Below, in pieces: positions 1 to 64,000 of a DNA stretch of 64,000 bases; the stretch's first letter is position 1, and the number at the start of each line of letters is the position of its first letter. Below the pieces are notes generated by a model. That model ran no database searches, had not been told where the DNA came from, and saw only the letters and a list, made by a program, of their open reading frames with translations. Source of the DNA: Rhodocyclales bacterium (GTDB taxonomy: Bacteria; Pseudomonadota; Gammaproteobacteria; Burkholderiales; Rhodocyclaceae); the NCBI GenBank assembly GCA_016235165.1, contig JACRLX010000046.1:124001-188000 (forward strand), written 5' to 3'. A program made the position numbers and the translations under genes.

Positions 1-218
1 ACGCGGCGGAATCGAAGGCCATGATGTTCGAAGCGCTGGAGAACAAGCCCGGCACGCCGCGCGAGATCGTCACCCTCAATGCCGGTGCGGCGCTGTATAC
101 CGCGAACCTGGCAGACTCGATAGCCGACGGCATCGTCAAGGCGCGCGAAGCCATCGCCAGCGGCGCGGCGCGCAAGAAGCTCGACGACTTTGTCGGCTTC
201 AGCAAGAAGTTCGGCTGA
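1..218 (+). CDS. trpD: Anthranilate phosphoribosyltransferase, C-terminal end (partial)
   Basis: Only the last roughly 70 residues are in the window; the gene starts upstream. They match the C-terminal helical end of TrpD, with the conserved stretch [10 protein letters not shown], followed by regularly spaced Ala-rich helices. The enzyme transfers phosphoribose to anthranilate in tryptophan synthesis. Its TGA stop overlaps the ATG of trpC (ATGA), the usual trpDC coupling. Nothing unusual is seen in this fragment. Confidence 0.93.
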
Positions 219-1048
219 TGGCGGCGGATATCCTCGAAAGAATCCTCGCGGTAAAGCGCGAGGAAGTCGCTGCCGGGAAAGCCGTGAAATCGCTCGCGGC
301 CGTTCGTGCCGAGGCCGAGGCACAGGCGCCGGCAAGAAGCTTTGCTGGAGCGATACGGTCAAGAGTTATGCCCCGTGCGAAGCAGGGGGCGGTATCCCTT
401 GCGGACGGCGCTGGTAGTACGGCGGTCATCGCCGAAATCAAGAAGGCCAGTCCATCCAAGGGCGTCATCCGCGCCGACTTCCGCCCGGCCGAAATCGCCG
501 CCGATTACGAGAAGTACGGCGCCGCATGTCTTTCCGTGCTGACCGACCGTCAGTTCTTCCAGGGCTCTCCGGAGTACCTGCAGCAAGCGCGCACCGCTTG
601 CGCGCTGCCGGTGCTGCGCAAGGACTTCCTGGTCGATCCCTGGCAGGTCTATGAAGCGCGCGCCATGGGCGCCGACGCCATCCTGCTGATCGTCGATGCA
701 CTCTCGCTGGCACAGATGCAGGAGATGGAAGCCATCGCCTTTGCTCTCGGCATGTCGGTGCTGGTCGAATGCCACGACGCGGCAGAACTCGACATCGCGC
801 TGCAACTCAAGACACCGCTGGTCGGCATCAACAACCGCAACCTGCGGAGCTTCGAGGTCGATCTCGACACCACTTTGGCGCAGCTCGGCCGCATCCCGGC
901 CGACCGCATCGTGGTCACCGAATCGGGCATCCTCGCCCCGGCCGACGTGGCCTTGATGAACTCGCACGGCGTGCATGCCTTCCTCGTCGGCGAAGCCTTC
1001 ATGCGCGCGCCCTCGCCCGGCGAAGAGCTGGCGCGCTTGTTTGCCTGA
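218..1048 (+). CDS. trpC: Indole-3-glycerol-phosphate synthase
   Basis: This cytosolic (beta/alpha)8-barrel enzyme closes carboxyphenylamino-deoxyribulose phosphate to indole-3-glycerol phosphate. Strand 1 carries the family signature [14 protein letters not shown] with the catalytic Lys, followed by VLRKDF, LLIVDAL, LVECHD, GINNRNL and VVTESGI in order. The protein is 276 residues, about 13 longer than most betaproteobacterial TrpC as I know them. The extra residues, roughly 49-69, sit between the N-terminal helices and strand 1 and are encoded by a dispersed hairpin repeat (362-424) that keeps the frame. The start ATG overlaps the trpD stop. Because the insertion is in the loop before the barrel, the enzyme is probably still active; this is inference. 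Confidence 0.97.
362..424 (+). repeat. Long-form dispersed hairpin repeat, in frame inside trpC
   Basis: The copy starts with GAGTTATG, then a 21-bp imperfect hairpin at 370-390 (arms GCCCC.TGC and GCA.GGGGC, loop GAA), then GGTATCCCTTGCGGA and the tail CGGCGCTGGTAGTACGGCG. It is closely matched at 17097-17157 and, with changed but compensated stem bases, at 35146-35207. A partly deleted copy is at 55981-56024. It encodes part of trpC residues 49-69. Confidence 0.85.
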
Positions 1049-1082
1049 AATCCAAAACTGCCAAGGCGTCCCCGGACAAAGA

Positions 1083-2051
1083 TCAGGGACGTTGCCGCAT
1101 GTCCTCGCCGCAATCCAGGCGCCCTGTCGTCGCCCAGTTCTCGAGCCGTTCCCAGACCAGTTGCACACCGTCTCCCCGTCGGCCCTGCAAGCCATGGTCC
1201 GCCCCGTCCAGGCGCCAATCGCAGACTGACAAGCCATTGGCAGCAGGTAGCGAGCGGAGCCTGTCATAGGCCTGCTGCGGAAGCAAGGCATCGTCGCCGC
1301 CCCAGACACGAAGTACGGGCAGCTTGGCCTCCACCAGCGCTGCCGTGAGTTTCCAGCCGAACATGTCGCGCCAGTAACGCAGGCTGCGCCCTTCGACAAT
1401 CATGTCGTCCGCCTGGCTGGACGCGGCTGTTTCCTTGAGCTTTTTCCAAGCCTGCCCCTGGCCCAGCTTCTCGGCTTGCATTTCGCCGGCGACGGCCGGG
1501 TCGAGCCCGGTTGCCGATAGCAACACCATGCCAAGTGGATTGGGAATCGCCGGGAGCAGATAGGGAACAAGCTCGGCCCCCTCGGAAATCCCGAGCACGA
1601 TAGTCGGCAAGGGAACGGCATCGCCTGCATTCACCTGCCTCAACGCCGCGAGTGCGTCATCGCGCCACGTGCCGAGCGCGTCATGGCGCAGGAACTCAGG
1701 CTGGCATTCGGCCGGCGCCGGCCCGGCGGACAAATCCGCATGAGGCTTGTGCAGCACAATCACCTGCGCCTTCGCCAGACCGCTGAAATACTTGGCAGCA
1801 AACGGCGTGAAGCCGGTACATCCCGAACCGGGAATGACCACCAGACGGAATAGCACAGGGCCCTGCGCTGCCTCGCGCCGCAAGGCCTGTATCCGCGACG
1901 TCGGGGCAAGGCCGGAAAAAACCTCGACGCGCCAGCCAGATGGTATTCCCGGCGGGCCGGATGGGCTGGAAGCGGATTTCCAGGCGCCACAGGAGGATGC
2001 AAGAAGCATGACAAGCGCCAGGCTAGCCCGCCCGCCGGGAAACATCGCCAA
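1083..2051 (-). CDS. Alpha/beta-hydrolase-fold lipoprotein
   Basis: The 322-residue product has an N-terminal hydrophobic segment ending in a lipobox-like LASSC, so it is probably anchored in a membrane as a lipoprotein. The hydrolase fold is suggested by GISEG (nucleophile-elbow pattern G-x-S-x-G) near residue 164, an acidic turn WGGDDALLP and a late His in GADHGL, which together would form a Ser-Asp-His triad. Substrate is unknown. It converges with trpC, 34 bp away, and is probably transcribed with the lipoprotein genes just upstream (10-bp gap). Confidence 0.7.
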   Translation of the reverse strand: MAMFPGGRASLALVMLLASSCGAWKSASSPSGPPGIPSGWRVEVFSGLAPTSRIQALRREAAQGPVLFRLVVIPGSGCTGFTPFAAKYFSGLAKAQVIVLHKPHADLSAGPAPAECQPEFLRHDALGTWRDDALAALRQVNAGDAVPLPTIVLGISEGAELVPYLLPAIPNPLGMVLLSATGLDPAVAGEMQAEKLGQGQAWKKLKETAASSQADDMIVEGRSLRYWRDMFGWKLTAALVEAKLPVLRVWGGDDALLPQQAYDRLRSLPAANGLSVCDWRLDGADHGLQGRRGDGVQLVWERLENWATTGRLDCGEDMRQRP

Positions 2052-2060
2052 GCGCAGAGA

Positions 2061-2942
2061 TTACTTCAGGACTTGCACCTGTTCGTTTGCGGGCTGAACC
2101 GCCTGGGGAGCAGCGTAGGACCCACCGCTTCCCGTTTGCGGACGAACCCGGTTGCCCATTGACGGGTCGGCGAGTGCGAGCTGATCCACCAGTTGTTCAA
2201 AAACATTCTTCGCCAGCGTTTGGGAAGTCTCGCGCATCACCTTGGAACGGTTTGGCGGGATCACGTCGCCGCGATTGGAAAAAATCTTGGTTTCGCTGCC
2301 AGCGCCCTGGGCCGAAAACGCCGCCTTGATCTCATAGTTCTTGGTATTGATCAGCGAAAAATCCGCCAGCAGGTCGAGGCTGAACTGGCGCGTGGTGGTG
2401 CTGGTGCCTTGCAGCGGAGACAGTTCATTGCGGAATTCCACGTTCGACAATACGCCGAACAGCACATAGTCGGCACCGGGGAACTCGCCCTTCTTGATGC
2501 GGGCAATGATGTCCTTGACGTCGGGCTGCTTCACCGGCTTGGCGATCTTGCCGGTCTGCAGCTGGTTCAAGGCCTGCTCGGCCTTGGTCGGCTGGGGCTC
2601 GCCGCTGTCGAAACGCTTGCCCTGCACCAGGCGGAAGCTCGTGCCGCGCAACAGGGCGCCCTTGATGTCATTGGAAAACGATCCCAGTTCACGATGATCG
2701 ATGTAGTTGTGGGTTCCTGCAACGTAGCTGCCGGTCGTCTGGCTGTCGGTGGTCAGCGTCGATTTGTTGGCATGAACATTCGAGCTCGACTTGATGCTTG
2801 CCGCCTCGAAGTATTCGGCGACGGTTTGGGAATAGGCCAGATCCGTGACGGCGATCTTGGGCACGGCCTGGGCGAACGCAAACGAAGCAATCACGGTCGC
2901 GCCGACGACAGGCAGGATGCGAAATAGTCCATACAGTTTCAT
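2061..2942 (-). CDS. Secreted CsgG/LpoB-related protein of unknown function
   Basis: I chose the ATG at 2942 because it gives a clean signal peptide (MKLYGLFRILPVVGA, cleavage near AFAQA); an upstream in-frame ATG at 2954 is possible. The 293-residue product begins the mature part with KIAVTDLAYSQTV, like CsgG-type periplasmic proteins, and has no lipobox Cys. The core includes a beta-rich GADYVLFGVLSNVEF. It lies 12 bp downstream of the LpoB-like gene, in a four-gene set with YcfL-like and COG3014 genes, so a role in the same envelope process is likely. The exact function is not known. Confidence 0.6.
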   Translation of the reverse strand: MKLYGLFRILPVVGATVIASFAFAQAVPKIAVTDLAYSQTVAEYFEAASIKSSSNVHANKSTLTTDSQTTGSYVAGTHNYIDHRELGSFSNDIKGALLRGTSFRLVQGKRFDSGEPQPTKAEQALNQLQTGKIAKPVKQPDVKDIIARIKKGEFPGADYVLFGVLSNVEFRNELSPLQGTSTTTRQFSLDLLADFSLINTKNYEIKAAFSAQGAGSETKIFSNRGDVIPPNRSKVMRETSQTLAKNVFEQLVDQLALADPSMGNRVRPQTGSGGSYAAPQAVQPANEQVQVLK

Positions 2943-2954
2943 GATTGCCTCCAA

Positions 2955-3554
2955 TCAGCGCTTGCTGGTCTTGCGGATTTCTTTTTCGTCCTGCCATTCG
3001 ATGGTGCCTTCTTCGACGTCGAACAGTTTCAGGGTGAATTTGTAAAAGACATCCTTGGTGCTGCTGTTCTGCTTGACGATGCTGGTCAGTTCGCCTTCCA
3101 TGCTGTACTTGGCGGCCGTCATCTGCCCCACCTTGGCGGTAGTCTTGCTCTTGTAGAGGCCGCTCTGGTTCTGCCGCTGCAGTTCATCGACACCGGCCTG
3201 CATCTCGTTGATGGAACGGGTGAAGCGGACCTTGCCCGACTTGACCAGCGCGGTCTGGATCGAATTCATGACATTGGTCGTATCGATGTATTCGCTGGTC
3301 TTGTTCTTGACCGTCGAAATGGTCACGGTCGGACGCCCCTGGAAGATACCGGTTTCAAGCAGGCTACCGACCATTTTCTCCGCGATCATCTGCAAGTCCG
3401 AGGAACCGAACTCGTTGGTTACCAGTTCCACTGCCTTGGCATCGCCATAGTTGACTTGCCGGTCAAAGCGCACCACTGGCGACTGGACGCCAGTAGCGCA
3501 GGCCGATAGTGCGACGGATGCCAGGAGTGCAAGGATCAGGGATAGCTTGGGCAT
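2955..3554 (-). CDS. LpoB-like lipoprotein (penicillin-binding protein activator family)
   Basis: The product is a 199-residue lipoprotein: signal peptide MPKLSLILALLASVALSAC with a lipobox, then a short linker and a compact alpha/beta domain (MIAEKMVGSLLETGIF, VNVMNSIQTALVKSGKVRF-like, YSMEGELTSIV). This matches the LpoB family, outer-membrane lipoproteins that activate the class A PBP1B in enterobacteria. Unlike E. coli LpoB, the disordered linker is short. Context supports the call: a YcfL-like gene lies directly upstream, as in E. coli ycfL-lpoB. Activation of a PBP in this organism is inferred. Confidence 0.75.
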   Translation of the reverse strand: MPKLSLILALLASVALSACATGVQSPVVRFDRQVNYGDAKAVELVTNEFGSSDLQMIAEKMVGSLLETGIFQGRPTVTISTVKNKTSEYIDTTNVMNSIQTALVKSGKVRFTRSINEMQAGVDELQRQNQSGLYKSKTTAKVGQMTAAKYSMEGELTSIVKQNSSTKDVFYKFTLKLFDVEEGTIEWQDEKEIRKTSKR

Positions 3555-3566
3555 GGGGATCTCCGC

Positions 3567-3959
3567 TTACTGGGTCTCTACGTTCATTTCAATACGAAAA
3601 TCGACCGCCGACGAATGCAGGGCGACGCTTTTCACGGTCAGTATCTGATGGCCGAGAACGGTCATCTGCTTCCAGGACTCACCATCACCAACTTGGCTTC
3701 CGCTGCTGTCGAGCCAGCGAAAGCGGTAGAACACGGTGCGATTCGAATCCGTGGTGCTTTTCATGTCGGCCTGCACCACCATCACGTCATTGCGCCGGAC
3801 GATGCGGATTTCCGGAATCACGATGTCATTGGCGTCGCCGCGCAACTGGATCTTTGCCGCCACGGCGGCCGGCGTCCCCGTCGGGACGCCCGATTGCGCC
3901 ATCGCCGTCCCGGCCATCGCGGCAAGTACAAGGGGCAACAGAAAGTTCCTGAGTTTCAT
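3567..3959 (-). CDS. YcfL-like (DUF1425) secreted protein
   Basis: This 130-residue protein has a signal peptide (MKLRNFLLPLVLAAMAGTAMAQ) and a beta-sandwich-like domain with YRFRWLDSSGSQVGDGESWKQM, the hallmark of the YcfL/DUF1425 family. The start at 3959 is set by the signal peptide and a GGAG ribosome-binding site. In enterobacteria ycfL is the neighbour of lpoB, and the same order is kept here. The function is not established. Confidence 0.72.
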   Translation of the reverse strand: MKLRNFLLPLVLAAMAGTAMAQSGVPTGTPAAVAAKIQLRGDANDIVIPEIRIVRRNDVMVVQADMKSTTDSNRTVFYRFRWLDSSGSQVGDGESWKQMTVLGHQILTVKSVALHSSAVDFRIEMNVETQ

Positions 3960-3973
3960 TGCTTGCTCCAATC

Positions 3974-5467
3974 TCATTTACTCTTGGTCGAGGCTTCGGG
4001 CTTCTTGGTGCTGGCCTGGGTCTTCTTCGTGCTCTTCACCGAAACCGCCTTGGATTTGACCGGAGCGGCGGCAGGCGGAGGCGGCGGTTCCTGTTCCGGC
4101 AGTTTGCCAATGCTGCCGACTTCACCGACCAGGGCCACGGACTCATAGAAGCGCAAAGGCACGACGGCATACTGGCCATCAATCTTGATAGGTCCGAATT
4201 CCCGGCCATTGACCATTACCTTGTGCTCGCCCGGTGGCAAATGGGCACGCGCCACATACACCCGCTCCGGCAACATCCGCCAGATACGATCATCAGCCTG
4301 CTCGGTAACCACCGAGGCAACGCTGCCAATCAATGAACCAAACATGCCTGCATTCTTCGATAGCTCGTCCTGCAATACACCCTTGGCGATGGCACGCGTC
4401 ATGCCCCGCAGGACCATGCCAGGCATCTCGTCCTTCAAGACCCGGCGCGCCATCAGGTTGAGATCGACGACATTACCCAAGGGAAATGTTTTGTCCCCAA
4501 CGATCAGAGACGAAAGCTGTGGCGAGGTCGAGGGGTCGATCGTCGGGTAGGAAATGCTGACGGTGCGAATACCGCTACGAACCGGGACCGGGATCGTGAA
4601 TGCCTTTGGCACTCGCGCCGGCGCGGTACCGTACTCGACCAGGAACAGGACGTCGGTCTGGCGCTGCTTCCGCTTCCAGGTCAGGCTGGTGCGGTCATCC
4701 AGACCGCTCAGGCCATCCTCCAACACGCCGACGCCGGGACGCAATTCAATGGCCTTGCGGTAGCCCGGCGCAGCCAGGCCGCTCTCGTTGAGGGCCTCGT
4801 AAAGGAAGCCGGCGAGGTAGTGACTCAGCGCGTTCTGGTAGCCATTCTTGAGCGAGAGCACCTCCGGATCGTTGAGGGTCTCGACCGGATAGCCGTTCAG
4901 TTCCGTGTTGGTGGTTTGCGCACCCTTGGCCTTGGCTTCCGCTTCGGCCTCCGAAGTCTCCTTTGAACGAAACTCCGCAATGATCGCCTCACGCTCATGG
5001 GTGCGCTTGACGTCAACACGGGCCTTGTCAAAGTCAGACACGCCAATCCGGTTCATGGCAAGCCGGGTTGTCAGCCATACCTTTTCGTAGTCCTGACCCT
5101 CGTATTCCTTCAGACGCTCGCTGATCAGCGACGCACCCACCATGCCCAGGAGTCGCTGCGGGTCGGTCTTCGCCGCTTCTTCCCACGCGGTGACTTTTGC
5201 ATCGGCAGCCAGGAATGCCTCGGTACTCTGCCCGTATTGACGGTCAAGGCGCAGCAATTCGCCGCGCTCCATGTTGTACAGCAACTCTTTCTTGTTGTCC
5301 GCCGACGGATTCCGCTGATCGAGCTGCGCGATGGCGGCCTTGAAATCACCGGCTGCACCACTGGCCTTGACCATGGTGGCGGTTTCGTTGTGGCTTTGCA
5401 TGGCAACGCACCCGCCCAGTATCAACGGGGCAAGCAAAGCCAGCGGGGAAAAATACCTGTTTCTCAT
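3974..5467 (-). CDS. COG3014-family lipoprotein with TPR-like region
   Basis: The protein has a signal peptide with a lipobox (LILGGCVAM) and is about 497 residues from the ATG at 5467; a TTG at 5491 and an ATG at 5479 are alternative starts. The N-terminal half is helical and TPR-like (DFKAAIAQLD, ELLRLDRQYGQSTEAF, GFLYEALNESG). The C-terminal half is beta-rich, and the tail is disordered and rich in Pro, Lys and Thr. Such COG3014 proteins are found next to LpoB-like and YcfL-like genes, as here, and may form an outer-membrane complex with them. This is the first gene of the leftward set. Confidence 0.7.
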   Translation of the reverse strand: MRNRYFSPLALLAPLILGGCVAMQSHNETATMVKASGAAGDFKAAIAQLDQRNPSADNKKELLYNMERGELLRLDRQYGQSTEAFLAADAKVTAWEEAAKTDPQRLLGMVGASLISERLKEYEGQDYEKVWLTTRLAMNRIGVSDFDKARVDVKRTHEREAIIAEFRSKETSEAEAEAKAKGAQTTNTELNGYPVETLNDPEVLSLKNGYQNALSHYLAGFLYEALNESGLAAPGYRKAIELRPGVGVLEDGLSGLDDRTSLTWKRKQRQTDVLFLVEYGTAPARVPKAFTIPVPVRSGIRTVSISYPTIDPSTSPQLSSLIVGDKTFPLGNVVDLNLMARRVLKDEMPGMVLRGMTRAIAKGVLQDELSKNAGMFGSLIGSVASVVTEQADDRIWRMLPERVYVARAHLPPGEHKVMVNGREFGPIKIDGQYAVVPLRFYESVALVGEVGSIGKLPEQEPPPPPAAAPVKSKAVSVKSTKKTQASTKKPEASTKSK

Positions 5468-5628
5468 GGAGGGGCCCATTCGCGAAGGCAATCAAGAAAT
5501 GAAAATTGCAATGAATCCTCAAAGCAGCGCAGCATCCTGCCTTGAAACAACGCGAATTTCAATACCCGCGCGCGCGCGCCTCGCCCGGAACTACGCCAAA
5601 TGGCATAGCCCCTCCGCGACGCGGCGCG

Positions 5629-5856
5629 TCAGGCACAGCTGTTGCCGGTCGATTCCGGCACGCCCAGCTTTTTCAGGATCGAATCCAGCGGGCAGAACTT
5701 CGTGAAACCGCTCTGGAACAGGTTGGCGCCGACGAAGGCGGTGAACCACAGCCACGAGAGCTTGCTCATATCCACCTGACCCATGGCGTGGGCGAGGACC
5801 AGCGAAATCATGATGAAGAATCCGGCGACGATGCGAACGATCTGATTGACGGTCAT
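5629..5856 (-). CDS. DUF2892 small inner-membrane protein
   Basis: The 75-residue product carries two transmembrane helices (IVRIVAGFFIMISLVLAH and LSWLWFTAFVGANLF) followed by CPLDSILKKLGV, the pattern of DUF2892 proteins, which also occur as the C-terminal membrane part of YgaP rhodaneses. A strong AAGGAG site lies just before the ATG at 5856. It is 71 bp downstream of the RND permease gene and may be the last gene of that unit. Its function is unknown. Confidence 0.8.
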   Translation of the reverse strand: MTVNQIVRIVAGFFIMISLVLAHAMGQVDMSKLSWLWFTAFVGANLFQSGFTKFCPLDSILKKLGVPESTGNSCA

Positions 5857-5875
5857 TTTGAAAGCTCCTTGGGTG

Positions 5876-5945
5876 AAATGTGAAACGGGAAACGTGAAAC
5901 GATGAAGGCGACGCGGGTTCCCACGTTTCACTTTTCACTTTTCAC
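5876..5945 (+). repeat. GTGAAAC heptamer cluster in both orientations
   Basis: The gap between the DUF2892 and RND genes holds two GTGAAAC words on the left (with a GGGAAAC variant between them) and the complement GTTTCAC followed by two TTTTCAC words on the right, so GTGAAACG pairs with CGTTTCAC across a loop of about 20 nt. It extends into the last codons of the RND gene. It may be a simple-sequence repeat or a weak transcript hairpin. Confidence 0.5.
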
Positions 5946-8900
5946 GGCGTAGTACAGAACCGGGATCACCACCAGGGTCAGCAAGGTGGAGACGAAGATG
6001 CCGAAGATCAGCGACAGCGCCAGGCCGGCGAAGATCGGGTCATCGACGATGAACAGCGCGCCGAGCATGGCGGCGAGGCCAGTCAGCACGATGGGCTTGG
6101 CGCGGATCGCAGCGGCCTGGATCACGGCTTCGGCGAAGTCCATGCCGCCGGCCACCTGCTCGTTGATGAAGTCCACCAGCAGGATGGAGTTGCGCACGAT
6201 GATGCCGGCCAGGGCGATCATGCCGATCATCGAGGTCGCCGTGTATTGCGCGCCGAACAGCGCATGACCGGGCATGACGCCGATGATGGTGAGCGGGATC
6301 GGTGCCATGATGATCAGCGGAACGAGGTAGGACTTGAACTGCGCCACCACCAGCAGGTAGATCAGGATCAGGCCGACGGCATAGGCGGCGCCCATGTCGC
6401 GGAAGGTCTCGTAGGTGACCTGCCATTCGCCGTCCCATTTGATCGAGTACTGGGCGTAGGGGTCTTTCGGCTGCTTGAAGAAATACTCGCCGAGCGTGCC
6501 GCCCTGGGGCAGTTTCATGTCGGCCAGCCTGCCGCGGATGTCGAACATGCCATACAGCGGACTGTCCAGCTTGCCGCCCATGTCGCCGGTGACGAAGACC
6601 ACCGGCAGCAGGTCCTTGTGGTAGATGAGCTTCTCGCGCAGCATGCGCCTGACCTCGACCACTTCCGACACCGGCACCAGCGCGCCGCCATTCTGAACAT
6701 TGCCGCGCAGCTTGAGCTTGAGCAACTGGTCGATGCTGTTCTGGCGCTCGGCCGGCAGCACGATACGCACCGGGATTTCGTACTTGGCATCGCCGTCGTG
6801 CACCGGCGTCACGTCCTCGCCGGACAGTCCCATGCGCACCACCTCGACGATGTCCTTCTGCGCCACGCCGAGCAGGGCCGCCTTGGCCTGATTGACGCGC
6901 AGGACCAGCTTCTCGGCATCCTCATCGACCGTGTCGTCGACGCCGATGATGTCGGTCGTGCCCTCGAAGGCGGCGCGTACCTGTTTCGCCACCGCAATCT
7001 GGCCGGCGTAATCGGGACCATAGACCTCGGCCACAATCGGCGACATCACCGGCGGGCCGGGCGGGACTTCGACCACCTTGGCATTGCCGCCATGCTTGAG
7101 CGCCACGGCGACGACACGATCGCGCACCGAGACGGCAATTTCGTGGCTCTGGCGATGGCGGTGCTTCTTGTCCACCAGGTTCACCTGGATGTCGCCCATC
7201 TCCGGCGCACTGCGCAGGTAGTACTGGCGTACCAGTCCGTTGAAGTTGATCGGCGCGGCGGTGCCGGCGTAGGCCTGGTAGTCGGCGACTTCCGGCACCT
7301 GGGCGATCTCGGCGGAGATTTCGCGCAGCACTTTTGCCGTTTCTTCGAGCGGCGTGCCGACCGGCATGTCGAGCACGACCTGAAACTCGCTCTTGTTGTC
7401 GAAGGGCAGCATCTTCAGCACCACCAGCTTGAAGAAGCCCAGGCTCACCGAGGCGAGGATTGCCACCAGGATGCCGATCCACAGTTTGCGCCGCGCCGCC
7501 TTTCCGGTGCGGGGATCGAGCAGCGGCGACATGATGCGGCGGAACAGGCGGTCGAGCCTTTCGGTGGTGGCATCGCCGCCGTGGGCTTGGTTTCCGTGCT
7601 GCGCCGGCTTCATCAGCTTGAGCGCCAGCCAGGGCGTGATGACGAAGGCGATGGCCAGCGAGATGAACATGCCCATCGAGGCATTGATCGGGATCGGGCT
7701 CATGTAGGGGCCCATCAGGCCGGTGACGAAGGCCATCGGCAGCAGCGCCGCGATCACCGTGAAGGTGGCGAGTATGGTCGGCCCGCCGACTTCATCTACG
7801 GCCGGCGGGATGATCTCCCACAGCGGCTTGTCGGGATGCAGCAGGCTCCATCGATGGATGTTCTCCACCACGACGATGGCATCGTCGACCAGGATGCCGA
7901 TGGAGAAGATCAGGGCGAACAGCGAGACGCGGTTGAGCGTGAAGCCCCAGGCCCAGGAGGCGAACAGCGTGGCGGCCAGGGTCAGCGTCACCGCCGCGCC
8001 GACGATCAGCGCCTCGCGCCGGCCCAGGGCGAACAGCACCAGCAGCACGACGAAGGCCGTGGCAAAGACCAGCTTGCCGATCAGCTTCTGCGCCTTGTCG
8101 GTTGCCGTGGCGCCGTAGTTGCGCGTCACCGTGAATTCAACGCCGTCCGGGATCACCGTGCCGCGCAGGGCCTCGGCGCGTGCGATCACCGCCTCGGCGA
8201 CGTCGGCGGCATTGACGCCGGGCTTTTTCGACACCGAGAGCGTCACCGCCGGCGATTCACCCTGCTTCGTGCCGTGCCAGACGTAGCGCGAGGGCTGGTC
8301 GGGGCCGTCGACCACCTGCGCGACATCGGCCAGGTACACCGGCTTGCGCTCGTACACGCCGACCACCAGGCGCCTTACGTCGGCGGCCGACTCGATGTAG
8401 GTGCCGGTCTGCACCAGCAGCTCGCGGTTGCTGGAGACCAGTGCGCCTGCCGGCTGCGAAGCATTCGACACCTGCAGCGCGGCCTTCAGGTCCTGCGCCG
8501 TGACGCCGTGCGCGTTCATGCGGTCGGCATCCATGACGACGCGGATCACATGGCCCGGCCCGCCGATGGTGGCCACATCGCGCGTGCCGGGAATGCGCTT
8601 CAAGTCGATCTCGGTCGCGCGCGCCACCTGCTGCATCTCGAAGGCCGACTTCATCGGGTCGGCGCTATGGAAGCTCAGCGTGACGATGGGCACGTCGTCG
8701 ATGCCCTTGGGTTTGACGACGGGGTCGAGCACGCCGAGGTTGGGCGAGAGCCAGTCCTTGTGCGAATTGATCGTGTCGTAAAGGCGCACCAGGGCCTGGA
8801 TCGGGTCCTCGCCGACCTGGTACTGCACGGTGATCACGGCCATGCCGGGGCGCGACACCGAATACACATGCTCGATGCCGGCAATGCGCGACAGCACCTG

Positions 8901-9125
8901 CTCGGCCGGCCGTGCCACAAGGGCCTCGACATCCCTCGCCGACGCGCCCGGAAAGGGCACGAAGACATTGGCCATGGTGACGTTGATCTGCGGCTCTTCC
9001 TCGCGCGGCGTGATCAGCGTCGCGCCGATGCCCAGCAACAGCGCGATCAGCGCGATCAGCGGAGTCAGGGAGTTCCTGAGGAAATACTCGGCGACGCGAC
9101 CAGATATACCCAAACCCGTGCCCAT
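5928..9125 (-). CDS. RND efflux transporter, inner-membrane permease
   Basis: The 1065-residue protein is a full-length RND pump with two repeats of one N-terminal helix, a periplasmic porter loop and five further helices. TM4 carries GILVDDAIVVVENI with the paired Asp of the proton relay typical of drug-type (AcrB/MdtC-like) pumps. The porter region and PREEEPQINV start suggest the HAE-1-like branch with EEEP after TM1. It works with the adaptor encoded 13 bp upstream (9139-10188); no outer-membrane channel gene is in the window. The substrate is not predictable. Confidence 0.93.
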   Translation of the reverse strand: MGTGLGISGRVAEYFLRNSLTPLIALIALLLGIGATLITPREEEPQINVTMANVFVPFPGASARDVEALVARPAEQVLSRIAGIEHVYSVSRPGMAVITVQYQVGEDPIQALVRLYDTINSHKDWLSPNLGVLDPVVKPKGIDDVPIVTLSFHSADPMKSAFEMQQVARATEIDLKRIPGTRDVATIGGPGHVIRVVMDADRMNAHGVTAQDLKAALQVSNASQPAGALVSSNRELLVQTGTYIESAADVRRLVVGVYERKPVYLADVAQVVDGPDQPSRYVWHGTKQGESPAVTLSVSKKPGVNAADVAEAVIARAEALRGTVIPDGVEFTVTRNYGATATDKAQKLIGKLVFATAFVVLLVLFALGRREALIVGAAVTLTLAATLFASWAWGFTLNRVSLFALIFSIGILVDDAIVVVENIHRWSLLHPDKPLWEIIPPAVDEVGGPTILATFTVIAALLPMAFVTGLMGPYMSPIPINASMGMFISLAIAFVITPWLALKLMKPAQHGNQAHGGDATTERLDRLFRRIMSPLLDPRTGKAARRKLWIGILVAILASVSLGFFKLVVLKMLPFDNKSEFQVVLDMPVGTPLEETAKVLREISAEIAQVPEVADYQAYAGTAAPINFNGLVRQYYLRSAPEMGDIQVNLVDKKHRHRQSHEIAVSVRDRVVAVALKHGGNAKVVEVPPGPPVMSPIVAEVYGPDYAGQIAVAKQVRAAFEGTTDIIGVDDTVDEDAEKLVLRVNQAKAALLGVAQKDIVEVVRMGLSGEDVTPVHDGDAKYEIPVRIVLPAERQNSIDQLLKLKLRGNVQNGGALVPVSEVVEVRRMLREKLIYHKDLLPVVFVTGDMGGKLDSPLYGMFDIRGRLADMKLPQGGTLGEYFFKQPKDPYAQYSIKWDGEWQVTYETFRDMGAAYAVGLILIYLLVVAQFKSYLVPLIIMAPIPLTIIGVMPGHALFGAQYTATSMIGMIALAGIIVRNSILLVDFINEQVAGGMDFAEAVIQAAAIRAKPIVLTGLAAMLGALFIVDDPIFAGLALSLIFGIFVSTLLTLVVIPVLYYAVKSEK

Positions 9126-9138
9126 GGGCGGCTCCGGC

Positions 9139-10188
9139 TTAACGCGCGGCGGCGGGTACGGCCGCCCTGGCTTCGATGCCGGTCTTCTGCGGCGAGAGAC
9201 TCACGCGCTCGCCCGCGTTCAGGCCGGCCAGCACTTCGAGTTCGCCTCCGGCCACGGCCTCGCCGAGGCGCACCTGGCGCAGGCGGGCAGCGCCCTTGTC
9301 GTCGAGCACATAGACGGCAGTGACCTCGCCCCGGCGCAGCACGGCAATCGGCGGTACGGTGAGCTTCTTCGCCTGGCCGACGGTGAAATGGGCGCGGGCA
9401 TAGACGCCGGGCACCACGCCCTCGGTGTTGTCCGGCAGGTAGAGGCGCGCTGTGGCGGTATGGCTGCGCGGGTCAACGGTGGGCAGGATTTCGATCTTCG
9501 CAACCTCGATCCAGCGCCCGGATTCAGGCAGCTCGATGCGCGCACGCGCCGACTTTTTCAGCTCCCCGAGCTTGTACTGCGGCAGGCTGGCGATCACACG
9601 CAGGCCCTTGGGATCGTAGATGGTGACGAGCGGCTTGCCCGGCGTGGCCATTTCGCCGGCCTCGGTGTGGCGCTGGGCGACCAAGCCGGAGATCGGCGCC
9701 GTCACCGTGCCGTGCGAGAGGCCGGCGCCGGAACTCGCCGCCGCTCCTTCGGCGGCCTTGTACGCGGCCTCGGCCTGGTCGAGCGCGGCCTTGCTGACGA
9801 ATTTCTGCGCATGCAAATTCTTGGTCCGCTCGAAAGCGGCACGCGCCTGGGCCAGCGAGGCCTTGGCCGCGGCATCCGAGCCGGCCGCCTCGCGGGCATC
9901 GACGCGCATCAGCAACTCCCCCTGCCTTACCCGCTGGCCGGCGTCGACGCGCACGTCGAGCACGCGGCCCGGCACCTGGGCCGCGACCGTGGCCTGGCGC
10001 ACGGCTTCCACCGTAGCTTCGACCGGAAAGGCAAGGTCGACCTCGCGCAGTTGCACGACCACGTTGGCGGGTGCAGGAGTCACGATATCGGCGGCAACAG
10101 AAAAGCTCGCCGGCACAAGGCCGGCGAGGGAAGCAAGGGCGGAGAGGAGGAGAGTGCCCTTGCGGAGGAGACGATTGGCTTCGTTCAT
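9139..10188 (-). CDS. RND efflux periplasmic adaptor (membrane fusion protein)
   Basis: About 349 residues from the ATG at 10188, chosen because it gives a signal peptide ending near SFSVAA. The order is typical: N-terminal beta strand, lipoyl half (ATVAAQVPGRVLDVRVDAGQRV), alpha-hairpin rich in Ala and Lys/Gln (AKASLAQARAAFERT), second lipoyl half (GTVTAPISGLVAQR) and beta-barrel. It links the permease to an outer-membrane channel. A palindrome just before the start (10191-10210) may be an operator. It is divergent from nirS, with 199 bp between the start codons. Confidence 0.93.
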   Translation of the reverse strand: MNEANRLLRKGTLLLSALASLAGLVPASFSVAADIVTPAPANVVVQLREVDLAFPVEATVEAVRQATVAAQVPGRVLDVRVDAGQRVRQGELLMRVDAREAAGSDAAAKASLAQARAAFERTKNLHAQKFVSKAALDQAEAAYKAAEGAAASSGAGLSHGTVTAPISGLVAQRHTEAGEMATPGKPLVTIYDPKGLRVIASLPQYKLGELKKSARARIELPESGRWIEVAKIEILPTVDPRSHTATARLYLPDNTEGVVPGVYARAHFTVGQAKKLTVPPIAVLRRGEVTAVYVLDDKGAARLRQVRLGEAVAGGELEVLAGLNAGERVSLSPQKTGIEARAAVPAAAR

Positions 10189-10190
10189 GT

Positions 10191-10210
10191 ATATCAGTAT
10201 ATGCTTATAT
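10191..10210. promoter_or_regulatory. AT-rich inverted repeat upstream of the RND operon
   Basis: ATATCAG and CTTATAT, separated by TATATG, form a near-perfect inverted repeat (6 of 7 pairs) two bases before the RND adaptor start. The spot is unusually AT-rich for this region and resembles operators of ArsR/SmtB-type or TetR-type repressors. No regulator gene is adjacent on the RND side, so the protein that binds it is unknown. Confidence 0.4.
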
Positions 10211-10287
10211 TCAAGAAATTCAAGTCCCTTGGCGCAAGGAAAGTCTGCCAGACGAGTGTCCGTATTTGCCAGCACATTTTTCCTGGA

Positions 10288-10301
10288 TTGACCGGAGTCA
10301 A
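10288..10301. promoter_or_regulatory. FNR/DNR-type box upstream of nirS
   Basis: TTGAC-CGGA-GTCAA is a perfect palindrome differing from the FNR/DNR consensus TTGAT-N4-ATCAA only by T to C and its complement. It lies 86 bp before the nirS ATG. With an activator at -41.5 the transcript would begin near 10336. The Crp/Fnr regulator encoded directly after nirS has the E-x-x-S-R recognition helix expected for such a site. Confidence 0.75.
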
Positions 10302-10360
10302 CGATTCGCAAATTTGTTGGGGGCATCGTGCGGCCTCGAACAAGCTTCGATTTCGTTTAA

Positions 10361-12121
<1,761 letters not shown>

Positions 12122-12137
12122 CGCGGCGGCCGGCGTC

Positions 12138-12168
12138 GCCGGGACGGAGGCACGCGGTCCGTCCCGGC
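12138..12168 (+). terminator. Hairpin after nirS
   Basis: Perfect 11-bp arms GCCGGGACGGA and TCCGTCCCGGC enclose a 9-nt loop, 17 nt after the nirS stop and 35 nt before the regulator start. There is no U tract, so it may stabilise the nirS mRNA or attenuate read-through rather than terminate fully. Confidence 0.6.
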
Positions 12169-12202
12169 ATTCCCGAAACCGAACAATGATTCAGTCGACA
12201 CC

Positions 12203-13759
12203 ATGAGGGATCCGCTTTCCAACCAGATCGGCCGCAACCTCAGGCGCGCCCTGAGCGAATCGCCCCTGTTCGCCGAGCTCGCACCATCGCACCTGGACGA
12301 GTTGGCGCAGGGGACTTGTTACGTGATCTACCAGAAAGGCCAGGCCATCTTTCATGCCGGCGACCAGGCCACCCAGCTGCATGTGCTGGTCAAGGGGCAG
12401 GTCAAACTCTCGCTTAGCTGCCGCAATGGCAACGAACGCATCCTCGAATTGCTGGAACCCGGCCACAGCTTTGGTCAGGCCGAACTCTTCGTCCCCGGAC
12501 AGTATGTGGTTTCCGCCTTTGCGGTGAAGCCTTCCGATGTGCTCGCCATCCGCCGCGACACCCTGTTCCGGGTCATGGCGCTGGATGCGCGCATTGCCCG
12601 TCGCGTGATCGAAGTACTGGCGCAACGCCAGCTGGAGACCGAGGCCGACCTGGTGGCGCAGAATTCCTGGTCGCCCGGCCAGCGCCTGCTCGGCTACCTG
12701 ATCGAACTCGCCGGCCCGCTGCGCCAGGCGCAGGGCGAAACCACGGTCACCCTGGACACCAGCAAGAAACTGCTGGCCTCGCGCTTCGACATGCAACCGG
12801 AAACCCTGTCGCGCAACCTGCGCGACCTGAGCGAGGCCGGCTTGATCGTGGTCGACCACAAGCAGGTACGTCTGCGCAACAGCGAAATCGAACGCTACCT
12901 GGTGGCGCGCGGCGACCCCACCCTGAGCGATCGCGGCAGCTTGCGCCGCGCATGCAGCCGCACGCCTGGCCCGGGCAGCGAAGCCGGCAACGACGCGTGG
13001 TCGCGGGCAGGATGGGTCAATGGCGCCGGACGCCAGCGCGCGCTGTCGCAACGCATGGCCAAATCATGGCTGATGCTGGAACAGGGCCTGCTCTCGCGCC
13101 AATCGCGCACCATCCTCAGGCAGTCGGTGAATCTCTTCGACAGCCGCCTGCGCGAACTGGAGATCCAGGCCACCGACGCCGACAATGCGGCAACCTGCGC
13201 CGAACTGGCCCGCCTCTGGTCGCGCTACCGCTGCCTGATCGAGGCACCGCCCTCCCCGGGCGACGCCGAAAAGCTGTTTGGCATCACCGAGGACGTGCTC
13301 GAAGTCGCCGACCTGCTGGCGCGCGGCTTCGCGCGCTCGGAGGGGACGGCCAAAGGCCAGTTGGTGAACCGGGCGGGGCGCGGCCGCATGCTGACCCAGC
13401 GCGCAGCCAAGCTGTTCATGTTCAGCCAGCTTGGCATTCGGGTCGACAACTGCCGCTCCCGCCTCGACGAAGCCAATGACGAATTCCTTGCCACCCTGCA
13501 AGGGCTCAAGGCCGATACGCTGGCCGTGCCGGGACTTGCGCCAAGACTGGATTCTTCGGTCGACGTCTGGAAACTGTTTCAGTCCGCGATGAGCCTGCGT
13601 TCCGCCGGCGAGTTTCCCCAGGCGGCGCGCAAGGTGTTCCGCATCAGCGAGGACCTGCTCAATCGCATGGATGCAATCATCGAGATCTGCGTCGGCCTGC
13701 CCGGCGGCAGCCCGCCGAACGTGGGCTATCCGACCAGCGGCCCGGCCCTCATCGCATAG
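12203..13759 (+). CDS. Crp/Fnr-family regulator fused to PilJ/NarX-like sensor motifs
   Basis: The product is 518 residues in one uninterrupted frame. Residues 20-140 form a cyclic-nucleotide-binding-type domain, then a dimerisation helix and a winged helix (about 180-235) with recognition helix MQPETLSRNL, giving the E-x-x-S-R contacts of FNR/DNR proteins. No FNR-type cysteine cluster is present. After residue 260, where ordinary members end, come two similar blocks, NGAGRQRALSQRMAK (273-287) and NRAGRGRMLTQRAAK (389-403), each followed by helices. These match the PilJ/NarX-like sensing motif. No membrane segment is present, so sensing would be cytoplasmic. It lies 81 bp after nirS and probably controls denitrification genes. 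The ligand (nitrate, nitrite or NO) is not shown by the sequence. Confidence 0.88.
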   Translation: MRDPLSNQIGRNLRRALSESPLFAELAPSHLDELAQGTCYVIYQKGQAIFHAGDQATQLHVLVKGQVKLSLSCRNGNERILELLEPGHSFGQAELFVPGQYVVSAFAVKPSDVLAIRRDTLFRVMALDARIARRVIEVLAQRQLETEADLVAQNSWSPGQRLLGYLIELAGPLRQAQGETTVTLDTSKKLLASRFDMQPETLSRNLRDLSEAGLIVVDHKQVRLRNSEIERYLVARGDPTLSDRGSLRRACSRTPGPGSEAGNDAWSRAGWVNGAGRQRALSQRMAKSWLMLEQGLLSRQSRTILRQSVNLFDSRLRELEIQATDADNAATCAELARLWSRYRCLIEAPPSPGDAEKLFGITEDVLEVADLLARGFARSEGTAKGQLVNRAGRGRMLTQRAAKLFMFSQLGIRVDNCRSRLDEANDEFLATLQGLKADTLAVPGLAPRLDSSVDVWKLFQSAMSLRSAGEFPQAARKVFRISEDLLNRMDAIIEICVGLPGGSPPNVGYPTSGPALIA

Positions 13760-14100
13760 TCGGCCATCGCCGCCAGTACCGACTCGGCTTCGCCCACCGG
13801 CGCAGCGAGTTCGATCAGCAGGCCGGCGTGGCGATCCATGGCATCCGCCGCCAGGCGCGGCAAATCCTTCTTCACGTGGCTGCCGGCGGCCATGAAGATC
13901 GGCACCACCATGATGTGGGTCGCGCCCTGATCCACGAGACAGGCGACGCCTTCTTCGAAGCTGGGACGCATCAGTTCGAGGAAACCCGGCTCCACCAGCG
14001 CCTTTGGATCGCGCGCCTTGATCGCATCGCGGATGCGATGAAAGGGTTGCGCCCATTCCGGATTGCGCGCGCCGTGGCCGTAAAGCAGGATGGCTTTCAT
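13726..14100 (-). CDS. cbiX: CbiX-type sirohydrochlorin chelatase (short form)
   Basis: The 124-residue protein has the single-domain CbiX pattern: LLYGHGARNPEW with the metal-binding His near the start, and VVPIFMAAGSHVKKDLP with the second His. Short CbiX proteins dimerise and insert cobalt, nickel or iron into sirohydrochlorin. Its 3' end overlaps the convergent regulator gene by 34 bp. It is the last gene of the leftward TRAP operon. Since heme d1 for NirS derives from siroheme, a ferrochelatase role is possible but not shown. Confidence 0.85.
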   Translation of the reverse strand: MKAILLYGHGARNPEWAQPFHRIRDAIKARDPKALVEPGFLELMRPSFEEGVACLVDQGATHIMVVPIFMAAGSHVKKDLPRLAADAMDRHAGLLIELAAPVGEAESVLAAMADYAMRAGPLVG

Positions 14101-15353
14101 GACTTGATCTCGCGATAAATATTGCGGCAGCCGGTTTCGCGCACGAAAAGCACCGCGATCCAGCCGGCCACCGCCGATGCCGTCATCAGCAGCAGGCCAT
14201 TGTGCCAGTCCGCCGCCGAATAGATGCGCACCCCGGCCTCGACGCGGCCATCCCAGCTGCGTTCCATGAGCCAGCCGACCGCCGGTTGCAGGATCGCCGG
14301 ACCGAAGAAGACGCCGACATTGACCACACTGGTGGCCATGCCCGAAAGCAGCGGCGGATTGACTTCCTTGGCCGCCGCCCAGGACAGCGTCAGCCCGGCC
14401 GTGGCCAGCCCCATCGCCGCACACAGCCCGTAGGTCATCCAGCCGGCGTGAACGGCGCCGGAGAGCCACAGCCCCCAGCCCAGCGCATGAGCGCCGGAGA
14501 CCGTCAGCATCACCGGCTTGCGCCGCCCGATGCGATCCGAAACATTGCCCCACAGCATCGATCCGATGGCGAAGCCGACGAAGTAAATGCTCACATGGTT
14601 GGATGCGTCGGCGCGGTTCATGCCGTGCATCTGGGTCAGGTAGGGCACCGCCCACAAGCCGGCGAAGGCGAAGAAGGCACCGGCCAGCCCGGCATTGGCA
14701 AAAAAGCCGGGCCAGGTGGCACGGTTCTTCATCACCGTCAGCAGGCCCGTCAGCCAGGCCGTCCGATCGACCTTGCCCGCCGGGGTGTCGAGCACCCAGG
14801 CGCGCGCGGCAAAGGCCATCAGCACGGAAAGAATGCCCACCACCACGAACACCGGGCGCCAGCCCGCCGCCTGCGTGGCCCAGGCCAGCGGCGCGCCGGC
14901 GAGGATGGACCCCAGGTTGCCGATCAGCATGCACAGCCCGGTGACGGAGGCGAAGCGCCGCTCCTCGAAGCCCAGCGCGATCAGCTTGAGCATGGCGATG
15001 AAAGCCACGCTGACGCCCAGGCCGATCAGGCTGCGGCCAACGAAGGCCAACTCGAAGCTCGGCGCGAGGCCGAACACGATGGCGCCGATGCCGGCCACCA
15101 GCCCGCCCCAGAACAGGATGCGGCGCGGACCCAGCGTGTCCGACAGCACGCCGGTCGGAATCTGCATCACGGTATAGACGTAGAAATAGGTCGCGGCCAG
15201 CGTGCCCAACTGGGCACCGCCAATGGCAAACGTGGCTTGCAGGTCGCCTGAAATCGCCGCCGGCGCGACGCGGTGGAAGAAGGACAGCAGGTAGGCGGCC
15301 AGCGCTACGCCGAGGCCGAGCAGCACGCCCTGGCGCGAGACCGCATGACTCAT
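14097..15353 (-). CDS. MFS transporter
   Basis: A 418-residue major-facilitator protein with 12 predicted helices. Between TM2 and TM3 lies GVLSDTLGPRRILFWGG, the A-motif, and the second half has a matching GNVSDRIGRRKPVML. The start at 15353 overlaps the upstream dehydrogenase stop (ATGA), and its stop overlaps cbiX, so it is translated as part of the TRAP operon. The substrate is unknown; the neighbours suggest a small organic acid. Confidence 0.88.
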   Translation of the reverse strand: MSHAVSRQGVLLGLGVALAAYLLSFFHRVAPAAISGDLQATFAIGGAQLGTLAATYFYVYTVMQIPTGVLSDTLGPRRILFWGGLVAGIGAIVFGLAPSFELAFVGRSLIGLGVSVAFIAMLKLIALGFEERRFASVTGLCMLIGNLGSILAGAPLAWATQAAGWRPVFVVVGILSVLMAFAARAWVLDTPAGKVDRTAWLTGLLTVMKNRATWPGFFANAGLAGAFFAFAGLWAVPYLTQMHGMNRADASNHVSIYFVGFAIGSMLWGNVSDRIGRRKPVMLTVSGAHALGWGLWLSGAVHAGWMTYGLCAAMGLATAGLTLSWAAAKEVNPPLLSGMATSVVNVGVFFGPAILQPAVGWLMERSWDGRVEAGVRIYSAADWHNGLLLMTASAVAGWIAVLFVRETGCRNIYREIKS

Positions 15354-16330
15354 CGCCAGACTTCGGGATTGACCAGGTTGGGCGGGCGCTGGCCCGACAG
15401 CGCGGCGATCAGGTTGTCGGCCGCGGTCATCGCCATTGCCATGCGCGTGGCGCGCGAGCTGGAACCGATATGCGGCGTCAACGTGACGTTGTCGAGTTCG
15501 AGGAAGCCGGGGTTGAGCCTGGGCTCGCCCTCGAACACATCGAGCGCGGCACCCGAAAGTCGGCGCTGGCGCAACGCCGAAATCAGCGCCGCATCGTCCA
15601 CGATACCGCCGCGGGCGACGTTGATCAGGTGTGCCGTCGGCTTCATCAAGGCCAGCTCGGCGGCACCGATGATGTGGTGGCTCTCGGCCGAATAGGGCAG
15701 CAGCAGGACCAGGAAATCGGCTTCGCGCAACAGGGTCGCCTTGTCCACCCAGGTGGCGTGGCAGGCGGCCTCCTTGTCGGCCGGCAGGCGGCTGCGGTTG
15801 TGGTAGATCACCTTCATCTCGAAGCCCAGCGCGCGCCGCGCCACGGCCTGGCCGATGCGGCCCATGCCGAGGATGCCGAGCGCCGCGTGGTGCACGTCGC
15901 TGCCCAGCCAGTCGGTCATCTTGAAACCCTGCCAGTGCCCGGCGCGCAGCCAGTGCTCGGAGCTCTGGATATGGCGCGCGGTGGCCATCAACAAGGCCCA
16001 GGCCAGGTCGGCCGTGGTCTCGTCGAGCACCCCCGGCGTATTGGTGGCGAGGATGCCGGCGCGGGTGCAGGCGACAAGGTCGATGTTGTTGTAGCCGACG
16101 GCGAAATTGCACACCGCCTTGAGCCGCGGCGCGGCGGCGATCACCTCGGCGGTGATGGGGTCGCTGACCGCGCTCATGACGCCGGCCTTGTCGGCCAGCC
16201 GCAGCTTGAGACCTTCGACCCCGAGGATGACGTCGGCCCGGTTGTCGTCGACCTCGAAATGTGGACGCAGATAATCGATGACTTCGGGAAACACTTCGCG
16301 GGCGACGAGGATCCTTGGTTTAGTTGCCAT
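15350..16330 (-). CDS. D-2-hydroxyacid dehydrogenase (glyoxylate/hydroxypyruvate reductase type)
   Basis: 326 residues from the ATG at 16330. The Rossmann domain shows LGILGMGRIGQAVARRA for NAD(P), and the catalytic Arg, Glu and His appear in NVARGGIVDD, FEGEPRLN and LTPHIGSSSRATR. Members reduce glyoxylate, hydroxypyruvate or 2-ketogluconate. It overlaps the 3' end of dctM by 11 bp, and the TRAP system may import its substrate. The segment ALRQRRLSGAAL is encoded by DNA resembling the 26-bp dispersed repeat (15554-15579), although these residues are also normal for the family. Confidence 0.92.
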   Translation of the reverse strand: MATKPRILVAREVFPEVIDYLRPHFEVDDNRADVILGVEGLKLRLADKAGVMSAVSDPITAEVIAAAPRLKAVCNFAVGYNNIDLVACTRAGILATNTPGVLDETTADLAWALLMATARHIQSSEHWLRAGHWQGFKMTDWLGSDVHHAALGILGMGRIGQAVARRALGFEMKVIYHNRSRLPADKEAACHATWVDKATLLREADFLVLLLPYSAESHHIIGAAELALMKPTAHLINVARGGIVDDAALISALRQRRLSGAALDVFEGEPRLNPGFLELDNVTLTPHIGSSSRATRMAMAMTAADNLIAALSGQRPPNLVNPEVWR

Positions 16331-18386
16331 ACAGCACCCTGGGCAGCCACATGCCGATATCGGGGAAGACATAGAGCAGCGCCAGCGCCACCACCTGGAT
16401 GCCCATGAAGGGCATCATGCCGGCGAAGATCTGGTTCAGCGTCACGTGCGGCGGCGACACGCCCTTGAGGTAGAAGGCCGCCATCGCCACCGGCGGCGAG
16501 AGGAAGGCGGTTTGCAGGTTGAGCGCCACCAGCAGGCCGAAGAACAGCGGATCGATGTGAAAGTGCGCCAGCAGCGGGATGAAGATCGGCATGAAGATGA
16601 CGATGATCTCGGTCCATTCCAGCGGCCAGCCGAGGATGAAAATGATGAACTGCGACAGCAGCATGAATTGCAGCGGCGTCAGGTCCATCGACAGCACCCA
16701 CTTCTCCACCAGTTCCTGGCCGCCGAGCAGGGCGAAGGCGGCGGAGAAGATCGAGGAGCCGACGAACAGCCAGCAGACCATGGCCGAGGTCTTCGCCGTG
16801 AGGAACACCGATTCCTTGATCACGCCCAGGTTGAGCTGCTTGTAGGCGGCGGCCAGGACGAAGCCGCCGGCAGAGCCGATGGCCGCGGCCTCGGTCGGCG
16901 TCGCCAGGCCGAAGACGATACTGCCCAGCACGGCGAGGATCATGATCGCCAGCGGGAAGAACGACGCCAGCAGCATCTTGAAGATTTCGAGCCGGACGAA
17001 GGTGAAGATGGCGTAGAAGCCGACCGCGGCGACGAGACTGACGCCGGCCAGGATCCAGTACCAGGGAGGAACCGGCAGGCGCTCCTGCTCTTCGGCAGTT
17101 ATGCCTCCGGCAGTGCCGGAGGCGGTATCCCCTGCGGACTGCGCTGGTGGTACGGCGACCGCGACCGGCGCTGCCTGTGCCGGAGCCTGTGCCGCCTCAG
17201 TCGGCGGCTCCTTGGCCCCTTCCTGCGGCGGCTCCTTGACACCATCGGCTGGCGGCTCCTTGACGCCCTCCTCGTCCCCTGCCGGCGGTTCCTTGACGCC
17301 CTCGGCTTCTTCTTCCGGTTCGGCGACACCCTCGGCCTTGGGCTCCTGCGCACTGCCCTCGGCAGGCGCCGACGCCTGATCGGCGCCGCCGCCGCCCATT
17401 TCCACCAGGCCGGCAGTCTCGACCTTGACCTCGGGCTTGGTCGCCACGTGCCACATGAAGCCGAGGAACAAGGCCAGGGTGATCGCCGGCAGCAGCGCGA
17501 TGAAGCCCTGTCTGGCGATTTCGCCACCACCCAGCCCGAGCCTGCGCGAACCCTTGAGCGCGCCGATCAGGCCCGGAACCACGCGGTGGCTGACCGCGTC
17601 GCGAATTTTGGCCGTTGCCGGCGGCAGGTCGATGTGGCGTTCCTCCATCGACAGCGGCGGCGCCAGATGTGGCTTCAGCTTGGCAAGCAGGACCACGTAA
17701 ATGATGTACAGGCCGGCCAGCATGATGCCGGGGAAGAAGGCGCCGGCATACAGCTGCACCACCGAGACGCCAGCCGTGGCGCCATACACGATCAGCATCA
17801 CCGAGGGCGGGATCAGGATGCCGAGGCAGCCGCCGGCGGTGATCACGCCGGCCGAGATCTTGATGTCATAGCCCGATTTCAGCATCGCCGGAAAGGCCAG
17901 CAGGCCCATCAGCGTCACCACGGCACCGACGATGCCGGTGGCGGTGGCGAAGATGGCGCAGGTCACCAGCGTCGCCACCGCCAGCGAGCCCGGCACCCGC
18001 GCCAGCGCCAGTTCGAGGGAACGGAACAATTTGGCGATCAGGTTGGCGCGCTCCACCAGGTAGCCCATGAAGACGAACAGCGGGATCGAAATCAGCACGT
18101 CGTTGCTCATCACCGCATAGGCGCGCTGCACCATCAGGTCCAGGGTCTGGCGCACGGCGATCTCGGGGTTGCCGCTGCGGTAAGCGAACCAGGCGAAGAT
18201 CACGCCCATGCCCATCAGGGTGAAGGCGGTGGGGAAGCCGAGCATGATCGCCACCACCACCAGCGACAGCATCAGCAGGCCGAGGTGGCCGTTGGAGAGG
18301 TTGCCCCAGGGCATGAAGATCGCCGTGACGACGAGAATCACCGCCATCAGGCTGAAGCCGAAATACAAGTCCTTCTTGATCTTCAT
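16320..18386 (-). CDS. dctM: TRAP transporter large permease with long low-complexity insert
   Basis: The 688-residue protein is the DctM subunit of a tripartite ATP-independent transporter, of the FcbT3/COG4664 type by its start (MKIKKDLYFGFSLMAVILV). Transmembrane helices fill both halves. Between them, about residues 325-440, is a hydrophilic loop rich in Ala, Glu, Pro and Lys with repeats of the type GVKEPPADGVKEPP. The loop end (VPPAQSAGDTASGTAGG) is encoded by the dispersed hairpin repeat at 17097-17157. The family has a loop here, but the sequence looks expanded. The gene overlaps dctQ by 4 nt and the dehydrogenase by 11 nt. Confidence 0.92.
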   Translation of the reverse strand: MKIKKDLYFGFSLMAVILVVTAIFMPWGNLSNGHLGLLMLSLVVVAIMLGFPTAFTLMGMGVIFAWFAYRSGNPEIAVRQTLDLMVQRAYAVMSNDVLISIPLFVFMGYLVERANLIAKLFRSLELALARVPGSLAVATLVTCAIFATATGIVGAVVTLMGLLAFPAMLKSGYDIKISAGVITAGGCLGILIPPSVMLIVYGATAGVSVVQLYAGAFFPGIMLAGLYIIYVVLLAKLKPHLAPPLSMEERHIDLPPATAKIRDAVSHRVVPGLIGALKGSRRLGLGGGEIARQGFIALLPAITLALFLGFMWHVATKPEVKVETAGLVEMGGGGADQASAPAEGSAQEPKAEGVAEPEEEAEGVKEPPAGDEEGVKEPPADGVKEPPQEGAKEPPTEAAQAPAQAAPVAVAVPPAQSAGDTASGTAGGITAEEQERLPVPPWYWILAGVSLVAAVGFYAIFTFVRLEIFKMLLASFFPLAIMILAVLGSIVFGLATPTEAAAIGSAGGFVLAAAYKQLNLGVIKESVFLTAKTSAMVCWLFVGSSIFSAAFALLGGQELVEKWVLSMDLTPLQFMLLSQFIIFILGWPLEWTEIIVIFMPIFIPLLAHFHIDPLFFGLLVALNLQTAFLSPPVAMAAFYLKGVSPPHVTLNQIFAGMMPFMGIQVVALALLYVFPDIGMWLPRVLYGN
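17097..17157 (+). repeat. Long-form dispersed hairpin repeat, in frame inside dctM
   Basis: AGTTATG is followed by a perfect hairpin at 17103-17123 (arms GCCTCCGGC and GCCGGAGGC, loop AGT), then GGTATCCCCTGCGGA, CTGCGCTGGTGGTACGGCG. It runs opposite to dctM and encodes part of the variable hydrophilic loop. It is the closest relative in the window of the trpC copy outside the hairpin. Confidence 0.85.
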
Positions 18387-19027
18387 TTCGCCGCCCCGTC
18401 GTGTGGCTGGTGGCCAGCCTCCCGGGCAACGACGAACTTGTCCAGCGCGGCGATGTCCTCGTCCTTGACGTGTACCATCTCCTTAAGCTTCTCGACGTCG
18501 ACTTCCTCGACGTCCTGCTCGCGCGAAGGCCATGCGCCGTCGCGGATGCAGATCACGCAGCGGATGATCTCGACCATGCCTTGCAGCAGCAGGCCGAAGC
18601 CGGCGGCGGGGATCACGAACTTGAAGGGGTAAAGCGGCAACGGCTCCGGCGAGAAAGTCTGCTCGCGGATCGCCAGCGATTCATTGGCGTAGATCCAGCC
18701 GGCATAGGAGAGGGCGAAGATGCCGGGCAGGAAGAACACGATGTAAAGCACCAGGTCCCAGATCGCCTGGGTACGCGGCTCGAAAAAGCTGTAGAGCACG
18801 TCGCCGCGGACGTGGCCCTCCTTGGACAGGGTGTAGGCGCCGGCCATCATGAACAGCAAGCCGTAGAGCATGATCTGGGCATCCTGCACCCAGGCGTGCG
18901 GGGTGTTGAACACGTAGCGCGAAAAGACCTCCCAGGAGATCAGCGCGGTGAGTACCACGATGGACCAGGAAAAAACCTGGCCGGCCAACGTGGACGCCCG
19001 ATCCACCCACAACAATGCCTTTTGCAT
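18383..19027 (-). CDS. dctQ: TRAP transporter small permease
   Basis: A 214-residue membrane protein with four hydrophobic helices in the DctQ pattern (VFSWSIVVLTALISWEVFSR, then FVIPAAGFGLLLQGMVEIIR) and a charged C-terminal tail with EEVDVEKLKEMV. With DctM it forms the membrane part of the TRAP carrier served by DctP. It overlaps dctM by 4 nt. Between dctP and this gene lies a strong terminator (19047-19081), so it probably receives only read-through transcription. Confidence 0.92.
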   Translation of the reverse strand: MQKALLWVDRASTLAGQVFSWSIVVLTALISWEVFSRYVFNTPHAWVQDAQIMLYGLLFMMAGAYTLSKEGHVRGDVLYSFFEPRTQAIWDLVLYIVFFLPGIFALSYAGWIYANESLAIREQTFSPEPLPLYPFKFVIPAAGFGLLLQGMVEIIRCVICIRDGAWPSREQDVEEVDVEKLKEMVHVKDEDIAALDKFVVAREAGHQPHDGAAK

Positions 19028-19046
19028 CGATGCTCCCCGTCAAATG

Positions 19047-19081
19047 AAAAAGCGGCCGCCGGCTGTCCGCCCGGCGGCCGC
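19047..19081 (-). terminator. Intrinsic terminator/attenuator between dctP and dctQ
   Basis: On the minus strand, arms GCGGCCGCCGG and CCGGCGGCCGC enclose an 8-nt loop and are followed by a run of five T. It lies 13 bp after the dctP stop and before dctQ, so partial termination would make more binding protein than permease, as is common for such transporters. Confidence 0.85.
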
Positions 19082-19094
19082 GCTTGCCTGCCGA

Positions 19095-20240
19095 TCAGCC
19101 CTTCTTCGCCGGTGCCTTCCTGGCCGCGAAGAAGTGGTTATAGGCCATCTTGTAATCGACGCTGGTGTCGTTCTGCCAGCGGCAGGAACGCTGGGCAAAA
19201 CTGCGCATCGAGTCGAGCACCTTCTTGAACGAGGGATTCTCGGCGCTCTTGGCGGCGATGATCTTGTCCCAGGAAGCCAGTTGGGCGCGCAGGATCGGAT
19301 CGGGCGTCTTCCAGAACTTGATGCCCTGCTTCTCCTGCATTTCGATGTAGTCCTTCGAGTAACGGTCGATCGCCTTCCAGCTCATGTCAGCCGAGGCGGC
19401 CTGTACGGCGTAGTCGATGATGGACTTCATGTCGGCCGGCAGCGCGTCATAGCGCTTCTTGTTAAACAGGATCTCGAACTGCTCCGAGCACTGGTGGAAG
19501 CTTTGCAGCATGCAGTGCTTGGTCACGTCGGGGAAGCCGAGCAGGCGGTCGGACGAGGCGTTGTTGAACTCGGCAGCGTCGATCAGGCCGCGATCCAGGG
19601 CGGGAACGATCTCGCCGCCGGGCAGCGGATTCACCGCCAGGCCCATGTCCTTGTACATGTCGACGGCAAGGCCGACGGTACGGAACTTCATGCCCTTGAC
19701 ATCAGCCACCTTGGTGATCGGCTTTTTGAACCAGCCGAAGGGCTGGGTCGGCATCGGGCCGTAGAGGAAGGACTGCACGTCGAGGTTGAGGCCCTTGTAG
19801 ATCTCGGCCAGCAACTCCCTGCCGCCACCGTAGTTGTGCCAGGCCAACAGCATGTTCGGGTCCATGCCGAAGGCCGGGCCGGAGCCCCACAGCGCCACGG
19901 CCGAATTCTTGCCATACCAGTAGGCGACCACGCCGTGGCCGCCGTCCAGGGTGCCCTTGGACACGGCGTCGAGCAGTTCGAAGGCCTTGACCACGGCGCC
20001 GGCCGGCAGCACTTCGATCTTGAGGCGGCCGCCCGACATGTCGTTCACCTTCTTGGCGAAGTCGAGCGCGTATTCGTGAAAGATGTCCTTGGCCGGCCAG
20101 GTCGATTGCCAGCGCATGCTGATCGGCGACTGCGCCACCGAGATCATCGGGAAGCCGGCGGCGACGGCACCGGCGGTACCGGTAGCGGCGGCGGCAAGGA
20201 ACTTGCGGCGGGAAGGCTGCGTCTGTTTGGTGTCGGTCAT
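19095..20240 (-). CDS. dctP: TRAP transporter substrate-binding protein
   Basis: 381 residues. The N-terminus has a Tat signal (SRRKFLAAAATGTAG) and the mature part is the DctP fold of the TakP/FcbT1 type, whose known members bind 2-oxo or hydroxy acids, usually with a metal. Typical segments are MRWQSTWPAKD, GMKFRTVGLAVDMYKDMG and AAEFNNASSDR. The start at 20240 follows a GGAGGAGAT site; longer upstream frames are not needed. It heads the leftward operon, and a GntR regulator diverges from it with an operator-like palindrome in between. Confidence 0.93.
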   Translation of the reverse strand: MTDTKQTQPSRRKFLAAAATGTAGAVAAGFPMISVAQSPISMRWQSTWPAKDIFHEYALDFAKKVNDMSGGRLKIEVLPAGAVVKAFELLDAVSKGTLDGGHGVVAYWYGKNSAVALWGSGPAFGMDPNMLLAWHNYGGGRELLAEIYKGLNLDVQSFLYGPMPTQPFGWFKKPITKVADVKGMKFRTVGLAVDMYKDMGLAVNPLPGGEIVPALDRGLIDAAEFNNASSDRLLGFPDVTKHCMLQSFHQCSEQFEILFNKKRYDALPADMKSIIDYAVQAASADMSWKAIDRYSKDYIEMQEKQGIKFWKTPDPILRAQLASWDKIIAAKSAENPSFKKVLDSMRSFAQRSCRWQNDTSVDYKMAYNHFFAARKAPAKKG

Positions 20241-20362
20241 GGTATCTCCTCCAGTAGTTATGGGTTTGTCCGCCGCCGGGTTCTGGCTTCCGTGCGGCTG
20301 GCTGTCCTGGTGTCCGTCCAGGGGCACCGATATTGACCCGGCCACTTTACCAGAATCGGAAT

Positions 20363-20373
20363 TTGTCTGACAA
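20363..20373. promoter_or_regulatory. GntR/FadR-type operator
   Basis: TTGTC-T-GACAA is a perfect palindrome that fits the FadR-subfamily operator pattern TNGTNNNACNA. A further GACAA half-site follows at 20377-20381. It lies 24 bp before the gntR start and 122 bp before dctP, so one bound regulator could control both directions. Confidence 0.7.
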
Positions 20374-20397
20374 TAAGACAACACGATCCCGCCCGCC

Positions 20398-21198
20398 ATG
20401 CCCGCCACCACCCCAAGTCCTGCCGAAGCCAGTGGAGAATTGAGCCGGATCGCCCGACCGCTGCGGCTTTCCGAGGAGGTCTCCGGCGACTTGCAGCGCC
20501 GCATTGCACGTGGCGACCTGCGTCCCGGCAACCGGCTGCCGACCGAGAAAGCGCTCGGCGAAGCCTTCGGCGTCAGCCGCGCCGTGGTGCGCGAAGCCAT
20601 TGCCCGGCTCAAGGCCGACGGCCTGATCGAAACCCGCCAGGGCTCGGGCGCCTTCGTCGTCGAAACCCCAAAGGCGATCAATCTCCGCTTCTGGAAAGGC
20701 GCCGGACCGGAACTCACTGAACTGCGCGACATCTTCGAGCTGCGCGTGATGGTCGAAAGTGCAGTCGCCGCGCTCGCCGCGCGGCGCCGCAAGGCCGCCG
20801 ACCTCAAGGCCATGGCCGCGCACCTCGACGCCATGGACGAAGCAATCCAGACCGGGAGCGACGGCGCCGAAGCCGACGACAACTTCCATATCGCCATGGC
20901 GCGCGCGACGCGCAACGCCTACATCGGGCGCCTGGTCGAGTTCCTCGGCCGCCACTTCTCGGATTCGCGCAAACTGGCCTGGCACGGCACGCGCCGCCAG
21001 TTGGCGCATCCCGAGGAAGCGCAACGCGAGCATCGCGCCCTGTTCGACGCGATCGCCAAGGCCGACCCCGAGGCGGCGCGGCACTGCGCACAGGAGCACC
21101 TGCGCGGCACCGCCGGCCGGCTCGGCATCAAGCTGGCGCTCGACCTCGATCGCGCCCCGGCTGCGTCACCCGGGCCGCGCCGTTCGCGCAAGGGTTAA
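20398..21198 (+). CDS. GntR-family (FadR/FCD subfamily) transcription regulator
   Basis: 266 residues. The N-terminal winged helix shows LPTEKALGEAFGVSRAVVREAIARL and GLIETRQGSGAFV, the standard GntR signature. The C-terminal FCD domain (about 95-240) has a DDNFHIAMARAT metal-site Asp/His pattern and a late EHRALFDAI. Such regulators usually sense small organic acids. Its position opposite dctP, with an operator palindrome in the shared region, indicates local control of the TRAP operon and probably of itself. Confidence 0.92.
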   Translation: MPATTPSPAEASGELSRIARPLRLSEEVSGDLQRRIARGDLRPGNRLPTEKALGEAFGVSRAVVREAIARLKADGLIETRQGSGAFVVETPKAINLRFWKGAGPELTELRDIFELRVMVESAVAALAARRRKAADLKAMAAHLDAMDEAIQTGSDGAEADDNFHIAMARATRNAYIGRLVEFLGRHFSDSRKLAWHGTRRQLAHPEEAQREHRALFDAIAKADPEAARHCAQEHLRGTAGRLGIKLALDLDRAPAASPGPRRSRKG

Positions 21199-21231
21199 AC
21201 TCCGACCCCCGACACCTACCCGGTCGCCACC

Positions 21232-21945
21232 ATGCTGGACATCTCCACCGCAGCCTTCTGGATCGCCGTTGCCCAGATCATCCTGATCGACATCCTGCTC
21301 GGCGGTGACAATGCCGTAGTCATCGCCCTGGCCTGTCGCAAGCTGCCGGACGAGCAGCGCAACAAGGGCATCTTCTGGGGCGTGGTGGGCGCCATCGGCC
21401 TGCGCATCGTGCTGATCTTCTTCGCCCTGCAACTGCTGGCGATCCCCTGGCTCAAGGTGGTCGGCGCCCTGCTGCTGTTCTGGATCGGCGTCAAGCTGCT
21501 GCTGCCCGAGGACGAGGGCCATGGCAACGTCGAGGCCTCGACCTCGCTGGCCGGGGCGATCAAGACCATCATCGTCGCCGACGCGGTGATGAGCCTGGAC
21601 AACGTGATCGCCGTCGCCGGCGCTGCCAACGGCAGCATGCTGCTGGTGGTGTTCGGCATCCTGGTCTCGATCCCGATCGTGGTCTGGGGCAGCCAGCTGG
21701 TATTGAAGCTGATGGACCGCTACCCCATCGTCATCACCGCCGGCGGCGCCCTGCTGGGCTGGATCGGCGGTGGCATGATCGTTACCGACCCGGCGTTACC
21801 CAAGGAATTGCTGGCTGGCATTCCCTATGCCAAGACCATCGCCGCCGTGCTTGGTGCCATCCTCGTGGTGGCCATCGGCAAGTGGCTCGCCGCGCGCGCC
21901 ACGCCGCCGGCCGCCGTCGAAATCACGGATTCATCGAAAGGCTGA
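21232..21945 (+). CDS. TerC/YjbE-family membrane protein
   Basis: The 237-residue protein has about seven transmembrane helices with the two TerC signatures, LLGGDNAVVIALA and VMSLDNVIAVAGAANG, whose Asp residues bind metal in the pore. Proteins of this size belong to the YjbE-like branch, several of which export manganese. It is followed after 2 bp by a UspA gene, so the two are probably cotranscribed. Confidence 0.88.
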   Translation: MLDISTAAFWIAVAQIILIDILLGGDNAVVIALACRKLPDEQRNKGIFWGVVGAIGLRIVLIFFALQLLAIPWLKVVGALLLFWIGVKLLLPEDEGHGNVEASTSLAGAIKTIIVADAVMSLDNVIAVAGAANGSMLLVVFGILVSIPIVVWGSQLVLKLMDRYPIVITAGGALLGWIGGGMIVTDPALPKELLAGIPYAKTIAAVLGAILVVAIGKWLAARATPPAAVEITDSSKG

Positions 21946-21947
21946 AC

Positions 21948-22376
21948 ATGACCCAAAAATGGCTGCTGCCGATCGACGGCTCTGAAAACTCGCTGAATGC
22001 AGCACAATGGGTGGCGACTCATGCCCAGACCCAGCGCGAGTTGCCCGCAATCCACCTGATCAACGTCCAGGCTGTGCTGCCCAGCGACATCGGCCGCTTC
22101 ATCAACGCCGAGACGATCAAGGAATTCCACCTCGAAAACGGCATGCAGGCACTCGCCGCCGCGCGCGACACACTTTCCGCCGCGGGCCTGGCGCCGACGA
22201 TCCACGTCCTGATCGGCGACGCGGCAAGCGCCATCACCGAATTCGCCACCAGCCATGCCTGCGACCAGATCGTGATCGGCACCCGCGGCCACAGCGGCCT
22301 TGCCGGCACCCTGCTCGGCTCGGTCGCGATGAAAGTGGTGCATCACGCCAGGGTCCCGGTGCTGCTGGTGCGCTGA
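21948..22376 (+). CDS. Universal stress protein (UspA family)
   Basis: 142 residues from the ATG at 21948. The fold signatures are WLLPIDGSENSLNAA at the start and IVIGTRGHSGLAGTLLGSVAMKVVHHARVPVLLV at the end, where G-x2-G-x9-G(S/T) binds ATP, so it is an ATP-binding type. It sits directly after the TerC gene. A short dispersed repeat begins 3 bp after its stop. Confidence 0.93.
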   Translation: MTQKWLLPIDGSENSLNAAQWVATHAQTQRELPAIHLINVQAVLPSDIGRFINAETIKEFHLENGMQALAAARDTLSAAGLAPTIHVLIGDAASAITEFATSHACDQIVIGTRGHSGLAGTLLGSVAMKVVHHARVPVLLVR

Positions 22377-22378
22377 AT

Positions 22379-22404
22379 CGCCGTAGCACCAGCGCCGACT
22401 TTCA
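22379..22404 (-). repeat. Short-form (26-bp) dispersed repeat after uspA
   Basis: Read on the minus strand it begins TGAAAGTCGGCGCTGG and ends TACGGCG. It differs at 3 of 26 positions from the copy at 58444-58469 and shares its right half with the tail of the long-form repeat. It lies outside coding sequence. Confidence 0.7.
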
Positions 22405-22500
22405 GTTTTCCTCTGCCGCCGCAGGCGGCCAAGCTTTGTCGCCCCCTTCCCTGGGACGTAGGCGGGGTTTCGTGGAGCACTGCTCCGCGCCGCCGTAGCC

Positions 22501-22522
22501 GGCCGGCTGTGCAAAGCCGGCC
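22501..22522. repeat. Perfect hairpin between uspA and rnpB
   Basis: GGCCGGCT and AGCCGGCC flank a six-base loop. It lies in a 204-bp gene-free stretch (22377-22580) that also holds the short repeat and the rnpB-side hairpin. It may terminate uspA or belong to a repeat family; no U tract follows. Confidence 0.4.
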
Positions 22523-22559
22523 GTGGGGCGGGGTTGGGGGGAAGGCTCATCAGATCCCC

Positions 22560-22580
22560 ACCAATCGCTCCGCGATTGGT
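22560..22580 (-). terminator. Hairpin at the 3' end of rnpB
   Basis: Arms ACCAATCGC and GCGATTGGT with a GGA loop begin immediately after the P1 stem of RNase P RNA on the minus strand. No T run follows, so it may be a weak terminator or a processing barrier. Confidence 0.55.
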
Positions 22581-22954
22581 GGGAAGTCCGCCGATAAGCC
22601 GGGTTCTGTCGTGGGCAACCATTCCTCTGGGACCATTGTTGCCAATGGCCTCTAGCAGCCTACCCGGGAGCGACGCGGGCCGCGCCCATGCTCCCCTATT
22701 TGGCCTTGCTCCGGATGGGGTTTGCCGTGCCGTCCGTGTTGCCACGTCCGCGGTGAGCTCTTACCTCGCCATTTCACCCTTGCCGGTCCTTGCGGACTTA
22801 GGCGGTATCTTTCTGTTGCACTTTCCGTCGCCTTCATCGTCCGACTGGCGTCTTTCGACTTATAGCGCCCGGCCGTTAGCCGGCATCCTGCCCTGTGGAG
22901 CCCGGACTTTCCTCCCATCGCTTGCGCGATCAGCGGTTGCCTGGCGAACTTCCC
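22581..22954 (-). ncRNA. rnpB: RNase P RNA, bacterial type A
   Basis: This catalytic RNA matures tRNA 5' ends. On the minus strand the conserved core reads GAGGAAAGTCCGGGCTCC near the 5' end, then AAGGGTGAAA, GGTAAGAGC, CGGAGCAAGGCCAAATAGGG and finally ACGACAGAACCCGGCTTATC. The ends are set by a 12-bp P1 helix between GGGAAGTTCGCC (5') and GGCGGACTTCCC (3'), giving about 374 nt. The last 25 nt of the DUF3025 gene overlap its 5' end. Confidence 0.96.
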
Positions 22955-23730
22955 GCGCGCATTCTACGCGGCGGGCGGAACTGCCGCGTATCTTCGTAGT
23001 AGGCGGGATCCTCATTGTCCGGCGTGGCGCCGGGAATGCCGAGCAGCGGCAGGGGTTGCCAGTCGCGCGGCGCGAAATCCCTCTCCCCGAGTTGCGCCGC
23101 AAGGCGCGCATCGAGTTCCGCCATCGCGGGCTCGGCCGACAGCTTCAGCCACGCGACATCGACCTCGATGAACAAGGCCTTGCCGCACAGGCCGACAAAG
23201 GGCGCGCCGAGGGCATCGTGGCTGGCGTGACCGAAGACGACAAAACGCGTCGTGCGCAGCAGTTCCGCACGCCGCTCGACGAAAACTTCGCGCCAGCGGT
23301 GGTCACACAGCCCCTGCCACAGCTCGGGCGCCGTGCCGGCGACGATGACGCCGCATTCGTCGAACTGAGTCAGCGCGTCGCGCAAGGGGCCGCGCGCTTC
23401 ATTTCCCGCGATACGCGCCGCCCGCAGCGCCTGGTGATGACGCCGGTTCATCGCCGCCTTGCTGCGAGGGAAGGCCAGCCAGATCAGCGCGTTGAAAAGG
23501 TCGTGGCGGTTGTCGGCACGGGTCGCGACCTCGCCGCAGCGGTACGCGCGCTCTTCATAGCCCTCGCCATCATCGGGTGGCACGACGAAGCGGAGCCGTG
23601 CGCCACCACCGGTCAGAATGCCGCGCGCGGCGGCGACGTTATTCAGTACATCGAGATCGGGAACGCCTTCCTGCAGCCAGGGCGCGAGGAAGGCCGACAG
23701 CGGATGCACTGTCAGAGAGTCGGCGCTCAC
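22930..23730 (-). CDS. DUF3025-family protein
   Basis: About 266 residues from the GTG at 23730. The family pattern is visible in the central DLFNALIWLAFPRSKAAMN and in LTQFDECGVIV and FGHA. Its function is unknown. It starts 10 bp after the pyrC stop, so it is probably cotranscribed with pyrC. The stop lies inside the 5' end of rnpB. DNA around its start resembles the short dispersed repeat (23714-23739), which could explain the poorly defined N-terminus. Confidence 0.8.
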   Translation of the reverse strand: MSADSLTVHPLSAFLAPWLQEGVPDLDVLNNVAAARGILTGGGARLRFVVPPDDGEGYEERAYRCGEVATRADNRHDLFNALIWLAFPRSKAAMNRRHHQALRAARIAGNEARGPLRDALTQFDECGVIVAGTAPELWQGLCDHRWREVFVERRAELLRTTRFVVFGHASHDALGAPFVGLCGKALFIEVDVAWLKLSAEPAMAELDARLAAQLGERDFAPRDWQPLPLLGIPGATPDNEDPAYYEDTRQFRPPRRMRAGSSPGNR

Positions 23731-23740
23731 GCCACGGCGA

Positions 23741-24775
23741 TCAGGCCAGCCGCCAGGCGACGCTCTCCCCGGCACGCAGCGGCACCAGCCGGTCGCCCGG
23801 CAGGTAGTCGAGGCTGGCGGGCACGGCCTGTGCCTCGCGCTTCAGCGTGATCGTTCCGGCATTGCGCGGCAGGCCGTAGAAATCCGGGCCATGAAAGCTG
23901 GCAAAGCCTTCCAGCTTGTCGAGCGCGCCCTCCGCATCGAAGACCTCGGCATACAGCTCGATGCCGGCATTCGCCGTGTAGCAGCCGGCACAACCGCAGG
24001 CGGCTTCCTTGGTGCTTTGCGCGTGCGGCGCGGAATCCGTGCCGAGGAAGAACTTCGGGCTGCCCGAGATCGCCGCCGCGACCAGTGCCCGGCGATGGGT
24101 TTCGCGCTTCAGCACCGGCAGGCAGTAGTGGTGCGGCCGGATGCCGCCGGCGAAGATCGCATTGCGGTTGAGCAAGAGGTGATGCGCGGTCAGCGTGCCG
24201 GCGACATTGGCGCCGCCGGCATTGACGAAGTCGATGCCGTTCCTGGAAGTGATGTGCTCCAGCACCAGTTTCAAGCCGGGGAAGTCGCGCAGCAGCGGCA
24301 CCAGCACGGTATCGATGAACACCGCCTCGCGGTCGAAGACATCGACCGCCGGATCGGTGACCTCGCCATGCACCAGCAATGGCAGGCCGAGCTTTTCCAT
24401 GCGCGTCAGCGTGGCGGCACAGCGCTTGAGCTCGCTGACGCCGGCGTCGGAATTGGTGGTGGCGCCGGCCGGATAAAGCTTCACCGCATGGACGAAGCCG
24501 CTCGCCCGGGCGGCGTCGATCTCCGCAGGGGCCATGTTGTCGGTGAGATACAGCGTCATCAGCGGCTGGAAGTCCATGCCCGCCGGCAATGCAGCGAGGA
24601 TGCGCTCGCGGTAGGCGGCGGCCAGCGCCACCGTGGTCACCGGCGGCTTCAGGTTGGGCATGACGATGGCACGGGCGAAGCGGCGCGCGGTGTCGGGCAA
24701 AACGGCGGCCATGGCCGCACCGTCGCGCAGGTGCAGGTGCCAGTCGTCGGGACGGGTGAGGGTGATCGAGTTCAT
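23741..24775 (-). CDS. pyrC: Dihydroorotase
   Basis: 344 residues, the class II (E. coli PyrC) length. The metal site [10 protein letters not shown] is near the N-terminus, with further zinc ligands in LLVHGEV and LEHITSRNG, and the late [11 protein letters not shown] supplies the catalytic Asp. It cyclises carbamoyl-aspartate in pyrimidine synthesis. The start at 24775 gives the normal [14 protein letters not shown]-terminus. Confidence 0.96.
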
Positions 24776-24808
24776 CGCCGGATTATACGAGCCGGCCTGC
24801 TTCAACCT

Positions 24809-25642
24809 TCAGTCGCCCTTCATCTCCAGGGCTCTCGCATACAGGGCATTCTTAGGCTGGCCGGTGATCTCGGCGGCGAGCTTCGCCGCCTGCTTCACCG
24901 GCAGCTCGGCCAGCAGGGCCGCCAGCACGCGCTCGGCCTCGGCGTTCATGCCCTCACGCGGCGGTGGCGCCGATACCAGCAGCACGAATTCGCCGCGCTC
25001 GCGGTTGGCATCGGCCGCCAGCCACGCAGGTGCCTCGGCCAGCGGCATGGCTGCGATCTGCTCGAAAAGTTTGGTCAGCTCGCGGGCAAAGACGATGCGG
25101 CGCGCACCGTCGAGCAAGTCGACGAGGTCGGCGACGGTCTCGCGCACGCGGTGCGGCGCTTCGTAGAACACCAGCGTGGCCTCGACCGCCGCCAGCGCCG
25201 AAATCGCCGTCCTGCGGGCGCCGACTTTTGCCGGCAGGAAGCCGACGAAGAGGAAGCGCGGATCGGTCAGTCCCGCGGCCGACAGGGCCGTGATCGCGGC
25301 ATTCGGCCCGGGGATGGGGATCACCTTGAAGCCGGCGCCACGCACGGCGGCCACGGCACGCGCGCCGGGATCGGAAACGCCTGGCGTGCCCGCATCGGTG
25401 ATCAGGGCAACGCGCCTGCCGGCAGCCAGTTGGGCGAGCAGCTTTGCGGCGGCCTCGTTCTCGTTGTGCTGGTGCAGCGCAAGGGTCTGCACCTTGATGC
25501 CGTGATGGTCGAGCAACTGGCGTGCATGGCGCGTGTCCTCGCAGGCCACCAGGTCGACGCCGCGCAGGGTTTCCAGGGCGCGCAGCGTGATGTCGCCGAG
25601 GTTTCCGATCGGTGTGCCGACGACATACAATGCGCTTTCCAT
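24809..25642 (-). CDS. rsmI: 16S rRNA (cytidine1402-2'-O)-methyltransferase
   Basis: 277 residues from the ATG at 25642. The tetrapyrrole-methylase fold is shown by LYVVGTPIGNLGDIT, VACEDTRHA, LITDAGTPGVSDPG, IPGPNA and FVGFLPAK, all diagnostic for RsmI. It methylates C1402 in the ribosomal decoding centre. The start codon overlaps the divergent yraN start codon (CATG). Another in-frame ATG at 25651 would lengthen it slightly. Confidence 0.96.
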   Translation of the reverse strand: MESALYVVGTPIGNLGDITLRALETLRGVDLVACEDTRHARQLLDHHGIKVQTLALHQHNENEAAAKLLAQLAAGRRVALITDAGTPGVSDPGARAVAAVRGAGFKVIPIPGPNAAITALSAAGLTDPRFLFVGFLPAKVGARRTAISALAAVEATLVFYEAPHRVRETVADLVDLLDGARRIVFARELTKLFEQIAAMPLAEAPAWLAADANRERGEFVLLVSAPPPREGMNAEAERVLAALLAELPVKQAAKLAAEITGQPKNALYARALEMKGD

Positions 25643-25980
25643 GTCCGGCATTCTTGCACAGTCCAAAGGCGCCGCCGGCGAGCAGCTCGCCGCCGATTAC
25701 CTGCAGCGCCAGGGCCTGAAACTGATCGAGCGCAACTTCCGCGTGCGCGGCGGCGAGATCGACCTGATCTGCCAGGACGGTACGACGACGGTGTTCGTCG
25801 AAGTCCGGAGCCGCGCCGGTGCCGACTACGGCGGCGCCGGCGCCAGCATCACCGCCGCCAAGCGCGCCCGGCTGGTCCTGGCGGCCCGCCACTGGCTGGT
25901 CCGTCACGGCGAGCGCCCCTGCCGCTTCGACTGCGTGCTGATCGACGGCCCGCAGGGTGAAAAACTCGAGTGGCTGCGCG

Positions 25981-26000
<20 letters not shown>
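25641..26000 (+). CDS. yraN: UPF0102 (YraN) endonuclease-like protein
   Basis: 119 residues with the complete UPF0102 signature: GAAGEQLAADYLQRQGLKLIERN, then RVRGGEIDLICQDG and VFVEVRSRA, a restriction-endonuclease-like E/D-x-E-V-x core. The biochemical role is unsettled. It is next to rsmI as in many proteobacteria, but here the two are divergent and their ATG codons share two bases. Its end overlaps the HIRAN gene by 20 bp. Confidence 0.93.
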
Positions 26001-27682
<1,682 letters not shown>

Positions 27683-27694
27683 GGACAGGTCTCC

Positions 27695-28183
27695 TTGTCC
27701 TACGCGCCACCGGCCTTCGAGGCCAAGATCGCCGACCCGGTCGGACTCGCCGCACGCATCGCCGTGCTGCCGCGCCCGCTGGTGTTCACCAACGGTTGTT
27801 TCGACATCCTGCACCGCGGCCACGCCACCTACCTCGCGCAGGCCAGGTCGCTTGGCGCGTCGCTGGTGGTCGCCGCCAATTCCGACGCCTCGGTGCGCCG
27901 CCTGGGCAAGGGCGGGGACAGGCCGGTGAATGCCCTGGCCGATCGCATGGCGCTGCTGGCGGCGCTGGAATGCGTTTCCCTGGTGACCTGGTTCGACGAG
28001 GACACGCCGCTGGCCCGCATCCACGATTGCCGGCCCGATGTGCTGGTCAAGGGCGGCGACTGGCCGGTGGAAAGGATCGTCGGCTACCGTGAAGTCACGG
28101 ACTGGGGCGGCAGCGTGCATTCCATCCCCTTCATCCACCAGCGCTCGACCACGGCCCTGCTGGAAAAGATCCGCCGGCTCTGA
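27695..28183 (+). CDS. rfaE2: D-glycero-beta-D-manno-heptose 1-phosphate adenylyltransferase
   Basis: The 162-residue nucleotidyltransferase corresponds to the C-terminal half of HldE. It shows VFTNGCFDILHRGHATYL with the H-x-G-H motif, NSDASVRRLGKG and STTALLEKI. It activates heptose phosphate for LPS core synthesis. No ATG precedes the conserved core in frame, so the TTG at 27695, after AGGGACAGG, is the likely start. The stop codon TGA is also the first three bases of a short dispersed repeat. Confidence 0.93.
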   Translation: MSYAPPAFEAKIADPVGLAARIAVLPRPLVFTNGCFDILHRGHATYLAQARSLGASLVVAANSDASVRRLGKGGDRPVNALADRMALLAALECVSLVTWFDEDTPLARIHDCRPDVLVKGGDWPVERIVGYREVTDWGGSVHSIPFIHQRSTTALLEKIRRL

Positions 28184-28206
28184 AAGTCGGCGCCAGCGAC
28201 ACGGCG
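28181..28206 (+). repeat. Short-form dispersed repeat providing a stop codon and hairpin
   Basis: TGAAAGTCGGCGCCAG...ACGGCG differs from the copy inside the histidine kinase gene (32475-32500) at only 2 of 26 positions. It supplies the TGA of rfaE2 and, with the next bases, forms an inverted repeat CGGCGCC / GGCGCCG followed by ATTTTC, so it could terminate rfaE2 before the convergent TAXI gene. Confidence 0.75.
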
Positions 28207-28217
28207 CCGCGATTTTC

Positions 28218-29531
28218 TCAGGCCTGCGTCTTGCGCAGAATAGCCTCGCGCACCAGATCGATGTGCGCGCGCAGCGTGTACAGCATGTCGGAAAAGGTCA
28301 GCGGCGTGCGGATGCGGCTGGCATCGCGCTCGATGACTTCCAGGCGCCCCAGCCACTCGGCGCGGCTGTGCGCCGCCGGATTCTCGCCCACCTGGTTTTC
28401 GAGGAACTTCAGTTCGCCGTAGCGCCGGTAGATGCGCGAACGCACCCGCCAGCCATAGATCATCGGCGCAAACTTGAACAAGGGCACCAGCACCGCCAGC
28501 AGCGGCACGATCATCACCACCATGCGGTCGATCAGGGTCGCCGCCCAGAAGGGCAGGTAGCGTTGCAGGAAGGGCTTGCCGGACTTGTAGTAACGCTCCG
28601 CCTCCCTGGAAAGCGGAAAATCGCTATGCCCCGACCGGGGGAATTCCCGCGGTCGCTGGAAAGCACCCGCCTCGCCGTGCACCTCGGCGGCGGCCTGCAT
28701 CAGCAGGTCGATCAATGCCGGATGGGTTTCTTCGCGCACCAGCAGCGTGGCCATCGGCGAAACCAGGTGTGTGTCCTGGGTCGGGATCTCCTGCGTCAGG
28801 TCGATGGCGCCACGCGGCAACACCAGATGAGCCAGGTATGGCAGTCGTCGCGTATAGGCCTCGGCATGGGCCAGGCTCATCAGGCGGATGCCGGGCGTAT
28901 ACAACAAGGACCAGACCAGCGAGGACTGGGTCGGGCCAACCACGAAAGCGGCGTCGATCTCGCCCTTTTCGAAACGCTCCAGCACGGCCATGCCACCAAT
29001 CTGGACCAGGCGTGCATTTTTGTCATCGATTTCGTTGGCGGCGAGCAAGGCCGTGGCCAGATGGTTGGTGCCGCTGCCGGGACCGCCCACGGCGATGCGC
29101 TTGCCCTTGAGGTCCAGCAGCTTGTCCGCACCACGCAACACGGACTCGCGATAGAAGATCCACAGCGGCTCGTGGTAGATGTCGCCGAGGGTATATAGGC
29201 TGTCGTCGGCCATCGGGCGCGCGGTGCCGCCTTGTATGAAAGCAACATCGATCGCGAAATTCGGATCGCGCAAACGGGCCAGGTTCTCGGTGGAACCGGC
29301 CGATGGCTTTTCCACCAGCTTGATGCCGTAGCGCTCCAACACATCGCGGTAGCGGGCGGCAAAGCTCTGATACGCCCCACCCTCGCCGCCGGTACCTATC
29401 ACCAGGGAATCGGGTGGCGCCGGCTTGACGAACTGCGCGGCCAGCCAGAAGGCGCCGATCAGGAGCAGCAGCGACGGCAGCGCGACGGTGAGGATGTCGC
29501 GCCAGGACAGCAGCTTGAGCTTTTCAGGCAT
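28218..29531 (-). CDS. TAXI-family (NMT1-like) solute-binding protein with membrane tail
   Basis: About 437 residues from the ATG at 29531. A membrane segment near the start (VALPSLLLLIGAFWLAA) is followed by a TAXI binding domain: LVIGTGGEGGAYQSFA, AFIQGGTARPM and GKRIAVGGPGSGTNHLA. After residue 300 a second hydrophobic helix (MVVMIVPLLAVLVPLF) precedes a cytosolic tail with a long helix. The two-helix form with a C-terminal tail differs from free periplasmic TAXI proteins; no TRAP permease is adjacent. Its role could be sensing or envelope scaffolding rather than transport. Confidence 0.8.
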   Translation of the reverse strand: MPEKLKLLSWRDILTVALPSLLLLIGAFWLAAQFVKPAPPDSLVIGTGGEGGAYQSFAARYRDVLERYGIKLVEKPSAGSTENLARLRDPNFAIDVAFIQGGTARPMADDSLYTLGDIYHEPLWIFYRESVLRGADKLLDLKGKRIAVGGPGSGTNHLATALLAANEIDDKNARLVQIGGMAVLERFEKGEIDAAFVVGPTQSSLVWSLLYTPGIRLMSLAHAEAYTRRLPYLAHLVLPRGAIDLTQEIPTQDTHLVSPMATLLVREETHPALIDLLMQAAAEVHGEAGAFQRPREFPRSGHSDFPLSREAERYYKSGKPFLQRYLPFWAATLIDRMVVMIVPLLAVLVPLFKFAPMIYGWRVRSRIYRRYGELKFLENQVGENPAAHSRAEWLGRLEVIERDASRIRTPLTFSDMLYTLRAHIDLVREAILRKTQA

Positions 29532-29590
29532 GCGGATCACCTGGCCCGCGGCGTGGCATTATCGGCCAGCCCGTCACCGCGGGGACAAGC

Positions 29591-30046
29591 TCAGAACGGA
29601 ATGTCGTCCTCGAAGTCGTTGAAATTGCTGCTCGCCGGCTGCGCAGCCGGCGCCGGGCGGCTGGCGCTGCCCGCACCGCCGCCGCTGTCCCGCGCCGGCG
29701 CCTCGCCCATGCCCTGGCGGCCACCCAGCATCTGCATGCGGTCGCCGCGAATCTCGGTCGAATAGCGGTCCTGGCCTTCCTTGTCCTGCCACTTGCGGGT
29801 ACGGATCGAGCCTTCGACGTAGATCTGCGAACCTTTCTTCAGGTATTGGCCGCAAACTTCGGCCTGGCGACCGAAGAAGCTGACACGATGCCACTCGGTG
29901 GCTTCCTGCTTGTTGCCGTCCTTGTCCTTCCAGGTGTCGGTGGTCGCCAGACGCAGATTTGCCACGGCCTCGCCGCTCGGCAGGTAGCGGATTTCCGGGT
30001 CCGCGCCGAGATTGCCCACCAGGATCACCTTGTTTACCGAAGCCAT
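29591..30046 (-). CDS. ssb: Single-stranded DNA-binding protein
   Basis: 151 residues: an OB fold beginning [21 protein letters not shown] and containing [21 protein letters not shown], a Gly/Ala/Pro-rich linker, and the acidic tip DFEDDIPF that binds partner proteins. It protects single-stranded DNA in replication and repair. It follows the MFS gene by 14 bp, the usual betaproteobacterial arrangement near uvrA. Confidence 0.97.
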
Positions 30047-30060
30047 TGTCGTTTCTCCCC

Positions 30061-31278
30061 TCAGGATTTAGGTTCAAGTATGCCATGCCCGGACGATGCC
30101 GATGCCATTGCCGCACTTCGCCGCGCCGGCAGCGGCGGCATGGTCAGTGCCGCCACCAGCCAGACCAGCACCATGGCCACATCGCAGAGAAAAACGGCCG
30201 CGGCGTCGAAGTGTTGTACCAGCCAGCCACCGAGGGCGCCGCCAACGAACAGGCCGAGCGCCTGGGTGGTGTTGTAGATGCCCAGCGCCGCGCCCTTGGC
30301 CCGCGCCGGCGCGATGCGCGAAATCAGCGAGGGCAGCATGGCTTCGAGAATGTTGAAGGCGACGAAGAAGCTCAGCAGGCCACTGGTGACGATCGCGAAG
30401 CTGGTACTTCCCAGCCACATCGCCAGCAGCGTCAGAAGCAGCAGCAAGACGGCGCCGACGAAGACCGGCTGTACCTTGTTGCGCTTCTCGGCGACCACGA
30501 TCGCCGGCACCATCAGCACGAAGGAGGCCAGCACTGCCGGCAGATAAACCTTCCAGTGGCTGGCCACCGGCATGTCGCCGTTACGGACCAGCAAACCGGG
30601 GATGACCACGAACATGGCCATCTGCACCGAGTGCAATGTAAATATCCCGAGATTCAGGCGCAACAGGCTGGGGTTGAACATCACTTCGCGAAAGGCCGGC
30701 TTCGGCCCCGGTGGCAGGGGCGGTGCCGGCGGTACGACATGGGTCACCAGGCCGATCGCGGCCAGCGCGAGAAAAGCCGTCAGCCAGAAAATGCCGGCCA
30801 TGCCGATCGCCGCGTAGAGCGCCGGCGCGGCAACCAGCGAGAACGCGAACATCAGCCCGATCGAGGAGCCGATCATGGCCATGACCTTGGTGCGGTGCTG
30901 TTCGCGCGTCAGATCGGCGGCCAGCGCGGTGACCGCCGCCGAAATGGCGCCGGCGCCCTGCAACACGCGACCGATGATGGACCACCAGATGTCCGCGGCC
31001 AAGGCGGCCACGGCGGAACCAATGGCGAACAGGATCAGGCCGAGGACGATCACCTTCTTGCGCCCGTAGGTGTCGGCCGCCATGCCGAAGGGAATCTGGA
31101 ACATGGCCTGGGTGAGGCCATAGGCGCCCAGCGCGATGCCGACCAGGGTCAGGTTGTCCCCGCCGGGAATGCCCTGGGCGTGGATGGCGAACACCGGCAG
31201 GATCAGGAACAGGCCGAGCATGCGCAACGCAAAAATCGACGCCAGCGAGGCGCCGGCGCGAATTTCTTCGCGGCTCAT
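30061..31278 (-). CDS. MFS transporter (YajR-like, uvrA-ssb neighbour)
   Basis: 405 residues and 12 predicted helices. [16 protein letters not shown] after TM2 is the A-motif. A Pro-rich cytosolic loop ([14 protein letters not shown]) separates the halves. Genes of this type lie between ssb and uvrA in many betaproteobacteria; here uvrA is 4 kb away because a toxin-antitoxin pair and a kinase gene intervene. The substrate is unknown. Confidence 0.88.
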
Positions 31279-31327
31279 GGCGTCTGTGGTGGGAGACAGG
31301 GTAGTGTTCAGAAATCGCTCCGGAATA

Positions 31328-31747
31328 TCAAATATCGTCGGGAATGATCAGGTCCAGCGGATGATGGCCTTGCCGACGATAGACACGGAAGTCGGTGTCC
31401 AGCGTGCATACCGGTCCGGGGTGCATCTCCGCCAGGCGCACCATGCAGGCGTCGGCGAGCGACATCGGCGAGTCGGCATAGCGCTGCATCAATGCCGCGA
31501 TGGCCGTTGCTTCCCGCTCCACTCCCAGCCCGATGCGGATTACACCCTGCGCCAGTTTGGCCAGAATGCGGGTCGGCGACACGCCGGCACGGGCAAGCAG
31601 AAAGCAGCTCTCGGCGAGTACCGGCTCGCAGGTGGTCACCGGCGCCACGAAGCTGGCGAACTGGCTGACCGCCCAGGCGTGATGGCGGTCGGTGGGGCAG
31701 AAGTAGGCCACCAGGGGCCCGGTATCGAGCAGGACGGCGCGCTGCAT
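31328..31747 (-). CDS. PIN-domain toxin (VapC-like ribonuclease)
   Basis: 139 residues from the ATG at 31747. The acidic active-site residues are visible: AVLLDTGPLVAYF (first Asp), CEPVLAESCFLL (Glu), MSLADACMVRLAE (Asp) and TLDTDF (last Asp). Such proteins cut RNA and are held inactive by the partner antitoxin, encoded 5 bp upstream. The pair sits between the MFS gene and the histidine kinase. Confidence 0.87.
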   Translation of the reverse strand: MQRAVLLDTGPLVAYFCPTDRHHAWAVSQFASFVAPVTTCEPVLAESCFLLARAGVSPTRILAKLAQGVIRIGLGVEREATAIAALMQRYADSPMSLADACMVRLAEMHPGPVCTLDTDFRVYRRQGHHPLDLIIPDDI

Positions 31748-31752
31748 GGCCT

Positions 31753-32001
31753 TCAGCGACCGAAGCCGTCCAGATGCCTGGGATTGGACGCGTAGTCGGG
31801 CGGAGTCGGCTCCGCCACGCCGCAGCAATCCTGCATCAAGTCGTGCAGCGACGCGGGCGGCGGGGATTGCGGCAGGTCCGGCTGGTCGAGCACTCTGCGC
31901 AAGCCATCCTCGACCAGATCCTTCAATTTGCGCCCACGCAAGGCCGCCTCCGCTTTGGCACGGCGAAACAGCTCGTCGGAAAGGTCGATGGTAGTGCGCA
32001 T
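31753..32001 (-). CDS. Ribbon-helix-helix antitoxin
   Basis: 82 residues from the ATG at 32001, beginning MRTTIDLSDELFRRAKAEAALRGRKLKDLVEDGL, a ribbon-helix-helix DNA-binding start typical of VapB-like antitoxins. The Pro- and Asp-rich C-terminus should wrap the toxin. An AT-rich repeated motif overlaps the start codon and is probably the autoregulated operator. Longer upstream frames lack a family match. Confidence 0.85.
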   Translation of the reverse strand: MRTTIDLSDELFRRAKAEAALRGRKLKDLVEDGLRRVLDQPDLPQSPPPASLHDLMQDCCGVAEPTPPDYASNPRHLDGFGR

Positions 32002-32025
32002 ATAAGCATTAAAGCATAAATATGC
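31998..32025. promoter_or_regulatory. Operator-like repeat of the toxin-antitoxin pair
   Basis: GCATA and TATGC bound a 28-bp AT-rich element containing two spaced AGCAT words, overlapping the antitoxin start codon. Ribbon-helix-helix antitoxins bind such repeats to repress their own operon. Confidence 0.55.
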
Positions 32026-32121
32026 GTCGGCGTCGCCTCGGCTCTGCCAGAACCGCGCGCGCATGCCCCGCCGCCAGACGCACCCGGCGACGGAACCCGC
32101 CCTTGCCCGGTCCACACTGTC

Positions 32122-34962
32122 TCAGTCGGCGATCATCGCCGCCAGTTTGCCGGTGAGGACATCCAGCGCGTCGGCCAGATGATGCACCTGTTCGCGCCAA
32201 TCCTCGTGCTCGACCGCGACGGCCTGTTCGACATGGGCGGCAAAGCCGCCGAAGCGCTCTGCCCCGACATAGGGTGAACTCCCCTTGAGCTTGTGGGCTA
32301 TCGCCCGCAATCCTTCGCGGTCATTGCCGCGCGCCTGGTCGCGCAGGACTTCCGGCATCTCCCGGTACTGTTCGAGGAAGCGCCGGATCACCGCGATCAT
32401 GCGTTCCGTTTCGCCCATCGCGTAACGCAAGGCAAGATCCTGGTCGATGTGATCAAGCCCTTCGCGCAGCGTCGCGAAAGTCGGCGCCGGCGACACGGCG
32501 CGCCTGGCCAGGGGAGACTTCAGCCAGCGTTCGAGGCGGGTCATGAGCGTGGGGAAATCCACCGGCTTGGTGACGAAATCGTTCATCCCCGCCGCCAGGC
32601 AGCGCTCCCTTTCCTCCGCCAGGGCATGCGCGGTCATGGCGATGATGGGCAGTTCATCCGCCGTGCACCGCTTGCGTATGGACCGGCTGGCCTCGATGCC
32701 GTCCATTTCAGGCATCTGGATGTCCATCAATACCAGATCCCAGTGTTCGCGCTCCACCGCCGCAATGGCTTCGCGTCCGTTGTTCACGATCACCAGCGTG
32801 GCCCCGGTCAGGGAGATCTGGTCGGCAGCGACAAACTGGTTCAATGGATTGTCTTCCGCAAGGAGAATGCGCGCACCTCTGAAGTCGGGCCGCGCGGCGG
32901 CAAGTCCGGCATCCGGCAACACGGCCGTGGCGCCGGCCAGAATGCGGGCCAGAGTTTGTTCCAGACTCCGGCGCGTGACCGGCCGATGGAGAACCTGGAC
33001 ACGTGGCGAGGCCATGCCCAGCTCGGCACCGAAAGGCGCAATGAGCAACAGGGGAACCCGGGCGACGGCATCCAGCATTTGCCGGGCTTCGACTTCACTG
33101 CCCGCGATCATGAGTTGCGGTGTCTCGCCGACGCCAGCCCGGCGAGCGCCCATGCCGGCGATCAAACCGGATACCAGTGCCGCCAGCCCCGGATCGGCCT
33201 CCCCGACCCGAATCGGGACGCCAACCAGCGTGGGCTCCGGCTCGACGGAAGCCCCCCAGGCCGGATCCAGGGTAAAGTGAAATTCGCTGCCCAGTCCCAG
33301 CCTGCTGCTGACCCGGACCTCGCCGCCCATCAGCGCCACCAGGCGACGGCAGATCGCAAGGCCCAGCCCGGTGCCCCCATACTTGCGCGTGGAGGACGTA
33401 TCGGCTTGGGCAAAGGGGTAAAACAGGCGCCCGATCTGCTCCTCGCCGAGCCCGATGCCGGTGTCCCTTACCGAGAAGCGCAGGGCCGTCGCGGAAACCT
33501 CGGTCGCCGGCGAGACGGCAAGCACGACTTCGCCGCGCTCGGTGAACTTGATTGCATTGCCAACCAGGTTGCTCAATACTTGGCTCAGGCGCAGTGAATC
33601 GCCACGAATGCGGCGCGGCGTTCCACTGTCGAGTTCGACGCGCAGCTCCACGGGCTTGCCGAGCGCCATGGTCGCGCCGAGGCCGACCACGCGCTCGATG
33701 ACTTCATCGAGATCGAATTCGATGTCTTCCACCACCAGCTTGCCGGCTTCGATCTTGGAAATATCGAGGATGTCATTGATGATGCCCAGCAAATGCTCGG
33801 CGGCGGAATGTGCCTTCATCACATAGTCGCGCGGCTTCTCGGGCATCGCCTCGCGCAAGGCCAGCGCGCTCAGTCCAAGCACGGCATTCATCGGCGTGCG
33901 GATCTCGTGACTCATGTTGGCGAGGAACTCGCTTTTCGCCTGGGTCGCGGCCTCGGCCGCCGCCAGTGCCGCGGCCAGGCGCCGGGTGTAACCGCGCTGC
34001 CGGCGCGCGGCCCGCTCCAGCAGGATGTAGATCAGGATCACCGCCATCGCCGAACCGGCCAGCATCAGGACCAGTATCTGATTCGCATGGAGGCGACCCG
34101 CCGCCTCGGCGCTTTCCACATCGAGCGCCAATACCGCCGTCGCGAATGGAATGCCGGCGCCGTCATACAGGTTAACCGCACGCAACTGGTAGCCGGGGAT
34201 TTCCCCGCGCTCGCTTCCGCTGGCGACGAGTTCCTGTATTCGTTGCCGTTCCATCACGGGAAAATCGCCGGCGGCCACTTCGAGGCTGGGGTTCGATCCC
34301 GCCTCGCCGCGCAGGCGGAATATGCCGAAGGCCGTGTCGCCCGGCTGGCCATGCGCCGCATGTTGCTCGGTTTCCAGGCGCAGCAGGGCATTCACCGTAT
34401 CCAGCTTGGGATTGAGGCTGGTCGACAGCAGCAGATAGGCAATGATGCGGCCCTGGCTTTGTACCGGGCTGACGTGGAATACATGCAAATGCGCATCCTC
34501 GTGCATGTCCATCGCGTAGGCCGTACCGCCCTTGCGGCGCGCCATTTCGAACACGGCGGGCAGGCTTCCCCGCATCCCGCCATGGTTGCCGAAAAGCCGC
34601 TTGCCCTCGGGGCTGAGGATTTCCACCCCGTCCACCAGGCCCGGCGAGCTTTGTTCGATGGCCAAGGCACGCCGGTCGAGCTGCACGGTCTGGTCTGCCT
34701 CGATGGCAGCAACAAGGGAGGGGTCACGCGCGTGGATTTCGCCGACCAGCGCAAGCTTCTCCGCCGCCGCCTGCTCGTGGTCGCGCAGCAAGGACCGCAT
34801 CATGACGGCGGTATGCTCGGTATTGCGCCAGATCGACGCCCGGGCGTCGTCTTCGATCTGGCGGCTGGTTATCAGCGACCCGAACAGCAACAGCACGGCG
34901 AGCAGCAATGCCAGCGAACGATTCCCGCCACCGGCAAAGCTTTCCGGTATGGCTTTCAACAT
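32122..34962 (-). CDS. Hybrid sensor histidine kinase with receiver and HPt domains
   Basis: 946 residues from the ATG at 34962, after GGAGGGGAAG. Order: TM helix (about 18-32), a Cache-like extracytoplasmic sensor (about 33-290), second TM (295-315), a HisKA domain with phospho-acceptor His352 in SHEIRTP, an HATPase with DTGIGL and GGTGLGLAI, a degenerate receiver lacking a clear Asp, an intact receiver ([13 protein letters not shown]), and an HPt domain with [10 protein letters not shown]. This is a full BarA-like phosphorelay on one chain. No response-regulator gene is adjacent. The linker between receiver and HPt contains a short dispersed repeat. Confidence 0.93.
32475..32500 (+). repeat. 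Short-form dispersed repeat inside the histidine kinase gene
   Basis: CGAAAGTCGGCGCCGG...ACGGCG matches the copy at 28181-28206 at 24 of 26 positions. It encodes part of the linker [10 protein letters not shown] between the receiver and HPt domains and keeps the frame. Confidence 0.7.
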
Positions 34963-35287
34963 CTTCCCCTCCTTCTCGAGCGCGACGTCTTCTGGCGGAA
35001 ACCGTCGATCGTTACAAACTCCAGACCGGCAAGTATCCCTACGGCCGGTAATGGCTTCAATCCGTAGAAGCCGCAGCCCGGCATTCCCGAAATCGAGAAA
35101 ACGAGCGCCCAAGCTGCACCCGACCGCGGGCCCACGCGCGCACCGAGTCTATGTCTCCGGTAAAGCCGGAGACGGTATCCCTTACCAACGGCGCCGACGG
35201 CACGGCGATATCTCTCGCCTGAACAGCGGGTTCGCTCTGCCGCGTGCAGCAGGGTATATTTGTTGGTTCCCAACCCGATTCAGTCTC
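34963..35287. other. Gene-free region upstream of uvrA and the kinase
   Basis: This 325-bp divergent spacer carries the ribosome-binding site of the kinase at its left end, the long-form repeat at 35146-35207 and an AT-rich patch (GGTATATTTGTTGG near 35250) that may be part of the uvrA promoter. No LexA-type box was recognised. No credible gene is present. Confidence 0.6.
35146..35207 (+). repeat. Long-form dispersed hairpin repeat upstream of uvrA
   Basis: AGTCTATG leads into a perfect hairpin at 35153-35173 (arms GTCTCCGG and CCGGAGAC, loop TAAAG), then GGTATCCCTTACCAA and the tail CGGCGCCGACGGCACGGCG. The stem differs from the dctM copy by paired, compensating changes. It lies 81 bp before the uvrA start, in the same direction. 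Confidence 0.85.
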
Positions 35288-38151
<2,864 letters not shown>

Positions 38152-38155
<4 letters not shown>

Positions 38156-38496
38156 GTGCGTTTGAAAACTACGCGCGCGAAGCGCAAAACATCGAGCACG
38201 AGATCCTCACCAAGGGCGTGATCCTTGGCATCGACTGGAACGACGAGGCCAAATTGCGCGAGGTGGCGCGCCAGGCGCTCGACTGCCGGCTAGGCGCCGT
38301 CGATTGTGAACCCGACGAACCGCGCGACCGTGCCCGGCTCGAACTCTTCGCCCTGATCCAGCTGATGCTGACGGTGATGAAGGAAAGCGCCGACGACCAG
38401 ATGCACACACATGGCGGGCCGCTATGGAAACGGCTGGCCCGCGCCCTGTGGGCTGAGTACGAGCAACGCCAGACGACTAGGAACTCACGATCCTGA
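38152..38496 (+). CDS. Conserved hypothetical protein downstream of uvrA
   Basis: The 114-residue product is mostly helical and has no recognised domain; a segment [31 protein letters not shown] stands out. It has no signal peptide. The ATG overlaps the uvrA stop, so it is coupled to uvrA. The 3' end overlaps the convergent HupE-like gene by 20 bp. Confidence 0.75.
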
Positions 38497-39601
38497 GGTC
38501 GAAGGCGCGTTCGACGAACCAGATCAGCGCGATCGTCAGGGTTGCCAGCGAACCACCGATGAAAACCACACGCCGGTAGAACAGGCCGTCGCGCAGCCAG
38601 TACGCAAGGGGCAGGAAGGCCGCAACGATGGCCAGCTGGCCAAGCTCGACGCCAAGGTTGAAGCCCAGCAGCGACAGCACCAGGGTCTCCCGCGGCAGCC
38701 CGAGTTCCGCCAGCACGCTGGCGAAGCCGAAGCCATGGATCAGGCCAAAGCCGAAGGCCACCATCCAGCGCCGCCGCTCCACCATCGGCTTCAGGTTGTT
38801 CGCCGCCGCCAGCACCACCGAGGCGGCGATCGCCGACTCCACCAGGCGCGAAGGCAGCTCGATCAGGCCCAGCGCCGCCAGCGACAGCGTGATCGAATGC
38901 GCCAGCGTGAAGGCGGTGACCACCCACAGCACTTCGACCAGTGCCACGCGGAAGCCGGCAACGCCGCGCCAGCCGCCGGATTCGTGCACCAGCACCGCCG
39001 GCAGCAGCAGCGAGAGCAAGAACAGGATATGGTCGAAGCCGATCCAGATATGCCAGATGCCTTCCACCAGGTACTGGCCGAACTGGGCCAGGCGCGAGGC
39101 CTCGCCGGCGGCAAAGCGCTGCTCGGCGCGCTGCGGCGACAGCACCGCGGTCTGCGTGCCGCCGTCGAGGCCAAGCCGCAACAGGCCGCGATGCAGGGCG
39201 TCGAGCTCGAACAGCAAGCGATAGCCCAGCGTCAGTTCGCCGCTGCCGGAGGGACACTCGCCGGCCAGGCGCAGCACGGCATAGGCGCCGTCGGTATGGC
39301 TGTCGACCAGGTGCTCGGTCACCATGAGGGCGCAGGCGCCGCCGCGTTGCAGGGCAAGCCGGCCGAGAGCCCAGGCGGCGATCTCGGCGTGCCGGGCACG
39401 GACTTCGCCCCAGGTGATCTCGCCATTGCCGTCGCCGTCGAGGCCCAGCGCAAAGTCGATGTCGCGCAGCGCGATGTCCCATTGCCCCGACACCTGGCGG
39501 CCTTGGACGTCGAGCATGAGATAACTGTCGCTGGCCTTGTGGGCGAAGACCGGCAGCGACAGCAGCAGCAACAGGCCGAGCAGGCCGCGGCGCAGGTTCA
39601 T
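38477..39601 (-). CDS. HupE/UreJ-family membrane protein with secreted N-domain
   Basis: 374 residues: a signal peptide ending SLPVFAHKAS, a periplasmic beta domain of about 150 residues with an EF-hand-like loop (LGLDGDGNGEITW), then six to seven helices with HIWIGFDHILFLLSLL, TLAHSITLSLAAL and IHGFGFASVL, the HupE/UreJ_2 histidine motifs. Relatives are thought to move nickel, cobalt or other ions, but the evidence is thin. The ATG overlaps the stop of the TPR gene upstream. Confidence 0.82.
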   Translation of the reverse strand: MNLRRGLLGLLLLLSLPVFAHKASDSYLMLDVQGRQVSGQWDIALRDIDFALGLDGDGNGEITWGEVRARHAEIAAWALGRLALQRGGACALMVTEHLVDSHTDGAYAVLRLAGECPSGSGELTLGYRLLFELDALHRGLLRLGLDGGTQTAVLSPQRAEQRFAAGEASRLAQFGQYLVEGIWHIWIGFDHILFLLSLLLPAVLVHESGGWRGVAGFRVALVEVLWVVTAFTLAHSITLSLAALGLIELPSRLVESAIAASVVLAAANNLKPMVERRRWMVAFGFGLIHGFGFASVLAELGLPRETLVLSLLGFNLGVELGQLAIVAAFLPLAYWLRDGLFYRRVVFIGGSLATLTIALIWFVERAFDLRIVSS

Positions 39602-40797
39602 TGCCGTGTCGCCACGGCTGACTTTCGGCCCAGGCTGCGCAGCCGGGCATCCTCGAAGCCGCTGGTCCGCAGCCAGTCGCGCGCCGGCTGGGCGGCGGCG
39701 GCATCGCCGGCGGCGATGGCGGCTTCGAGCAGGATGCGCGCGTCGCGCGGTTCGCGCTGCACGCGGTAGTTTTCGCTCGCCAGGCGCAAGGCCTGCACGG
39801 CGTCGCCTCTCAGGCGCAAGCGGAAGCGCGCCTCCTCGGCGCGGTGGGTGGTGTCGCCGCGCAGCCGGGCCGCGGCGAAGCGTTCCTCCAGCAGTTGCGC
39901 CAGGCGCACCGCGCCGGGCCGCTGCAATGCCGCCTCGGCCTCGGCCAGGCGCAGCAGCAGGCTGTCGGAGGCTTCCCAGCCGGCGAGCTGGTCGAGCATT
40001 TCGGCGGGCCGCCCGGCATCGAGCAGGAAATCGGCCCAGGCGGCGAGCAGGTAGCCGTCGTCGCGACCAAGCGCCAGGGCCTCGCGATAATGCTGCTCGG
40101 CCAGCGCCGGCTGACCGCGCCAAGCCGCCAGTTCGCCCAGCCGCGTCAACAGCCAGAGCCGCTGTTCCGGCTCGCGGCTGGCGGCCAGCGCCCGTTGCAG
40201 CGTGCGATAGCCGGCCTCCAGTTGGCCGCCGTAGGCCTGCACCAGGCCGCGGCAGCCGCCATCGAGGGTGCTGCTGCCCAGGCGCTGCAGCGCAGCGCAC
40301 TCCTGTTGCGCCGCCGCATAGTCGGCCTGCACCAGGTGGATCGCGGCGCGCCAGGCGTGGGCGGCGGCTAGGCCGGGATCGCCGGCGAGGGCGCCGGCAA
40401 AGTCGTCCAGCGCGCCGGCAAAGTCGTGGCGATACTGCCGCAGCAGGCCGCGGACGAAACGCAGGGAGGCCGGCAAGGGCTCCCCGAAGCGAGCCGTCAC
40501 TGCCTCGGCGTAACCCACGTAGCGCGGATCGCCGCGCGCCATGGCCAGGTCGAAATAGGCCTGGGCGAGGCGCGCCGCGGGATGCGGCGCCTGCGGTGCG
40601 GCCAGCATCTCGCGGCGCAGGCTGCCCAGTTCGCGCGCACTGGCGTCGCCGGCGCGCAGCGGCAAACGTTCCAGCACTTCGCCATCATCGGCCGGCTTGC
40701 GCGGTGCAGCATGTACGTCCTGCAGCAAGGCGACAACACCGAGCATCAGGATAGTCAGGCGAAATCGTGCGCAGCGGGTCAACTTGGCGAAAGCCAT
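39598..40797 (-). CDS. Secreted tetratricopeptide-repeat protein
   Basis: About 399 residues from the ATG at 40797; an ATG at 40824 and a TTG at 40848 are alternatives and none has a clear ribosome-binding site. The signal segment MLGVVALLQDVHA is followed by helical TPR-like repeats (ARLAQAYFDLAMARGDPRYVGYAEAV, LAEQHYREALALGRDDGYLL). It is probably periplasmic and partnered with the HupE-like protein, whose gene overlaps it by 4 nt. Confidence 0.75.
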   Translation of the reverse strand: MAFAKLTRCARFRLTILMLGVVALLQDVHAAPRKPADDGEVLERLPLRAGDASARELGSLRREMLAAPQAPHPAARLAQAYFDLAMARGDPRYVGYAEAVTARFGEPLPASLRFVRGLLRQYRHDFAGALDDFAGALAGDPGLAAAHAWRAAIHLVQADYAAAQQECAALQRLGSSTLDGGCRGLVQAYGGQLEAGYRTLQRALAASREPEQRLWLLTRLGELAAWRGQPALAEQHYREALALGRDDGYLLAAWADFLLDAGRPAEMLDQLAGWEASDSLLLRLAEAEAALQRPGAVRLAQLLEERFAAARLRGDTTHRAEEARFRLRLRGDAVQALRLASENYRVQREPRDARILLEAAIAAGDAAAAQPARDWLRTSGFEDARLRSLGRKSAVATRQ

Positions 40798-40864
40798 CGG
40801 CGTTAAGTGATCTGTGCTCGCCATCCCGGGCGTCACGTTCTTCAACAATAGCCAAGGAGTTTAC

Positions 40865-41077
40865 ATGAGCAAGCTACTGTCCATCCTGATCGCTGCCGCT
40901 TTCGCCACCGTCTCCGCCGGTTCCTTCGCTGCCTCCCACGGCGGTGCCATGAAGGACGACAAGAAGATGGAAAAGAAGGAAGAGAAAAAGGACATGAAGA
41001 AGGAAGACAAGAAGGCCGAGAAGAAGGAAGAAAAGAAGGAGATGAAGAAGGAAGAGAAGAAGGACGCGAAGAAGTAA
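40865..41077 (+). CDS. Small secreted Lys/Glu-rich protein, first copy
   Basis: 70 residues: a signal peptide (MSKLLSILIAAAFATVSAGSFAA) and a mature tail of alternating Lys and Glu with Met and Asp (KKEEKKDMKKEDKK). No known family is recognised. AAGGAG lies 8 bp before the ATG, and a strong terminator follows 21 bp after the stop, so it is a stand-alone transcript. It is a tandem paralog of 41286-41486. The mature part should be a highly charged helix or a disordered polyampholyte. Confidence 0.8.
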   Translation: MSKLLSILIAAAFATVSAGSFAASHGGAMKDDKKMEKKEEKKDMKKEDKKAEKKEEKKEMKKEEKKDAKK

Positions 41078-41098
41078 TTCGCTGTTCCGGCTTCGATG

Positions 41099-41120
41099 AA
41101 GGCGGGCTCCGGCCCGCCTT
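41099..41120 (+). terminator. Intrinsic terminator after first Lys/Glu-rich gene
   Basis: Arms AAGGCGGGC and GCCCGCCTT with a TCCG loop, continuing into TTCG. It closes the first small-protein transcript. Confidence 0.85.
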
Positions 41121-41285
41121 TTCGTTTATGGAACAGGCGGTTATCGGCAGACTTGGCGCTCCCTGAAAATACCCATGAACAAGTTGAAGGAATTTTTGCC
41201 TGCGGCGTCAACCTCACAGACCGCGATGGCGTTATGCACGGGTGCGCCATTCGGCGTCACACCCAAAACATTCAAGGAGCTTTAA

Positions 41286-41486
41286 ATGAGCAAGCTGCTG
41301 TCCATCCTCGTCGCCGCCCTGTTCGCCACCGTTTCCGCCTCGTCCTTCGCCGCCGACGCGCCGAAGAAGGAAGAGAAGAAGGTAGAAAAGAAGGAAGAGA
41401 AGAAGGAAGCCAAGGCCGAGAAGAAGGAAGAGAAGAAGGAAGCCAAGGCCGAGAAGAAGGAAGAGAAGAAGGAAGCCAAGAAGTAA
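41286..41486 (+). CDS. Small secreted Lys/Glu-rich protein, second copy
   Basis: 66 residues with almost the same signal peptide as its neighbour (MSKLLSILVAALFATVSASSFAA), then a tail of near-identical EKKEEKKEAKA units repeated three times. AAGGAG precedes the ATG, and a terminator follows. The 208-bp spacer before it contains no other gene. The pair clearly arose by duplication, and the tails have diverged in unit composition (KKEDKK in the first, EKKEAKA in the second). Confidence 0.8.
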   Translation: MSKLLSILVAALFATVSASSFAADAPKKEEKKVEKKEEKKEAKAEKKEEKKEAKAEKKEEKKEAKK

Positions 41487-41501
41487 TCGCGGCTTCCCGG
41501 C

Positions 41502-41527
41502 AAAAAGCGGGCTGCGGCCCGCTTTTT
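41502..41527 (+). terminator. Intrinsic terminator after second Lys/Glu-rich gene
   Basis: Arms AAAAAGCGGGC and GCCCGCTTTTT, loop TGCG, with an extended T run. This is a textbook terminator. Confidence 0.92.
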
Positions 41528-41633
41528 TGTTGCCCGATCACCAGGACCCAGGCACTGCGGCGCCGCGCCGCCTACGCCCGGCGCCAGACGCGCGATGGAA
41601 GCATCCCCGGGCAGCGTCCGCCCCGCGCCCGAA

Positions 41634-41661
41634 AAAAAGCCACGGCACGCCGTGGCTTTTT
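41634..41661 (-). terminator. Bidirectional terminator after pntB
   Basis: Arms AAAAAGCCACGG and CCGTGGCTTTTT with a CACG loop give T runs on both strands. It lies 22 bp beyond the pntB stop and also blocks read-through from the small-protein genes. Confidence 0.92.
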
Positions 41662-41683
41662 GCGGCGCCAGGCCTCCTGGCCT

Positions 41684-43096
41684 TCAGCTCTTCAGCGCCA
41701 CCAGCACCTCGTCCAGCATCTTCTTCGCGTCGCCGAACAGCATGCGGTTGTTTTCCTTGTAGAAGAGCGGATTGTCGACCCCGGCGTAACCCGATGCCAT
41801 CGAGCGCTTCATCACGATCGAAGTCTTGGCCTTCCACACTTCCAGCACCGGCATGCCAGCGATGGGACTCGTCGGATCGTCCTGCGCCGCCGGGTTGACG
41901 ATGTCGTTGGCGCCGATCACCATGGCGACGTCGGTCTCGGGGAAGTCCTCGTTCAACTCGTCCATTTCCATCACGATGTCGTAGGGCACCTTGGCCTCGG
42001 CCAGCAGCACGTTCATGTGGCCGGGCATGCGCCCCGCCACCGGATGGATGCCGAAGCGGATGTTCACGCCCTTCTCGCGCAGGTGTTTGGTGATCTCATA
42101 CACGGTGTGCTGGGCCTGTGCCACCGCCATGCCGTAGCCGGGAACGATGATCACGCTCTTGGCGTCCTTGAGCAGTTCGGCGGTCTCGGTCGCGCTGACC
42201 GGCACCACCTCGCCGGCCGGTGCCGCGGCATCACCCTTGGGCGCCGGCGTACCGCCGCCGGTGCCGAAGCCGCCGGCGATGACGCTGATGAAGTTGCGGT
42301 TCATCGCGCGGCACATGATGTAGGACAGGATCGCGCCGGAGGAACCGACCAGGGCGCCGACCACGATCAGCAGATCATTGGAGAGCATGAAGCCGGTCGC
42401 CGCCGCCGCCCAGCCCGAGTAGCTGTTGAGCATCGAGACCACCACCGGCATGTCAGCGCCGCCGATCGCCATCACCATGTGGATGCCGAACAGGAGCGCG
42501 ATCACCGTCATCACGATCAGCGGCATCATGCCGTCGCCGATCGAGTGCGCGCTGATGAACTTGCCGCCGAACCAGATCACCACCAGGAGGCCGGCCAGGT
42601 TCAGCCAGTGCCGCGCCGGCAGCAGCAGCGGCGCGCCGCCGATCTTGGCCGAGAGCTTGCCGAAGGCGATCAGCGAGCCGGAGAAGGTTACCGCGCCGAT
42701 CAGGATGCCGACGTAGATCTCGATCTCGTGGATGGTCTTTTCCGCGCCGGCGAGCGGCGCCGAGGTGTCGATGTAGCTGGCGAAACCGACCAGGCAGGCG
42801 GCCAGGCCGACCAGGCTGTGCATCAGCGCCACCAGCTCGGGCATCTGCGTCATCTTGACGACTTTTGCCGCGTAGAGGCCGACGGCGCCGCCGACCACCA
42901 TGGAGCCGACGATCCAGGGAATCCCGGCCGCCGTCACGCGCGGGCCGAACACCGTGGCCAGCACGGCGATGGCCATGCCGATCATACCGAACAGGTTGCC
43001 GCGGCGCGAGGTTTCGGGATTCGACAAACCGCCGAGGCTGAGGATGAAAAGAATTGTGGCTCCGATGTAGGAGACAGTCGCGAGATTTCCAGACAT
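41684..43096 (-). CDS. pntB: NAD(P) transhydrogenase subunit beta
   Basis: 470 residues: an N-terminal membrane part of about eight or nine helices ([15 protein letters not shown] through FISVIAGGF) and a C-terminal NADP-binding domain III ([16 protein letters not shown], [32 protein letters not shown]). With PntA it couples proton flow to hydride transfer from NADH to NADP+. It is 13 bp downstream of pntA. Confidence 0.96.
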
Positions 43097-43109
43097 TTCT
43101 TCTTGTCTC

Positions 43110-44696
43110 CTACTTACGGAACATGGCCAGCATGCGCTGGGTGACGGCGAAGCCGCCGAACATGTTGACGGCGGTCAGGGCGATGCCGCCCACGGCCAGC
43201 CAGCGTATCCACGGCTCGGGCGGCATGCCGCCGGCCAGCGGCGGCGCGATCTGCACCAGGGCGCCGATGCAGATGATGCTGGAAATGGCATTGGTCACGC
43301 TCATCAGCGGCGTGTGCAGGGCCGGCGTCACGTTCCATACCACCATGTAGCCGACGAAGCAGGCCAGCACGAAGACCGTGAAGTGGGCAAGGAAGGCCTG
43401 CGGCGCATTGGCGCCGACGAACCAGAACAGAACGGCGGCGACGGCGAACATCGTTGCCAACGGGCCGGCAGCCATGGGTTCGGAAGCGGCGCCGTGGCCG
43501 TGGCCACCCTTCTTGGCCGCGGGAGCGGCAGCGGCCGGTTTGGCCGGTGCCGCCGCGGGCAGCTTGGGCGGCGGCGCCGGCCAGGTGACCTCACCCTCCT
43601 TGATCACGGTGAGTCCGCGGATCGCGTCGTCTTCCATATTGACATTGACCACGCCGTCCTTGGTCTTGCACAGCTCCTCCATCAGGCGGAACAGGTTGGT
43701 GGCGTAGAGCGCCGAGGACTGCTTGGCCAGGCGCGAATTCAGGTCGCTGTAGCCGACGATGGTGACGCCGTGCTTGACCACCGCCTTGCCCGACTCGGTC
43801 AGCTCGCAGTTGCCGCCACGCTCGGCCGCCATGTCGACGATCACGCTGCCCGGTTTCATGCTCTGCACCATCTCGGCGGTGATCAGCCGCGGCGCGGGCT
43901 TGCCGGGAATCAGCGCGGTAGTGATGATGATGTCGACTTCGCGCGCCTGCTTGGCGTACATCTCGCGCTGCGCCGCCTGGAAGCCCTCGGACATGACTTT
44001 GGCGTAGCCGCCGCCGCCGGAACCTTCCTCCTCGTAATCGACCTTGACGAATTCGCCACCCAGCGAGACGACCTGGTCGGCCACTTCGGCGCGCGTGTCG
44101 TTGGCGCGCACGATGGCACCCAGGCCCGCCGCCGTGCCGATCGCGGCAAGGCCGGCGACGCCGGCGCCGGCGATGAAAACCTTGGCCGGCGGAACCTTGC
44201 CGGCGGCGGTAATCTGGCCGTTGAAGAAGCGGCCGAAGGCATTGGCCGCCTCGATCACTGCGCGGTAGCCGGCGACGCCGGCCTGCGAAGTCAGGGCATC
44301 CATCTTCTGCGCGCGCGAAAGCTGGCGCGGCAAGGCATCGATCGCCAGCACGGTGGCCTTTTTTGCCGCCAGTTGCTGCATCAGTTCGGGGTTCTGCGCC
44401 GGCCAGATGAAGCCGATCAGCGTGCCGCCTTCGCGCAACAGGCCGACTTCTTCGGGCGTCGGCACCGCCACCTTGAACACGATGTCGGACGCGGCCCACA
44501 ACGCGGCGGCGCCGTCGATGACCGTGGCGCCGGCAGCGCGATAGCTGGCGTCGTCGCAGTTCGCGGCATCGCCCGCGCCGGATTCGACGGCCACGGCAAA
44601 GCCAAGCTTGACCAGTTTTTCAACGACCTCCGGTACCGTGGCGACACGCTTCTCGCCGGCCAAGCTTTCCCGGGGAACTCCAATTGTCAGCGCCAT
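43110..44696 (-). CDS. pntA: NAD(P) transhydrogenase subunit alpha
   Basis: 528 residues from the ATG at 44696. Domain I binds NAD(H): [20 protein letters not shown] at the start and [19 protein letters not shown] as nucleotide motif. A Pro/Ala/Gly/His-rich linker ([16 protein letters not shown]) leads to four C-terminal helices, so the two subunits split in some bacteria (PntA1 and PntA2) are fused here. This His-containing linker is long. It heads the pntAB operon. Confidence 0.95.
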
Positions 44697-44840
44697 GATT
44701 CTCCCAATCACATCCGGTTTGATTTTGTTCGCGGACATGCCGCCGGACTGGCGGCCATCCCTGCCCATTCCCGCCATCGCGGCGGATGGGACTTGCCGCC
44801 GGTATCATACCGTCTTTCCCACACCACCGAGCCGCCCGCC

Positions 44841-45941
44841 ATGCCGAATTCCAAGCCGAATCGCGCCCGCGCGCGCGCCGCCCGGCGCCTGTCCAATGCC
44901 GCCAAAGTTGGCATGGCGCCGGGCGCCCTGGTCCACCTTGGCGAGCGCAAGATGGAGCAGGCGTCGATCTCGCTGATCGAATTCGGCCCCGACGAAGTCA
45001 TCGAGCACCAGTTCACCTCGCTGGCAGAGTCACAAACCTATCAGCCGCGCCTACCGGTACTCTGGCTCAATGTGCACGGGCTGCACGAACCCGAGGTAAT
45101 GGCCGAGATAGGCCGGCGTTTCAAGCTGCACCCCCTGGTGCTGGAAGACATCCTCAACACCGATCAGCGGCCCAAGGTCGACGATTACGGCGATTACCTG
45201 TTCATCGTGGCCCGCTTGTTCGAGATCGACACCGAAGCCGGCCACATCGGCTCCGACCAGGTCAGCCTGATCCTCGGCCCCGATTACGTATTGAGTTTCC
45301 AGGAACGCCCCAGCGGCCGCTTCGACCCCTTGCGCGAGCGCCTGCGCCAGGATCGTGGCCAGATCCGCAAGCTGGGCGCCGACTACCTCGCCTATTCATT
45401 GCTCGACAGCGTGGTCGACCGTTATTTCACGATTCTCGAATACATCGGCGAACGCACCGAGGAACTCGAAGACATGATGCTGGAGCGGCCCCGTCCCGGC
45501 GCGCTGCAAACCGTGCATCGACTGAAGCGCGAAACCCTGACCCTGCGCCGATCGATCTGGCCGCTGCGCGAAGTCATCAATAGCCTGACCCGCGCCGACG
45601 AACGCTTCTTCCGCCCGGAAACCCGCCCCTACCTGCGCGACGTTTACGACCACACGGTGCATGCGATCGAATCGCTGGAGACCAACCGCGACGTAATCGC
45701 CGGCCTGCTGGACGTATATTTGTCCTCCGTCAGCAATCGGGTCAATCAGGAAGTCAGGGCACTCACCGTGGTCGCCATCATCTTCATGCCGGCGACCCTG
45801 ATCTCGGGCATCTTCGGCATGAACTTCAAGTCCATGCCCCTGCTCGACCTGCCCGATGGCTTCCTGATCGCGATCGGCCTGATGGCAACCGTGGCCACCA
45901 CGCTGTCGATCGTCTTCTGGCGCAGGCGCTGGCTGAAATAG
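44841..45941 (+). CDS. corA: CorA-family magnesium/cobalt transporter
   Basis: 366 residues. A large cytosolic N-domain (HPLVLEDILNTDQRPKVDDYGDYLF, LILGPDYVLSFQE) is followed by a long stalk helix and two C-terminal helices, the first ending in the signature GMNF (SGIFGMNFKSMPLL). A Lys/Arg-rich end (WRRRWLK) closes it. It forms pentameric Mg2+ channels. The start at 44841 gives a basic N-terminal extension of about 35 residues. Confidence 0.95.
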   Translation: MPNSKPNRARARAARRLSNAAKVGMAPGALVHLGERKMEQASISLIEFGPDEVIEHQFTSLAESQTYQPRLPVLWLNVHGLHEPEVMAEIGRRFKLHPLVLEDILNTDQRPKVDDYGDYLFIVARLFEIDTEAGHIGSDQVSLILGPDYVLSFQERPSGRFDPLRERLRQDRGQIRKLGADYLAYSLLDSVVDRYFTILEYIGERTEELEDMMLERPRPGALQTVHRLKRETLTLRRSIWPLREVINSLTRADERFFRPETRPYLRDVYDHTVHAIESLETNRDVIAGLLDVYLSSVSNRVNQEVRALTVVAIIFMPATLISGIFGMNFKSMPLLDLPDGFLIAIGLMATVATTLSIVFWRRRWLK

Positions 45942-45948
45942 TCGGCAC

Positions 45949-46194
45949 TCAGGGCGCCGGGGGCCCGCCGCCGTGGAAAACCCGTTTCGCCGCCGCCACG
46001 AGGACGAACACCTCTTGCGCCGCCAGGCCGGGAAACTGCTCGTGCAGGGCGCGATAGGCCAGGTGCTCGTGGCTTTGTCCGCCCCAGTCGTTGGCCGGGT
46101 CGAAGAAGGGCTTGAGCACGTCGTAGGCCTCGACGAAGACCTTGCGCAGATGGAGATTGGCGCGGCGCTCGGCGCCGCTGACGGGATCGGTCAT
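45949..46194 (-). CDS. Small hypothetical protein at the end of the glycolate operon
   Basis: 81 residues with no signal peptide and no recognised domain. It is rich in His, Phe and Ala (YDVLKPFFDPANDWGGQSHEHLAYRALHEQFPG). Its ATG overlaps the stop of the acyl-CoA synthetase gene, so it is probably translated with it. It converges with corA, leaving a 7-bp gap. Confidence 0.65.
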   Translation of the reverse strand: MTDPVSGAERRANLHLRKVFVEAYDVLKPFFDPANDWGGQSHEHLAYRALHEQFPGLAAQEVFVLVAAAKRVFHGGGPPAP

Positions 46195-47879
46195 GATTTG
46201 CCTGCCTTGGTTTCGTCACGTTGGCGCAACACGCGCCGCTGTACCTTGCCGGTGGTGGTCATCGGCAGGGCGTCGATGAATTCAATGATCTTGGGATACT
46301 CGTAGGGCGCCAGGTACTTGCGCACATGGTCTTGCAGCGAGGCTTCCAGTTCGCTTGACCGCGCCTGCCCCGCTTGCAGCACGATGAAGGCCTTGACCAC
46401 CGTGCCGCGCGTTTCGTCGGGCACGCCGATCACGGCGGCATTGGCCACCGCCGGATGCTTGACCAGGCAGTTTTCGATCTCGCCCGGACCGATGCGATAG
46501 CCGGCGCTCTTGAACATGTCGTCGGCGCGGCCCTGGTACCAGAGCACGCCGTCCCCGTCCATCTTCGCCAGGTCGCCGGTGCGGCCCCAGGCCTGCGGAT
46601 CGGCTATGCCGCCGCCGAAGAATTTCTCCGCCGTGGCTTCCGGGTTTTTCCAGTAGCCAAGCATGAACACCGGGTCCAGCTCGCCATTGCAGGCGCGCTG
46701 CACGCAGACCTCGCCCATCTCGCCGGGCGCCACCGGCTTGCCTTCGTCGTCGAGCACGGCGAGGCGATGGCCCGGATAGCCGCGCCCCATGGCACCGAAC
46801 TTGGGCGGAGTCACGGTCGCGCAGTTGCCGACGATGTAGTTGATCTCGGTCTGGCCATACATCTCGTTAATGGTAACGCCGAGCGCCTCCCTGGTCCATT
46901 CGCATACCGCCTCGCCCACTGTCTCGCCAGCGCTCATGATCGAGCGCAGGGCAAGGTCGTACTTTTCCGCCGGCTGCGGCACCGCCTTCATCATCATCTT
47001 CAGCGCCGTGGGGAAGAGGAAGGAATTGCGGATGCCGTACTTTTCCATCAGCCAGAAGGCCTTCTCCGGATCGAAGCGGCCACGGTAGCCAAGTATCGGC
47101 TGGCCGCAGGCCCAACTCGGCAGCAGGGCGTCGAACAGGCCGCCGGTCCAGGCCCAGTCGGCCGGCGACCAGAACATGTCGCCCTGCTGCGGGTAGAAAT
47201 CGTGCGAACAGACGAAGCCCGAGAGATTGCCGATCAGGCTTCGCTGGGCAATCAGCGCGCCCTTGGGATTGCCGGTGGTGCCGCTGGTATAGATGATCAG
47301 CGCCGGATCATCGGCCGCTGTGTCGCGCGGCGTGTAGCGCGACGAGGCCAGCGGCAGCAGGGCATCCCATTCGCGTACCCAGGATTCGCGCGCGCCATCG
47401 ACGCCGATCACGTGCCTGAGACCGGGCAGCTTGTCGCGCACGGCGCCTAGCTTTTCCAGGCCGCCCTGGTCGATGATGGCGACGCGCACCTCGGCATGCG
47501 ACAAACGGTATTCGAGGGCATCGGCGCCGAAAAGATGGGAAATGGGCAACGCGATCACCCCCATCTGGTAGCAGGCCATGTGCGCAATGCCGGTTTCGGG
47601 ACGCTGCGGCAGGATGATGGCGACGCGGTCGCCGGCCATCACGCCCATGGCGCCGAGCACGTTGGATAGGCGGTTGGCCGCCTGCTGGATGTCCCAAAAG
47701 GACCACGCCTCGGTGTGCCCCGCTTCGTCCTCATAGTAGAGCGCCAGGCGCGAGCGATCCGCCGCCCAGCGCCCGCAGCAGGCCTGAGCGATGTTGTAGC
47801 GCGCCGGCACGTTCCAGCGGAAGCCCGAATGCAGCGTGTTCCAGTCGCGCGCCGTGGCGTCGAGAACGATGTCGCTCAT
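46191..47879 (-). CDS. AMP-forming acyl-CoA synthetase
   Basis: 562 residues of the ANL superfamily. Motifs: IIYTSGTTGNPKGALIAQR (A3), MYGQTEINYIVGNC (A5), GRTGDLAKMDGDGVLWYQGRADD (A7-A8) and the C-terminal TTTGKVQRRVLR with the catalytic Lys. The medium-chain-like type is suggested. Its ATG lies 1 bp beyond the glcF stop, so it belongs to the glycolate operon, but the acid it activates is unknown. Confidence 0.9.
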   Translation of the reverse strand: MSDIVLDATARDWNTLHSGFRWNVPARYNIAQACCGRWAADRSRLALYYEDEAGHTEAWSFWDIQQAANRLSNVLGAMGVMAGDRVAIILPQRPETGIAHMACYQMGVIALPISHLFGADALEYRLSHAEVRVAIIDQGGLEKLGAVRDKLPGLRHVIGVDGARESWVREWDALLPLASSRYTPRDTAADDPALIIYTSGTTGNPKGALIAQRSLIGNLSGFVCSHDFYPQQGDMFWSPADWAWTGGLFDALLPSWACGQPILGYRGRFDPEKAFWLMEKYGIRNSFLFPTALKMMMKAVPQPAEKYDLALRSIMSAGETVGEAVCEWTREALGVTINEMYGQTEINYIVGNCATVTPPKFGAMGRGYPGHRLAVLDDEGKPVAPGEMGEVCVQRACNGELDPVFMLGYWKNPEATAEKFFGGGIADPQAWGRTGDLAKMDGDGVLWYQGRADDMFKSAGYRIGPGEIENCLVKHPAVANAAVIGVPDETRGTVVKAFIVLQAGQARSSELEASLQDHVRKYLAPYEYPKIIEFIDALPMTTTGKVQRRVLRQRDETKAGKS

Positions 47880-47880
47880 G

Positions 47881-49122
47881 TCAGGCGGACAGGCGTGCGT
47901 CGATCAACTCGATCCAGTGCCGCACCGGAACATCCGCGCCGCTGCCGATGTGGCCGATGCAGCCGACATTGGCGCTGGCGATCGCCGCCGGCCGGCCCGC
48001 CGTCAGGGCATGGACCTTGTTGGCCAGCAGGCGCTGCGAGATTTCCGGTTGCAGCACGGAATAAGTACCGGCCGAACCGCAGCACAGGTGCGAGTCGGCC
48101 ACCGGCGTCAGGACATAACCGGCGGCGGCAAGCAGGCTTTCAACCGTGCCGCGGATCTTCAGCCCGTGTTGCAGGCTGCACGGGCTGTGGAAGGCCAGCA
48201 GGCGCTCGCTTTCGGGCAGCGGCGGGCAGGCCGCGAGCAGGGCTTGCAGTGCCTTGGCCTCGGCGGCGATGACTTCGCTGACGTCGCGTGTCGCCAGCAC
48301 CACACGCGCCGACTTCGTCGCATAGTCGGGATCGTCCTGCAACAGGTGGGCGTAGTCGACCACCTGGGTGCCGCAACCCGAGGCCGTGATCACCACCTGC
48401 TCGGCGCCGGCTTCGAGCAGCGGCCACCAGGCATCGATGTTGCGCCGTGCATCCTCGCGCGCACCTTCGTGCTCGTTGAGGTGCAGGCGCACGGCGCCGC
48501 AGCAGCCGGCGCCCCTGGCCTCGATCATTTCGATGCCGAGCCTGTCCAGCACGCGCCGGGTGGCACCGTTGATGTTGGGAAACATCGAGGGCTGCACGCA
48601 GCCGGCCAGCGCGATCATCTGCCGCGCATGGCGGCGCGAGGGATGGGGCCCGGCCGAGGTGAGCGGCGGCAGCTTGGCGCGCAAGGCGCCGGGCAGGGCC
48701 AGACGCACCGACTGGCCCAGCTTCATCGCCGTGCCGAACAGCACGGGACGCGGCAGCAGGCTGCGCAGTGCGCCGCGCATCACGCCGTCCATGCCGCTGC
48801 GCGGCACCTTCTTCTCCACCACCTCGCGGCCGATGTCCAGCAGGCGCGAGTAATGCACGCCGGAAGGGCATGTGCTTTCGCAGGAACGGCAGGTCAGGCA
48901 ACGATCGAGGTGCAGTCGTGTCTTCTCCGTCGGCTCGGCGCCTTCGAGCACCTGCTTGATCAGGTAGATGCGGCCACGCGGTCCATCGAGCTCGTCGCCG
49001 AATAGCTGGTAGGTCGGGCAGGTCGCGGTGCAGAAACCGCAGTGCACGCAGCGGCGCAGAATTTCATCAGCCTCGCGGCCGGCCGTGGTGTCGCGGATGA
49101 ATGCTGCGAGGTGGGTTTCCAT
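47881..49122 (-). CDS. glcF: Glycolate oxidase iron-sulfur subunit
   Basis: 413 residues with two ferredoxin-type clusters near the N-terminus, RCVHCGFCTATCPTY and RCLTCRSCESTCPSG, followed by two CCG-domain copies with GCCGAVRLH and LCCGSAG. With GlcD and GlcE it forms the membrane-associated glycolate dehydrogenase that makes glyoxylate. It lies 9 bp after glcE. Confidence 0.95.
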   Translation of the reverse strand: METHLAAFIRDTTAGREADEILRRCVHCGFCTATCPTYQLFGDELDGPRGRIYLIKQVLEGAEPTEKTRLHLDRCLTCRSCESTCPSGVHYSRLLDIGREVVEKKVPRSGMDGVMRGALRSLLPRPVLFGTAMKLGQSVRLALPGALRAKLPPLTSAGPHPSRRHARQMIALAGCVQPSMFPNINGATRRVLDRLGIEMIEARGAGCCGAVRLHLNEHEGAREDARRNIDAWWPLLEAGAEQVVITASGCGTQVVDYAHLLQDDPDYATKSARVVLATRDVSEVIAAEAKALQALLAACPPLPESERLLAFHSPCSLQHGLKIRGTVESLLAAAGYVLTPVADSHLCCGSAGTYSVLQPEISQRLLANKVHALTAGRPAAIASANVGCIGHIGSGADVPVRHWIELIDARLSA

Positions 49123-49131
49123 GGCGGCGAT

Positions 49132-50199
49132 TCAGAACTCGGGGTACAGGCGGCCGGGATTGAACACGCCATAGGGATCGAAGCGCTGCTTCAGGCGTCG
49201 ATGGATTTCCATCAGCGCCGGGGCCAAGGGCGTGAATACGCCGCCGGCCCGCTGTTCCGCTCGGCCGCCACGGAACAGTGTGGCATGGCCGCCGGCACGC
49301 GTGGCCGCGTCGCGCAGGGTGCCTGCCGCGGCGTCGATCCGAAGCCAGCGCTGCGCACCACCCCACTCGATCAGCGTTGCGCCAGGCAGATCCAGCGGCG
49401 GCGCCACCGAAGGCAGCGACAGGCGCCACAGCGGCCCCTGGTCATCCGCCGCAAAAAAAGCAGCCGTCTGCTCGCGTAGCCCCTGCCAGAAGTCGGTCGC
49501 CGCCGTTTCGCCCATCACTTCACCACCGAGCGCGGTGCAAGCCGCGTTTACCGCCGCCTGTGCGCCCGACAGACGGATGCTCAGCACGCCGTCCTCCCAG
49601 ACGCTGGCGACCAGCGGCAGCGGCCGGCCAGCCCAGCGGTTTAGCGCCTCCAGCGCCTTGTCCTGCGGCAGATCGAAACGCAGACTGGCGTCTCCCGGCG
49701 GCACCGGCAGCACCTTGAGCGAGACATCGAGGATCAGCCCCAGCGTGCCGAGGCTGCCAACCATCAGGCGCGAGACATCGAAACCCGCCACGTTCTTGAT
49801 CACTTCGCCGCCGAACTTGAGCACACGGCCTTCGCCATCCATGATCCTCACGCCCAGCACGAAGTCGCGCAGGCTGCCCGCCGTCGCCCGGCGCGGTCCG
49901 GAGAGGCCGGCGGCGACCGCGCCGCCGACGGTGGCGCCACCAAAGTCCGGCGGCTCGCAGGCAAGGCACTGGCGCCGTTCCGCCAGCGCCGACTCCAGTT
50001 CCGCCAGCGACGTTCCGCAGCGGGCGGTGATCACCAGCTCGCTTGGCTCGTAACTGATGATGCCGTTGTAGGCCCGGGTCTCCAGCACCTGACCGGCCAG
50101 CGGCCCGCCGTAGAAATCCTTGCTGCCGCCGCCACGCGGGCGCAATGGCTTGCGCTCCATGATGCGGGCACGGAATTCGTCGAGCATGCCCTGGACCAT
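49132..50199 (-). CDS. glcE: Glycolate oxidase FAD-binding subunit
   Basis: 355 residues from the ATG at 50199. The FAD-binding PCMH fold appears in LRPRGGGSKDFYGG and PPDFGGATVGGAVAAGLSGPRRATAGSLRDFVLGV, and a C-terminal end of FDPYGVFNPGRLY is typical. It is a shortened relative of GlcD. Its ATG overlaps the glcD stop by a base, so the two are coupled. Confidence 0.95.
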   Translation of the reverse strand: MVQGMLDEFRARIMERKPLRPRGGGSKDFYGGPLAGQVLETRAYNGIISYEPSELVITARCGTSLAELESALAERRQCLACEPPDFGGATVGGAVAAGLSGPRRATAGSLRDFVLGVRIMDGEGRVLKFGGEVIKNVAGFDVSRLMVGSLGTLGLILDVSLKVLPVPPGDASLRFDLPQDKALEALNRWAGRPLPLVASVWEDGVLSIRLSGAQAAVNAACTALGGEVMGETAATDFWQGLREQTAAFFAADDQGPLWRLSLPSVAPPLDLPGATLIEWGGAQRWLRIDAAAGTLRDAATRAGGHATLFRGGRAEQRAGGVFTPLAPALMEIHRRLKQRFDPYGVFNPGRLYPEF

Positions 50200-51701
50200 T
50201 ACAGCCGCTCCAGTTCCGGGAAGGGAATGTCGCCGCCATGCACATGCATGCGCCCCGATTCGGCGCAGCGATACAGGGTCGGGATGGCCTTCTCCGGATT
50301 GAGCAGGCCCTCGGGATCGAAGGAACGCTTGACGGCGTGGAAGGCGCGCAGTTCGTCGGCGCAGAACTGGTCGCACATCGAATTGATCTTTTCATAACCG
50401 ACGCCATGCTCGCCCGTGATGGTGCCGCCGAGGTCCACCGAGAGCTTGAGGATCTCGGCGCCGAAGGCCTCGGTGCGCTCCAGCTCGCCGGGCACGTTGG
50501 CGTCGTAGAGGATCAGCGGGTGCATGTTGCCGTCGCCGGCATGGAAAACGTTGATGCAGCGCAGGCCGTATTTTTTCTCCATGGCATAGATCGCCAGCAG
50601 CATTTCGCCGAGGCGCTTCCTCGGGATGGTGCCGTCCATGCAGTAGTAGTCGGGCGAAATGCGCCCCGCGGCGGGAAAGGCCGCCTTGCGCCCGGCCCAG
50701 AACAGCAGGCGCTCGGACTCCGACTGCGAAACGCGGATGCGGGTGGCGCCGCTGTTTTCCAGCACGGACTGCATGCGCCCGATTTCCTCCGCCACTTCCT
50801 CCGCGGTGCCGTCGGATTCGCACAGCAGGATCGCCGCCGCGTCCAGATCGTAACCGGCCTTGACGAAGGGCTCGACCGCGGCGGTGGCCGGCTTGTCCAT
50901 CATTTCCAGCCCGGCCGGGATGATGCCTGCCGCAATCACGTCGGCCACGGCATTGCCCGCCGTCACCACGTCGGCGAAACTGGCGATGATGACTTGGGCA
51001 TGGTCCGGCTTCGGCACCAGCCTGACCGTCACCTCGGTGACGATCGCCAGCAGGCCCTCGGAGCCGATGGACAGCGCCAACAGGTCGTAACCCGGTGCGT
51101 CGAGCGCATGGTTGCCGAATTCGACTATCTCGCCGCTGATCAGCACGGCGCGCACCCGCAGTACGTTGTGCAGCGTCAGGCCGTATTTGAGGCAATGCAC
51201 ACCGCCGGAGTTCTCGGCCACGTTGCCGCCGATGGAACAGGCGATCTGCGAGCTCGGGTCCGGCGCGTAGTAGAGCCCGAAGGCCGCTGCCGCTTCGGAT
51301 ATCGCCAGGTTGCGCACGCCCGGCTGCACCACGGCGAGGCGCGCCACCGGATCGACATGGAGGATGCGCTTCATCTTCGCCAGGCTCAGCACCACGCCCT
51401 GCGGATGCGGCAGGGCGCCAGCCGACAGCCCGGTGCCGGCGCCACGGGGCACCAGCGGCACCCCGGCAGCGCGACAGGCCTTGATCACCGCTACCACCTG
51501 CGCCTCGGTCTCGGGCAGGGCGACCGCCATCGGAACCTGGCGGTAGGCGGAAAGGCCGTCGCATTCGTAGGGCTTCACATCCTCATGCACCGCGAGCAGC
51601 GAATCCTTTGGCAGGAGTCGCTCCAGTTCAGCCAGCAGCGCGGCACGATCGATCCCGGAAAAATCCTGGGCCTGTTCGGCAGAGTGTGCTCGCTGGTTCA
51701 T
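50199..51701 (-). CDS. glcD: Glycolate oxidase catalytic subunit
   Basis: 500 residues. The FAD domain has VPRGAGTGLSAGALP and SIGGNVAENSGGVHCLKYG; the C-terminal cap has FHAGDGNMHPLILYD and GGTITGEHGVGYEK with catalytic His and Glu, then FDPEGLLNPEK. It oxidises glycolate or D-lactate. The start ATG at 51701 overlaps the glycerate kinase stop. Confidence 0.96.
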   Translation of the reverse strand: MNQRAHSAEQAQDFSGIDRAALLAELERLLPKDSLLAVHEDVKPYECDGLSAYRQVPMAVALPETEAQVVAVIKACRAAGVPLVPRGAGTGLSAGALPHPQGVVLSLAKMKRILHVDPVARLAVVQPGVRNLAISEAAAAFGLYYAPDPSSQIACSIGGNVAENSGGVHCLKYGLTLHNVLRVRAVLISGEIVEFGNHALDAPGYDLLALSIGSEGLLAIVTEVTVRLVPKPDHAQVIIASFADVVTAGNAVADVIAAGIIPAGLEMMDKPATAAVEPFVKAGYDLDAAAILLCESDGTAEEVAEEIGRMQSVLENSGATRIRVSQSESERLLFWAGRKAAFPAAGRISPDYYCMDGTIPRKRLGEMLLAIYAMEKKYGLRCINVFHAGDGNMHPLILYDANVPGELERTEAFGAEILKLSVDLGGTITGEHGVGYEKINSMCDQFCADELRAFHAVKRSFDPEGLLNPEKAIPTLYRCAESGRMHVHGGDIPFPELERL

Positions 51702-52987
51702 GGCTGGTCTACCGCTTCGATCAGGATGGCCCTGAAATCATTGACGTTGGTGCGCGTCGGCCCGGTGACGACAAGGTCGCCGAGCGCGGAGAACACGCCG
51801 TAGGCATCATTGTCGGCGAGCCGGGCACGCAAATCAATTCCTTCCGCCGCCGCGCGCGACGCAGTATCGGGCAGCAGCAGCGCGCCGGCATTGTCTTCCG
51901 AACCGTCGATGCCGTCGGTGTCGCCGGCAATGGCATGGATGCGGCCATGGCCATTCAGGGTCAGCGCCAGGCCGAGCAGGAACTCCAGGTTGCGTCCGCC
52001 GCGCCCGCCGCCCTTGACCGTGACCGTGGTCTCGCCGCCGGAAAGCAGCACGCATGGCCCCGCCAGCGGCACGCCATGGGCGGCACAGGACAGCGCGATG
52101 CCGCCGAGTACACGGGCGACTTCACGCGCCTCGCCTTCGATCGTGTCGCCCAGCACCAGCGGCATCACGCCGCGCTGGCGGGCAAGCTCGGCGGCGGCGG
52201 CCAGCGAGCGCTGCGCCGTGGCGATGACATGCGATTCGCAACGAATGAAGCGGGGATCGTCGGCCTTCGGCGATTCCGCCGCGCCGCCGGCCAAGGCGCG
52301 ACGCGCGGCGTCGGGCAAGCCTATGCCGTAGCGTTCGACGATTTCCAGGGCCTCGGCGCAGGTGGTCGGATCGGGCACGGTCGGCCCCGAGGCGATGGTG
52401 GTCAGCTCGTCTCCCGGCACGTCGGAAATCGCCAGCGTGACCACGCGCGCCGGCGCAGCCGCCAGCGCAAGTCGCCCGCCCTTGATCGCCGAAAGATGTT
52501 TGCGCAGGCAATTGATCTCGGCGATGCTGGCGCCGCAGGCCAGCAGCGCACGGGTCACGGCGCGCTTGTCGTCGAGCCTGATGCCGGCCATCGGCGCCGC
52601 CAGCAAGGCCGAACCGCCGCCGGACAGCAGCACCAGCACCAGGTCGTCCGCCGTCAGCCCCTGCACCGACTGCAACAGGCGCGCGGCGGCCTGCTGGCCG
52701 GCCGCGTCGGGCGTCGGATGGGAGGCCTCGACCACCTCGATGTGCCGGGTCGACATGCCATGGCCATAGCGGGTGACGACCAGCCCCGACAGTTGCCCGA
52801 AGTTGCCACGCCAGTGCGTCTCGACGGCATGCGCCATGGCCGCCGCCGCCTTGCCGGCGCCGACTACCACGGTGCGGCCCCTGGGCGGATCGGGCAGCCA
52901 GCCGGCGATGCAATGCGCCGGATCGGCGGCGGCAACGGCGGCGTCGAACAGATCGCGCAGCAGCGCGCGCTGGTGCAGGTAGTTCAC
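51698..52987 (-). CDS. Glycerate 2-kinase (MOFRL family)
   Basis: About 429 residues from the GTG at 52987, which overlaps the hyi stop (GTGA). The class II glycerate kinase signature is clear: VVVGAGKAAAAMAHAVE, LVLLSGGGSALLAAP, EINCLRKHLSAIKGGRL and the MOFRL part LSGGETTVTVKGGGRGGRNLEF, with AGDTDGIDGSEDNAGA. It phosphorylates D-glycerate. An earlier GTG/ATG in frame exists, but the coupling favours 52987. It links hydroxypyruvate or tartronate-semialdehyde metabolism to glycolysis. Confidence 0.93.
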   Translation of the reverse strand: MNYLHQRALLRDLFDAAVAAADPAHCIAGWLPDPPRGRTVVVGAGKAAAAMAHAVETHWRGNFGQLSGLVVTRYGHGMSTRHIEVVEASHPTPDAAGQQAAARLLQSVQGLTADDLVLVLLSGGGSALLAAPMAGIRLDDKRAVTRALLACGASIAEINCLRKHLSAIKGGRLALAAAPARVVTLAISDVPGDELTTIASGPTVPDPTTCAEALEIVERYGIGLPDAARRALAGGAAESPKADDPRFIRCESHVIATAQRSLAAAAELARQRGVMPLVLGDTIEGEAREVARVLGGIALSCAAHGVPLAGPCVLLSGGETTVTVKGGGRGGRNLEFLLGLALTLNGHGRIHAIAGDTDGIDGSEDNAGALLLPDTASRAAAEGIDLRARLADNDAYGVFSALGDLVVTGPTRTNVNDFRAILIEAVDQP

Positions 52988-53760
52988 CGCGGGGCTTTCA
53001 TCCAGCCAAAGCTGTCCCCGGTCGCCGCGCTGGGCCGGTACTCGCAACCTATCCAGCCGGAATATCCGAGGCGATCGAGGTGGGCGAAGAGGAAGGGGAA
53101 ATTGATTTCGCCGGTGCCTGGCTCGTGGCGTCCGGGGTTGTCGGCAAGCTGGATATGGCCAATGCGGGGCAGATTCTCCTCCAGCCGCCGCGCCAGATCG
53201 CCCTCCATGACCTGGGCATGGTAGATGTCGTACTGGAGCCGGAGATTCTCATGTCCCGCAGCAGCGATCAGCGCCAGACCGGCGTCGCTGGTGCTGACCA
53301 GGAAACCTGGCGTGTCGCGCGTATTGAGCGGTTCCAGCAGCAGCCCGATGCCGGCGCGGCGCGTCACGGCGGCGGCGAAGCGCAGGTTCTCGACCAGGGT
53401 CTCGCGCGCCTTCTCGGGGCTTACGCCCGGCGGCGGGATCCCGGCCAGGCAATTCAGGCGCGGGCAGCCCAGCAGCCTGGCGTATTCGATGGCCAGGCCG
53501 ACGCCATCCTGGAATTCGGCAATGCGGCGCGGATGACAGGCTATCCCTCGCTCCCCCGCCGCCCAGTCGCCCGCCGGCAGGTTGAACAGCACCACGTCGA
53601 GGCCGGACGTTAGCACCACCTCGGCCAGTGCCGCGCGATCGAACTGGTAGGGAAAATGGAACTCGACGGCGGCAAAACCCGCCGCCCGTGCCGCCGAAAA
53701 GCGCTCCAGGAAAGGGCGCTCCGTGAACAGGAAAGAAAGGTTCGCGGAAAAACGGGGCAT
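52984..53760 (-). CDS. hyi: Hydroxypyruvate isomerase
   Basis: 258 residues with the xylose-isomerase-like barrel. Diagnostic segments are MPRFSANLSFLFTERPFLERF, LLEPLNTRDTPGFLVS with a metal-binding Glu, LQYDIYHAQVMEGDL with Asp and His, and IQLADNPGRHEPGTGEINF and GCEYRPS. It interconverts hydroxypyruvate and tartronate semialdehyde. It is the first gene of the leftward operon, and a 41-bp tandem repeat lies in its upstream region. Confidence 0.94.
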   Translation of the reverse strand: MPRFSANLSFLFTERPFLERFSAARAAGFAAVEFHFPYQFDRAALAEVVLTSGLDVVLFNLPAGDWAAGERGIACHPRRIAEFQDGVGLAIEYARLLGCPRLNCLAGIPPPGVSPEKARETLVENLRFAAAVTRRAGIGLLLEPLNTRDTPGFLVSTSDAGLALIAAAGHENLRLQYDIYHAQVMEGDLARRLEENLPRIGHIQLADNPGRHEPGTGEINFPFLFAHLDRLGYSGWIGCEYRPSAATGDSFGWMKAPR

Positions 53761-54064
53761 CGCCCGATTCTATATGTCCCCGACTATGTCGGGGACGGTA
53801 TCCCTCTTGTGGATATGTCCCCGACTATGTCGGGGACGGTGTCCCTCTTGTGGATATGTCCCCGACTATGTCGGGGACGGTGTCCCTTTTGCGGATATGT
53901 CCCAATGAGTTGCGGACATTTACCCTCCGCCGAAAGTTCCGCGGAAACCGCCAATTTATTGTTGCCGACAGCGCAGCAATCAATTGAAGTCGCACGTATT
54001 TCCCCGCTCCTCCGATCCGCGTAAAGTCCGGCTCTCGCAAACAGCATACGTGCAACGATCCGCC
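53761..54064. other. Divergent gene-free region between hyi and cytochrome b561
   Basis: The first half is the tandem repeat array (53773-53932). The second half, to 54064, includes AT-rich words (CAATTTATTGTTG, CAATCAATTGAAG) that could hold a promoter for the b561-yceI genes. No gene is supported. Confidence 0.6.
53773..53932 (+). repeat. Tandem 41-bp array of the long-form repeat
   Basis: Three units starting at 53773, 53814 and 53855 are 41 bp apart and nearly identical. A degenerate fourth starts at 53896. Each has TATG, a perfect hairpin (arms GTCCCCGAC and GTCGGGGAC, loop TAT), then GGTATCCC or GGTGTCCC and CTCTTGTGGA or a close variant. The stem differs from the other long-form copies by paired changes, and the CGGCGCTGG tail is absent. 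Confidence 0.9.
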
Positions 54065-54637
54065 ATGCCCGCTTCGACATTCCAGCCAGCATCCGCCTAC
54101 ACCCGCACCGCCATCGGCCTGCACTGGCTGATCGCCATTGCCTTGGCGGGTACGTTTGCGCTGGGCATCTACATGCCCGACCTGCCGCTCTCGCCGCAGA
54201 AGCTCAAGCTCTATTCCTGGCACAAATGGGCCGGGGTGAGCATTTTCCTGTTCGTGATCCTGCGCTTGGTGTGGCGCTTCGGCCATCGTCCGCCGGCCCT
54301 GCCGGCAGGAATGCCCCGCTGGCAGGTACGGCTGGCGGAAGGAACCCACCACCTGCTCTACCTGCTGATGTTCGCCGTGCCCTTGTCGGGCTGGCTGATG
54401 AGCTCGGCCAAGGGCTTCCAGACCGTCTGGTTCGGCGTGCTGCCGCTGCCCGACCTGTTGAACAAGGACAAAGAACTTGGCGACGCGTTGCGGCAACTGC
54501 ACATGCTGCTCAACTTCAGCATGGCTGGCCTCGTCCTGGTCCACGCCGCTGCCGCCGTCAAGCATCACCTGATCGACCGCGACGACATCCTGGCGCGCAT
54601 GCTGCCCTTCCTAGCCCACAGCGGAGCCAAAAAATGA
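54065..54637 (+). CDS. Cytochrome b561
   Basis: 190 residues from the ATG at 54065. Four membrane helices carry the b-heme histidines: AIGLHWLIAIAL, YSWHKWAGVSIF, GTHHLLYLLMFAVPLSGWLM and LLNFSMAGLVLVHAAAAVKHHL. It transfers electrons in the inner membrane, perhaps to the YceI partners encoded next. The gene overlaps yceI by 4 nt. Confidence 0.93.
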   Translation: MPASTFQPASAYTRTAIGLHWLIAIALAGTFALGIYMPDLPLSPQKLKLYSWHKWAGVSIFLFVILRLVWRFGHRPPALPAGMPRWQVRLAEGTHHLLYLLMFAVPLSGWLMSSAKGFQTVWFGVLPLPDLLNKDKELGDALRQLHMLLNFSMAGLVLVHAAAAVKHHLIDRDDILARMLPFLAHSGAKK

Positions 54638-55203
54638 AATCCAACCTCACCCTGTCCTGCCTCGCACTGATCGCCAGCCTGCTGCATGCCCCGGCAGCAC
54701 AGGCCGTCGAGTTCAAGCAGTTTCAGGCGGCGAAGAGTTCGCTGTCCTTCGTGTACAAGCAGATGAATGTGCCGGTCGATGGCCAGTTCAAGAACTTCCG
54801 CGCCAGGATCGCCTTCGACCCCGCCAAGCCGACCGCCGCCAAGGCCGAATTCGAAATCGACCTGGCCAGCATCGACGCCGGCTCCAAGGACGCCAACGAC
54901 GAAGTCGCCGGCAAGGCCTGGTTCGACACCAAACAGTTTCCGGTTGCGAAGTTCGTCGCCAGCTCGGTCAAGCCCTTGGGCAACAACCGCTACGAGGTCG
55001 CCGGCAAGATGAGCATCAAGGGCAAGACCCAGGATCTCGCCACGCCGGTTACCGTAAGCCAGCAAGGCGACGGCGCCAGTTTCGACGGCAGCCTGGTGTT
55101 GAAGCGCGCCGACTATGCCATCGGCGACGGCGTCTGGGCCGACTTCGGCACCGTCGCCAACGAAATCCAGATCAAGTTCCACCTCGTTGCCACCAGCAAG
55201 TAA
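54634..55203 (+). CDS. YceI-family lipocalin-like protein, first copy
   Basis: 189 residues with a signal peptide ending at AAQAVEF. YceI features: SSLSFVYKQMNVPVDGQFKNFRARIAFDP, WFDTKQFPVAKFVASS and the end GVWADFGTVANEIQIKFHL. YceI proteins bind isoprenoid molecules in the periplasm. Pairing with cytochrome b561 is common. A second copy follows 22 bp downstream. Confidence 0.92.
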   Translation: MKSNLTLSCLALIASLLHAPAAQAVEFKQFQAAKSSLSFVYKQMNVPVDGQFKNFRARIAFDPAKPTAAKAEFEIDLASIDAGSKDANDEVAGKAWFDTKQFPVAKFVASSVKPLGNNRYEVAGKMSIKGKTQDLATPVTVSQQGDGASFDGSLVLKRADYAIGDGVWADFGTVANEIQIKFHLVATSK

Positions 55204-55225
55204 TCCAACCACCCAGGAGAAACCC

Positions 55226-55792
55226 ATGAACAAGCTCGTCCTCGCCGCTGCCCTTGCCAGCTTTTCCGCCACCGGCTTCGCCGCGCCGGAAACCTTCGGC
55301 GTCGAATCCACCCACACCTTTCCGCGCTTCGAGTACAGCCATTTCGGCTATTCGAACCAGGTCCAGCGCTTCGACAAGACCAGCGGCAAGATCGTCCTGG
55401 ATCGTGCCGCCAAAACGGGATCGGTCGATGTGAGCATCGACGCCAGGTCGGTGAATACCGGCTATGCCCTGTTCAACCAGCACATCCAGGCCGAGGATTA
55501 CTTCCACACCGAGAAATTTCCCAGCATCAGCTTCAAGTCGACCGCCGTCAAGTTCGATGGCGACAAGCCGGTCGCCATCGAAGGCAACCTGACCATCAAG
55601 GGTGTGAGCAAGCCGGTGACCTTGACCGTGACCAGCTTTCACGCCATGCCGCACCCGATGCTGAAAAAGGACGCCATCGGCGCCAATGCCTCGACCACCG
55701 TCAAGCGCTCCGAATTCAACATGGGCAAGAACGTGCCCTACGTCAGCGACGAAGTGAAAATCAGCATCGCCGTCGAAGCCGTCAAGGAATAA
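55226..55792 (+). CDS. YceI-family lipocalin-like protein, second copy
   Basis: 188 residues: signal peptide MNKLVLAAALASFSATGFAA, then VESTHTFPRFEYSHFGYSNQVQRF, AEDYFHTEKFPSISFKST and MLKKDAIGANASTTVKRSEF. It is nearer to canonical E. coli YceI than the first copy. AGGAG lies before the ATG. A small GCCGG-loop-CCGGC hairpin follows the stop. Confidence 0.93.
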   Translation: MNKLVLAAALASFSATGFAAPETFGVESTHTFPRFEYSHFGYSNQVQRFDKTSGKIVLDRAAKTGSVDVSIDARSVNTGYALFNQHIQAEDYFHTEKFPSISFKSTAVKFDGDKPVAIEGNLTIKGVSKPVTLTVTSFHAMPHPMLKKDAIGANASTTVKRSEFNMGKNVPYVSDEVKISIAVEAVKE

Positions 55793-55815
55793 GCCGGCCT
55801 TTCCGGCGGCGGCGC

Positions 55816-56907
55816 CTACAGGGCAATGCTGCCGACTTCGTGCGAGAGCGCCTCGATGGCGCTCTCGTCCATTTCGAGCAGGCGCTTGCCCAGCGCGGCA
55901 AAATGCTCCTGCCCGGCGCTGGCGGCCAACAACATCGCCGTCACCTGCCCGCGAAGCGGAGTCCCAGGTGCGCAGAGCGCGTCAGCGCCGTCCCGCAAGG
56001 GGATACCGCTTCGCATAACTCTTGCCGCGTAGGCTGACTGCAGGCGCGGAAACATCTCGCGCCGCAAGCCTTCGAAGGTGGCGAACCAGAAGTGCAGCGA
56101 ATCCGTGGATTCGCGGCGCAGCAGGCCCGGCAGCGTCACCAGGCAATCCGCCAGGTTGTCCTTGACGGCGCGGGCAAAGATTTCCGCGCGCTTGCCGCCC
56201 AGGCTGGCGAGCTTGGCCTGCCAGCCGGCGCCGAGCACGCGGGCGGCGGCAAGTTCGCCCTCCTCGTGCAGCACCAGGGTTTCGATCTCGCCTTCGGTCA
56301 TGCGTTCGATCGCGGCCTGCGGATCGATGTCGTAGCCATACGCCAGCAGAGCCGACTTGAGCGCGCCGTCCTGCTGTTTCTGGTCCCAGCCCTCGGCCTT
56401 CTCCCACAGCCACTGGTGCAGCGCCTCGCGCCGCACGATCAGCGTCGCGCCCTGCGAAGCGGCCGGAATGGCGGCGACGTCGCGCGCATATTCGCAGCCG
56501 CAGACCAGCAGGCGGGCATCGCCGCGCCGCTCGTCGCGCGCCAGTTCGCCAAGGAAGAAATGCGGCTTGCGGAAGCGGCCGATGCCGGCGCCATAGACCA
56601 GGCCGCTGCCGGCCAGTGCGGCGTTCACCGCGTCGGCGTCAAACGGATCGATCGCGCTCCCGGCGACCGGAACGGCAACAAAGTCATCGCTGGCAATGCT
56701 TTCCCAACGCTGCTCGCGCGCGGCGATCCAGAGCCCCACCTCCTCGCGCGGCGGCATCACGCCATGGGGCAGCTGGTGTTCCCAACGATAGAACTCGCGC
56801 ATGCCGAGCAGGTAGGTGCACAGGCTGACGTCACGCGCATGGCGCGCGTCGGCGATGTCGCAGTTGGTCTGCACCGCGCCCACCAGGGCGGCCATGCCGG
56901 CGATCAC
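55816..56907 (-). CDS. Sfum_1244-like protein of unknown function
   Basis: About 363 residues from the GTG at 56907, which overlaps the stop of the gene upstream; an ATG at 56895 is also possible. The N-terminus VQTNCDIADARHARDVSLCTYLLGMREFYRWE resembles what I recall as the Sfum_1244 family. The function is unknown. Cys residues occur at NCDIADA, LCTYL and LVCGCEYA. The C-terminal third contains VMRSGIPLRDGADAL, coded by a shortened dispersed repeat (55981-56024). Confidence 0.7.
   Translation of the reverse strand: MIAGMAALVGAVQTNCDIADARHARDVSLCTYLLGMREFYRWEHQLPHGVMPPREEVGLWIAAREQRWESIASDDFVAVPVAGSAIDPFDADAVNAALAGSGLVYGAGIGRFRKPHFFLGELARDERRGDARLLVCGCEYARDVAAIPAASQGATLIVRREALHQWLWEKAEGWDQKQQDGALKSALLAYGYDIDPQAAIERMTEGEIETLVLHEEGELAAARVLGAGWQAKLASLGGKRAEIFARAVKDNLADCLVTLPGLLRRESTDSLHFWFATFEGLRREMFPRLQSAYAARVMRSGIPLRDGADALCAPGTPLRGQVTAMLLAASAGQEHFAALGKRLLEMDESAIEALSHEVGSIAL
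55981..56024 (-). repeat. Truncated long-form repeat inside the Sfum_1244-like gene
   Basis: Read on the minus strand it has CAAGAGTTATGCGAAGC (identical words occur in the trpC copy), then GGTATCCCCTTGCGGGACGG and CGCTGAC. Most of the hairpin is deleted, so the arms are missing. It is in frame with the gene. Confidence 0.75.
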
Positions 56908-57353
56908 GGCGCCGGCCCGCCGAGGCGCCGGCGCGGTTTCCAGGCGGCGACGCCCTTGACGATCTCGGAGAAGGGCAGCGCCTCCAGCTCGCCATGTTGC
57001 TCGCGCGCCAGGCGCAGCAGACGCCGCACATTCGGCGCCAGCGCTTCCGGATCGAACACCGACTTCATGCCCAGCAGCCCGCCGCACTGGATTTTCATCA
57101 GCATGGCGTGCGGCAGGATGCGCTGCGTATCGGTAATGCCCAGGGCGAAGGCCGACTTCTGGCGCAGCAACTCGGCCAGCTGCCGGCATTCGAGGTGCGC
57201 CGCAGACTGCGAGCAGGCAAAGGTTTCCCGCTCGCCGATCTGATGCGCCATCGCCAGCTCGCACACCGCGCTTCGCGCCAGCAAGGCGCGCTCAAACACA
57301 CAGGGCAGGCGATTGATCTCGCCCTTCGCGTTGCGGTAGGCGGTTTCGTCCAC
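56904..57353 (-). CDS. Conserved Cys-containing hypothetical protein
   Basis: 149 residues from a GTG at 57353. Five Cys are present (LPCVFE, AVCELA, FACSQ, LECRQ, IQCGG) and helices dominate. No signal peptide or named family is recognised. It sits between a 77-residue gene and the Sfum_1244-like gene, which it overlaps by 4 nt. Cys richness in this five-gene operon suggests a metal or redox function, which is inference. Confidence 0.65.
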   Translation of the reverse strand: MDETAYRNAKGEINRLPCVFERALLARSAVCELAMAHQIGERETFACSQSAAHLECRQLAELLRQKSAFALGITDTQRILPHAMLMKIQCGGLLGMKSVFDPEALAPNVRRLLRLAREQHGELEALPFSEIVKGVAAWKPRRRLGGPAP

Positions 57354-57361
57354 GACCGGAC

Positions 57362-57595
57362 CTAGTAATCCTCGCCCGTGGTGAGGTCTTCCTTCGGCGG
57401 CTGGTTGAGCAGTTCCTCCGCTTCCAGCTCGTTGGCGGCGAACATGGTCTTGATCGCCTCGCCGGGGGACAGGTCGGCTTCGCGGCGCAGGCGCTTGGCC
57501 TCGTTGGAAGCTTCCTTGAATACCTCGAACTGGGCCAGTTTGCTCAATTGCCGGATCGGCCCCAGGGGCGTGACGCGGTAGATGTAATAGGGCAT
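57362..57595 (-). CDS. Small conserved hypothetical protein
   Basis: 77 residues from the ATG at 57595: MPYYIYRVTPLGPIRQLSKLA, a basic helix and an acidic C-terminus (EELLNQPPKEDLTTGEDY). It has no Cys and no signal peptide. The gaps to its neighbours are 8 and 13 bp, so it is in the same operon. Confidence 0.7.
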   Translation of the reverse strand: MPYYIYRVTPLGPIRQLSKLAQFEVFKEASNEAKRLRREADLSPGEAIKTMFAANELEAEELLNQPPKEDLTTGEDY

Positions 57596-57608
57596 CGCGG
57601 ATGGTTCC

Positions 57609-57977
57609 TTATTCGACGTAGCGTTTGCTGGCCTTGCGCCGGCCCGGCCGTGATTTCTGGATGATGACGCCCTTGATGGGTGCGAGATCAACAATATCTG
57701 CCGGCGGATAGGCCGGATTCAAGGCCTGCAGGCGCCAGGCCTCGCCATGACGCACCAGTTGGCGGAAGATCCATTCGCCCGCAAGCTGGGCCAGGACATA
57801 GGAACCGTCGGTGGCCAGGCCCTCGGGTTCGATCAGGATGATTTCACCTTCGACGAACTCGGGCGCCATGCTGTCGCCAAGCACCATCAGGGCAAACGCT
57901 TCGGCGCCGGCACAGGCCTCCAGCGCCGGATCCTCGCCCTGCGCCAGGATGGGAATGCTGCGTCGTGGCGTGGTCAT
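57609..57977 (-). CDS. S24/LexA-like peptidase domain without HTH
   Basis: 122 residues. Nucleophile region LGDSMAPEFVEGEIILIEP has Ser36 of the Ser-Lys dyad, but at the Lys position the sequence is EWIFRQLV, with Arg72 in place of the catalytic Lys. No DNA-binding domain is present, unlike LexA or CI. It could be an inactive scaffold or a cleavage-deficient relative. It begins 3 bp after the reductase stop, suggesting strict coexpression. Confidence 0.82.
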   Translation of the reverse strand: MTTPRRSIPILAQGEDPALEACAGAEAFALMVLGDSMAPEFVEGEIILIEPEGLATDGSYVLAQLAGEWIFRQLVRHGEAWRLQALNPAYPPADIVDLAPIKGVIIQKSRPGRRKASKRYVE

Positions 57978-57980
57978 GGG

Positions 57981-59456
57981 CTACAAGGCCTCGACGTGCA
58001 ACTGCGCCGCCGGCAGGCCGCGTTGGCGCAACCCCAACGCGACAGCGTCAAGCTCCCCGGCCGGGCCGGCAAGATAGACCTCGGCATCCGTCACGCCCGC
58101 ATCCGCAGCCAGCGCGGCATCGAGCGCGGCGAGATCGAGCGGTCGGTAATGGAACTCGTCGAGCGCCGCCGCCCAGGCCCGGCACTGGTTCGGCAGGTAT
58201 TGGCCGCCAAGGCGCGAGGCCGCCCAGTACAGCGTAATCGACTCCGCGGCATCGACCGCGATGGCGTGCTCGATCAGGCTGTTGATCGGCGCAAAGCCGG
58301 TGTCGACAGCAACGAAGACCAGGGGGCGCGTCGATTCGCGCTCCAGCACGAAGCGGCCCCAGGGGCCCCAGACCGAAACCTCGGCGCCGGGCTGGATGCG
58401 GCCGGCAAACAGGCCGGCGGCGAAATCCCCGGAACCACCATCTTGAAAGTCGGCGCTGGCGGGACGGCGAACATGAAAAATCAGATTGCGGTCATCGCAG
58501 GGGCAACTGGCCACCGGCAACTCGGCATGCAGGTCGCTGGTGTTGGCCACGCCGGCGGTAAGCCCCAGGGTCACCCGCTGGCCGGCAAGGAAACGCAGGC
58601 GGTTGCTGCGCGGCGTTTGCAGGTGCAGGCGCAGGATGTCCTCGGTCAGGACGTCGACGGCACGCAGCTTGGTCACGATGCGCTGCTCGGGAATATCCTC
58701 GGGCAGCCCGGCTTCCAGCACCTCGATCACGAGATCGGAACTGTGTGCGGTGCAAGAACACATCAGGACGTGGTTCTGCGCCTTTTCGGCCTCGGAAAAC
58801 CGGTAGTCCGACGGCGCCACGGCCCGCGCCTCGCCCGCCACCACACGCGCCTTGCATAGGCCGCAATTGCCATTGCCGCAACCGTAGTTGGGCGCCAGGC
58901 CGGCGCGCAGCGCCGCCTTGAGCAGGGTTTCCGAGCCTTCGACGAAGAACTCGCGACCGGAAGGCTTGACCGTGACGTGGGCCGACATGACCCTCAGCAT
59001 AGCATCGAGCGCGCGCAGATCGTCCGCCGGTGGCGGCACCGAGATCGCCTCTGCCAGACCCTCGTCGAGCAGGCGCCCGAGCTCCCCGGCAAGCGCGGGC
59101 GGCAGGCTTTCCAGGCGAAGGCGCAGGTCCTCGATCAGCCGATGGTAACGGGTCAGCGTGCGTTGCAGCTCGGCCAATTCCTGGCCCTGGGCGAACAGCC
59201 GTTGCGCCAGGGCCTCCTGCGACGGCAGCACCCGCTCGCGCAAGCGTTTGGCAAAGGCGTCCTCGCGGATGGCACGGGTCTTCTCGAAACTGCCGGAGTC
59301 ATCGAGATCGAGCTGCGGCCAGGCGCGTTGCAGCACCTCGGCATCCACCATGCCGTCAAAGGACGGCAACTCCTCGTCGCGGATGCGCTTTTGCAGCGCC
59401 ACGCGCGAAATTCCAAGCAGGTGCGCCGCGCGGGAAAGGGTCAGCCATTGGGTCAT
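57981..59456 (-). CDS. HTH-[2Fe-2S] ferredoxin-flavin reductase fusion
   Basis: 491 residues from the ATG at 59456. Residues 1-50 form an excisionase-like helix-turn-helix (LTLSRAAHLLGISRVALQKRIRDEELPS). A coiled-coil helix (about 60-115) follows, then a plant-type ferredoxin with C193-x4-C198-x2-C201 and Cys235, then FAD- and NAD-binding domains (NRLRFLAGQRVTL, GFAPINSLIEHA, VYLAGPAGELDAV). About residues 332-342 (PASADFQDGGS) look inserted, and the DNA there is a short dispersed repeat. The C-terminal part resembles CDP-6-deoxyglucoseen-type reductases. The electron acceptor is unknown. Confidence 0.82.
   Translation of the reverse strand: MTQWLTLSRAAHLLGISRVALQKRIRDEELPSFDGMVDAEVLQRAWPQLDLDDSGSFEKTRAIREDAFAKRLRERVLPSQEALAQRLFAQGQELAELQRTLTRYHRLIEDLRLRLESLPPALAGELGRLLDEGLAEAISVPPPADDLRALDAMLRVMSAHVTVKPSGREFFVEGSETLLKAALRAGLAPNYGCGNGNCGLCKARVVAGEARAVAPSDYRFSEAEKAQNHVLMCSCTAHSSDLVIEVLEAGLPEDIPEQRIVTKLRAVDVLTEDILRLHLQTPRSNRLRFLAGQRVTLGLTAGVANTSDLHAELPVASCPCDDRNLIFHVRRPASADFQDGGSGDFAAGLFAGRIQPGAEVSVWGPWGRFVLERESTRPLVFVAVDTGFAPINSLIEHAIAVDAAESITLYWAASRLGGQYLPNQCRAWAAALDEFHYRPLDLAALDAALAADAGVTDAEVYLAGPAGELDAVALGLRQRGLPAAQLHVEAL
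58444..58469 (+). repeat. Short-form dispersed repeat inside the HTH-reductase gene
   Basis: TGAAAGTCGGCGCTGG...ACGGCG matches the copy after uspA at 23 of 26 positions. It runs opposite to the gene, encodes PASADF and stays in frame in a loop of the flavin domain. Confidence 0.75.
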
Positions 59457-59574
59457 GGCGGGAAATATAGCGAAGCCGCCCCGACCAGCGATTCCAATAT
59501 TTTTATGGGTCTCGATCAACTCGACGAAACAAGTCCTGGTCGAGACGGTGGATTAATCGCTGAGTTCGTCCCGC

Positions 59575-60069
59575 TCAGCGGTAGGGCACCACGATTTCGG
59601 CTTGCATCTCGTATCCCGCGGTACCCCAATCAGTCCGTGTTCGCTTTCGAAAAATGACGCCGTGTGCCGCTACCCGCGTCATAAGGCGCAAACCCCGCAA
59701 CAAGGAGTTGCTTTTCACTATGACCATCTGGCTTGCGGCAGGCGGGGGAGTATGTATGCAACTTCCGAAAAACGGGACAAGGAGAAACTCGCGAATGGCA
59801 TCTCCTTCAGTCTTCAATGGAATGACGAAGCCGGACAATCGGATACGCGTTCCATGAACTGCCGGATTGCTTGGCGCGAGTTCCAGTTCTCTCTTCAGTC
59901 TTTCGAACAGGACTTTTGTCTTGGGATCGGAGTCCGCCAAGTCGTCGAGTTTCTGCGGAGTCCCCGTTCGGTCCGGGCTCCAGTTCGGTGCCAATAAATC
60001 TGGCCATTCGACAGGTCGATAAGTTGTCTCTGCCAACACGCCAGCAGCCATGAAGAACGATAAAAGCAT
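59575..60069 (-). CDS. DUF3299-family secreted protein
   Basis: About 164 residues from the ATG at 60069, which gives a signal segment (MLLSFFMAAGVLAET). The family core is GTRIRLSGFVIPLKTEGDAIREFLLVPFFGSCIHTPPP with the conserved GxC(I/V)H(x)PPP. DUF3299 proteins are thought to be periplasmic; their function is unknown. Further in-frame upstream start codons exist but lack a family match. The 215-bp spacer to fimT is divergent. Confidence 0.78.
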   Translation of the reverse strand: MLLSFFMAAGVLAETTYRPVEWPDLLAPNWSPDRTGTPQKLDDLADSDPKTKVLFERLKRELELAPSNPAVHGTRIRLSGFVIPLKTEGDAIREFLLVPFFGSCIHTPPPAASQMVIVKSNSLLRGLRLMTRVAAHGVIFRKRTRTDWGTAGYEMQAEIVVPYR

Positions 60070-60284
60070 ATGCGAGGCACGTCTCGACGCTGCTGCGCGC
60101 CCAGCCGAACGTGGAACCCCTTTGAAGCCGCCAGAATCGGCGCGGGCACGCCCTACGCAGCCAATGAAAGCTCGAATTGTGCGTAGTTGAAACTCTACAC
60201 ATTTCAGGCAAGCCTGATGGCAAGCCGCCATCGGAATCACCAGACTGGCATTCAACAGACGCACTTGCCGCCTCACCTCACCGA

Positions 60285-60833
60285 ATGAACGCGAATAAGA
60301 ATACCGTCCGGAAGTCGAATTGCCAAACAGGCTTTACCCTGGTCGAGCTTTTGATCGCGATCGCGGTTCTGGGAATTCTTATGAGCATCGCCTTACCCAA
60401 CCTTTCCCAGATGCTCAGGCGAATCCAGGTCAACAGCCTGACCGGCGAACTCAGCACCTCTTTCCAGCAAGCGCGCAATGAAGCGATCACCAAGAACGCC
60501 CGCGTGCTCACTTGCGCCTCCAATTCGGGCGGAACCGGCTGCGCAAGCAGCACCGACTGGAATACCAATGGCTGGCTGGTATGCCTGGCGATCGGCAGCG
60601 CAACAGCCTGCGATGCGAGCACTGCGGAGATTCCCAATCCGATATCGCGCCATGAGTCAGTCCCCACATCCACGGCAGTGGTGGCCGGGCCATCGACCCC
60701 GGTCGCGTTCACCAGCAATGGCGGTCTCGCACTCGGCAGTGCGACGATCACGGTTACGATCACCGGCCCCGACTCGACGTCGACGACGGTGACCATCCAG
60801 CCTACCGGTTTTGTCAGGGCGACGAGGCTATGA
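60285..60833 (+). CDS. fimT: FimT/GspH-type minor pseudopilin
   Basis: 182 residues from the ATG at 60285. The prepilin peptidase site is CQTGFTLVELLIAIAVLGIL with Gly-Phe and Glu+5. A GspH/FimT beta domain with two Cys pairs (LTCASNSGGTGC, LVCLAIGSATAC) follows. It may help prime type IV pilus assembly or bind DNA, as known for some FimT proteins. It starts the minor-pilin operon and overlaps pilV by 4 nt. Confidence 0.9.
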   Translation: MNANKNTVRKSNCQTGFTLVELLIAIAVLGILMSIALPNLSQMLRRIQVNSLTGELSTSFQQARNEAITKNARVLTCASNSGGTGCASSTDWNTNGWLVCLAIGSATACDASTAEIPNPISRHESVPTSTAVVAGPSTPVAFTSNGGLALGSATITVTITGPDSTSTTVTIQPTGFVRATRL

Positions 60834-61351
60834 GGTACTCAGGATTGCAACGGTCGCAGATGCTTCGGTCCGAACGCGGCTTTTCGATGATCGAAGTTCT
60901 GATCTCGCTCGTGGTGATTGCAATCGCGTTGCTCGGAGCGGCGGCTCTTCAACTTCAGGCCTTGAAAATGGGAAAAGGTGCGGCGACGCGCATGCATGCA
61001 GTCACTCTGGCCGTTGAAATTGCCGAGCGCATGGAGGCCAACAAGTCCGCAGCCGTTTCGGGTAGTTACGCCGTGGCTTTGTCCACCACGGCCAGAACGG
61101 TCGCCAAGGACTGCGTCAGCTCCACCTGTTCCGCGACCGAACTCGCGACCGCCGACCTCGGCGCCTGGGAAGCCAGACTCATAGCAGCTCTGCCAAGCGC
61201 TTCGTGGGCCATCACGAACACCACGACCGGCAATCCATCCACCTACCAGATCGTCGTCAACTGGCAGGACCGCCGCGAAAACACAACCTACTCGACGACC
61301 GGCACGTCCGAGACGTACAGCTACACCTCCACGAAAACGGTCTCCCAATAG
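60830..61351 (+). CDS. pilV: Type IV pilus minor pilin PilV
   Basis: 173 residues with a prepilin start (SERGFSMIEVLISLVVIAIALLG), Gly then Phe at the cleavage point and Glu+5. The globular part is Thr/Ser-rich with one Cys pair (DCVSSTC). It forms the tip complex with PilW, PilX and PilY1. The ATG overlaps the fimT stop. Confidence 0.93.
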   Translation: MRYSGLQRSQMLRSERGFSMIEVLISLVVIAIALLGAAALQLQALKMGKGAATRMHAVTLAVEIAERMEANKSAAVSGSYAVALSTTARTVAKDCVSSTCSATELATADLGAWEARLIAALPSASWAITNTTTGNPSTYQIVVNWQDRRENTTYSTTGTSETYSYTSTKTVSQ

Positions 61352-61359
61352 GCGCCAAC

Positions 61360-62352
61360 ATGGACAACAAGGCAGTTCGCAACCACCTACCGGCAAGCCA
61401 GCGTGGCTTTTCGATCACCGAGCTGATGATCGCCAGCACCATTTCGCTCATGATCCTGGCCGGCGTCAGCGGCTTGTTTGTGGCGGGCGCGACCAGCGAG
61501 CGGACCAATGCAACCGTCAACGAGCTCACGGTCAATGGCCGCTACGCAATTGACACCCTGCGCCGCGAGCTCATGGCGGCGGGCTTCAGGGGAATATCCT
61601 GGTCGGAGCCCATTGCGCCGACCACGTCGTTCACTATCAGCAATGATTGCGCTACCGGGTTCAGCAGCAACCTGCGGCAGGGCATCTGGGCCAGCAATGA
61701 CAGCAATCCGTTCTCGGCGAGCTGCCTGCCAACAGCGAGCTATTCCCGTGGTGACCTGCTCGTGGTCCGCTACGTTTCGCCCAGTGCGGCCAATTCCTAC
61801 GCTGCAGCAACTGCCCTCAGCACCACCACGCTCTACCTGCGATCTGCTTACGAGCAAAGTGAGCTCTTCGTGGGTAGCACGCCTCCCAGCGGCACCGCCG
61901 CCTATTCGCCGACCCGCGAACCCTGGTTCGATTATTCCTACCAGGTGAGTACTTACTATGTCAGTCCGTTCACGACCAGCGCATCCGAATCGCCGCTGGT
62001 CCCGGCCCTGTACCGGCTTTCACTCGGTGCGGGGCCCGCCCTGGCGGCACAACTCGTCGCGCCAAATGTTGAAGACATGCAATTGCAGTTCGAACGGCTG
62101 ACCACCGATCTAAACAGCCGCTTCTACGATCCCGACGACGTCAGCTCCACCGCCACCAGCACGACAACAACCGTTACTGAATGGGACGACGTGGTCGCCG
62201 TTCGCGTGTGGCTGTTGATGCGTGCCAGCCGCACCGAAAACGGCTACACGAATACCAACACCTACACCCTGGGCGACCAGACACGCGGCCCATTCAACGA
62301 TGGATACCGGCGAGAAGTATTCAGCACCCTGATCCAGCTAAGGAACTCCTGA
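61360..62352 (+). CDS. pilW: Type IV pilus minor pilin PilW
   Basis: 330 residues from the ATG at 61360. The prepilin motif is QRGFSITELMIASTISLMILAGV. The large globular part is Ser/Thr/Ala-rich with Cys in NDCATGF and SASCLP, and PilW-type VEDMQLQFER near the C-terminus. The gene lies 8 bp after pilV and 3 bp before pilX. Confidence 0.92.
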   Translation: MDNKAVRNHLPASQRGFSITELMIASTISLMILAGVSGLFVAGATSERTNATVNELTVNGRYAIDTLRRELMAAGFRGISWSEPIAPTTSFTISNDCATGFSSNLRQGIWASNDSNPFSASCLPTASYSRGDLLVVRYVSPSAANSYAAATALSTTTLYLRSAYEQSELFVGSTPPSGTAAYSPTREPWFDYSYQVSTYYVSPFTTSASESPLVPALYRLSLGAGPALAAQLVAPNVEDMQLQFERLTTDLNSRFYDPDDVSSTATSTTTTVTEWDDVVAVRVWLLMRASRTENGYTNTNTYTLGDQTRGPFNDGYRREVFSTLIQLRNS

Positions 62353-62355
62353 GTC

Positions 62356-62913
62356 ATGCGGCTCCACCAGCACAAGCGCCCCCAGGCACCGAAGCGGCAA
62401 CGCGGCATCACGCTCATTACAACGGCCGTAATGCTGATATTGGTCATGATTCTTGGCGTCTCCGCCGTGTCCCTGTCGCGTTCCGAATTTCGCCTCGCCG
62501 GCAACATGCAATTTCGAAATGCCGCGCTCAATGACGCCGAGGCTGCGGTGATTTCGGCGGAACGCTGGCTCACAACCGGCACCAACTACCTCAATGCCGG
62601 GTTCACCACCTACGACTCCGCCGGCACGCCGCATCTTTTTCCTGCCAACGCCATGGCGGCGCTCACCCCGCCCGATAACGATCCCCTGACGATGACCTGG
62701 GGCAACGACAACTCGCTAGCGGTCGGAAACTCAAGGTATTTCATCGAACAGCTCGCGTCGAACAAGAAGCTTATTCCCACCAGTCTGAACGTTGGAGGTC
62801 GCGCAGCCGCAGGCTGCAATCAAGTCAATATCTACCGTATCGTCACGCGCGGCGAAAGCGCCCGCGGCACGACGCGGTTCGTTCAGTCCGTATACAGCGT
62901 CCTGAACTGCTAG
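62356..62913 (+). CDS. pilX: Type IV pilus minor pilin PilX
   Basis: 185 residues. The start has a basic leader and QRGITLITTAVMLILVMILGVSAV, in which Glu+5 is absent, as is usual for PilX. RNAALNDAEAAVISAERWL is the PilX_N-like helix. Two Cys near the C-terminus (AAGCNQ, VLNC) may pair. It is followed 14 bp on by pilY1. Confidence 0.9.
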   Translation: MRLHQHKRPQAPKRQRGITLITTAVMLILVMILGVSAVSLSRSEFRLAGNMQFRNAALNDAEAAVISAERWLTTGTNYLNAGFTTYDSAGTPHLFPANAMAALTPPDNDPLTMTWGNDNSLAVGNSRYFIEQLASNKKLIPTSLNVGGRAAAGCNQVNIYRIVTRGESARGTTRFVQSVYSVLNC

Positions 62914-62927
62914 CCAGGGAGATTCGC

Positions 62928-64000
62928 ATGAACACCCGCAAATTGCTTATAGCCGCACTCATCGTCGGCGCCACGACCGCGGTTGGATACCTGATCGCGG
63001 CGACGAGCTTTCTTCCCACGCCAACGGCGGACCAGCAGCCAGTTGGATATGTCGGGCAACTCGAGATCACCAACTTCGCCGTACCCAATGGCGGGTCGAC
63101 GGTATTCCGAACCGAGTACGAGCGGGAGTACTGGAGCGGCAACGTCTACGCTTATCCGGTCGACTCCTATGGAAACATCAATACCGCCTCGGAGTGGTGG
63201 ACCGGTGGCGCGGCGGCTCACATCATTTCCCAGAACTACGATACCGGCCGCCTGATCGGCACGATGAAGGACGACGGAACCAAGATCGCGTTCCGCTGGG
63301 CGAGCCTTTCCGCGACGCAACAAACGTCAATTGGCGACGTCACCGAAGGGCCGAAAATTCTCAACTACGTCAGGGGCGAACGCAACAACGAGCTGACCAA
63401 CGGCGGAACCTACCGCAACCGCAACCCGCTCACCGTGTTTGGCGACGTCATTCATTCACGACCCTATTACCTGACCCATACCGTTTCGGGCGTCAGCCGT
63501 CCGGTGCTCTTCGTCGGCGCCAATGACGGCATGCTGCACGCGATCGACGCGAGAACGGACAGCAATGGAGGCAACGAACTCTGGGCCTATGTCCCATCCA
63601 TGCTGATCGGCCAGCTCAACAAGCTGACAGTCAACCCCTACGTGCACACCTATTTTGTCGACGGCGGCCTCAATGTAGCCGAAGTCGTGATCAGCAGCGC
63701 CGACAAGAAGGTCCTGGTCAGTGGGCTCGGCGCCGGAGGGAAAGGACTGTTTGCACTGGATGTCACCGACCCCTTGGCGACAACCGAATCCGGCGTTGCC
63801 TCCAAACTGCTTTGGGAAATCACGCCGACCAAGATCAACGCAACGGCCTCCGCCTCGTATGCCAACCTCGGCTACACCTATGGAACCCCGTTGATCGTCA
63901 AGCTGAACAACGGCAGTTGGGCCGCCATTATCGGCAACGGGTACAACAACTCGGGCAGCTACGGCGGCGTCCTTTACATCATCGACATATCGAATGGCAG
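62928..64000 (+). CDS. pilY1: PilY1-like type IV pilus tip protein (partial, short N-terminus)
   Basis: Open to the end of the window. After a hydrophobic leader (MNTRKLLIAALIVGATTAVGYL) the protein goes quickly to the PilY1 beta-propeller: VFGDVIHSRPYYLTHTVSG, VLFVGANDGMLHAIDAR, and AIIGNGYNNSGSYGG. The large N-terminal von Willebrand-A region of Pseudomonas PilY1 is missing in the 358 residues seen. PilY1 propellers bind calcium and regulate pilus retraction. GGGAGATTCGC precedes the ATG. Confidence 0.9.
   Translation, partial: MNTRKLLIAALIVGATTAVGYLIAATSFLPTPTADQQPVGYVGQLEITNFAVPNGGSTVFRTEYEREYWSGNVYAYPVDSYGNINTASEWWTGGAAAHIISQNYDTGRLIGTMKDDGTKIAFRWASLSATQQTSIGDVTEGPKILNYVRGERNNELTNGGTYRNRNPLTVFGDVIHSRPYYLTHTVSGVSRPVLFVGANDGMLHAIDARTDSNGGNELWAYVPSMLIGQLNKLTVNPYVHTYFVDGGLNVAEVVISSADKKVLVSGLGAGGKGLFALDVTDPLATTESGVASKLLWEITPTKINATASASYANLGYTYGTPLIVKLNNGSWAAIIGNGYNNSGSYGGVLYIIDISNG

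Follow-up and report, generated by a model that had tools for sequence, protein, structure and literature searches.

Rickettsia palindromic elements are palindromic inserts that lie in frame within unrelated proteins, and the small dispersed repeats of cyanobacteria are very short, numerous and nested. REP elements and REPINs associated with RAYT fall into GTAG and CGTC super-families in the description given in PMC3733652. Short genomic motifs can also mark DNA for uptake. According to a 2025 paper (PMC12616744), kin DNA is known to be chosen in this way in two families only, Neisseriaceae and Pasteurellaceae, with motifs of ca. 9-12 nt. Uptake sequences have a known reading-frame bias (PMC2346458). 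Here we examined a hairpin repeat in a 64,000-nucleotide stretch (the window) of a Rhodocyclales genome, in the remainder of that genome and in its relatives. The results are, on balance, best read as two layers: a 24-bp motif that resembles a self-DNA tag for uptake, and small hairpin elements that insert into this motif.

Results

The first-pass annotation had placed a dispersed hairpin repeat at five places in the window, and the repeat exists at all five (Table 1). It is composite, however, since its ends, AAAGT and CGGCGCTGGnnnnACGGCGA, are the two halves of a far more abundant 24-bp motif that the hairpin interrupts. The consensus of this motif is bipartite, AAGTCGGCGCTGG-nnnn-ACGGCGA, with 20 fixed positions and an information content of 32.5 bits. 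What had been taken as the shared tail of the repeat is present in the copies as one half of the separate motif, and it is missing from the array at 53773. The 21-bp hairpin attributed to every long-form copy is missing at 55969, where there are a short insert of 27 bp and a 33-bp insert instead, the former with a GCGAAGC core. Three copies do lie in frame within genes, as annotated, namely those in TrpC (362), DctM (17095) and DUF6866 (55969); the copy at 35145-35209 is intergenic and stops some 80 bp short of the probable uvrA start, placed by eye at about 35288. The DctM insert falls outside the best-matched stretch of its family. A gene/intergenic tally that scored the TrpC copy as intergenic was set aside.

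Table 1. Features of the window. Positions are those of the window.
Position	Strand	Feature	Pfam
218..1048	+	trpC, indole-3-glycerol phosphate synthase, 276 aa	PF00218
362..426	+	long type A hairpin insert, 39 bp, in motif; within trpC, in frame	
15556..15581	+	24-mer motif, 1 mismatch; gene on other strand	
17095..17159	+	motif with 39-bp hairpin insert, within opposite-strand DctM transporter gene, in frame	
22377..22402	-	24-mer motif, 0 mismatches, intergenic	
23716..23741	+	24-mer motif, 3 mismatches	
25203..25228	-	24-mer motif, 2 mismatches, within rsmI (KVGARRTAI)	
28183..28208	+	24-mer motif, 3 mismatches, gene end; relatives vary in length there	
32477..32502	+	24-mer motif, 2 mismatches; gene on other strand	
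35145..35209	+	39-bp hairpin insert upstream of uvrA, with 3' motif half and degenerate 5' half	
49971..49996	-	24-mer motif, 2 mismatches, in gene	
53773..53916	+	tandem array, hairpin module alone, 41-bp period, without tail	
55933..56023	-	two inserts nested in motif (type A, 27 bp; type B, 33 bp), in frame, DUF6866 gene	
58446..58471	+	24-mer motif, 0 mismatches, within Fer2-domain gene on other strand	

The hairpins were counted in two ways. The pattern TATGN{16,34}GGTATCCC gave 24 matches in the own genome and none when reversed; all but one (L016, seemingly spurious by eye) contain the hairpin. With this flank-blind pattern, both motif halves were found at 16 of the 23 hairpins, or 17 if L023 is included by eye. 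From 20 own copies we built a covariance model; it returned 39 matches at E<1e-4, these 20 included, and further matches in genus genomes (e.g. 23-34 each in five), bearing out the view of a repeat with many copies here and in relatives. Our list of 42 matches in the own genome omits the array copies, the partial matches in antisense and part of the weakest model matches. A script found no hairpin core in seven, although L053 and L090 have one by eye. The other 35 have the foot TATG, or CATG in two of them; the foot script required [TC]ATG and the genome pattern TATG, while the covariance model that supplied the hairpins leaves these letters free. At the thresholds used, 26 of the 35 are flanked by both motif halves, a proportion biased upward because the tail was included in training the model. 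Twenty-two of these 26 inserts are multiples of three in length, the exceptions being three of 38 bp and one of 40 bp. On inspection by eye, L045, L050 and L099 have incorrect boundaries.

The inserts enter the motif at fixed places. Type A has the form TATG-stem-loop-GGTATCC...GGA, is mostly 24, 27 or 39 bp long and lies between AAAGT and CGGCG in a single orientation relative to the motif; type B measures 33 bp in the window. Both empty and filled sites were observed, with exact insertions of 39, 27, 24 and 27+33 bp and no visible target duplication at the inserts. For example, at the site 23716..23741 a hairpin insert of exactly 27 bp is present in relative G013, and TrpC carries 13 more codons than its relatives, an in-frame palindromic insertion in a conserved protein. 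The reading frame is kept because the insert length is usually a multiple of three.

The stems covary, as had been claimed. Among the 20 own copies, both sides changed in six of nine pairs, which none of 500 shuffles equalled, and the same outcome was obtained on 23 distinct 39-nt inserts, although the number of further pair types was not unusual in that set (67/500). Such stems, together with G-U at one stem pair in seven of the 23 and several copies that by eye start directly after TGA, are what would be expected if the hairpins were kept as RNA structures, be they attenuators, terminators or mRNA stabilisers. We give this explanation little credence. Copies occur within genes in both orientations, and for the short form the folding tool predicts no hairpin, although its energy model may not credit GNA loops. 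Of the 150 short-form loops listed, 124 are GNA, the loop rule that stable DNA mini-hairpins follow (PMC4686876). As a rival reading of these loops, the middle base of GNA, which is free to vary, also falls on a synonymous position of the codon in one frame. A scan of the window against Rfam at gathering thresholds returned RNase P RNA only and no known RNA family for the repeat.

The annotation had also raised a REP-associated transposase. Ordinary REP elements mobilised, now or formerly, by RAYT or an IS200-type Y1 transposase would share the tetranucleotide and hairpin, the single orientation in the motif and the lack of a visible target duplication. RAYT-like genes are present in many genus genomes, the two proteins checked both matching NF047646 below its cut-off, and the 24-mer lies within 300 bp downstream of 8 of 15 such genes compared to 83 of 792 genes. 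However, the foot is TATG or CATG rather than the GTAG or CGTC of REP, and the hairpin flanks none of the 15 RAYT-like loci inspected in relatives, which carry different ends; two loose pattern matches there were not the repeat, and two loci had no downstream sequence. The sole Y1_Tnp match of the own genome is an IS200 transposase, and five genus genomes with 23-34 hairpin-model matches each (G001, G007, G011, G016 and G018) have no Y1_Tnp match. After these searches and the locus inspection, RAYT or IS200 was rejected as the present source of the hairpins, and we regard a REP origin at any time as quite improbable.

The 24-bp motif itself is far more abundant. The own genome contains 608 copies with up to two mismatches, 299 on one strand and 309 on the other, and the reversed control none on either. 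An 858-kb sample held 148 copies at up to three mismatches, while the reversed and three permuted controls all gave 0. The motif was found in all 31 genus genomes searched, with 25 to 635 copies each, a range that holds between genomes of 99% completeness, and seven further genera of the family have at least 20 copies. Motif dialects were seen in G010 and G074, with matrices that rest on just 14 and 12 sites. A dialect in G016 was rejected, as two sites were found there and two in the control. In 41 stretches from viral contigs there was one exact copy apiece, which is uninformative.

We considered whether the 24-mer may be the binding site of an intracellular protein for chromosome organisation, replication or repair, maintained by selection at many places and exploited by the hairpins as a target. 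Its information content and conservation would suit such a site, as would a mild polarity with GC skew: of the 130 copies on the two large contigs, 79 are on the G-rich strand (p 0.018). Chi and KOPS sites show a stronger strand bias than this, and in-gene copies are split between 52 along and 51 against the gene. A 61-kb polysaccharide locus, possibly an acquired one, has no motif, and this absence, like the spread in copy number among genomes of 99% completeness, also speaks against such a binding site. We consider this explanation unlikely.

To see how copies differ between relatives, we compared 121 motif-relative syntenic pairs. These cover 34 of the 51 motifs, 27 of them with an ungapped pair, at about 12 distinct orthologous sites by our own grouping. 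Seventy-five pairs were ungapped, 12 of them with at least six mismatches in the relative; the 46 gapped pairs include 12-bp indels beside TrpC, hairpin inserts and variable spacers. At 15556..15581 all five syntenic relatives were ungapped, with 1, 2, 2, 4 and 11 mismatches, and so were the four with both flanks at 49971..49996. All 26 genus genomes aligned at the rsmI motif were ungapped there, and 25 of them had three mismatches or fewer. In TrpC, the motif arose over codons of the R-I-A-A-G type with no indel. At the sites compared, the motif comes and goes mainly by substitution in place. A very small mobile repeat copied to new sites could likewise leave hundreds of near-identical copies with nested inserts, and 33 and 36 bp are absent from two relatives at one gene-end site, where the motif may have been gained by an indel. 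But none of the 121 pairs showed the absence of 22-28 bp, ungapped relatives range from 0 to 11 mismatches, and TrpC and RsmI carry the motif in conserved codons. Mobility of the 24-mer is disfavoured by these comparisons, and we hold it to be very improbable.

The motif is also conserved in place. Identity per motif key was 88.8% at motif positions, 80.0% in the flanks and 71.8% at the four N positions, with motif above flank identity at 23 of 27. Within genes its reading frame is biased, with frame counts of 41/0/11 on the same strand (p 5e-12) and 30/15/6 on the opposite strand (p 2e-4).

Discussion

Taken together, the copy number on both strands, gain and loss in place, conservation, frame bias, dialects and the motif-free polysaccharide locus make the 24-bp motif look like a DNA uptake tag. 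We propose that motif-bearing DNA would be preferentially bound by a receptor and taken up in natural transformation. Motif alleles would then be over-represented among recombinants because motif DNA is preferentially taken up, and the motif would accumulate wherever it is tolerated and be kept at hundreds of sites. The hairpins may be inserted as single-stranded DNA by some enzyme, or may spread by recombination on motif-imported DNA. Host enzymes can survive the inserts because most have a length divisible by three and the motif lies where the peptide it encodes is tolerated. ComEC (PF03772) was found in 182 of 200 genomes, the own genome included; it is nearly universal and fails to tell motif-rich genomes from motif-poor ones.

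Several observations count against an uptake tag. The mild G-rich-strand polarity is something it does not need, 46 of the 121 pairs are not ungapped, and one gene-end site has the 33- and 36-bp absences described above. Motif density is non-monotonic with codon typicality, being low in both the least and the most typical genes. Few inverted pairs lie close together (one in the sample, separated by 122 bp, and one adjacent at L101), and the motif is about twice as long as known uptake motifs.

More tentatively, and with somewhat less than even confidence, we suggest that a DNA uptake sequence system evolved independently for a third time, in a group of Rhodocyclaceae. It would have a bipartite tag of 24 bp and dialects, and its hairpins would home to the tag and spread along with DNA imported by means of it. 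If true, kin-DNA choice would have a third origin, in free-living Rhodocyclaceae and based on a motif of double the length, and a system outside animal-associated species would let the question of kin-DNA preference be tested there. The inserts would show small elements using such tags as frame-preserving landing sites.

Among known systems, the motif resembles the DUS of Neisseriaceae and the USS of Pasteurellaceae in its hundreds of strongly over-represented copies on both strands, its conservation above the surroundings with exceptions at one gene-end site, its dialects between relatives and frame bias in genes, and its absence from one variable-looking locus. It differs in its 24 bp and two-part form, as against the ca. 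9-12 nt of the motifs covered in PMC12616744. As a predicted uptake tag it also differs in belonging to another bacterial family and in carrying hairpin inserts. The hairpins are like REP elements and REPINs in being short, with a tetranucleotide at the foot and many copies, some inside genes; they differ in the TATG foot, in inserting at one position of another motif and in not lying beside the RAYT-like genes inspected. Like Rickettsia palindromic elements, they form in-frame palindromic inserts in unrelated proteins, such as TrpC; unlike them, they are 24-42 bp long and target a pre-existing genome-wide motif. Finally, the motif and its inserts share with the cyanobacterial small dispersed repeats their very short length, large number and nesting, whereas the 24-mer was gained by substitution rather than insertion at the sites compared.

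Dispersal and covariation of the hairpin repeat

The first-pass annotation had claimed that a hairpin repeat with covarying stems is dispersed in the window. The copies it named were present, and the stem arms both kept their pairing and covaried. When a flank-blind pattern, TATG plus GGTATCCC, was searched in the 4.47-Mb own genome, it matched 24 places, 23 of which hold the hairpin, and its reversed control matched none. A covariance model built from 20 own copies gave 39 matches in this genome at E<1e-4, including the 20 training copies. At E≤0.01, it matched all 31 genomes of the genus with 6-36 matches each (best 35 candidates scored). Of 119 genomes from outside the genus, 20 had matches, 1-3 each apart from 21 in G075. 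The weak matches of the model led to a shorter repeat that consists of the ends of the hairpin repeat alone, a 24-bp bipartite motif.

The hairpin insert (type A) lies between AAAGT and CGGCG of the two motif halves, and target duplication was not visible. Compared with empty sites, it measured 39 bp in TrpC, 27 bp in the G013 comparison at window 23716 and 24 bp in G002 against G010. At the site of window 23716, another insertion of about 107 bp is found within the same motif in a relative (L203, G019). One window copy exceeds G017 by 60 bases; type A accounts for 27 of them, and another kind of insert (type B), placed in the motif's variable part, for the other 33. An insert resembling type B was seen by eye in TrpC of G022, G026, G007 and G015. 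By a threshold-based count, both motif halves flank 16 of 23 hairpins from the flank-blind pattern, and the remainder stand alone, lie next to a motif in inverse orientation or form tandem arrays. Insert length was a multiple of three in 40 of 42 distinct inserts from own and relatives' loci, and in 22 of 26 own inserts with another script. The short hairpin form was sought as GC-NNN-GC, and the loop was GNA in 124 and AAA in 19 of the 150 matches listed. Since a GNA loop closed by two G-C pairs is described in a part of PMC4686876 as an unusually stable DNA mini-hairpin, these loops hint at a single-stranded DNA stage of the hairpins.

Features in the window and in the genomes compared (G000, own genome)
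Feature	Location	Strand	Detail
Dispersed repeat of another kind	window 22415-22555		about 110-130 bp
RNase P RNA gene	window 22579-22952	minus	
Hairpin copy with types A and B	window 55933-56023		
Tandem hairpin array	window		period 41 bp
IS200 locus (L025)	G000:C2:1-1943		
Longest motif-free stretch	G000:C17:265000-326347		61 kb; L144-L147
Clustered motif copies, motif-poor genus	G085:C104		
Clustered motif copies, motif-poor genus	G170:C1:1461264-1502265		

The other dispersed repeat in the window adjoins the RNase P RNA gene and matches many places in genus genomes.

Search for the moving enzyme

A REP-associated transposase had been suggested as the source of the repeat, and this was not borne out, as the 15 RAYT-like loci inspected have other ends, without the type A hairpin. 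An example of the ends of these genes (L371-L385) is GGGGTCAGAGTCATTTGAC. Both RAYT-like proteins checked score below the cut-off of the REP-associated transposase model NF047646. The motif occurs within 300 bp downstream of 8 of the 15 RAYT-like genes (downstream sequence present for 13) versus 83 of 792 genes. Y1_Tnp matches were found in 26 of the 31 genus genomes, often within a reading frame of some 225-275 aa, and were absent from five genomes with hairpin matches, several of them incomplete. The single match in the own genome is an IS200 transposase. Its end hairpin is similar by eye to the stem of the long insert, and two hairpin copies lie 4-6.5 kb from it.

Abundance and placement of the motif

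Allowing ≤2 mismatches, AAGTCGGCGCTGGnnnnACGGCGA occurs 608 times in the own genome, 299 times on the forward and 309 times on the reverse strand, and the control pattern never. In an 858-kb sample comprising the window and further sequence, 148 copies were found with ≤3 mismatches, and none with reversed and three permuted patterns. According to a home-made gene caller, 103 of these are wholly in genes, 8 partly so and 37 between genes, in a sample that is 92% coding. The in-gene copies run with the gene in 52 cases and against it in 51, with reading frames of 41/0/11 on the same strand and 30/15/6 on the opposite one; the peptides most often encoded resemble KVGAGDTA and AVSPAPTF. Of 130 copies on the two large contigs, 79 are on the G-rich strand (p 0.018). 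At L101, two inverted motifs a few bases apart are followed by T-rich sequence, a terminator-like arrangement built from the motif.

The longest motif-free stretch on these contigs has a GC content of 62.7% versus 65.5-66.7% in its surroundings, and it ranks among the least typical in codon use. A Pfam scan of ten of its genes returned a glycosyltransferase, GDP-mannose dehydratase, mannose-phosphate enzymes, UDP-GlcNAc epimerase, a polysaccharide synthesis protein and sugar aminotransferases among the products; judged from sequence, the stretch is a predicted surface-polysaccharide biosynthesis locus. However, motif density is also low in genes of the most typical codon use, which contradicts a simple trend.

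Evolution of the motif in place, as seen among relatives

Many members of the genus carry the motif in TrpC over codons for K/R-V-G-A-G; outgroups, G041 for example, have R-I-A-A-G there with no change in length. RsmI aligned without gaps in 26 of 26 genomes, 25 of which have the motif with ≤3 mismatches. Six syntenic regions contained 51 motifs, and the 34 with both flanks in a relative gave 121 pairs. None of these pairs showed a loss of 22-28 bp at the motif. The 75 ungapped pairs, where relatives had 0-11 mismatches and at least 6 in 12 pairs, represent 27 motifs at about 12 orthologous sites by our own grouping. Calculated per motif, motif positions were 88.8% identical in these pairs, the flanks 80.0% and the variable positions 71.8%; the per-pair values were 88.5, 80.5 and 77.3%. 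The other 46 pairs differed in length, owing to hairpin inserts, spacers of variable size and, next to TrpC, indels of 12 bp. Two of the pairs, which share a site at a gene end close to window 28183, lacked 33 and 36 bp.

Distribution and dialects of the motif

Among the 200 genomes counted, all 31 of the genus carry the motif (25-635 copies), the 25 copies being in G016 (99% completeness). Outside the genus but within the family, the highest copy number is 685 in G067, followed by G037 (585), G152 (301), G167 (204), G075 (175), G048 (97), G074 (47) and G052 (21), and the remaining genomes have 0-17; other families have 0-5. When a CGACG version was searched without mismatches, G074 yielded 24 copies, G010 14, and five further genomes 1-2 each. 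Per-genome matrices, pseudocounts included, concur on this dialect: the distinguishing position holds A in 66% (G010, from 14 sites) or 82% (G074, from 12 sites), and the motif of G074 tends towards the end ACGGCAA. An 80-kb sample of G016 gave 2 sites versus 2 in the control. Two of 80 loci compared also have the motif inside TrpC, one from a Rugosibacter MAG (L282) and the other from MAG SKS3.bin56 (L283). The few copies in motif-poor genera tend to cluster within kb to tens of kb, as though they had come in with DNA of relatives rich in the motif.

Comparison with known uptake sequences

No report of uptake sequences in this group, or of the motif letters, was found in the literature searched, subscription papers lying outside it; an 11-base substring occurs in papers unrelated by title, and longer strings in none searched. 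Neisseriaceae and Pasteurellaceae are named in a passage of PMC12616744 as the sole families known to use such sequences. As parts of the respective papers describe, those of Neisseria are commonest in permissive core-genome places and absent from recently acquired genes (PMC2397512), favour one orientation in frame (PMC2346458) and have dialects that agree with the core-genome phylogeny (PMC3630211). Abundance, conservation, frame bias and dialects are common to the uptake sequences of both families and the 24-bp motif. By this analogy, the motif most likely works like a DUS or USS, but we do not file it as either because it is about twice the length of the known sequences.
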